Below are positions 1-29,964 of a stretch of DNA of 29,964 nucleotides, piece by piece. Position 1 is the stretch's first letter. Every line of letters starts with the position of its first letter. A program made the position numbers and the translations under genes. Source of the DNA: Baffinella frigidus (Eukaryota > Cryptophyceae > Cryptomonadales > Baffinellaceae); contig MU646595.1 in assembly GCA_026770585.1 (NCBI GenBank), positions 232,613 to 262,576 of the forward strand, in the 5' to 3' direction. The notes beneath the pieces are model-generated. The model worked only from the letters and a program-made list of their open reading frames with translations. It searched no databases and was not told where the DNA came from.

Positions 1-481
1 TTATGGTTTATGGTTTATGGTTTATGGTTTATGGTTTATGGTTTATGGTTTATGGTTTATGGTTTATGGTTTATGGTTTATGGTTTATGGTTTATTGTTT
101 ATGATTTAGTGTTCAGGTTTTATGGTTTATGGTTTATGGTTCATTGTTTATGGTTTATGGTTTATGGTTCATGGTTTAGGGTCCAGGTTTAGTATTTAGA
201 GGTCAGGGTTGAGGGTTTAGTGTTCAGGGTTTAGGGTTTAGGGTTTAGGTTTAGGGTTCTGTTTTTTTAAATTATTGTTTATGGTTTATCGTTTAGGATT
301 TGGGAGTTAGTGTCTAGGGTTTAGGGTTTTGGGTTTAGGGTTTAGGGTTGGGGTTCTGTTTGTTAAAATTATTGTTAATTGTTTATTGTTTAGGGTTTGG
401 GAGTTAGTGTTTAGTGTTTAGGGTTTAGGGTTTAGGGTTTAGGGTTTAGGGTTTAGGGTTTAGGGTTTAGGGTTTAGGGTT
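1..481 (+). repeat. Telomere-like heptamer array (TTTATGG/TTTAGGG)
   Basis: Positions 1-110 are a nearly pure TTTATGG array, followed by mixed variants (TTTAGTG, TTCAGGG), and 419-481 is a clean run of TTTAGGG, the Arabidopsis-type telomere unit. The G-rich strand is the plus strand. It may be a chromosome-end remnant or an interstitial array. Similar degenerate arrays recur through the window, so an interstitial origin is at least as likely. Confidence 0.9.
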
Positions 482-548
482 TAGCGCGCACCGAGTCCTT
501 GCCCTCGATCCGCGCCGCTATCGACGAGTCCACTGCCCCTGCACACAC

Positions 549-690
549 CACCAACCATCCCGGAATGAGCAAATCGACGAATTTAAGGTCACGTTCCCCC
601 TTTGAACGCCGCCGGATTCTGGTGTCTGTGGAGCCATTTTGCCTTGAAAATCGAAAACCGTCGATTTGCTCCGTCCGTGAGGTTTGGTGG
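549..690. mobile_element. MITE-like inverted-repeat element, CCACCAACC family, copy 1
   Basis: It begins CCACCAACC and ends GGTTTGGTGG, so the ends are inverted. The interior (about 595-670, with GCCATTTTGCCTTGAAAATC) recurs in reverse orientation at about 27240-27340. No transposase is visible. It is a short non-autonomous element by structure; the superfamily is unknown. Confidence 0.6.
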
Positions 691-826
691 CACCAACCCT
701 CAGAACGAGAGCATACCATCTTTTCGAGCCCCCTGATTGTTACCACAGTTCACCGGATTATGGCAAGCTTCAGTACAAATCAAGGGAATTGGAAACGGTG
801 ATTTGATCCCTCTCTGAGGGCTGGTG
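691..826. mobile_element. MITE-like element, CCACCAACC family, copy 2
   Basis: CACCAACCCTCAGA at the left end is inverted at the right end as TCTGAGGGCTGGTG. It abuts copy 1 directly. The interior is not coding. Confidence 0.6.
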
Positions 827-866
827 GACACGACACGGGGGGGGCAGCGTTGATGTGATAGTGTGA

Positions 867-1013
867 GGATCTGCAATTAGATTGGTAAAGCAACACGTTC
901 TGGTACAATTTTTGAAATGCGGAGACATTTAAAAGTCGAATTGGACTTTTAGAGTCCTCCTGTTTTATTATGTGTACCAGAACGAGCCGCTTTACAAATC
1001 TAATTTCAGATCC
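867..1013. mobile_element. MITE-like element with ~41 bp terminal inverted repeats
   Basis: The left end GGATCTGCAATTAGATT...CGTTCTGGTACA pairs with the right end read in reverse, GGATCTGAAATTAGATT...CGTTCTGGTACA, over about 41 bp with roughly six mismatches. A smaller inner palindrome (AAAAGTCGAATTGGACTTTT) lies near 930. About 147 bp in all, no coding capacity, single copy in this window. Confidence 0.8.
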
Positions 1014-1062
1014 TGGTTCTAAGCGAATGGTCCCGTGGCACGGCCGCGGAGAGTGAAGGTCT

Positions 1063-1195
1063 AGCTACGACTCATCTTATTTGGGCTCACCAGTTTGGTG
1101 AGCAGGGGCTGGTACTTTCTCCAAAGTTGACGGATGTGTACCGTAGACCCAGATCGTCAACTTGAGAAAAGTCGGTCCACCCAACTTCGTTAAGG
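1063..1195. mobile_element. TAGCTCTG-family MITE-like element, diverged copy
   Basis: It carries the features shared by the family at about 17106, 23053, 24391, 26888 and 27548: a TAGCT start, 'TTTGGGCTCACCA', 'GTTGACGGATGTGTACCG' and 'TCAACTTGAGAA'. The right terminus is poorly preserved. Confidence 0.55.
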
Positions 1196-1350
1196 AAGCT
1201 TTCAGCCCTGGATGGCTTTTCTAGGACCTGATGCGGATCAAATCCCCTTTCGAGGCCTGATTTCTTTCAAAGTCTGAAAAATGGTTGAGCGTAAAGGGGA
1301 TTTGATCAGCTGCAGGTCCCAGAAAGTCCCCCAGAGCTGGAAGCTTTCGT
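1194..1350. repeat. Long inverted repeat (~57 bp arms)
   Basis: The left arm from about 1194 (GGAAGCTTTCAGCCCTGG...CTAGGACCTG...GATCAAATCCCCTTT, to about 1252) matches the reverse complement of about 1292-1350 (GAAAGCTTCCAG...GGGACCTG...GATCAAATCCCCTTT). The spacer is about 40 bp. Probably another non-autonomous element. Confidence 0.75.
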
Positions 1351-1358
1351 AATCAAAC

Positions 1359-1543
1359 TGACCACCAACCCTCAAGGCCCGCTCAGATCGAAAACTGTCC
1401 ATCTAAAACCCATATGACCCTACCATAGGGAATTACTAGAAACTCAGGAAAAAGATGGAAATTCCGTCGGATTCCGATGGATCCTGGTACAAATTCCCAG
1501 GCCTGGAATCGACGATTTGAGCGGGCCGTGATTGTTGGTGGGA
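1359..1543. mobile_element. MITE-like element, CCACCAACC family, copy 3
   Basis: It starts CCACCAACCCTCA and ends ATTGTTGGTGGG. The interior (AATTCCGTCGGATTCCGATGG, then CGACGATTTGAGC) resembles the copy at 29188-29334. Confidence 0.55.
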
Positions 1544-1614
1544 GGCAGAGCCAGGAGGTGCTTCTCCTGGACCGGGCGTTTATGTGCCGGGAAGATGAAG
1601 ACCTGCGGAGTCAC

Positions 1615-2391
1615 CACGCGCCTGCATGCGCTTCCCCCTCCGCTGCTCCTTGCTTTCCAGAGCCTCATCCTGCTCCGCCCGCCCTTCCTGCTCTTTCACA
1701 GTCTGCTGATCCTCGGCGATCCTTTTCGTCTCCCGCACCAGCCGCCGCACCTGCTCGACCACAGCGCGGCTCAACACAACGTTCGGAGGAGAGTCCGATT
1801 TCCGAGTCCGATTTCCGAGATGATGGCGACTCTAATATGGTCATGGACTGAAAATGGGGTAGTTAGGCCTACGGCATTGCCTGGGACCTCCTACTGTAGG
1901 CCAAAATCCTAGGACTTTTTGGTCATAGGAGCCCTACGGCCTTCGGTAGGCAATTCCGTAGGCCCAACTACCCCCTTTTAGTCCATTACTCTATGAACCT
2001 GCTTGCCGCTAACGCCGTTGAGCAGCTTGATGCTCGCCTCGGCATCCGACAGATCTACCCTGCCTCACGCCCTACTCTGCCTCGGCTATCCTGCCTCAGC
2101 TATCCTGCCTCATGCCCTACACACCGTTCGGATGAGAGTCCGATTTCCGAGATGGCGGCGACTCACCTGCTTGCCACCGACGCCGTTGAGCAGCTTGATG
2201 CTCGCCTCGGCATCCGACAGATCCGCAGCACCTTTATCGTCATCCGTGTTCAGCGACGCCTCGAGCGCGGTTGCGCTCGCCGCATCTCGTTTGGCGGCAG
2301 CTGAATCTGCCGAGGCCTCTGACTCCAGGGCTTTCTCGGACATAGCCGCCGCTCCTGCCCGCGGCACTGCCACACAGCCCACGAACCTCAT
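1615..2391 (-). CDS. Coiled-coil protein, unrecognised (5' two exons)
   Basis: I do not recognise this gene. Exon 1 is 2391-2167: 75 codons from the ATG at 2391, starting MRFVGCVAVP and rich in Ala, Ser, Asp and Glu, ending LLNGVGGKQ at a strong donor (CAG|GTGAGT). Exon 2 starts at 1750 (GAGCAG|GTGCGG), keeps phase 0, and encodes a strongly charged helix (RRLVRETKRIAED, then many Q/E/K/R) typical of a coiled coil. Its 3' donor is uncertain: GT at 1614, or GC after 1624. Further exons must lie below 1600 or outside the window. The intron holds a MITE (1842-1986) and a copy of the exon 1 end (1993-2054). It is divergent from the inositol phosphate kinase gene, with 416 bp between start codons. 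The two-exon structure is inferred from phase and splice signals, not from homology. Confidence 0.5.
1842..1986. mobile_element. MITE-like element, GGGGTAGTTAGGCC family
   Basis: Left end ATGGACTGAAAATGGGGTAG followed by TTAGGCCTACGG; right end the inverse (CCGTAGGCCCAACTACCCCC, then TTTTAGTCCAT). The terminal repeats are about 35 bp and the element about 145 bp. It lies inside the intron of the minus-strand coiled-coil gene. A second, end-truncated copy is at 24240-24346. Confidence 0.75.
1993..2054 (-). repeat. Decayed copy of the exon 1 end (coiled-coil gene)
   Basis: Minus strand 2054-1993 repeats the exon 1 end at 2223-2167 (GATCTGTCGGATGCCGAGGC ... GGCAAGCAG) with few changes. The real donor GTGAGT is GTTCAT here. 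It lies downstream of the real donor. A further copy of the intron start (ATCTCGGAAATCGGACTC) lies at about 1798-1826 as well as at about 2135-2155. Confidence 0.8.
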
Positions 2392-2807
2392 CAGAAGAAG
2401 TCATCAAAATGAGAGAAATATGGTAGGAAAAGGAGGGTGTGGTGTGAGGAAATCATGGACGAGGGACGGAGATATACGTTCGGCGACTGAGAGGAGCAAC
2501 AGGATGACGATAGGGAGCACCCCCGTGCCTCCCCGTGATCGCCAAAGCCAAGCCATTTTGCGAGGGTGATGACGTCAAGACCTCTTGCTCCAGCCTCGAT
2601 TTTCAATTTGCTCCACTTCAGAAAAATAGATCAAATCGAGTCTGGAACTGCAGCCGTTTCCCTGACATAGTCTTCGAATTCCGCTCTCGAAAAGGCAACA
2701 ACTTAAGATTCCTCTACTTTTAAAAGATGAGGGGACCATCACGTTCCCCTTATCCGGCTGTCTAGTCATCCAGTCATCCGGGGGAGGTTGTCCGGTTCCT
2801 TACCGCG
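2392..2807. promoter_or_regulatory. Divergent intergenic region (coiled-coil gene / IPK)
   Basis: 416 bp between two outward-facing start codons, so both promoters should lie here if these are the true starts. I see no TATA box or clear motif. There is a pyrimidine-rich stretch and no repeat element. Confidence 0.4.
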
Positions 2808-5800
2808 ATGCCGGAGTTCGCCAAATTTGACGACGGATTTGCACTCGGTGGGCACGATGGCGGTGTGATCGCCGATGGCGAGTATGTCTTAAAGCTGTGG
2901 CAGCCCGGCACGAATGGTGAAACCGAGGTGCAGCCCATCGTGATCTCCCCTCTGATCTGAGGCTGCCAAGCTCGCTGGTGCTCGAACACGCGATTCCACA
3001 CGTTTCCCCTGCCGTGTGTCTTTCCCGCCCACCGCGCAACACCATTAGGCGCGCGCAGCTGGCGCGAAGGGTGTGCCTCCCGGGAAATACGGCCCATCCG
3101 AGAATCAGGATTGCCGGACTCTTGACGGTGGGGCTCGGCAGGCGGCATTCCTGCAGAGCGTCGGGGACCATCCTGTCATGTCGCGATTCGCTGTCAAGTA
3201 CCATGGGGTCCGCGAGGTGCCCCTCTCAACATCCGGAACATTGCTCGGAGATGTAAATTTACGACGCTGGACCACCAAAAACCATTGTTTTGTTTTCAAG
3301 AGACCCTGCCCAGCTTCTCGTTCCACCCGAACTCAGAGGATACGTGTTCTTGAGGGTGCGGATACATCCGATGCGCCCGTCCCATCGCATGTCCGTGTTG
3401 CTCTCTGTTGACGCCGCACGCAAGCAAGAAGAAAAAGTGAGGAATAATTGGTTGTGCGCGGCAGGTTGCGGGGGAGGGGGACGCCGCGCCGTCCAAGTGG
3501 ATCATGATGGAGAACCTTCTCTTCGGGATGGAGCGCCCCGTGTCGATGGATCTCAAGGTGCGGCCCGCCCGCCACCAGGCTGCCGGAGTTGGACCCGCAC
3601 CCGAGAATTCGAGCCTTTGGCAGGAATTGGCGCCCCCGAGCTTGCACTCCCGCCTTTGAGCCACAGAGGGAAGTTTGGCGCGAAGACGGAAATGTCGCCC
3701 GGCTTTGGCGGATCAACGGCGGGGCTGCAAGAGGGGCGCTTGTGCAGCGGCTTCCCTGACAAATGGAACACCCGAGGCAAGCCTGAGGTGATTTGATAGG
3801 CGCAACTGTAGATACGCCGATCAGGCGTATCCATAGTCAACTAACATGGCGTGAATCGCGTAGGGCGTTGAAATTCGGAGAAGGCATGGGCCAGGGGTTT
3901 GAGGTTGTGGCGCGGCACTCGGGTTGTTGCCAAGGTCGGGGGGGGTCCTCGACAGCCCCTGCCAAAAAGGAGGTCGTAAAAGCCTTGTACGGGTAACGGC
4001 CCTGTGCGAGGTACATTAGCTTCCGAGATTGTGCTCTGCCCTATATTGCCAAGTCGCCCAATGGTTGTGGCCTGGCTGTGTATGTGGCGAGCGAAATTCT
4101 GAACAGTCTTCTGAAACCCATCTGTCCAGACGTGCGAGGCTGACCACGCTATCAGCAGTATTCGTATCCACAGTTAACACATCCATTTTTTTTTAGGCGG
4201 ATCCACTTTTACCAATCCATGATCTGTTGTGCGCAGCAGGCGTATCCGCAGTTAACCAATCCTTTTTTTCCCAGGCGTATCCACAGTTGACTAATCGATG
4301 AGGTCTCGTGCGCAGATAGGGACGCGGACGTACGGGGACGAGGCCTCGGAGAAGAAGCGAAAGGATCAGGAGGACAAGGCCATGACCTCCACTCAGGTTT
4401 CCTGCGGGAAGAGACTTTTATTCAAGTTGTATGGTTTCGGAGACCGTGCTCCTCGAACGGCCCTGCCAAGATGGAAACTGTAAAATCCTTGTAAGGAGCA
4501 GGAGGACAAGGCCATGACTTCCACGCAGGTTCATGCGTGTAGTCCTCATTTCAACAGACTACATTAACTCAGGCAGAGCACCTTAGCTCTGCCTGATCCA
4601 TGGCCTCCACTCAGGTTGCCTTCCCTAGCCACAAGGAGGACTACGGACCTTTCATCGAAAGTCAACTTGCCCATGGGCAATTACTTATAAGGATTTTATA
4701 GTGCAGATTTGGTCACATTATACGCTAAATTTATCGTAGTTGAAACCTTCGTAGTCCACCGAGTGGAGGGAAAAGACTTTAATTGAAATTGTGAAGTCGG
4801 TCCATACACTTGATGCTTCCAGAGAGGGCTCGGACTAAGTTCGTCTCGGCAGATGACTGAATCAGTTCCTTTTTATCGCAGGTTGAATAGGAGAAATTAG
4901 TAAGGGCATAGTCAGTTGAATTAGGCTTCATAATTAAATGAAAACGCCAATTAGCGAACTGATTCAGTTATCTTTCGAGACGAAAGTGACTGCAAACGTC
5001 ACCTACCTTTGCCTGCGTTATCCAGCTCCCCTCAACCGATGAGACCGTAAGTCGATTCCTTTTTTTATGGTACAATTATGTAAACGTTGGCGTGAACACG
5101 AACTGTCAACCCGACTGATGCAGCTGTAGGCCCTCCCAACTCAACCGCCCCTACCGGGTTTATAGACATACACGCCGTGCTCGGCCTGCAGGGCTGTGTA
5201 TCCCTCAAGTGGCCAGAAGGCTCACACGCCCTACCGTAGGGCCCTAGGACCTTCCTTGGACCTCGCGTGGGTCTTTTAAGACCCCCTGGCCACTTAAGGG
5301 ATAGGATTTATGGGTTTATGGTTTAAGAGACCCTGCTTCTCGAACGCCTCCAAGCAGGAAGCCGTAAAAGCCTTGTACGGGTGTCGACCCTGTGCGAGGT
5401 ACATTAGCTTCCGAGATTATGCTCTGCCCTATATCGCAAGGTCACCCACCGATTGTGGCCTGGTTGTGTATGTGGCGAGCGATATTTTTAACAGCCTACC
5501 GCAATTCATCTTGTGTGATGCGTTGGGATTCGGAAAGGGCAGGTGTCAGGGGGTTGAGGTCGTGGCGCGGCTCGCGGGGTTTTGTCAGCATTTGTGGGTG
5601 TTCTCGAATGCCCCTGCCGAGAGGGAAGTCGTAAAAGCCTTGTACGGGTATCAGCCCTGTGCGAGGTGCATTAGCTTCCGATATTATGCTTTGCCCTATA
5701 TTGCGAGGTCACCCACCGGTTGTGGCCTGATTGTGTATGTGGCGAGCGAAATTCTGCGGTCCACTTGTCGCCATCAGTGCCTAGGGTGGCCAGGATTAGC

Positions 5801-6279
5801 CAACCGCCCTTGGCTTGCCGATTTGTTGTTAGCGCGAGGGTGGTGGTGGTTTTTGGCAGGGCCAGCACCCAGGTGGAGGATCCATGGCTGGACCTTGTGT
5901 TGAGAGTGAGGGTGGTGGTGCGTGGCAGGGGTCGATCGAGAGAACTAACCACTCGCCGTTCGCTCCGATACGGACTGCAATGTGCATTGCACGAACGTGT
6001 GTGTGGAGATATTTTTATTCTTTCACTGAGGGAGGTGGTGGTGGTGCGTGGTAGGGTTCGCTCGAGATAAGTAACCGCTCACCGCTCCGAAAACGCAGGG
6101 ATCGCTCGGGATCCGAGTGACAGGCGCGCGGCTGTACAATGGCTCTGGACTCCACCTGTTCGGGAACAAATACAAGAATGAACCCTGTGAGTGCTGACCC
6201 CGCGCACCCACCATCTCTCTCTCTTTCTCTCTCACTTTCTCTCTCTCTCTCTCTCTCTCTCTCGCTTTCCCTCTCTCTC

Positions 6280-6319
<40 letters not shown>

Positions 6320-9300
6320 TCTCTCTTTCTTTCTCTCTCTCTCTCTCTCTCGCTCTCTCTCTGCTGAAGACCTGAAGCTCCCGGACAGCCTTGGCCTGTC
6401 CAAGCACGGTTCTAAACCCTGAACTCTGAACCCTTCACCCTGAACCCTGAACCCTGCACCCTAAACCTTAACCCCTGAACCTTGAGCCCTGAACCCTAAA
6501 CCTGCGCCCTGAACCCTAAACCCTCAACCCTCAACCCTGAACTCTAAACCCTACGCGTCCCAAAGCGTACTCCAAAACGCCGAGTGAGTGCACTCGTGCG
6601 TTCTCACCCCCCCTGATCCGCCCACAACATGAACCCGTTCAGCGAGGGGTTTTCAGGCGCCCGGACCAAACGCGTTTTTGAGAGTGTGGTTTCAGGCGCC
6701 CGGTTGGTGAGGGTGTGGTGTGAATGTTGCTGGTAACGGACGAGGAGGAGGTTTCATAAGCCCGGTTCAAACGAGTAGTATTTCAAACGAGTTGGTGAGT
6801 GTGGTGTGAATAATGTGAATAATGTGGGCGACAGCGGACGAGGAGGATTTCGCTCGCCACATACATAGAAGAAGAGTTTACAGAACCCCTGTTCAAAACG
6901 AGTCGCTGAGCGTGTGGTCAACGAGGTCAATTACAAATAGACGATTTATTAATACATGGAGTGGTTGGCAGCGGACGAGGAGGAGATGCGAGTAGCGCTG
7001 CGGGCCTTCTTCGCCCCCCCAGAAGTGCTGGCCCAGGTCTGCCTCCCGCCCACCACCAGCCATCCGAAGAGGACCAAATCTGGCATGTGACTGGCCAGTT
7101 CCCGCCCGCAGGCGGTCGAATTCGACCGGAATGGCTCAAAAGCCCGCGTGTGACTGTAAGATAAATTCACGATGTGATCTTCTTTGGAGTGCAAGTGGCC
7201 ATTAAGTGGAATGCTGACGCGAATAGCTGCGTGATTTGGCCATGAAGCCGTGTGCTGACGGGAAGAGATCATGACGCTCCCTCAGTTGATCTGGGCTCCT
7301 CATTAAGTACATTCCGATGCTCTTTTTGCTGGATCGTTTGGACGGAGCCCTGATGTAAATGTAGTTAATGCGGACCCCACATTAACGGATGCAGAGCAAA
7401 CGAAGATCTGCTTGGACGACACGCAGCTGCGGTCGAGTAGTCCAGGTCCTGGTTCCGGCGTTGCAGTTTCGTCCAACATGGCGCACGCCGCCTGGCGTGT
7501 GGGAAAGGCATTCACGACTCAACGCTTCGCGTGAGGCGTTGAGATTCGTGGGGGGTCTAGTTTGTGGCGCGGCAGTCGGGTTTTTGTCAAGGTCGGCGGG
7601 GGTCCTCGAACACCCCTGCCAAAAAGGAGGTCGTAAAAGCCTTGTACTGGTATCGAACCTGTGCGAGGTACATTAGCTTCCGATATTATGCCTTGCCCTA
7701 TATTGCGAGGTCGCCCACTGGTTGTGGCCTGGCTGTGTATGTGGCAAGCGAAATTCTGCACCGTCTACCGAAATGCATCTTTCCGCAGATTGTGTGCACT
7801 GCCCAACCTCAATGGGACCGTGCCCACACGTTCTCTGTACTATTTATGCAAGAAAGTATATGTCAACCGCCAGGTGAACACAGATAGTCACATGTGGGCA
7901 TGCGATTATGCTCACGTCAAACGTGCTCTAGCCGTGTGCAAAGGTTGCGGGGCAGTTGCCGGAGATTTCATATGATAACGGTTTCCATTTAAAACCTTAG
8001 CAATCAATAAAAGATTCTTCACAAATGCTTCAATATAACTAAAAATGATCATGCTGTGCAGTAAATTTCATCACCCAGCCGTTTTCTATGAGATTCATGT
8101 CAAAGGCCCTGTCAAATGCTCATACCAAATGATTTGTGGCCGGGGTTTCAGGTGCGGAAGTTTGTGGACGAGATGGTCGCTGTGTTTGAGAAACAGGTCG
8201 CGCCCCTTCTCCCCAATGCACTTCCAAACACAACATTTCATCTAAGCAACCCGCCCCTCAGATCTCCCCAATGCACTGCCAACCAGAACGTTTCGTCTGA
8301 GTGAAATGCCCCTCAGAGACAGAGCCTTATGTCAATTGGGTGTTCTGGCAGCACCCTTTCTGGCAACTTACTGCCGAGGGTCAGCCAGGTGACTCAACGT
8401 AACATATCCTGGCTAGCAGTGCAAATGGCGCTTGGTGCTCTTTTGGTTCCTATTCGTACAGGGGGTCCTAGCCGCTAGAGTTGGGAGGTGCTCAGCGTCT
8501 GCGGTCCGAGTTTTGCGGCGGGACTAGGGTGATTTTTTTCTCAGATGGGGCGGGGTGGGTTCGGGTGGACGATGCTTCGTTGGGTTCGGATGGCGGCGAG
8601 TGACGTGACGTGATTCCACAGCATGAATTGGCGTTTCACGGTGAGTTGTGGCGACGGACTTCATCGGATTCAGATGGCGGCGAGTGACTTGCCGTGATTC
8701 CACAGGGTGAATTGGCGTTTTACGGTGGGTCGTGGCGACTGACTTCGTTGGGTTCGGATGGTGGAAAGTGACTTGGCGTGATTCCGCAGGAGGAATTGGC
8801 GTTTTACGGCTCGTCCCTTCTGTTTGCCTACGACACTGCTTCCAGGTGCAAGCTCTAGTACCCAGCAAAGGCCTAGACAGCGAGATTTGCTTCAGCAAAG
8901 CCCCACTCTCGTCAGGGGAAAGGGGTCAGAGGGGGGGACCTTAGCAGAGTACGGCTGAAGCCTGCGGACTTGAAAGCAAAAATTTACTGCACGTGCAGGG
9001 TCTTATTTGCAGATCTCACCGCGGGTTCCCGAGAAGGTTGAGATCTGGTCACGTGACGTGAATCGAGTGACGCGTTGAGATTCGGAGAGGGTGGGTGAGG
9101 GGGTTGAGGTCGTGGCGTGGCACACAGGTTCTTTTCAATGTCGGTGGGGGTCCTCGAGTGCCCCTGCCGAGAGGGAAGTCGTAAAAGCCTTGTACGGGTA
9201 TCAGCCCTGTGCGAGGTACATTAGCTTCCGAGATAATGCTCTGCCCTATATCGCAAGGTCACCCACCGGTTGTGGCCTGGCTGTGTATGTGACGAGCGAA

Positions 9301-10047
9301 ATTCTGCACAGTCTACCGAAATTCATCTCCCCGCAGATTGTGTGTACTGCCCAACCCCAATGGACCCCCATCGATGTAGAATGCACACTGCATCGGCACC
9401 AGCGCCGCATCGAGGATGCGAATACTTACACTTCGCTCTTAGCCCCCCACCTGGTGTGGCGCGCGGGGCTAAGGTGGAACGATCTGCGCAGAGGAGAGTG
9501 ATTCCATCTCCACAAAAGTTTTAATTGAGCAAATCGTTTAGTAATTTCCGTTGCCCCTTGGTCCTGGGGACTACAGTTAGCGGGCCCGCGCGCGCGGATC
9601 CCGCATAGATTTGGTCCACTTCAGAGCGCGAGTGTGAATTTCTTCTTGGCCATACCCAAGGACACAAACGCTGCACGCTCGGCTGATCGATTTCGCGCAC
9701 GCGGTGTACGCCCCACGGGGGAAACACGGCAGAAGTGTCGGAAATTGGAGCCCTTTGCCGCCGGAATAATACGAATCTGTACCAGAATAAGACACGTTAA
9801 CACTTTTAGTGCGAATTGTTGCGTCAGAAATTCTCATGTATGACCTGGCGTGGCCCCCAGGGTACCAACGCTGCACGCTCGGCTGATCGATTTCGCGCAC
9901 GTGGTGTACGCCGCGCCTGAGAGGGGGCGCGATGAATCCTTTCTCACGGTATGGAACCTTAACCCCAACACCGTTTCTCGTTTTTCCTTGTATCAACCCC
10001 TCCAGCAGGCTGCTGATTCTCCTGCCACTCTTGCTCAACCCGAGTAG
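2808..10047 (+). CDS. Inositol polyphosphate kinase (IPK family), multi-exon
   Basis: The IPK family (IPMK/IP3K/IP6K type) phosphorylates soluble inositol phosphates with ATP. Exons with matching phases: 2808-2927 (ATG; GGHDGG, then EYVLKLW), 3142-3252 (AAFLQSVGDHPVMSRF, KYHGV), 3465-3557 (KWIMMENLL, PVSMDLK), 4316-4396 (IGTRTYGDEAS), 6124-6186 (RLYNGSGLHLFGNKY), 6972-7036 (DEEEMRVALRAFF), 8152-8196, 8790-8845 (FYGSSLLFAYD), 9861-9948 or on to 10047 (LIDFAHVVY). The family signatures are present: PxxxDxKxG split across the 3557/4316 junction, the SSLL strand, and the metal-binding DFAH. One short exon (length 1 modulo 3; expected LGFR-like) between 4397 and 6123 was not found. The end is ambiguous: either a GT donor at 9949 or read-through to the stop at 10047, which gives DESFLTVWNL, like the DENFL... 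end of plant IPK2. Substrate specificity cannot be assigned. The gene is about 7.2 kb with intron-rich, SINE-laden spacing. Confidence 0.88.
3800..4301. repeat. Dispersed short repeat GGCGTATCCACAGTTRACYAATC
   Basis: Copies at about 3818, 4157, 4230 and 4273 share GCGTATCCRYAGTYRACYAA. The last ends just upstream of the acceptor of the IPK exon at 4316. SINE copy A sits between the first and second copies, so the array may predate that insertion. Confidence 0.6.
3846..4131 (+). mobile_element. tRNA-derived SINE, copy A
   Basis: The head (GTGAATCGCGTAGGGCGTTGA, later GGTCCTCGACAGCCCC) resembles a class II tRNA with A-box and B-box positions. The ~170 bp body runs from GTCGTAAAAGCCTTGTACGG through CTCTGCCCTATATTGCCAAG to GCGAGCGAAATTCTG. 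The same head and body order recurs in the other copies. It lies in an IPK intron. Confidence 0.75.
4436..4495 (+). mobile_element. SINE fragment (middle segment only)
   Basis: CTCCTCGAACGGCCCTGCC, then GTAAAATCCTTGTAAGG, matches the B-box/body junction of the SINE family. It lies between the true exon end at 4396 and an exon-end copy at 4493-4528. Confidence 0.6.
4493..4614 (+). repeat. Two decayed copies of the IPK IGTRTYG exon 3' end
   Basis: 4493-4528 repeats the last 36 bases of the exon at 4361-4396 (AAGGAKCAGGAGGACAAGGC ... CAG|GTT) with four changes and keeps a CAG|GT donor. 4595-4614 is a shorter copy (CCATGGCCTCCACTCAG|GTT). Both lie downstream of the real donor. Confidence 0.85.
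4552..4590. repeat. Short palindrome AGGCAGAGC/GCTCTGCCT
   Basis: ACTCAGGCAGAGCACCTTAGCTCTGCCTGA forms a short hairpin. The arms match the ends of the TAGCTCTG MITE family, so this may be two fused ends left after internal deletion. Confidence 0.5.
4832..4990. mobile_element. MITE-like element with ~30 bp terminal inverted repeats
   Basis: Left AAGTTCGTCTCGGCAGATGA, then CTGAATCAGTTC; right the inverse GAACTGATTCAGTTATCTTTCGAGACGAA. About 159 bp, AT-rich centre, no coding capacity. Confidence 0.75.
5198..5304. mobile_element. MITE-like element, TATCCCTCAAGTGGC family, copy 1
   Basis: The left end GTATCCCTCAAGTGGCCAG is inverted at the right end as CTGGCCACTTAAGGGATA. The interior has CCCTACCGTAGGGCCCTAGGACC. 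A second copy is at 20542-20648. Confidence 0.75.
5330..5513 (+). mobile_element. tRNA-derived SINE, copy B (5'-truncated)
   Basis: It starts near the B-box-like CTTCTCGAACGCC and has the full body to CGCAATTCATCTTGTGTG. It is joined head-to-tail to copy C. Confidence 0.75.
5514..5759 (+). mobile_element. tRNA-derived SINE, copy C
   Basis: The head starts TGATGCGTTGGGATTCGG, the B-box-like sequence is GTTCTCGAATGCCCCTGCC, and the body ends at GCGAAATTCTG. The 3' tail seen in copies D and E is missing. Confidence 0.75.
5835..6123 (+). repeat. Imperfect acceptor-side repeats upstream of the IPK RLYNGSG exon
   Basis: Three related blocks share GGTGGTGGT, GGCAGGG or GGTAGGG, then TCGNTCGAGA and CGCTCCGA (about 5840, 5905 and 6035). 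They end next to the acceptor (GTGACAG|GC at 6123). This looks like tandem duplication of the sequence in front of the exon. Confidence 0.5.
6211..6361. repeat. (CT)n microsatellite
   Basis: About 150 bp of TCTC repeats with a few interruptions, starting about 25 bp downstream of the IPK donor at 6186. On the sense strand it is pyrimidine-rich. Long reading frames through it are artefacts. Confidence 0.95.
6409..6556 (-). repeat. Degenerate telomere-like array (CCCTGAA/CCCTAAA)
   Basis: C-rich heptamer variants (CCCTGAACCCTGAACCCTGC...) lie inside an IPK intron, with the G-rich strand on minus. Confidence 0.85.
6640..6968 (+). repeat. Acceptor-side tandem copies before the IPK DEEEMR exon
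   Basis: GGTAACGGACGAGGAGGAGG at 6732-6751 and GCGACAGCGGACGAGGAGGA at about 6828-6847 are copies of the acceptor and start of the real exon (GGCAGCGGACGAGGAGGAGA at 6967). The flanking blocks (CCCGGTTCAAACGAGT, GTGTGGTGTGAATAATG) are repeated too. The real exon is the last copy. Confidence 0.8.
7281..7397. mobile_element. TAGCTCTG-family MITE-like element, diverged copy
   Basis: CAGTTGATCTGGGCTCCTCA, then TACATTCCGATGC and a right part ATGTAAATGTAGTTAATG ... TTAACGGATGCAGAGC. This parallels the copy at 27760-27883 (CAGTCAATCTGGGCTCC ... TTAACTAATGCAGAGCTA). Confidence 0.65.
7512..7822 (+). mobile_element. tRNA-derived SINE, copy D
   Basis: The head begins CGTGAGGCGTTGAGATTCG, the B-box-like sequence is GGTCCTCGAACACCCCTGCC, the body is full length, and the 3' tail CAGATTGTGTGCACTGCCCA ends near CAATGG. 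It lies in the IPK intron between exons 7036 and 8152. Confidence 0.8.
8538..8789 (+). repeat. 84-bp tandem repeat of the IPK SSLL exon acceptor
   Basis: The acceptor and exon start occur three times at exactly 84-bp spacing: CACAG|CATGAATTGGCG at 8622, CACAG|GGTGAATTGGCG at 8706, and the real CGCAG|GAGGAATTGGCG at 8790. In the two extra copies the exon stops matching after TT(T/C)(T/C)ACGG and continues GTGAGT or GTGGGT, both donor-like. Reading from either extra copy hits an in-frame TGA before 8790, so only the third acceptor keeps the kinase frame. Confidence 0.9.
9058..9363 (+). mobile_element. tRNA-derived SINE, copy E
   Basis: Head GTGAATCGAGTGACGCGTTG, B-box-like GGTCCTCGAGTGCCCCTGCC, full body, and 3' tail CAGATTGTGTGTACTGCCCA. 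It lies in the IPK intron before the DFAH exon. Confidence 0.8.
9645..9730 (+). repeat. Second copy of the IPK DFAH exon (possible alternative exon)
   Basis: 9665-9708 repeats the exon at 9867-9910 almost exactly over the stretch encoding TLHARLIDFAH. Upstream is CCCAAG|GACACAA, an AG that would join in the same phase as the real exon (AG+G = Arg). The copy reads DFAHAVYAPRGKHG before a TAA at about 9766. It could be a decayed duplicate or an alternative exon. The downstream copy is preferred because it has CCCCCAG|G and continues to a D-E-S-F-L motif expected in this family. Confidence 0.75.
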
Positions 10048-10083
10048 CCTTGCACGGGCGTACTCTCTAGCGTTCGACCCAAC

Positions 10084-10312
10084 TTAGGCGAGTCAACTTG
10101 GGCGAATCAACTTAGGCGAATCAACTTAGGCGAATCAACTTAGGCGAATCAACTTAGGTGAATCAACTTAGGTGAATCAACTTAGGCGAATCAACTTAAG
10201 CGAATCATCTTTTCAGATCTGATCCCTCCATTTCTCGTGCACTCACGCCCCCTCCCGCATCGACTTAGTCAGATCAACTTAGGCGAATCAACTTAGGTGA
10301 ACCAACTTAGGT
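10084..10312 (+). repeat. 14-bp tandem repeat (AATCAACTTAGGCG)
   Basis: About eight units at 10084-10207 and three more at 10268-10312, with an unrelated ~60 bp insert. It ends just before the assembly gap. Not coding. Confidence 0.9.
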
Positions 10313-10400
10313 GTCGCCGCATCAACGTACACCACGGTTGCCTCCCGCATCAACTCAAAACACTATTGTCCCCAAGGTCTGTCAACCTGCCCCCCCGCCA

Positions 10401-10525
10401 NNNNNNNNNNNNNNNNNNNNNNNNNNNNNNNNNNNNNNNNNNNNNNNNNNNNNNNNNNNNNNNNNNNNNNNNNNNNNNNNNNNNNNNNNNNNNNNNNNNN
10501 NNNNNNNNNNNNNNNNNNNNNNNNN
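10401..10525. other. Assembly gap (125 Ns)
   Basis: Unknown bases. It follows a tandem repeat and a C-rich run. It could hide the last IPK exon or the first exon of the phosphatase gene. Any reading frame across it is meaningless. Confidence 1.
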
Positions 10526-10880
10526 GCAGGGTTTACTTTCGTTGCAGCGATGCCTCGCAGACGCCCCCGTCATCTCTGTTCCAGACCCAGCCCCCGAACG
10601 CGTCCTCGCGGCGTGTTCCCGCCTCCGGGAGCTCTTTGCACGCTCGCACGGTACACATCCCCTGCGAATCTGGTCAAATGAGTTCTGTTCTGGAGGATGT
10701 TCTGTATCGAAGAGCTGTCCAGGATTTGGGAAACCATGATGGATCCATTTCGCTCACCCCCCTGAAAAAGGGCAGCTGCACGTCTCTCGACAGCTTCCTC
10801 AGAAACATTCCGACCTTGCTCCTCATCGAAAACGATTGAACTGGGGAATCTCCAGACCCCAAACCCCACACCCTACACCA
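10526..10880. other. Unassigned stretch between IPK and phosphatase genes
   Basis: A plus-strand frame from the ATG at 10677 to a stop at 10839 (MSSVLEDVLYRRAVQDLGNH...) is open for 54 codons, but I do not recognise it. It could be an N-terminal exon of the phosphatase. The stretch ATTCCGACCTTGCTCCTC near 10808 resembles GTCTGACCTCGCTCCTCTC near 10990, so the block before the RHG exon appears duplicated. Confidence 0.35.
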
Positions 10881-10920
10881 CGGCGCCGCAGTTTCGTGCG
10901 CGGCATTCGTCCGACACGGC
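10881..10920 (+). repeat. Decayed copy of the phosphatase RHG exon start
   Basis: CGGCGCCGCAG|TTTCGTGCG followed by CGGCATTCGTCCGACACGG matches the acceptor and exon start at 11012-11050. The copy would read IRPTR in place of VRHG in this register, so the catalytic motif is lost. It lies upstream of the real exon. Confidence 0.85.
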
Positions 10921-11022
10921 GCGAGCCTCGGCAGCGCTGGTCACTCAACCATGGTCCATGGACGCATGTATCCAGCATTGCAGAGATGACAGTCTGACCT
11001 CGCTCCTCTCCCGGCGCCGCAG

Positions 11023-12270
11023 TATCGTGCGTGGCGTTCGTGCGACACGGTGCGACAGACAAGCCGCAGGACCCTTCGCGAGCAGCGGACCTAGCGCGCG
11101 TCCTGACGCCTGGAGGAAAGGAGCAGGCACGAGCTGCCGGGGGGCAGAAGGAGTTTCCCAGGTGCCAGCGCGGGGATCTTCCTCCCCGATCTCATTGGGA
11201 AACGCTTTTAATTCGAAACTTTCTGGCAACGAAATCTACTACACACAATGCGTTTTACCAGTAAAATTAAAGCTTTCCCTGTAGTAATTTTCATTGAATC
11301 CTATGGTTTACATTAAAACCGTTTCCGCATTAGATCTTCCTCCCCAATCCTACCAGGGTTCTTTCTATGCGTTGCCAGTGCCGTCGCCCTTGCCGCTGGC
11401 GGCACAGTGGTTCGGCTGCCGGGGGGCAGAAGGAGTTTTCCAGGTGCGCGCCCCCTCACGCTCTGAGAACACGCCCTCCTTTTGAGCATTTGGCTCATTT
11501 GGCTATGTGCTCTCAGCCGCCAGGGATAGTTATCTTTGTTGTTGGGGCCGCGGTCGTCGCCCTAGCTGCTGCCAGGTGGCAGAGTGGTTGAGGCGTTGAG
11601 ATTGGGAGAGGGCCGGGGGTTGAATCAGTTGGGGTCCTCGAACGCCCCCGCCGAGAAGGAGGTCGTAAAAGCCTTGTACGGGCATCGAACCTGTGCAAGG
11701 TACATTAGCTTCCGATATTATGCTCTGCCCTATATTGCAAGGTCATCCATCGGTTGTGGCCTGGCTGTGTATGTGGCTAGCGAAATTCTGCACCGAAATT
11801 CATCTTCCCGAAGATTGTGTATACTGGCCAGGGCTGTTGCCGTCGAACCAGCGACATATGCATCGACATAGAGTGGGGTGTGGCTCATGACTCGGCCGTT
11901 GACGACCCTCGTGTGTGGCAGCAATTCGGCGGGCGGCTGGCTGGCGCGATTACCCCCTGTCGGACTGGTGCGTGCCCCTCTTGCTCCATCTCTCATCGGT
12001 GGGTTTAGGGTTGAGGTTTTAGGGTTTAGGGTTTATGATTTGGGGTTTAGGGTTTAGAGTTTAGGGTTTAGAGTTGAGAGTTTAGGGATTGGGGTTTAGG
12101 AGTGGTCTATCTCAGACAGCCACTCACGCCGCCGCCCCCACCGCAGGTGTGCAAATCAAAGGCAGGTTGAGGGTTTGGGTTTAGTGTTTAGGGATTAGGG
12201 GTTATGGTTAAGGTGTAAAGAGCGGATTTGACAGTGATCCAAATCAACGCGTTGTGTCTCTCCCGGACAG

Positions 12271-12318
<48 letters not shown>

Positions 12319-13825
12319 GACCCTCAATCCTCAACCCCCAACCCTCAATCCCACACAACCCACAACCCACACCCCACACCCTACACCCCACACCTCACAC
12401 CCCACACCCCACACCCCACACCCCACACCCCACCCCCCCCACACCCCACGACCCATTCCCTACACCCTACACCCTACACCCTACACCCTGAACCCTAACC
12501 CCCCAACGCAGGTATGCACGTCAGAGGCAGGGCGATGCCGACACACAGCAAGCCTCCTCCTCGGCGCTGCGACGCGCGATCGCACAATCCTAGGTCGGTC
12601 TTACCCGCGCAGTCCTAGGTCGGTCTTATCCGCACAATCCTTGTTCGGTCGCGATCGCACAATCCTAGGTCCGTCGTATCCCTCTTTCCGTTGTCGAGCG
12701 GTCGAGCGAGGAGGGGACAACGTAAACGTTGAAAGTCCTTTTACCTGAAAACATACTGACAAATTTGACAAGACAGTCAAGGTCGTGTTACGAACTTGAC
12801 TGTCTTAAATTTGCCGGGTTCACTCGACAGCGGTTACACTGACCCGCCCGCCTTTCATGGTGCGACGCAAAGCTCCCAACGGGGGAAAAACAGGTTTATT
12901 ATGTTGACACACACGACCGCTGCACGCCACGTGGAGAGGTAGGACGAGAAGTAGGGGCTCAACCATACCGCACGATCCCAGGGGGGCTCTACGACGGCTG
13001 CATGGCGGAGCGTGCGCGAGAGGCCTTCTCCACTCTGGGGTACGCGCCATCGAGCGAATACCGCCGGCAGGGGTTCGGGGACGTGTTGGATGCCTACGGC
13101 GCACGGATACTCGTGGAGTTAGCGGACGCCATCGAGGAGGGGTTGCGGGGGCAGGGCGGGGGTGGCGGGGCGCGGCAGAGCGGGGGGGACGGGGTGGTCG
13201 GTGGGCGGGAGCAGGGTGTTGGGGGCAGGGGGGGGCTCGGAACCGTGCTGGTGTTCGGGCATGCTGTGTACTCTGCCGCGGCGGCAGAGGCGCTGCGAGA
13301 CGCGCTGGTGGGGGAGGGGAGCTCGCTGGCCCCTCCAAGGTGCGTGCCTCTGGGTGGTCAGGGTTGCGGGTTAACAGGGGTACCTCCCTCATGAGGAAAC
13401 GTGGTGCTCCGCTGCGGCCCCTGGGTGTTGAGGATTCGTGATCTGCTGCCCCTCAGGGTGTGCGCCACACCTAGTCCTCTCCAGAGACGCGGTAGCATTC
13501 CCGCTGTTGTGAGAGAGCGCTGCCCCCTGGGTTTTAGGGTTTAGGGTTTCCAGGGGTACCTCGCTCACGCGACCCCCCCCCCCCCCTAGTGATCCGCTGC
13601 TGCCCCTGGGTGTTGGGAGCGCTTCCCGCCGTGCTGATGCGCGAGAGCGTGTGCGTGCGGGTGTTTCCGGTGTGGTGCTGACGCGTGTGTTGGCACAGGA
13701 CCACGCCGAGCCCCTCGGGTATGGCGAATCTCCTGGGAAGTGCGACGCACGGGGAGGCGGAGGCTTTGCTGGTGGGGTTGGATGGCACGGGGTACCTCGC
13801 ACGAGAGGACACTGAGCTGCAGGAG
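11023..13825 (+). CDS. Histidine phosphatase superfamily protein (partial, 4 exons)
   Basis: This superfamily (phosphoglycerate mutase-like) removes phosphate through a phosphohistidine on the RHG motif. Exons: 11023-11161 (VAFVRHGATDKP, then VLTPGGKEQA), 12512-12593 (VCTSEAGRCRHTASLLL, the family's S-x-x-x-R-x-x-x-TA block), 12982-13339 (LYDGC, then VLVFGHAVYSAAAA, the second catalytic His), 13699-13825 (THGEAEALL, DGTGYL). The last three junctions join in frame. Between exons 1 and 2 the phases differ (2 versus 0), so one short exon between 11162 and 12511 is missing. The true start, and anything after the weak donor at 13826 (GAG|GTGATG), are not resolved; read-through reaches a stop at 13927. 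Exon 3 contains a Gly/Gln-rich insert of about 35 residues. The substrate is unknown. Confidence 0.82.
11334..11450 (+). repeat. Copy of the phosphatase RHG exon 3' end
   Basis: GGCTGCCGGGGGGCAGAAGG, then AGTTTTCCAG|GTGCGC (11414-11450), repeats the real exon end at 11132-11167 (GCTGCCGGGGGGCAGAAGGA ... CCAG|GTGCCA). GATCTTCCTCCCC also occurs twice (11177, 11335), flanking a ~158 bp AT-richer segment. The copy is downstream of the real donor. Confidence 0.85.
11571..11826 (+). mobile_element. tRNA-derived SINE, copy F (best tRNA-like head)
   Basis: GGTGGCAGAGTGGTTGAGGC is a good A-box of Ser/Leu tRNA type. TGGGGTCCTCGAACGCCCCC looks like the T arm, with a GGGG/CCCC stem and a CTCGAAC loop, about 60 bp downstream, as in class II tRNAs. 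The body follows to CTGCACCGAAATTCATC and GATTGTGT. It lies in intron 1 of the phosphatase gene. Confidence 0.85.
12002..12210 (+). repeat. Telomere-like arrays with copy of phosphatase exon 2 start
   Basis: G-rich degenerate heptamers at 12002-12105 and 12168-12210 flank CGCAGGTGTGCAAATCAAAG (12142-12161), a decayed copy of the acceptor and start of the exon at 12512 (CGCAGGTATGCACGTCAGAG). The copy lies upstream of the real exon. Confidence 0.8.
12268..12502 (-). repeat. C-rich telomere-like array (CCCTCAA/CCCCACA)
   Basis: CCCTCAA units change gradually to CCCCACA and CCCTACA. The array runs up to the acceptor of the phosphatase exon at 12512, so it forms the pyrimidine-rich region in front of that splice site. 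Confidence 0.9.
12569..12680 (+). repeat. 25-bp tandem repeat of a 5' splice site, 4 copies
   Basis: The exon end CACAATCCTAG|GTCGGTCTTA of the phosphatase gene is repeated at an exact 25-bp period, with exon-end positions at 12593, 12618, 12643 and 12668. Copies 1, 2 and 4 keep AG|GT; copy 3 has TTG|TT. Use of copy 4 would add 75 bases (25 codons, no stop) in the same phase, so splicing choice here changes the protein by a 25-residue insert. Confidence 0.9.
13350..13690. repeat. Repeat-rich intron with partial element ends
   Basis: The phosphatase intron 13340-13698 holds two copies of a CCGCTGC(T)GCCCCTGGGTGTTG block (about 13410 and 13595). It also holds two single ends (AGGGGTACCTCCCTCATGAG, GGGGTACCTCGCTCACGCG) of the inverted-repeat family seen whole at 14430-14550, and a short TTTAGGG run. 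Confidence 0.6.
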
Positions 13826-14429
13826 GTGATGCCCCCTCATTTTTCTCCAACACGCCGGGTAGCCTCGGCAAAGCAGTCACGTCCCTGCCATGCTGCAAAC
13901 AAGAGAAACAAAAGAGAGAAATGCTGACCGTTATGGGGGGGCGTGCGAGCAGGGCGTGGCGGGGGCGACGCAGCGCACGCTGCTGGCTGTGCTGGGGAGG
14001 TTTCCGTGCGCGGGTCTTAGAGAGGCAGTGGGCGAGAGTTCCACTGCCTCCTGAACCAGTGTGGTTCAGGAGGACATCCTCCTGAGATGTGTGGTTCCGG
14101 AGGCTCCTCTGCGATATTTCGCGGAGGTGGGACGGGTAGGTGCATGTGTGTGTGATTGATTGAAGTGTGTGAAAGTGATGTGGTTGGGGGCATGCCACGC
14201 TGTACAGGGGCATCTCGAAATTGAAAACTCATTTTCGAGATCGCCCTAGAGCTAGGGACCCACCGCATCGCCCTAGCTATCGACCCACCGTAGTCCTATG
14301 CCTAGGAGCAAAGGACCGTCCTAGCTAGGGACAGAGTGTGCCCTTAACTTCGAGTGAACCCTCTACATGTTTGTCCCACCAGCAACGCCAGGCTCGCGTC
14401 TTGCAAATAGACTGGATCGACCCCCTCCC
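13826..14429. other. Region after last recognised phosphatase exon
   Basis: No exon recognised. It contains a repeated GTGGTTC(A/C)GGAGG block (14050-14100), an imperfect palindrome CATCTCGAAATTGAAAACTC, then ATTTTCGAGATCG (14210-14242), and a CCTAG-rich inverted block (14242-14335). A further phosphatase exon may be present but I could not support one. Confidence 0.4.
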
Positions 14430-14550
14430 TACAGGGGTACCTCGCTCATAAGAAACTGTCCCCCCCCTAGGACCGCCATAGGGTCCTCGGCATAGGCCTA
14501 CTGTAGGGTCATAGGGGCGGGCGGTTTCTTATGAGCGAGGTAACCCTGTA
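14430..14550. mobile_element. MITE-like element, TACAGGGGTACCTCGCTC family, copy 1
   Basis: TACAGGGGTACCTCGCTCAT, then AAGAAAC at the left, is inverted at the right as GTTTCTTATGAGCGAGGTAA, then CCCTGTA. About 121 bp. A second full copy is at 20646-20766. Confidence 0.85.
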
Positions 14551-15049
14551 TGCCCCAGCTGCGGTCGGCGAGAGGCAGGCGCTCCCCCGGAAATTGCAGC
14601 GGCACGGGTTTATCACATAACTTGATGCTTTATCAAATACCTTCATTGTGTATCAACTTTTTGACATCCCACGGGATCGGCCTCCTCAGGGAAGACATCA
14701 GAGTCCGTGCGCTAATTAAGGACACGCACCGCCCCTAGGGTGGTCCTAGATTAATTTCGAGCACATCGCCAAGTTCATGACGACATCCCGTCATCATCGG
14801 GGAAGGCAGCGGCGTTGTAGCGCACCGATGCAAGGTAGAGTGCGTGCGGGGGGACGCACGGCCCTACCGGGGGGTTGAAGAATTAGGCATCAGGGTGTAG
14901 AGTGCATAGTTTAGGGCAGCCTCGACCTCAGGGGAGGGGAGGGTGTCTTATGTGTTCCGTAGCGCGGGGGGGGTGGGGGGGGTCGTCACTGCAGGGTTAC
15001 CTCGCTCGGAGGGGGGAAGGGTCACTCCTCAGGTCAGCCGAGTAGAGGG
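14551..15049. other. Convergent intergenic region
   Basis: Between the plus-strand phosphatase gene and the end of the minus-strand TruA gene. A single element end (AGGGTTACCTCGCTCGGAGG at about 14993) and CCTACCGGGG-type fragments are present. No gene recognised. Confidence 0.4.
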
Positions 15050-15541
15050 TTATTCGTTTGGCAGTTTTGTACCAGGGGGGGGGTCGGAAAACGGCAGCCC
15101 CTGGTACACATGAGGGAACGCGTCTACCTCGCGGTGGTCACTACGCCTGGGGAAAAGTTCCCGTGGGAATATTGGAGTGACTTTACCCTCGTTGGGAATA
15201 GCCGGAGTGACTTTACACGGGACGTGTCCCCGGACAGCGGCCGACGCACGCTCTGCGCTCGTCAGGACCGACGAGCATTTGCGATAGTGTGTGCGGCCAC
15301 GTATGGCGACACGTGGACCCTGATAAGAAGACCGCACTGAGTAGATCACTCTCAAGCAACCCGGCGGCGCAAACTGTGGCGCAGACCCTGGTATTCGTCA
15401 TGCAGTTGCGCCGTTGCGTGGTGCTATGCGAGCGGACTCTAGACGAGGTCCACTTACCAGCCAAATGTAGACAGTGATCAGCCAATTCGGAGTCATTGGG
15501 TGTCCTAGACAGTTGGCTTGCAGGGAGAGAGAGATAGAGAG

Positions 15542-15582
<41 letters not shown>

Positions 15583-18500
15583 AGCAGCGGTTCGGTCTCG
15601 CCTTGCCAGCACTGCTGCAACCTCCCCAGGCGCCATCCGCCCGCGTCCAACCTGTGCGTTTAGGGTTCAGGGTTTGGGTTGAGGGTGAAAGATTTAGGGT
15701 TGGGGGTTGGGGGAACACGAGTGAGGCAGAGCTAAACAATGTACATGGGCTACTCGCGAATAAGGGCACGCACCGCCCTGTGGTGTTATGGTACGACCAT
15801 GTCTAGGAGCATAAAAAAACCCTGTAGGGACGGTGCTTGAAAAAAATGGGAGAGGTATAGAAGATCTCAAGGAGAGTGCCATTGTCACCAGGAGGCTGTC
15901 CAGAGTAGTGAGACTCCTTGCCGACTATCTGTGGTGAGACTCGTCTTGACAGACTATGTCCCGGAGTGGTGAGACTCGTCCTGACCGACTATCCTCAAGC
16001 TGAAATGATGGGTTTGCGATAGAGGTGTAGAAGACCTCGAGGAGCGTGCCGACGAGGATGCGGCACATGCGGTAGAGGAAGCCATCCGCCTCGATCGCGA
16101 ACGTCAGGAACTGCCTCGATGAGCGTGTTGCCTCACCCTGCGCCAGTGGGTTGAGACTCAAACGTCCTAGATGGTTTACGGCATGCATGCACCCCTAACG
16201 CCATGAACTGCGAGGGTGTTGCCTCACCCTCAACTTGCGTCACGCGAAATCGTCAATCCTGACAACACTGCGTGACAAAGGAGAGACGTTTGTTACTACC
16301 AACAGTCAAGAACTGCGTCGATGAGGGTGTTGCCTCACCTCCCGCCTGCACGGTTTGGGATTGAAAGCCCTATTCGGGATACACATGATAGACGTTTATT
16401 ACTGCCATGAAGGCAGCCAGGCATACACCCCTAACACCAGCAACCGTTATTACTGACAACACTGCGTGACAAAGGAGAGACGTTGTTACTGCCAACAGTG
16501 GAGATCGTTACTACTACCAACAGTCAGGAGCTGCGTCGAGGAGAGAGGTGCCTCACTCTCCGCCTGCACCACGAGAAACCGTTATCACTGACAACACGGC
16601 CGCCGTGCATGAACCCCTAACGTCGGGAACTGCGTCGAAGAGGGTGCCGCCTCCGCCTGAGCCTGCACGGGACAGGGTTAAAAACCGAATAAAAACCGTG
16701 TTAGGGTTTCCACCATAGGGTTGAAAGCCACAGTGGAGAGACCACTATGGGGTTGAAAGCCACAATGGAGAGATTACTGCGAGAGTTGTCTGCTGGTCAC
16801 GTATATTATCGATTTCGGGTTCGCGCGGATTTTGGATCGGGGGTTGGGGGGGTTGGGGGACGGTACCTGCGATGCCTGCAGGTGCGGGGCGGGGTGGTCG
16901 AAGATGTCCAGGCGCTGAAGGTTCTGCCAAGCAGCCAGCGAGCGTGAGGTCTGTGGCAGGGACTCGATAGGGGATACGTCTCCAACTGCAGCCAGCGAGG
17001 GTGTGAGCCGCTCGCAGAGAGAAAGCGTGAGTGTGTGAGAGAAGATAAAGTTGGCGGGTGGAAAAGAAGATGGACACGAGAACAACAGCTCGGGACGCGT
17101 GAGTCCTAGCTCTGCCACAGTCTATTTGGGCTCACCAATTCTGTCAGCCCGGGTCCCCCCCCCCCCGCTAAATTTGACGGATTTGTACCGCAACCTCCGC
17201 ATTTCAACTTGAGAATATTCGGCCGCCCCGAGTAAGGCAGCTACGACTCGGCGACGTGTTTTCGACGGACCTTGATGGGCTTGAGCCGCCCAGCCCGCAC
17301 GCGATCCGTGTTTGTAAAGCTCGTGAAATCTCGAACCCCGAGCAGCAAAGCTGCTGCCTCCCGCATAGCCGGGACATCCAGCTCCTGGGTCAGGGTTAGG
17401 GGTTATTGTTTCGGGCGTAGGGTTGCCCTACGCCAGAAACAATGTGGGTTTAGGGTTTAGAGTGTAGAGTTTGGATTTTATTGGTTTAGAGCTTAGAGTT
17501 TAGAGTTTAGAGTTTAGAGTTTAGAGTTTGGAGTTTGAAGTTAAGAGTTTGGGGGGTTCGGTTCAGGTTTAGGGTTTGGGGTTTGGGGTTCAGGGTTCGG
17601 GATTTGGGGTCGGGACATGGCGGGTGGCGCAGTGGTGGTGCGTCCTCCTCAGGAGCGGGTCGGGACTTGCAGCGGCGTAAACAAGGTAGTGGTACGTCTT
17701 GCCTTCCGAACTAAATTGCGCGTGCCAATCGCGCGGGGCGGCCGCGAGGGATGTTATTCGGATGTCGGGGGGGAGGACGGCGTTGAGTATTGAGAGCGCG
17801 CCGCGGAGGGGCCCGGGGCGGCGGAGGGAGATGTGGTGCGGCGTGAGAGGGAGGTCGATGTGGGTGGGCATGATGAGCGCGTGGACGCCCGCGTCTGTGC
17901 GGCCGGCGCCGACCTGCCGCATCAGGTGAGATTATTTTTATTACAAGACCAGCATCACCACATGCTAAGACCCCCTGCGGGGGTTTTGGTACTACACGGA
18001 TCTGTGCATGTGCGGCCGGCGCGGACCGGAGGTGTCGGGGATGCAGGATCAGTACGGTGCTGGTGTTACGCTCAGAGGCAATAGTTCCACTTATATGCGT
18101 CATGTTACTCTCAAGAACTTACCAACTCGAGCCGACCTGAGGAATCAGAAATGCAGGATGCGCTCAGAGGCGTGCTGTTGCTTTCGATGATTCCGAGAGA
18201 CGTGGTGGTGTTTTCAAGAATCAAGAAACGCGAACAGCCATGGGCGGGTGGTCGGGTCAGTACCAACTCGAGCGCCGGCGCTGCAAATGCGTCGCGGCAG
18301 GCTGCCTGCACCAACTGATGGATTGTGATAGCGTCCGCGTTGCCTGTCTGAAACCCCGCAAAGCGCTCGCCATCGTAGCGCACGTCGACACGAATGCGGT
18401 TGTCCCACTCTTGCCGACGCCACGCCCCCCCCTCTGCAACATCTGCACCGGACAACGCCAGCCTCGAGGCGAGAGTGCATCGACCCGGCGCAAGCGAGCG

Positions 18501-18614
18501 GTGCCACGCGCGGCCGCTGGTTCTGCATACGGACGGGAGTTGCGACGGGGGTTCGGGGGTGAGCGAGAGGAACGAGAACAGGAGCAGGCTCCCCAGGCGC
18601 GGGCTGCAGATCAT
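15050..18614 (-). CDS. truA: tRNA pseudouridine synthase, TruA family
   Basis: TruA-family enzymes convert uridine to pseudouridine in the tRNA anticodon arm. Six exons in transcript order, all phases consistent: 18614-18264 (VRYDGERFAGFQTG), 17913-17617 (GRTDAGVHA with the catalytic Asp; ALSILNAVLPPDIRI; DWHAQFSSEGKTYHYLVY), 17384-17271 (ELDVPAMREAAALLLG, VRDFTSF, where HDF is usual), 16137-16036 (AIEADGFLYRMCRILVGTLL), 15651-15582 (ARRDRTAAG), 15387-15050 (SAPQFAPPGCLRVIYSV, then about 85 extra residues to the stop). The total is 1272 bases, 423 residues. The first ~75 residues before the domain start with a hydrophobic LGSLLLFSFLSL stretch and then an Arg/Ser/Ala-rich segment, as in bipartite plastid-targeting signals; this is inference. 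The start codon ATG at 18614 is the nearest in frame upstream of the domain. It is divergent from the hydroxylase gene (18852). Confidence 0.92.
15524..15580. repeat. (GA)n microsatellite abutting a splice donor
   Basis: AGAGAG repeats run to the donor of the TruA exon ending at 15582. On the transcribed strand the intron therefore begins GTCTCTCTCTC. Confidence 0.95.
15657..15705 (+). repeat. Short telomere-like run
   Basis: TTTAGGGTTCAGGGTTTGGG variants lie immediately upstream (minus sense) of the TruA acceptor at 15652, giving a C-rich tract on the transcribed strand. Confidence 0.8.
15843..15890 (-). repeat. Decayed copy of the TruA GFLYRM exon 3' end
   Basis: Minus strand 15890-15843 reads GGCACTCTCCTTGAGATCTT, then CTATACC. 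The real exon end and intron start is GGCACGCTCCTCGAG|GTCTT, then CTACACC at about 16050-16024. The frame still encodes GTLLE. The donor GT has become AT, so it cannot be spliced in the usual way. It lies downstream of the real exon. Confidence 0.85.
15895..16000 (-). repeat. ~33-bp tandem repeat GGTGAGACTCGTCYTGAC
   Basis: Three units of (A/T)GTGAGACTC(C/G)T(T/C)(T/C)TGAC(A/C)GACTAT at about 15907, 15931 and 15967 in the TruA intron. Confidence 0.7.
16195..16665 (-). repeat. Four decayed copies of the TruA exon 4 acceptor and start
   Basis: The real exon start (minus: GCGCAG|GGTGAGGCAACACGCT, then CATCGAGGCAGTTCCTGACG, at 16143-16102) recurs in decayed form at about 16202-16235, 16304-16350, 16521-16570 and 16621-16665 (for example GGTGAGGCAACACCCTCATC, then GACGCAGTTCTTGACTG). 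A linked block GACAACACTGCGTGACAAAG, then GAGAGACGTT, is also repeated (16261, 16455). All lie upstream of the real exon. Confidence 0.85.
17106..17245. mobile_element. TAGCTCTG-family MITE-like element
   Basis: CTAGCTCTGCCACAGTCTAT, then TTGGGCTCACCA at the left and AGTAAGGCAGCTA at the right. The interior TTTGACGGATTTGTACCGCA is shared with the copy at 23053. It lies in a TruA intron. Confidence 0.7.
17398..17612 (+). repeat. Telomere-like array with hairpin
   Basis: TTTAGAG and TTTGGGG variants fill the TruA intron between 17385 and 17616 and run right up to the donor at 17616. Inside, ATTGTTTCGGGCGTAGGG and CCCTACGCCAGAAACAAT (17405-17443) form an 18-bp stem with one mismatch and a three-base loop. 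Confidence 0.85.
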
Positions 18615-18851
18615 TTCTCTTTCTGAGCCTGTGGTACGCTGGACAAGGTTCACACAAGCCTGGGACCTTGGCACCCAGCAGCCACCGCGTGGGCCGCTGG
18701 CCAGAAGCCCAGCCTCCTCCCCTTCCCCTTGATCAGCCTCTCCTAAGAGGCACGACCGCCTCTCCAAACACCCCAACCTTCTTTGTTCGCACCTCCGGCG
18801 GATTCCTTCGGAGATCCCCGAAACCCCTTCCGGGAGGGGGAGGGAGGCAAG
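18615..18851. promoter_or_regulatory. Divergent intergenic region (TruA / hydroxylase)
   Basis: 237 bp between two outward-facing start codons. Both promoters should fall here. No TATA box seen. C-rich on plus. Confidence 0.4.
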
Positions 18852-19733
18852 ATGCGGGACGTTCCATGGGGCTTCGTCGGAGGCTTCGCCTTCATCTTCC
18901 TCGGCTACAACACCATGAACCATTTCATGCAGGTCGCGTTCTACCGCCGTCGCGGCAAGGACCCGGTCGAGTGGAAATCGCAGCCTGGCAGTGCGAGAGG
19001 CAGCGGGCAGGAGGCTGAGGAGAGCTGGTCGCCCGTGCTGAGACTTCTCAGTGGCGCGGGAGACCACGGGGAAGACGCACACGGAGAGGGGACGGGTGAC
19101 TCCTGGGGGGTGCCGCACCGGCGGGCGCCTGACCACGACCTCGTTTCTTTGACGAACCTCTTGGTGGGGAGCTCCATGGCTGGACTGTGCTCTGAACTCT
19201 GCCGCAACGGGCGCTCTCGGATGGTGTTCAGCGCGGCGGCAGGGGGAGGGGGGGCGAAGTGTGTCGCCGTGGCCGTGGGAGCTGTGGTGTATCAGCTGCT
19301 GGTGGAGTACTACTGGCATCGAGCCATGCACCTTCCCTACTTCTACAAACGCTTCCACAAAATGCACCATCACTACAAATCCCCGCGGCCGTTCGACGAC
19401 CTCTACATCCACCCGCTCGAATCTTTCGGGTACTACTGCATCCTCTACGCGCCGCCCTTCCTCTTCCCCATCCACGTCCTCGGCTTCGCAGCCTACATGG
19501 GAATCATGGGGGTCGCGGGTGTGCTGGACCACTCGGGCGTCCGCCTCACCATCCCCGGCGTGTACACCACCAAAGACCACGACGTGCATCACCAGCAATT
19601 CGACTGCAACTACGCGTTCCCCTTCGTGTGGATGGACCTGCTGCACGGGACGTTCGCGGGGGAGTATGCGGGGAGGACGTTTCCGCTGGGCGCTGCGCGC
19701 GCGCACGCGCGGCGGGGGAAGGCTCTTGAATGA
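18852..19733 (+). CDS. Fatty acid hydroxylase / sterol desaturase family protein
   Basis: This is a membrane di-iron oxygenase family (sterol C5 desaturase, C4 methyl oxidase, fatty acid hydroxylases), usually in the ER. It has 293 residues from the ATG at 18852, and no intron is needed. The three histidine clusters are intact: HRAMH (156-160), HKMHHHY (169-175) and HDVHHQQ (243-249). Between the second and third lie hydrophobic stretches (FGYYCILYAPPFLFP, GFAAYMGIMGVAG) expected of membrane segments. The N-terminus also has a hydrophobic segment (GFVGGFAFIFLGY). The family residues WHR..H and DHSG are present. Residues about 50-90 form a polar, low-complexity linker. The lipid substrate cannot be told from sequence. 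It is intronless while its multi-exon neighbours are intron-rich. Confidence 0.9.
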   Translation: MRDVPWGFVGGFAFIFLGYNTMNHFMQVAFYRRRGKDPVEWKSQPGSARGSGQEAEESWSPVLRLLSGAGDHGEDAHGEGTGDSWGVPHRRAPDHDLVSLTNLLVGSSMAGLCSELCRNGRSRMVFSAAAGGGGAKCVAVAVGAVVYQLLVEYYWHRAMHLPYFYKRFHKMHHHYKSPRPFDDLYIHPLESFGYYCILYAPPFLFPIHVLGFAAYMGIMGVAGVLDHSGVRLTIPGVYTTKDHDVHHQQFDCNYAFPFVWMDLLHGTFAGEYAGRTFPLGAARAHARRGKALE

Positions 19734-20133
19734 AATGATGCGAAACCTTGTGCAGCCGATCAAGCATCCTAGGAGTGACGCGCGGCGAGCGGAAGATCTT
19801 GCATGGACGAATCCAACCCCCCGTAGGACCGATCTAAATTCAGCATGCTAGGAGCAGGCCTACCGTAGGATGTTATGGGGTGCGGGTTCTTGTATTCGCG
19901 AGAGTCCGACAGGGTCGCAGCTTTGGGCTCAGCAGACCATGTCTTCTGTTCATGCCTCGCCTGCACACTGTTGCAGCAGCAGGTGTTGCGATGACTGGGG
20001 GCGGCGTGCGCTCACCAAGGCACGCTCCAGCCAAGGGTGATTTGTGTACAGCGCATTTATTTATCTATTTACTTATTTTTTGGTTTGACGAGGATCTGAC
20101 GGGGTGAAACGGCGCACAATGCTGTGCGGCGGA
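19734..20133. other. Convergent 3' intergenic region
   Basis: Between the 3' end of the hydroxylase (+) and of the peptidase (-). It contains CCTAGGAG and CCTACCGTAGGAT fragments shared with the MITE-like elements, and an AT-rich stretch (ATTTATTTATCTATTTACTT at 20056). Both transcripts probably end here. Confidence 0.45.
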
Positions 20134-20316
20134 TCACTTGACATCCACGGCGAGCTTGTAGAAGTCGACGAAGGTTTGGGCGGTGGTCCTGCCGCACTGG
20201 ATGTAGGACTGCATCGTGAAGGGGATCGGCCGCGTGGCCATTGTGTGGTAGCAGAAGAAGGACACCTGGGGGGGTCAGGGTTGAGGGTTGGCTGTTGAGG
20301 GTTGAGGGTTGAGACC

Positions 20317-20348
<32 letters not shown>

Positions 20349-20358
20349 GATCGAGGAT

Positions 20359-20389
<31 letters not shown>

Positions 20390-21664
20390 TGGTTGATAGT
20401 TAGGGGTTGGGGGTTGATGGTTGATGGTTGGTGGTTGAGGGTTGAGGGTCGTGAGCGTGAACGCTCAACCCTGAAGCCTGAAGCAAAAGGGTGGCATTTT
20501 TTTACGCGGTCAGAAACGCTCTCTCGCAGAGTTTCCGGGTTGTATCCCTTCAGTGGCTAGTAGGCTCATACGCCCTACAGTAGAGCCCTAGGACCTGCCT
20601 AGGACCTCTTGGGATTCAATTTTGACCCCCTCGCCACTTGAGGGGTAGAGGGGTACCTCGCACATAAGACACCGCCCTACGCTAGGACCCTAAGGCGTAT
20701 GCGTAGGGCCTTATGGTGTTCCTAGGGGGGGGGGGGGCGGTTTCTTATTAGCGAGGTACCCCTGTACTCAGGCTGCATTCAGATTCTGTCGCACCTATAG
20801 GGCTATATAGCGGCGATGGGGTCGAATTTGACTACACAGAGGTCCTACGGTAGGGTGAATGAGCCTATTGGGCACCTAATGGATGCATGGCTCGTTGGCA
20901 GCGTCATGAAAGGGGCGCGACTGAGATTTCTTGCGTTCATATCCTAGTCAAAAACGGATGCATGCCGTGATATTTTTTTATCCGAAGAAACTTGTGAGTT
21001 CTCTCAGTGGGTGGGATGGCGCTAAAAAGAAGAAGACAGCGATCTGTGAGGGATGCGGGACCTCCATAGTGTAGCAGTGAGTGTGCTCCTCCAGGACTTC
21101 GGGAAGGGCGCGGCGGCCCGTGCCGACCTTGGTCGGGTCGCAGCACACCTGCACAGGAGAGAAAATCAAGGTTATTACGGATCGACACCAATCTTGGTCA
21201 CCATGTATCCACGCATCACACACACTCCTCTCTCGCTCTCGCTCTCTCTCCCGCACTCACACCGCAAGTGCAGGTAGCCCGGTCCACTGACTGCAGGGCT
21301 CTGATCAGAGGGCACGGATTCAAAGCGTCGGGGCACCTGAGAGTCTGGTCAGAGGGTGTGGAGCGTGAAAGCACCCGATAATTGTTGAGAGAGCCCGTCT
21401 CGGGCCGATAGATCGACTGTATTTAGGCTCGTCCTGGATTGGGTCGTCACAATCAACGGGCATGGGTTCGGAGGAGGCACCCGAGAGTTGTTCTGCAGGG
21501 CTCGGATGAGACTGCATAGGTCTCATCAGAGGGCGCGGGTGCGGAGTGAGGAGGCACCCGAGAATTGTTGAGCGAACATCTTGCAGTTGTTGGCAACCAT
21601 GCAACCACGCATCTCTGTATCCCTCTACCTCGCTCTCTCTGTCTCGCTCTCTCAAATACACACA

Positions 21665-21703
<39 letters not shown>

Positions 21704-21710
21704 ACAACCA

Positions 21711-21742
<32 letters not shown>

Positions 21743-24700
21743 ACACACACACACACACACACATCACTACAGGGCTCTGATCAGAGGGCACGGGTTCGGA
21801 TGAGGAACCCGAGAATTGTTGAGCGAGAACATCTTGCAGTTGTTGGCGAGAAGCCGCAGGAAGATCAGCTCCTGATGAGAGGGTTGAGGGTTAGGTTTGA
21901 GAGTTGAGAGTTCAGAGTTCAGGTTGGGGGTTGAGGGTTCGGGTTGAGAAGCCGGAGAAAGATCAGCTCTGTTCAGCGGGAGGAAGACAGTTATGTTTTC
22001 TCCTGAAAGCGGAGAGATTCATGGGAATATCGTTGATATTAAGGACGGTTTTCGGGTGCGAATTTGAGAAGCCGGAGGAAGATTTTCTCCCGCAGAGAGG
22101 TGTGAAGTCAGAAAGGTTTTGAGAGGGCCCCAGAGATGCAGCGGGGCACACGATATCTCTCCCCCCCCCTCGCTCCCTCGCCCTCTTCCCCTCGACCTCT
22201 CCCTCCCCTCCAATATCCCTCGCCCTGTCTCCCTGCCCCTCGCCACCTCTCCCACTCGCCCTCTCTTCGGCCCCCTCTCTTCCCGTGGTGTCAAGGGGGG
22301 GGGGGGGCGCACCTTTTGCATCTTGGCCATATCATTGTCCAAGAGGTTGACATAGCAGAAAGCGTTCATGGACGTCGAATGCGCGTGCAGGTCCAGCACG
22401 AAATCCAGCGAGATCCCCGGATCGCTCCCCATCGACCTGCAACCACGAATGAGCCTAGGGTTGAGAAACCGAGTCTTTCCTAGTATTATGTCGCACGAAA
22501 CCGAGTCTTCCCAAATATTATATCGCCTCAGAATGAAGGAGATGTCGCTCGATTTTGTGCGGTATATAGGTCGCTCGATTTTGAGCTGCATGCAGGTCAA
22601 GCACGAAGTAGGGCGAGATCCCCGAATCGATCCCCATCGACCTACGATGCGGGTGTGTGCGTCAAAAAGAACGAACAATGAAGCGTGAAAACTTGACTGT
22701 ATTCTGTCATGCAAGTTGGAGTCCTAGTCCTGACGTGGGTCGGCCTCATGCCTATACAGGACATGGATAAATCTACCGGACAGTAGCGGGGCTCCAAATC
22801 AGGCCCGGGACAAATGCGCGCGCTGAGATATTGAATAGTGGAGCCATTGGAGTCATTGTAGTGCTGTGAGAGGGCATGCGGCATGCATTAATTTCACGTG
22901 GCCAACAGATGAGGAAACCGATCTAACCCGCTCGGGACAAATGCGCGCGGTGAGTGGGCACGACCTCAGCAGGTCTTTGACGTGGTAGTTCTCAGGGTCC
23001 AGGGTCTCGCTCGGCTCCGCCCACTGCCGTTTGGACAACCCTCGTTACGATATCCTAGGTCTGTCTTTCTGGTCTCACCAGTTTTGTGCGCCCGGGCTCT
23101 TTCCCACTGAAAAGTTGACGGATTTGTACCGCACATGTCAACTTGTTGATGGATTGACATTGTCAACTTGAAGAGAGTCGGTGAAATCGAGTGAGACAGA
23201 TCTAGAGGTCAGTTAACGTTGGGGCGGTAAAGATCCCGGGCTCGCCAAATTGGTAAGCTGAAATAGCCAGAGACACAGCTAGGAAAGAGCACTGCCGTGT
23301 CAAGGGACGCGGGGCTCAAAACCTGGCGGTTGAGATCCACGCCTGATGTGGAGCATCGGTAGTTCCCCAGGAAGACGCCATCAGGGTTTAGCATCGGCAC
23401 CACCACGAACGTCACCGCTTTTCGCAATGCCTTCGCTGCTGGATCCGGTCCTGCACCACGAGGTTGCGTCACTGAGTGGTTAAGTGAAGACGTTACTCAA
23501 CCAGTTGAGAAAGACTTTACTCAACCGGTTGAGTGAGACTTTACTCAACTGGCGACGGCAAACGAGGCGTATACTAAACCGGTACTCCCCCGAAAACACC
23601 ACTGAAGCGGCAGCGAGCAAAATTACAGAGCGCTGCATCACGGGCGGGCAAGATACCTATCAGAAAGTCGAGCAGACCATGGCACATATACGACGCCGGC
23701 GTCTCCCCCGGATGCACCCTCGCACTCACAAACACCACTCGCCGCGGCGCTTTCGGCCTCCCCCCTTTTCTCCCACCCGATTCCTCGGGGGGAAGTTTTC
23801 TCCCCCCCGATTCCTCCTCCTCTTTTTTCCCCCCTGATTCCTCCTCCACCTCCCCGGACCCAAGAGGTTCTCCAGCGGGTGTTTCGGCCCCCGGAGGTTT
23901 TGGGGGGGGGGGTTCGGAGGGGTGGGGTTGGAGGCGGTCGTTGAAATGGAGAAGGTCAGATCCTATGATCACGACATCCATCCTGGTTTAGGGTTAAGGA
24001 GTTAGGGTTTTCTGAACCCAAAATGTTGATAGGGGGAGGGGAGTACGCCACTCACTCCTGAAAATGAGGACACCGTTCATCCTGCGGAGGGGTATGTGTA
24101 TCCCGCTGGGATGATGGGGTAAGTAGTTTTAGCCCGACAGGATTCGGGGTGTCACTCGCTCCTCGAGAGGTTTGCAAAGTAAGCACGCCTCTCAGAGAGG
24201 CGTCGTGTCGCGAAACATGTTAATCGGGTAACTGCCGACCGGGTAGTTAGGCCTACGGTATTGCCTACGGTAGGACGTAGGGCTCTCAGGAACTATGTTT
24301 CGTAAGACGCTCCCCTACGCTGCTACGGCCTACTGTAGGCAATAGTGTGCCGATGTGTACGCAACCCGTGCACCTCCAGGGTCGCCACATTCTAGCTATG
24401 TTTGCGTCAGGTTGACTGATGGTGTTTTACTCCTAATGTTGATGGATGTGTACCGCACATCCGGGGAATCAACTTCCGGTCTCATCATTTTGAGCAGACC
24501 AGAGTTGCTCAACTTCCTAGGGGGTAAACCCTAAACCCTAAAAAAAAAAACCTAAATTCTGAACCCTGAAACTCTCAACTCTGAAGGGAGTAACACCCCA
24601 AACCTCAGCACAAAACCAGAACTCACAACTCTGAAAACATGTCCTCTCAACCCTGAAAGACCACGGTGCCCTAAACGCCAAACCGTGAAAACCCCTAAGC

Positions 24701-27700
24701 ACCAAACCGTGAACTCTCAACCCAGAAACTCTCAACCCTGAAGAGGGTGGCACCTGCGGTGCTGAACGGTGCGGCAGAGGAGGGTGCGGCGGAAGAAGGG
24801 GAGGTTGAGTCGTTGCATCGAGAGGAGGTAGCGCTGCAGCTGGGAGTATGTGTAGGGGTAGGAATACGCGAAGAAGTACGTGTCGTCCTGCCGAGGGGTT
24901 TGGGGTTCAGTGGTTTGGGTTCAGGAGGGTTGAGGACTTAGGAGGGTTCAGGGTTCAGGGGTTAAGGGTTAGGGGTTAGGGGTTGGGGGTGAGGGGGTCC
25001 GGGTTCGGGGTTAGGGGTTGGGGAGCAGGGTTTAGGGTTTAGGAGTTAGGGTTTAGGGTTCAGGGTGTAGGATCAAGGGTTTAGGGTCAAGGGTTTAGGG
25101 TTGAGGGTTGAGGGTTCAGGGTTTGGGGTTGAGGGTTGAGGGTTGAGGGAATAGGGTTTGGGGTATAGGGTATCGGGTTTGGGGTTTCGCGTGCAGGGTT
25201 GAGGGTTAAGGGTTTAGGGTTTGGAGTTTAGGGTTCAGGGTTTAGGGTTCCGGGTGAAGGGTTTAGGGTTTAGGGTTTGGGGTTTAGGGTATAGGGTATA
25301 GGGTACAGGGTTCAGGGTTTAGGGTTCAGGGTTTAGGGTTTCGGGTGTAGGGTTTAGGGTTAAGGGTTGAAGGTCGAGGGTTTAGGGTTGAGGGTTGAGG
25401 GAGGGTTTAGGGTTCAAGGTTTGGGGTTCAGGGTTTAGTGTGTGGGGTATTAAGGTGTAGGGACCTCGTTGTCGAACTCGAAGACGAACGAGAGAACATA
25501 GCGCATCTCGTGCCGCGGGCACCTGCGGGGGACGTGAAAGTGATCTATTTAGTGCGTTCCACTTAGTAGGGTCCACGTGTTGCCATAAGTGGCCAAGGTG
25601 GCGTCACCTCGCAGCTGAACCCCATCTTCCGAGGGGGGGGGGGGCGCTATCTGGGCGTGTTGGTATCAGTGAATTACTCTATCTAGGAGGGACGGCCGAC
25701 TATGCTTTTGTTAGTTGGTGCTGGTCAACAGAACCAGTTTTCGTCCCGAAATCGGGATATGCCACAACCCTCCGCAAGTTCGAAAACAAGGCCCCTAAAC
25801 CCTAAACCCTAAACTCTCAACCCTAAACCCTAAACCCTAAACCCTAAACCCTAAAAACAATTCATGAAAATACAATCCATCGAGCACCCCGCCAAATCGA
25901 TGAAAATACTTCGCGTGGAAGGGCTCTGGGAGGAGCAGATCGACGAAATCGTCGAGGACGGCTTCGCAAAACCTCAACCCTGAACCCTAACCCGTAAACC
26001 GCAAACCCTAAATCCTGGAACCTAACAACCTGAACCGCACACCGCAAACAATGAACCCCAAACCCCAACCCCTCTTAAACCCTAACCCTAGCCCCTGAGA
26101 GGGCGCATACTTGTAGTAGAAGGTGTTGCGCATCGGGATTCGCTGCCAGTGCGGCCGCGACGTAGACCGCACCAAGGGGGTCATCCCCTCCCGATACAGC
26201 GACCTGAAAAACACAGAATGATCAAGTTTAATGGACGCCCATAAAGTTAAGAAATTGTGGGTGTCACACAGCGGAATCCAGAACTGTGTTTACCACTCAA
26301 GACCAGTGTGTTCACCACTCAAGACGACCTGCACACCACAGCCGCGTCACCCCATGCCTCACCGGTTGCAGGTTGATTATGTCGGGTCGCCACTGAGGAA
26401 CCGTGTGGCGCCTGACCGATCAGGATTTACAAAGGAGAAGCGTGCGCCAGGTTTACAAAGGAGCAGCGTGCGCCAGGTTCCGGGAAATCCAGCCGCTCGT
26501 TATGGTTCAAATAGCTCGAGGTGCGCTTCTAGTGCGGACGCGATGTAGACCGCGCCAGGGGGGTCATGCCCTCCCGATACAGCGACCTGATAATGATGAA
26601 CTTCACACCAGAGAATGATGAAGTTTGTTGGATGCCCATAACATCACGAAATGATGGGTGTTCCACGAAATTATGGGTGTTACGGAGTGGTTTGCAGAGC
26701 CGCTTTCACCAGTGAAGACGCGTGTGGTGCATGACCGAGTAGGATTTCGGAAGTAGCGTTTCCAAAGTGGCCGCGGGGTTGATGCGCGAGGCACCAGGAT
26801 ATCGAGCCGCTGGTTCCGGTACAAAAAGCTTCGGGTTATTCACTGAATCCTCACGACTCGCCCTCTTGCAGTCAGGGCTCTGTGATCTAGCTCTGCCTCG
26901 GTCAATATGGGCGCCTCGTTGAATACATTTTGATCACGACTCCTTACACACGACACGATCCAGTACAAAGAGCATCTAAATGTATTTTAACGAGGGGCGC
27001 AGGTTAACTGCGGCAGAGCTAGGTGGTGTACTTGGTTTTGGAGAAGTCGGTAACGTTGAAAGCTAGTTGGTGCTGGATATTGGCCTTCACATTCGGAAGG
27101 TCGCATTATTTAGCCGTAATACATCAAAATCTGGTCTGGGGTCCCGGAATTATTTTTTTGCCAAAATACCCGTTCGGATGAGATCCTCCCGACCCGCCCT
27201 CTCACAGTCGGGACTCTGTCCACCAACCTTCACGTGCTGAGCAAATCGACGATTTTCGGTTTTCAATTCCAAGGCAAAATGGCTCCACGGACGCCAGAAT
27301 TCGGCGGCCTCCAGTGGAAAACGTGACCTCAAGTTCGCTGATGTGCTTAGGCTGTGAGGGTTGGTGGGTGGTGTACTTGGTTTTGGAGAAGTTGGTAACG
27401 TTGAAAGTCACGACCTGCCGTCGCCGCACGTTCTCCACTGAAAAGTAGAACCACACCCGATACCTGCCCCGCGGGAGCAGAGTAAGACTGTCTTTCACGA
27501 AAGATTGTCTGTCACGTCAGGCCAATCCGTGTAGATTGCGAATTCCCAGCTCTGTCTCGGTCGTTTTGGTCTCAACGATTTGGTGAAACCAGGCTCTTTT
27601 CCGCTCTAACTTGAACGATTGTTTACCGCACAACCAGCATATCCACATTAAGAATAGTCAGCAAGCCAACTGAGACAGAGCTAGCTAGAATTGTGGGTGC

Positions 27701-28363
27701 CTCTCGCAACGACAACAACTTGATGTCCCTCGCAACAGCGCGCCACGGGGCATAAATTATAGCTCTGACTCAGTCAATCTGGGCTCCGCATGAAACACAT
27801 TCAGATGCTCGGTATACTGGAGCGGGTGTACGGAGTGCTGATCTAAATGTATTGAGGAGCATAGATTAACTAATGCAGAGCTAGAAATAGCGAGGGCACG
27901 CACTTGGGGTTGTTGGTATCCGGGCGCAGCATGATGTCCCATTCGCTCTGGGGGTTGACCTCCTCGGTACTCCCAAGGTTCCCTGCTTGTGCACAACTCT
28001 TCAGCTCTTCTACAGCTGAATCTCAATGTTGAGGTCATAAAGGCACAGCGTTTTCAGAAAGCCAGCGTGCAGGCAGCGTGAAGTGCTGCGTTCTGGTCTC
28101 GACATACAAAAACAGGGAGACATGAGGGTAAACAATCAGGGCATGCCATGCTGTTTCCCGGTCCTGTGGGGTGCAGAGAAAGGGGGCCTGCCGCTCTCGA
28201 AGTCGCTGCGAAACACCAGCTCCCCCTTCGAAGAGGTTCTCGCCGGTTCTTCTGGCTCTGACGCGCTGGCTGCTGCGTGCGGGGAGCCTGCTGGCTCCGC
28301 CGCGCCAGCTTCCACTGGCTCCGCTGCGCCAGCTTCCGCTGGCTGCGAGGCGCCAGCTTCCAT
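20134..28363 (-). CDS. Cytosolic carboxypeptidase (M14, CCP/AGBL-like)
   Basis: CCP enzymes trim C-terminal or branch glutamates from tubulin and other proteins. Thirteen exons, all phases consistent: 28363-28192, 27982-27904, 27463-27377, 26203-26111, 25522-25465, 24887-24754, 23982-23657, 23450-23323, 23023-22965, 22436-22313, 21871-21809, 21148-21062, 20265-20134. Total 1542 bases, 513 residues. N-domain hallmarks: [43 protein letters not shown]. Catalytic domain: HPGE (His298, Glu301), PMLNPDGV (338-341), GNYRC and DLNRQW (353-360), DLHAHS (zinc His396), YTME (catalytic Glu470, last codon of exon 12). Nothing essential is missing. A Pro/Glu/Gly-rich low-complexity insert (about residues 225-285) precedes HPGE. 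The first donor appears to be GC (G|GCAGG). The ATG at 28363 is the first in frame; the open frame runs further upstream, so another 5' exon is possible. Presence suggests microtubules/axonemes with polyglutamylation. Confidence 0.93.
20270..20470 (+). repeat. Degenerate telomere-like array (TTGAGGG)
   Basis: TTGAGGG with TTGATGG, TCGAGGA and TTAGGGG variants fills the peptidase intron next to the acceptor at 20266, giving CCCTCAACC on the transcribed strand. Confidence 0.9.
20542..20648. mobile_element. MITE-like element, TATCCCTCAAGTGGC family, copy 2
   Basis: GTATCCCTTCAGTGGCTAG at the left, CGCCACTTGAGGGGTAGA at the right. It matches 5198-5304 including the CCCTACAGTAGAGCCCTAGG interior. 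It abuts the next element directly. Confidence 0.8.
20646..20766. mobile_element. MITE-like element, TACAGGGGTACCTCGCTC family, copy 2
   Basis: Left TAGAGGGGTACCTCGCACAT, then AAGA; right TTTCTTATTAGCGAGGTACC, then CCTGTA. Same structure as 14430-14550. Confidence 0.85.
21290..21620 (-). repeat. Copies of the peptidase exon 11 3' end
   Basis: The exon end (minus: AACTGCAAGATGTTCTCGCT, then CAACAATTCTCGG|GTTCC, at about 21842-21804) recurs at 21600-21555 (with TC deleted, so out of frame, donor GTGCC kept) and as a shorter form at about 21395-21370 (TCTCAACAATTATCGGGTGC). A linked block CTCTGATCAGAGGGCACGG recurs at about 21300, 21525 and 21777. All lie downstream of the real exon. Confidence 0.85.
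21655..21765. repeat. (CT)n/(CA)n microsatellite
   Basis: CTCT then about 90 bp of CACA repeats in the intron between peptidase exons 11 and 12. Confidence 0.95.
21877..22105 (-). repeat. Two copies of the peptidase exon 11 start plus telomere-like run
   Basis: The exon start (minus CATCAG|GAGCTGATCTTCCTGC, then GGCTTCTC) recurs as GAACAG|AGCTGATCTTTCT, then CCGGCTTCTC at 21984-21950, and as GAAAATCTTCCTCCGGCTTC at 22090-22068. Between the exon and the first copy are TTGAGGG/TTCAGAG telomere-like units (21879-21950). Both copies lie upstream of the real exon. Confidence 0.8.
22455..22650 (-). repeat. Copy of the peptidase DLHAHS exon start, plus small tandem copies
   Basis: 22650-22586 (minus) repeats the acceptor and exon start at 22445-22381: CGTAG|GTCGATGGGG, then ATCGATTCGGGGATCTCG... 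to CTGGACCTGCA-like TTGACCTGCATGC. It still encodes GIS..FVLDLHA with the zinc His, but diverges after that and has no donor. Next to it, GAAACCGAGTCTT(T)CC and GGTCGCTCGATTTTG are each locally duplicated. Confidence 0.85.
22798..22960 (-). repeat. Intron-start duplication after peptidase exon 9
   Basis: The stretch just inside the intron (minus CACCGCGCGCATTTGTCCCG, near 22950) recurs as CAGCGCGCGCATTTGTCCCG near 22820. A donor-side duplicate without exon sequence. Confidence 0.7.
23053..23204. mobile_element. TAGCTCTG-family MITE-like element
   Basis: CCTAGGTCTGTCTTTCTGGT, then CTCACCAG at the left; GAGTGAGACAGATCTAG at the right. GTTGACGGATTTGTACCGCA and TCAACTTG inside. It lies between peptidase exons 8 and 9. 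Confidence 0.75.
23485..23565. repeat. Short palindromic tandem repeat TTTACTCAACCGGTTGAG
   Basis: Three ~24-bp units, each self-complementary at CTCAACCRGTTGAG, just upstream of peptidase exon 8. Confidence 0.85.
23985..24020 (+). repeat. Telomere-like run at acceptor
   Basis: TGGTTTAGGGTTAAGGAGTT on plus gives CCCTAACTCCTTAACCCTAA, then ACCAG at the peptidase exon 7 acceptor on minus, so the array supplies the tract in front of that splice site. Confidence 0.85.
24240..24346. mobile_element. MITE-like element, GGGGTAGTTAGGCC family, truncated copy
   Basis: GGGTAGTTAGGCCTACGGTA, then TTGCCTACGGTAGG at the left; CTACGGCCTACTGTAGGCAA, then TAG at the right. The outermost ends seen at 1842-1986 are missing on the right. 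Confidence 0.65.
24391..24520. mobile_element. TAGCTCTG-family MITE-like element, diverged
   Basis: CTAGCTATGTTTGCGTCAGG at the left; ATGTTGATGGATGTGTACCG and CACATCCGGGGAATCAACTT inside, as in the family. Confidence 0.5.
24527..24742 (-). repeat. C-rich telomere-like array
   Basis: CCCTAAACCCTAAA then CTCTGAA/CTCTCAA/CCCTGAA variants reach to within about 10 bases of the donor of peptidase exon 6 (24753). Confidence 0.9.
24900..25460 (+). repeat. Long G-rich telomere-like array filling an intron
   Basis: TTTAGGG, TTCAGGG, TTGAGGG, TATAGGG and related units occupy nearly the whole 577-bp intron between peptidase exons 5 and 6. The intron is built almost entirely of one degenerate heptamer. 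Confidence 0.95.
25795..25857 (-). repeat. CCCTAAA array
   Basis: Nearly pure CCCTAAA units in the intron between peptidase exons 4 and 5. Confidence 0.95.
25975..26095 (-). repeat. Degenerate C-rich telomere-like array
   Basis: CCCTGAACCCTAACCCGTAA-type units end about 15 bases from the donor of peptidase exon 4 (26110). Confidence 0.85.
26435..26835 (-). repeat. Decayed copies of peptidase exon 4 start and flank
   Basis: 26585-26532 (minus) repeats the exon 4 acceptor and start: ATCAG|GTCGCTGTATCGGGA, encoding [18 protein letters not shown] and then TAG where the real exon has TGG (Trp). Farther upstream, AGCTATTTGAACCATAACGA, then GCGGCTGGAT (26517-26480) pairs with AGCTTTTTGTACCGGAACCA, then GCGGCTCGAT (26830-26795), a second duplicated block. 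GGATTTACAAAGGAG and GCGTGCGCCAGGTT are tandemly repeated at 26424-26480. All lie upstream of the real exon. Confidence 0.85.
26888..27022. mobile_element. TAGCTCTG-family MITE-like element (well preserved)
   Basis: TAGCTCTGCCTCGGTCAATA, then TGGGCGCCTCGTTGAATACATTTTGAT; right end TAAATGTATTTTAACGAGGG, then GCGCAGGTTAACTGCGGCAGAGCTA. Terminal repeats of about 40 bp, 135 bp in all. Confidence 0.85.
27026..27072 (-). repeat. Copy of peptidase exon 3 3' end
   Basis: Minus 27070-27027 reads CTTTCAACGTTACCGACTTC, then TCCAAAACCAA|GTACACC, against the real TTTCAACGTTACCAACTTCT, then CCAAAACCAA|GTACACC at 27411-27371. It encodes [10 protein letters not shown] and keeps the donor. It lies downstream of the real exon. 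Confidence 0.9.
27220..27367. mobile_element. MITE-like element, CCACCAACC family, copy 4
   Basis: TCCACCAACCTTCACG at the left and TGTGAGGGTTGGTGG at the right. It is the reverse-orientation partner of 549-690. It sits between the real exon 3 end and its duplicate. Confidence 0.7.
27548..27684. mobile_element. TAGCTCTG-family MITE-like element
   Basis: AGCTCTGTCTCGGTCGTTTT, then GGTCTCAACGA at the left; AACTGAGACAGAGCTAG at the right. Confidence 0.8.
27760..27883. mobile_element. TAGCTCTG-family MITE-like element
   Basis: TAGCTCTGACTCAGTCAATC, then TGGGCTCC...ACACATTCAGATGC at the left; GATCTAAATGTATTGAGGAG, then CATAGATTAACTAATGCAGAGCTA at the right. It ends about 20 bases from the donor of peptidase exon 2. 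Confidence 0.8.
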
Positions 28364-28629
28364 TCCGAAGAGTAGTTTTCTAGATTCTTGCGTGTCCTTT
28401 TGATCAGAGGACTCCGGCGGCAGAAATTGTTGGAAGAGGGGAAGTGACACCTACCCATGTGAGTGGGAGGGGTCCAATTTTAAATGTGTTCACCTGAAAG
28501 CGAGACCGGATTCTGGTCTCAAAGTTTTAAAATGGACTGTACCCGCTTTCGGACTTTTTCCGGGTATCAAAGACTACAGAGGACGAGCAGCTGGTTGAGG
28601 AGTTGTCCGCGACACCAAGCGACGACGCG
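28364..28629. promoter_or_regulatory. Divergent intergenic region with inverted repeat
   Basis: 266 bp between the CCP ATG (28363, minus) and the first in-frame ATG of the plus-strand gene (28630). It contains an imperfect inverted repeat: GGGTCCAATTTTAAA (28470) and TTTTAAAATGGACTGTACCC (about 28525), with a perfect inner hairpin GAGACCGGATTCTGGTCTC. This may be a shared promoter element or a small MITE-like insertion. The open frames of both genes enter this region, so 5' exon limits are uncertain. Confidence 0.45.
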
Positions 28630-29964
28630 ATGTATGGGCAGGGCGAGCAGCCGGAGCAGGAAGCGGGACAAACACCAGCAGGACGCGATGCTGATCCAGA
28701 GGAGCACGGCCGGGCACGCAACAGCTCAAACCCGAGCGTGGGCCTGTTCGATCTCATTTCGTTTGGGCTGGACTCGTTGATCAGTGTCCGCGGACCGTCG
28801 GGCGAGGCTGGCGAAGAGTACAGGCGGCGGCGGGCAGAGGCAGGGTTCCCTGTGCCCAAATTGTCGAGGGAACGAGATGATGGCATGCCTTCGCAAGAAG
28901 AGATCTACGCAGATTTGAAGAGCCAGAAGAAGATGGCGCTCGCGGCTATCTTGGACCTGCGGGAGGAGGACGTGGAACTGAAAACCGAGATGGCCAAGGT
29001 GCGCAGATCGCTTCCCTCCAGGCACGGGTCGGCTTGGGAGTCAGCTTGTAGGGTCGGCTATGGAGCCGGGTCAGCTTGGCGGCTGGGTCCTCAGCCGCAA
29101 ACTTTCCTCCCGTCCCTGCTCCCCATCTCGAAACGATCAATCGCAGCCCCTGGAGAGAGCTGCATCCGCCACGGCACCCGCCGAATTGCCACCAGCCCTC
29201 GGAGTGGGGGGAAATCGTCTTTTCGAGTGCCGTGATCTGTACCAGAGGTCGTCGGAATCCGACGGCCTTCAATAAAAATCCAGGGGATTGGAAAAGACGA
29301 TTTGCTCCAACTCCTGAACTCTGATGAATGGTGGTGCGTGGCAGGTGGAGGAGGAGATCGAGGATGTGAATCAGGGCATCGCTGTGGCGCGCGGAGAAAA
29401 GGAGTATTCGGTCACGCTCGAGCAGAAGCAGGTGCGGCTGCCCGAAAACGCGCGCGCCGCGCAAACCCATTGTTTCCTGATGTCTGCGATTGAAAGGCCC
29501 TTAGACCCCAGATACTAATCTAAACATACACCTCTGTTGCACGGATCTGACGCTTCCGCCTTTGAGTTTTTGTCTTGAGCACGGTTCGACAGCATGCAGC
29601 CCCTCACACACGGCGCCCTCCTCCACGAACCCCTCGACACAATTGAGGGGGTGCAAAGCATCCCTGGTCTAGCACTCGCCCAGGCAGGGCGGGACCTTCC
29701 TTTTGCAGGTCGCACAGATGCGCCTGGACATTCTAGCGACGAAAGATTAAGTCAATTTTGTGGTTGTCCTCATTTCGAGAAAACAAAGGTTTGCCTCGTT
29801 TCGAGGGGGGGGAATCCATCTATCTCGGCTCGACAGCATGCCGCCCCTGACACACGGCGCCTCCACGAACCACATTGGCAGGTCGCACAGCTGCGCCTGG
29901 ACATTCTAGAGAGGAAGAGTATCGCCGATGCAGTGGAGGCCGAAGCGGCCAAGTCTGACGCGTG
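28630..29964 (+). CDS. Coiled-coil protein, unrecognised (5' part, runs off window)
   Basis: I do not recognise the family. Exons: up to 28998 (first in-frame ATG 28630; the frame is open upstream to 28531), 29345-29431, and 29882 to the window end. The junctions are phase 0 (GCCAAG|GTGCGC, GGCAG|GTGGAG, AAGCAG|GTGCGG, GGCAG|GTCGCA). The N-terminal part is acidic/polar (GQGEQPEQEAGQ...), then comes a more hydrophobic segment (VGLFDLISFGLDSLIS), then a charged helix (QEEIYADLKSQKKMALAAIL) that continues through exons 2 and 3 (VEEEIEDVNQG, EQKQ, VAQLRLDILERKS) as a coiled coil. It is divergent from the carboxypeptidase. The 3' end lies outside. Confidence 0.6.
29188..29334. mobile_element. MITE-like element, CCACCAACC family, copy 5
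   Basis: CCACCAGCCCTCGGAGTGG at the left and ACTCTGATGAATGGTGG at the right. The interior GTCGGAATCCGACGG and GACGATTTGCTCC match 1359-1543. It fills most of the first intron of the coiled-coil gene and ends about 10 bases before the acceptor. Confidence 0.65.
29589..29750 (+). repeat. Decayed copy of coiled-coil exon 3 acceptor and start
   Basis: TTTTGCAG|GTCGCACAGATG, then CGCCTGGACATTCTAG (29701-29736) copies the real GGCAG|GTCGCACAGCTG, then CGCCTGGACATTCTAG at 29878-29910. The intron upstream is copied as well (GACAGCATGCAGCCCCTCAC at 29590 and GACAGCATGCCGCCCCTGAC at 29832). The copy would end in TAA (29748) 13 codons in. It lies upstream of the real exon. Confidence 0.85.

Follow-up and report, generated by a model that had tools for sequence, protein, structure and literature searches.

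Half-exon copies in the introns of Baffinella frigidus are probably scars of insertions and duplications across exon edges

Analysis of a 29,964-nt stretch of the Baffinella frigidus genome (contig MU646595.1; hereafter the window) and of 40 other loci demonstrated that introns carry partial copies of the adjacent exon edge. These half-exon copies are probably what remains of events in which DNA was inserted or duplicated across that edge. The copies, their polarity, the filler lying flush between them in the clearest cases, and their presence in unrelated genes were all observed directly. Introns therefore seem to grow from their boundaries.

A sequence-only reading of the window had named 17 exon edges as having copies in the adjacent introns. 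Each edge was aligned with the flank on the side given by that reading, with same-length window segments aligned to that flank as nulls, and 15 of the 17 scored above every null, confirming the copies (Table 1). The start of peptidase exon 21871-21809 was also rated good, and the start of phosphatase exon 2 was weak, with 10 of 188 nulls scoring as high. The phosphatase pair 12575/12650 lies inside a 25-bp tandem array. Peptidase exon numbers were matched to our own exon model by inference. Alignment with the flank found no copies of two unnamed edges (exon starts 23023 and 21148). Since these alignments cover one side only, polarity was tested by a whole-window comparison and two-sided counts; in the former, no named edge had a copy on the wrong side, as the reading had held. 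The window gave no Rfam match at the gathering score, and the named nearest protein relative in the homologue search was a cryptophyte.

Table 1. Exon edges, their partial copies, and MITE-like elements, in window coordinates
Feature	Position	Strand	Remarks
Coiled-coil gene, exon end in use and 5' splice site	2165..2223	-	95% identity to 1997-2055
Coiled-coil gene, spare exon end with GT, downstream in transcription	1997..2055	-	copy of 2165..2223
MITE-like insert after GT of spare copy 1997..2055	about 1840-1990		by eye
Coiled-coil spare, copy of intron start picking up again past the MITE-like insert	1774-1832
IPK-like gene, exon end and 5' splice site in use	4361..4406	+	by eye
IPK-like gene, spare downstream copy of exon end 4361..4406	4493..4537	+	92% over 39 bp
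SSLL exon, two upstream tandem copies of 3' splice site and exon start	8575..8742	+	84-bp unit
SSLL exon in use (EELAFYGSSLLFAYDTAS)	8790..8845	+	by eye; start within third unit 8743-8826
DFAH exon start, upstream copy	9655..9712	+	91% to 9855-9912
DFAH exon start, probably the copy in use	9855..9912	+
RHG exon start with 3' splice site, upstream copy	10881..10924	+	89% to 11012-11055
Histidine-phosphatase-like RHG exon in use	11012..11171	+	by eye; includes a few intron bases at both ends
RHG exon end with 5' splice site, downstream copy	11415..11451	+	97% over 33 bp to 11133-11165
TruA exon end, downstream copy	15851..15880	-	source 16021-16050
TruA-type exon in use, start side	16081..16149	-
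TruA exon start, three upstream copies	16283-16351, 16501-16569, 16600-16668 (span 16283..16668)	-
Cytosolic carboxypeptidase 6-like gene	21062..27947	-	11 exons splicing to one open frame; homologues; weak Pfam matches
Carboxypeptidase 6-like exons, first six	27947-27904, 27463-27377, 26203-26111, 25522-25465, 24887-24754, 23982-23657	-
Carboxypeptidase 6-like exons, last five	23450-23323, 23023-22965, 22436-22313, 21871-21809, 21148-21062	-
Exon 27463-27377 end with GT, downstream copy	27022..27062	-	98% to 27367-27407
MITE-like element between copies 27022..27062 and 27367-27407	27220..27367	.	related to 548-690, inverted
Second MITE-like element, ends CTAGCTCTG..	26886..27021	.	by eye; begins where spare copy 27022..27062 ends
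Exon 26203-26111 start with 3' splice site, upstream copy	26516..26641	-	77%
Exon 22436-22313 start, upstream copy	22588..22643	-	86%
Exon 21871-21809 start, upstream copy	21946..21980	-	2/188 nulls as high
Exon 21871-21809 end with 5' splice site, downstream copy	21521..21594	-	extra partial copy 21452-21492
Coiled-coil exon start (29875-29916), upstream copy	29702..29743	+	90%

The 40 loci outside the window were chosen by Pfam exon hits before repeats were examined, and they provided 92 exon hits (93 taken from the 172 Pfam matches listed, minus one hit that is a half-copy). A partial local direct copy was present at 27 of the 92 hits, and at 26 of the 68 hits no longer than 180 nt. Copies were found at kinases, kinesins, chaperonin, dynein, and carboxypeptidase, which supports the earlier proposal of a general process acting in unrelated genes. 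Generality at the level of single exons was not borne out as first proposed: copies do occur outside the window, at a fraction of exon hits rather than at all of them.

The same polarity was observed outside the window. Copies of the first exon half lay upstream at 19 exons and downstream at three, and copies of the last half lay downstream at 18 and upstream at none (37 vs 3 per exon). Two of the three exceptions are in locus L031 and one in L045; by reading, the Pfam hit at the L031 exceptions overruns the exon or enters low complexity. In counts made without exon annotation, the coding sequence ran on only at the outer side in 19 and only at the inner side in one of the 24 coding pairs with at least 93% identity, and in 53 and five, respectively, of the 82 pairs with at least 80% identity. 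Dispersed copying by template switching to a random nearby spot is ruled out by this polarity. The sequence-only reading had taken the one-sided arrangement as evidence that duplications survive where they are tolerated, but this does not follow: a junction-spanning tandem or target-site duplication leaves the spare half on that side only. Because tandem geometry forces the polarity, this pattern alone is no demonstration of tolerance, and it was discarded as a measure of selection.

Local pairs were mostly direct (358 direct vs 26 inverted). An assembly artefact, in which overlapping contig ends were left unmerged, could draw on a stretch of 125 N within the window, but it is barely credible given that direct-pair identity spans approximately 74 to 97% (5th to 95th percentile), that many pairs enclose dispersed elements, and that the pairs are polarised to exons.

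Specificity for exon edges differed between tests. In the simplest one, 31 of 103 exons had a copy, only slightly above the 23.7 ± 3.3% of random non-exon placements, which may contain unannotated exons; strong edge specificity is thus unsupported against this non-coding background. The spaced-pair test did support it, with 68% of 74 young spaced pairs at coding DNA vs 34%. Slower decay of pairs in which one copy is constrained could alone double the odds; a binomial p of approximately 0.005 speaks tentatively against this. No copy of a whole exon was found at any of the 103 exons, compared with approximately 3.6 in random placements, although this absence is weak evidence, given that the majority of duplicated zones span less than an exon. 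It counts against the very improbable reading that the copies are working, mutually exclusive alternative exons or decayed ones. By eye, the frame stays open in the DFAH copy at 9655, and in hand-annotated pairs the spare copy has GT in 16 of 20 cases and AG in 12 of 12, partly owing to pair choice; however, the copies are without the other exon half and its splice site.

The hand-annotated set comprised 32 pairs: 26 of 32 listed pairs (items 12, 19, 20, 21, 24, and 26 were dropped as ambiguous, and item 4 was re-oriented) and six from known exons. The listed pairs were only those that a model had rated as coding, which biases the set toward copies with a short intron part. An abrupt loss of similarity at the splice site was considered in these 32 pairs and rejected, since it partly reflects fast intron turnover and similarity extends into the intron in 10 of them, including all four with 100% identity. 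Judging by these four pairs, the apparent length of the duplicated units may be an underestimate. In the loci outside the window, the duplicated segment stopped no more than about 12 nt from the exon end in 23 of 26 last-half copies. Telomere-like arrays in genes were observed to keep to one strand, with the C-rich strand on the coding strand.

The DNA between the copies bears on plain tandem duplication across splice junctions, as the sequence-only reading had proposed. That proposal stood in part. The copies span junctions and leave half-copies in the intron, but only 13 of 154 clusters were contiguous and 141 were non-contiguous. Among 32 young pairs, the gap was unlike either outer flank in 18 and, as expected from tandem duplication, resembled a flank in 14; on masked letters, the test was blind for 7 of the 18 negatives, whose gaps were at least 45% masked. 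The unmasked test again gave 18 of 32, with different members, and 10 of the 19 young gaps with less than 30% simple repeat resembled neither flank. Young gaps were not enriched in simple repeats (mean fraction 0.27 vs 0.25 for loci at large), whereas their dispersed-repeat fraction was higher (0.21 vs 0.11). In L012, the gap-flank homology at 1177 is a second MITE copy nearby.

A possible, if somewhat unlikely, explanation is that the copies began as plain tandem duplications across the junction, followed by very fast intron divergence and later insertion of MITEs and heptamers between the copies. True tandem units do exist: the SSLL copies are a true contiguous tandem duplication (84 bp × 2.7), L042 2616-2981 is a plain tandem repeat, and in the kinesin array at L042 4087-5062 the upstream copies are separated by similar intron parts, judged by eye. 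Both young window pairs in the gap test (1997/2165 and 27022/27367) are tandem-like, with a gap resembling a flank, and the four identical pairs run on into the intron. At peptidase exon 27463-27377, similarity resumes past two different MITEs (27183-27219 vs 26847-26883). The 18 gaps unlike either flank argue against this explanation, as do the rarity of coding DNA in contiguous tandems (8% of 13) and the position of MITE cores at the junction of two copies.

The MITE, whose 139-bp consensus bears CTAGCTCTG at its ends, has terminal inverted repeats and occurs in dispersed copies; its core gave 256 exact matches. Long direct repeats bordered cores of approximately 70 bp flush on both sides in 7 of 13 rows, compared with 0 of 22 for full-length MITEs (Fisher p 0.0003) and 106 of 1500 random positions. 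The repeats measured 42-90 bp in six of the seven; the seventh (L065) is an array containing the element. Between copies, the core was found at L012 1177-1338 and L048 4441-4592, and a heptamer array at L012 710-895. An improbable alternative is that the core or a relative is a mobile element, introner-like or SINE-like, that prefers splice junctions and makes long target-site duplications of variable length. The long repeats flush around cores fit this, as do cores starting 2 to 11 nt past the GT in L012, L041, and L048. However, full-length copies were never flush, the core made up only part of the intron in the cases read, intron and element are not coextensive, and a large part of the DNA separating copies is of other kinds. 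This filler is heterogeneous, comprising MITE core, heptamer arrays, and DNA of no assigned kind; many gaps had no identified filler, and heptamers in gaps were on average not above background.

The best explanation, held tentatively and at somewhat less than even confidence, is that staggered breaks close to exon edges were repaired with capture of filler, alongside true tandem duplication. From the patterns above we infer the break, the repair pathway, and the choice of the spliced copy. Two nicks tens of bases apart would open a staggered break near an exon edge, and filler would be joined into it: part of a MITE, an array of telomere-like heptamers, or DNA of another kind. Fill-in of both overhangs would then double the 30-90 bp break zone, with one copy on each side of the filler, whereas a break joined without filler would leave a plain tandem duplication. 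Where the doubled zone crosses a splice junction, the copy still attached to the rest of the exon would stay in use, and the other, half an exon bearing a single splice site, would drop into the intron. Its place would necessarily be upstream where the exon start was doubled and downstream where the exon end was. Recurrence of such events would produce half-exon arrays and longer introns. New Daphnia introns with staggered-break repeats provide a precedent in the passages available from that study (PMC4202315), and overhang fill-in is described as yielding small tandem duplications in passages of another (PMC8355091). Weight was moved slightly from break-and-insert toward plain tandem duplication because the unmasked test changed its members and heptamers were not enriched in gaps.

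It is a rather doubtful extension that exon-intron boundaries are break-and-insert hot spots in this lineage, with introns built outward from splice junctions. Boundaries might break because the telomere-like arrays that abut the junction are perhaps fragile, and half-exons might be tolerated if splicing under exon definition ignores an isolated splice site that has no partner. Intron DNA decays fast, so the way in which introns lengthen can seldom be seen. In this genome, the exon serves as a conserved ruler, and each half-copy records the site and manner of a DNA addition. With approximately three in 10 exon hits carrying such a record, intron growth, boundary bias, and splicing tolerance become measurable within a single genome.

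Several known systems resemble these copies in part. In the Daphnia neointrons, as far as the passages of that report go, direct repeats surround inserted DNA and repeated intron events are said to lengthen introns, and the repeats, shared with the adjacent exon over 4-12 bp, mark new introns (PMC4202315). Unlike these, the repeats here are tens of bases long, cross existing splice junctions, and leave half-exons. A new intron would be expected to have coding sequence outside the pair on either side but not between the copies; this shape occurred in 0 of 24 coding pairs with at least 93% identity and in 2 of 82 with at least 80%. Patch-mediated break repair in rice was reportedly described by Vaughn and Bennetzen in 2014. 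Fill-in by CST/Pol alpha-primase is alike in producing small tandem duplications, and the passages concerned contain no link to splice junctions (PMC8355091). Intron gain by tandem genomic duplication (Rogers; Hellsten; PMC4974935, PMC3443670) similarly involves duplicated exon sequence carrying splice sites, and in the excerpts of these papers duplication of an exonic AGGT segment gives rise to a new intron; here, in contrast, existing introns are extended and most clusters are non-contiguous. The introner elements of Amoebophrya, in the portion of the report considered, are likewise short, carry inverted repeats, and sit near exon-intron boundaries; in that case the element is the intron and the direct repeats measure 3-5 nt (PMC7789003), whereas here several kinds of DNA, the element among them, lie beside far longer repeats.

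The assembly holding the window comprises 382 Mb in 1364 contigs. In the minus-strand carboxypeptidase gene of the window, 11 exons join into a single frame; its named closest relatives include Guillardia theta (57% identity) and a second one, with a name starting Palp, which we read as Palpitomonas. On the evidence of this one protein, the genome is probably that of a cryptophyte. Exon positions in the other genes were assigned by eye. When the window was compared with itself, complex sequence yielded about 25 direct pairs at short range. Inverted matches closer than 1 kb numbered four, all of them heptamer arrays or MITE-like elements. The sequence-only reading had proposed that introns grow by tandem duplication across splice junctions, leaving partial copies of the exon edge (half-copies) upstream of exon starts and downstream of exon ends. 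Of the 17 edges it named, 15 scored above every null segment on the side it gave, in alignments that covered that side alone; side itself was judged from two-sided counts. For the exon start at 21871, two of 188 nulls scored equally high. The match of the phosphatase exon 2 start was weak, with 10 of 188 nulls as high. One-sided flank alignment of two edges not named earlier found no copy. A 265-bp dispersed repeat has six copies in the IPK-phosphatase region (see table), and an Rfam search of the window, this repeat included, gave no match. Positions 10401-10525 are 125 Ns, either an assembly gap or a withheld stretch.

Coordinates of repeats and of some young pairs (spaced direct pairs with at least 93% identity)
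Feature	Locus	Positions	Orientation
265-bp dispersed repeat	window	3894-4158, 5282-5546, 5549-5813, 7551-7815, 9099-9363, 11583-11847	direct
Young pair, gap a 70-bp MITE core	L012	1177-1338	
Young pair, gap a 70-bp MITE core	L048	4441-4592	
Young pair, gap mainly heptamer array	L012	710-895	
Young pair, gap mainly heptamer array	L042	1699-1946	
Young pair, gap mainly heptamer array	L031	3886-4104	
CCTACGGTAGGC-like palindrome-rich elements	window	1857-1973, 24241-24285	
CCTACGGTAGGC-like palindrome-rich elements	window	14430-14550, 20646-20766	

Exon matches to Pfam kinases, chaperonins, kinesins and dynein were used to extend the analysis, and 93 of the 172 listed fall in 40 loci outside the window (L009-L048). 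One of them (L045 1614-1727) is itself a half-copy and was left out, giving 103 exons, namely 92 strong Pfam matches and the 11 carboxypeptidase exons, all from a single genome and with pairs in the same gene partly dependent. Local pairs lay within 3 kb, with simple repeats masked and telomere-like and dispersed segments removed. Direct pairs numbered 358 and inverted pairs 26. A partial direct copy was present for 31 of the 103 exons (27 of 92 outside the window, spread over 18 of the 40 loci) and for 23.7 ± 3.3% of length-matched random placements outside exons within those loci; the process therefore runs in non-coding DNA as well. No exon had a whole-exon copy (0/103), where random placements give approximately 3.6. 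Outside the window, 23 of 26 last-half copies stopped no more than 12 nt from where the exon match ends.

The predicted side was borne out in the two-sided count outside the window, at 37 to 3 per exon (binomial p = 2e-8). By itself this polarity does not show tolerance, as the earlier interpretation took it to, since geometry forces the side. When a duplication spans a 3' splice site and part of the exon, it is the second copy that stays joined to the remaining exon, so the spare half has to lie upstream; duplication over a 5' splice site is the mirror case. What polarity does indicate is local duplication in tandem or target-site form, and it excludes dispersed copying as the source.

The tandem origin itself was upheld in part. 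The 358 direct pairs group into 154 independent clusters, only 13 of them contiguous. A codon model fitted to 84 exons, which came partly from the loci under test, served to call coding-like DNA. Such DNA occurs in 8% of contiguous clusters (random placements, 19%), 68% of the 74 spaced clusters at or above 88% identity (34 ± 5%) and 12% of inverted pairs (39%). Among 32 spaced pairs with at least 93% identity, the gap was unlike both outer flanks in 18 and flank-like in 14. This masked test was blind for seven of the 18 negatives; an unmasked rerun, in which the nulls were matched for repeat content, also gave 18 of 32 with partly different members, and 10 of 19 where simple repeat made up less than 30% of the gap. 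Both window pairs in the set fell on the tandem-like side. The young spaced pairs are therefore a mixed set. Simple repeats occupy 0.27 of young gaps vs. 0.25 of the loci, and dispersed repeats 0.21 vs. 0.11.

Some gaps consist of a MITE core, a fragment of approximately 70 bp. The full-length MITE measures 139 bp and its inverted ends start CTAGCTCTG; a core pattern is matched exactly at 256 places across the genome. In the loci examined, 10 of 95 element rows lay flush between long direct repeats (random positions, 106/1500). Among these were seven of the 13 rows of core size and none of the 22 full-length ones (Fisher p = 0.0003). Thus, full-length MITEs seem to move by normal transposition, whereas cores seem to act like captured filler. 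Three flush cores adjoin Pfam exon matches (L034, L041 and L045), two lie within coding-like parts of those same genes (L012 and L048), one, a random copy, is in coding-like sequence (L069), and one is a tandem array that includes the element (L065); the remaining flush rows are in L085 (coding-like by eye) and in L051 and L057 (both ambiguous). The CCTACGGTAGGC-like palindromic elements are probably other MITE families.

Where the duplications end was assessed independently of exon annotation by asking on which side coding continues. Coding continued on the outer side only in 19 and the inner side only in one of 24 coding pairs with at least 93% identity, and in 53 and five, respectively, of 82 with at least 80%. 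The shape of a new intron, with coding on both outer sides and none inside, was found in 0/24 and 2/82. In 32 hand-annotated pairs, whose choice was biased toward short intron parts, identity was approximately 0.9 over 30 exon bases at the 5' junction and 25 at the 3' junction, fell near the null level by 15–25 bases into the intron, and showed no significant intron-side extension in 22. All four pairs with 100% identity extend into the intron, and the sharp edge therefore partly reflects fast intron turnover; breaks may in addition be concentrated at the junction. One kinesin exon (L042 4087-5434) has four upstream and two downstream half-copies. Its upstream half-copies stop near ACATG and pass into AACCCT-like repeats, where the exon itself reads on as AACCAG; this points to microhomology at the breakpoint.

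Simple or heptamer repeat makes up about a quarter of the window and L009-L048 (67,752 of 274,998 bases at a permissive setting), with many heptamer variants besides TTTAGGG. In 41 gene spans of known strand from these sequences, six-base telomere-like cores on the coding strand were C-rich in 1454 and G-rich in 192 cases; 35 spans leaned to C, three to G and three were even. The C-rich strand of (AACCCTA)n lacks GT and AG and the G-rich strand has both, and a plain explanation of this bias would thus be that false splice sites are selected against; a bias in the array-adding process may also account for it.

The most likely source of the half-copies is staggered-break repair near exon edges. 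Staggered breaks would arise there, be filled in on both sides and be joined with or without captured filler, which would cover filler-flanking and tandem-like pairs alike. Genome-wide half-exon copies at splice junctions were not described in the titles and abstract openings on intron gain, partial exon duplication, patch repair, interstitial telomeric repeats and cryptophyte introns, mostly outside subscription journals and preprints. Vaughn and Bennetzen have reportedly worked on break repair in rice. For new introns of Daphnia, staggered breaks are described as leaving direct repeats behind and adding intron length, and the repeats shared with an adjacent exon measure 4–12 bp (PMC4202315). 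Small tandem duplications are described as arising when 3' overhangs that are complementary, down to 43 bp in length in that study, are filled in (PMC8355091).
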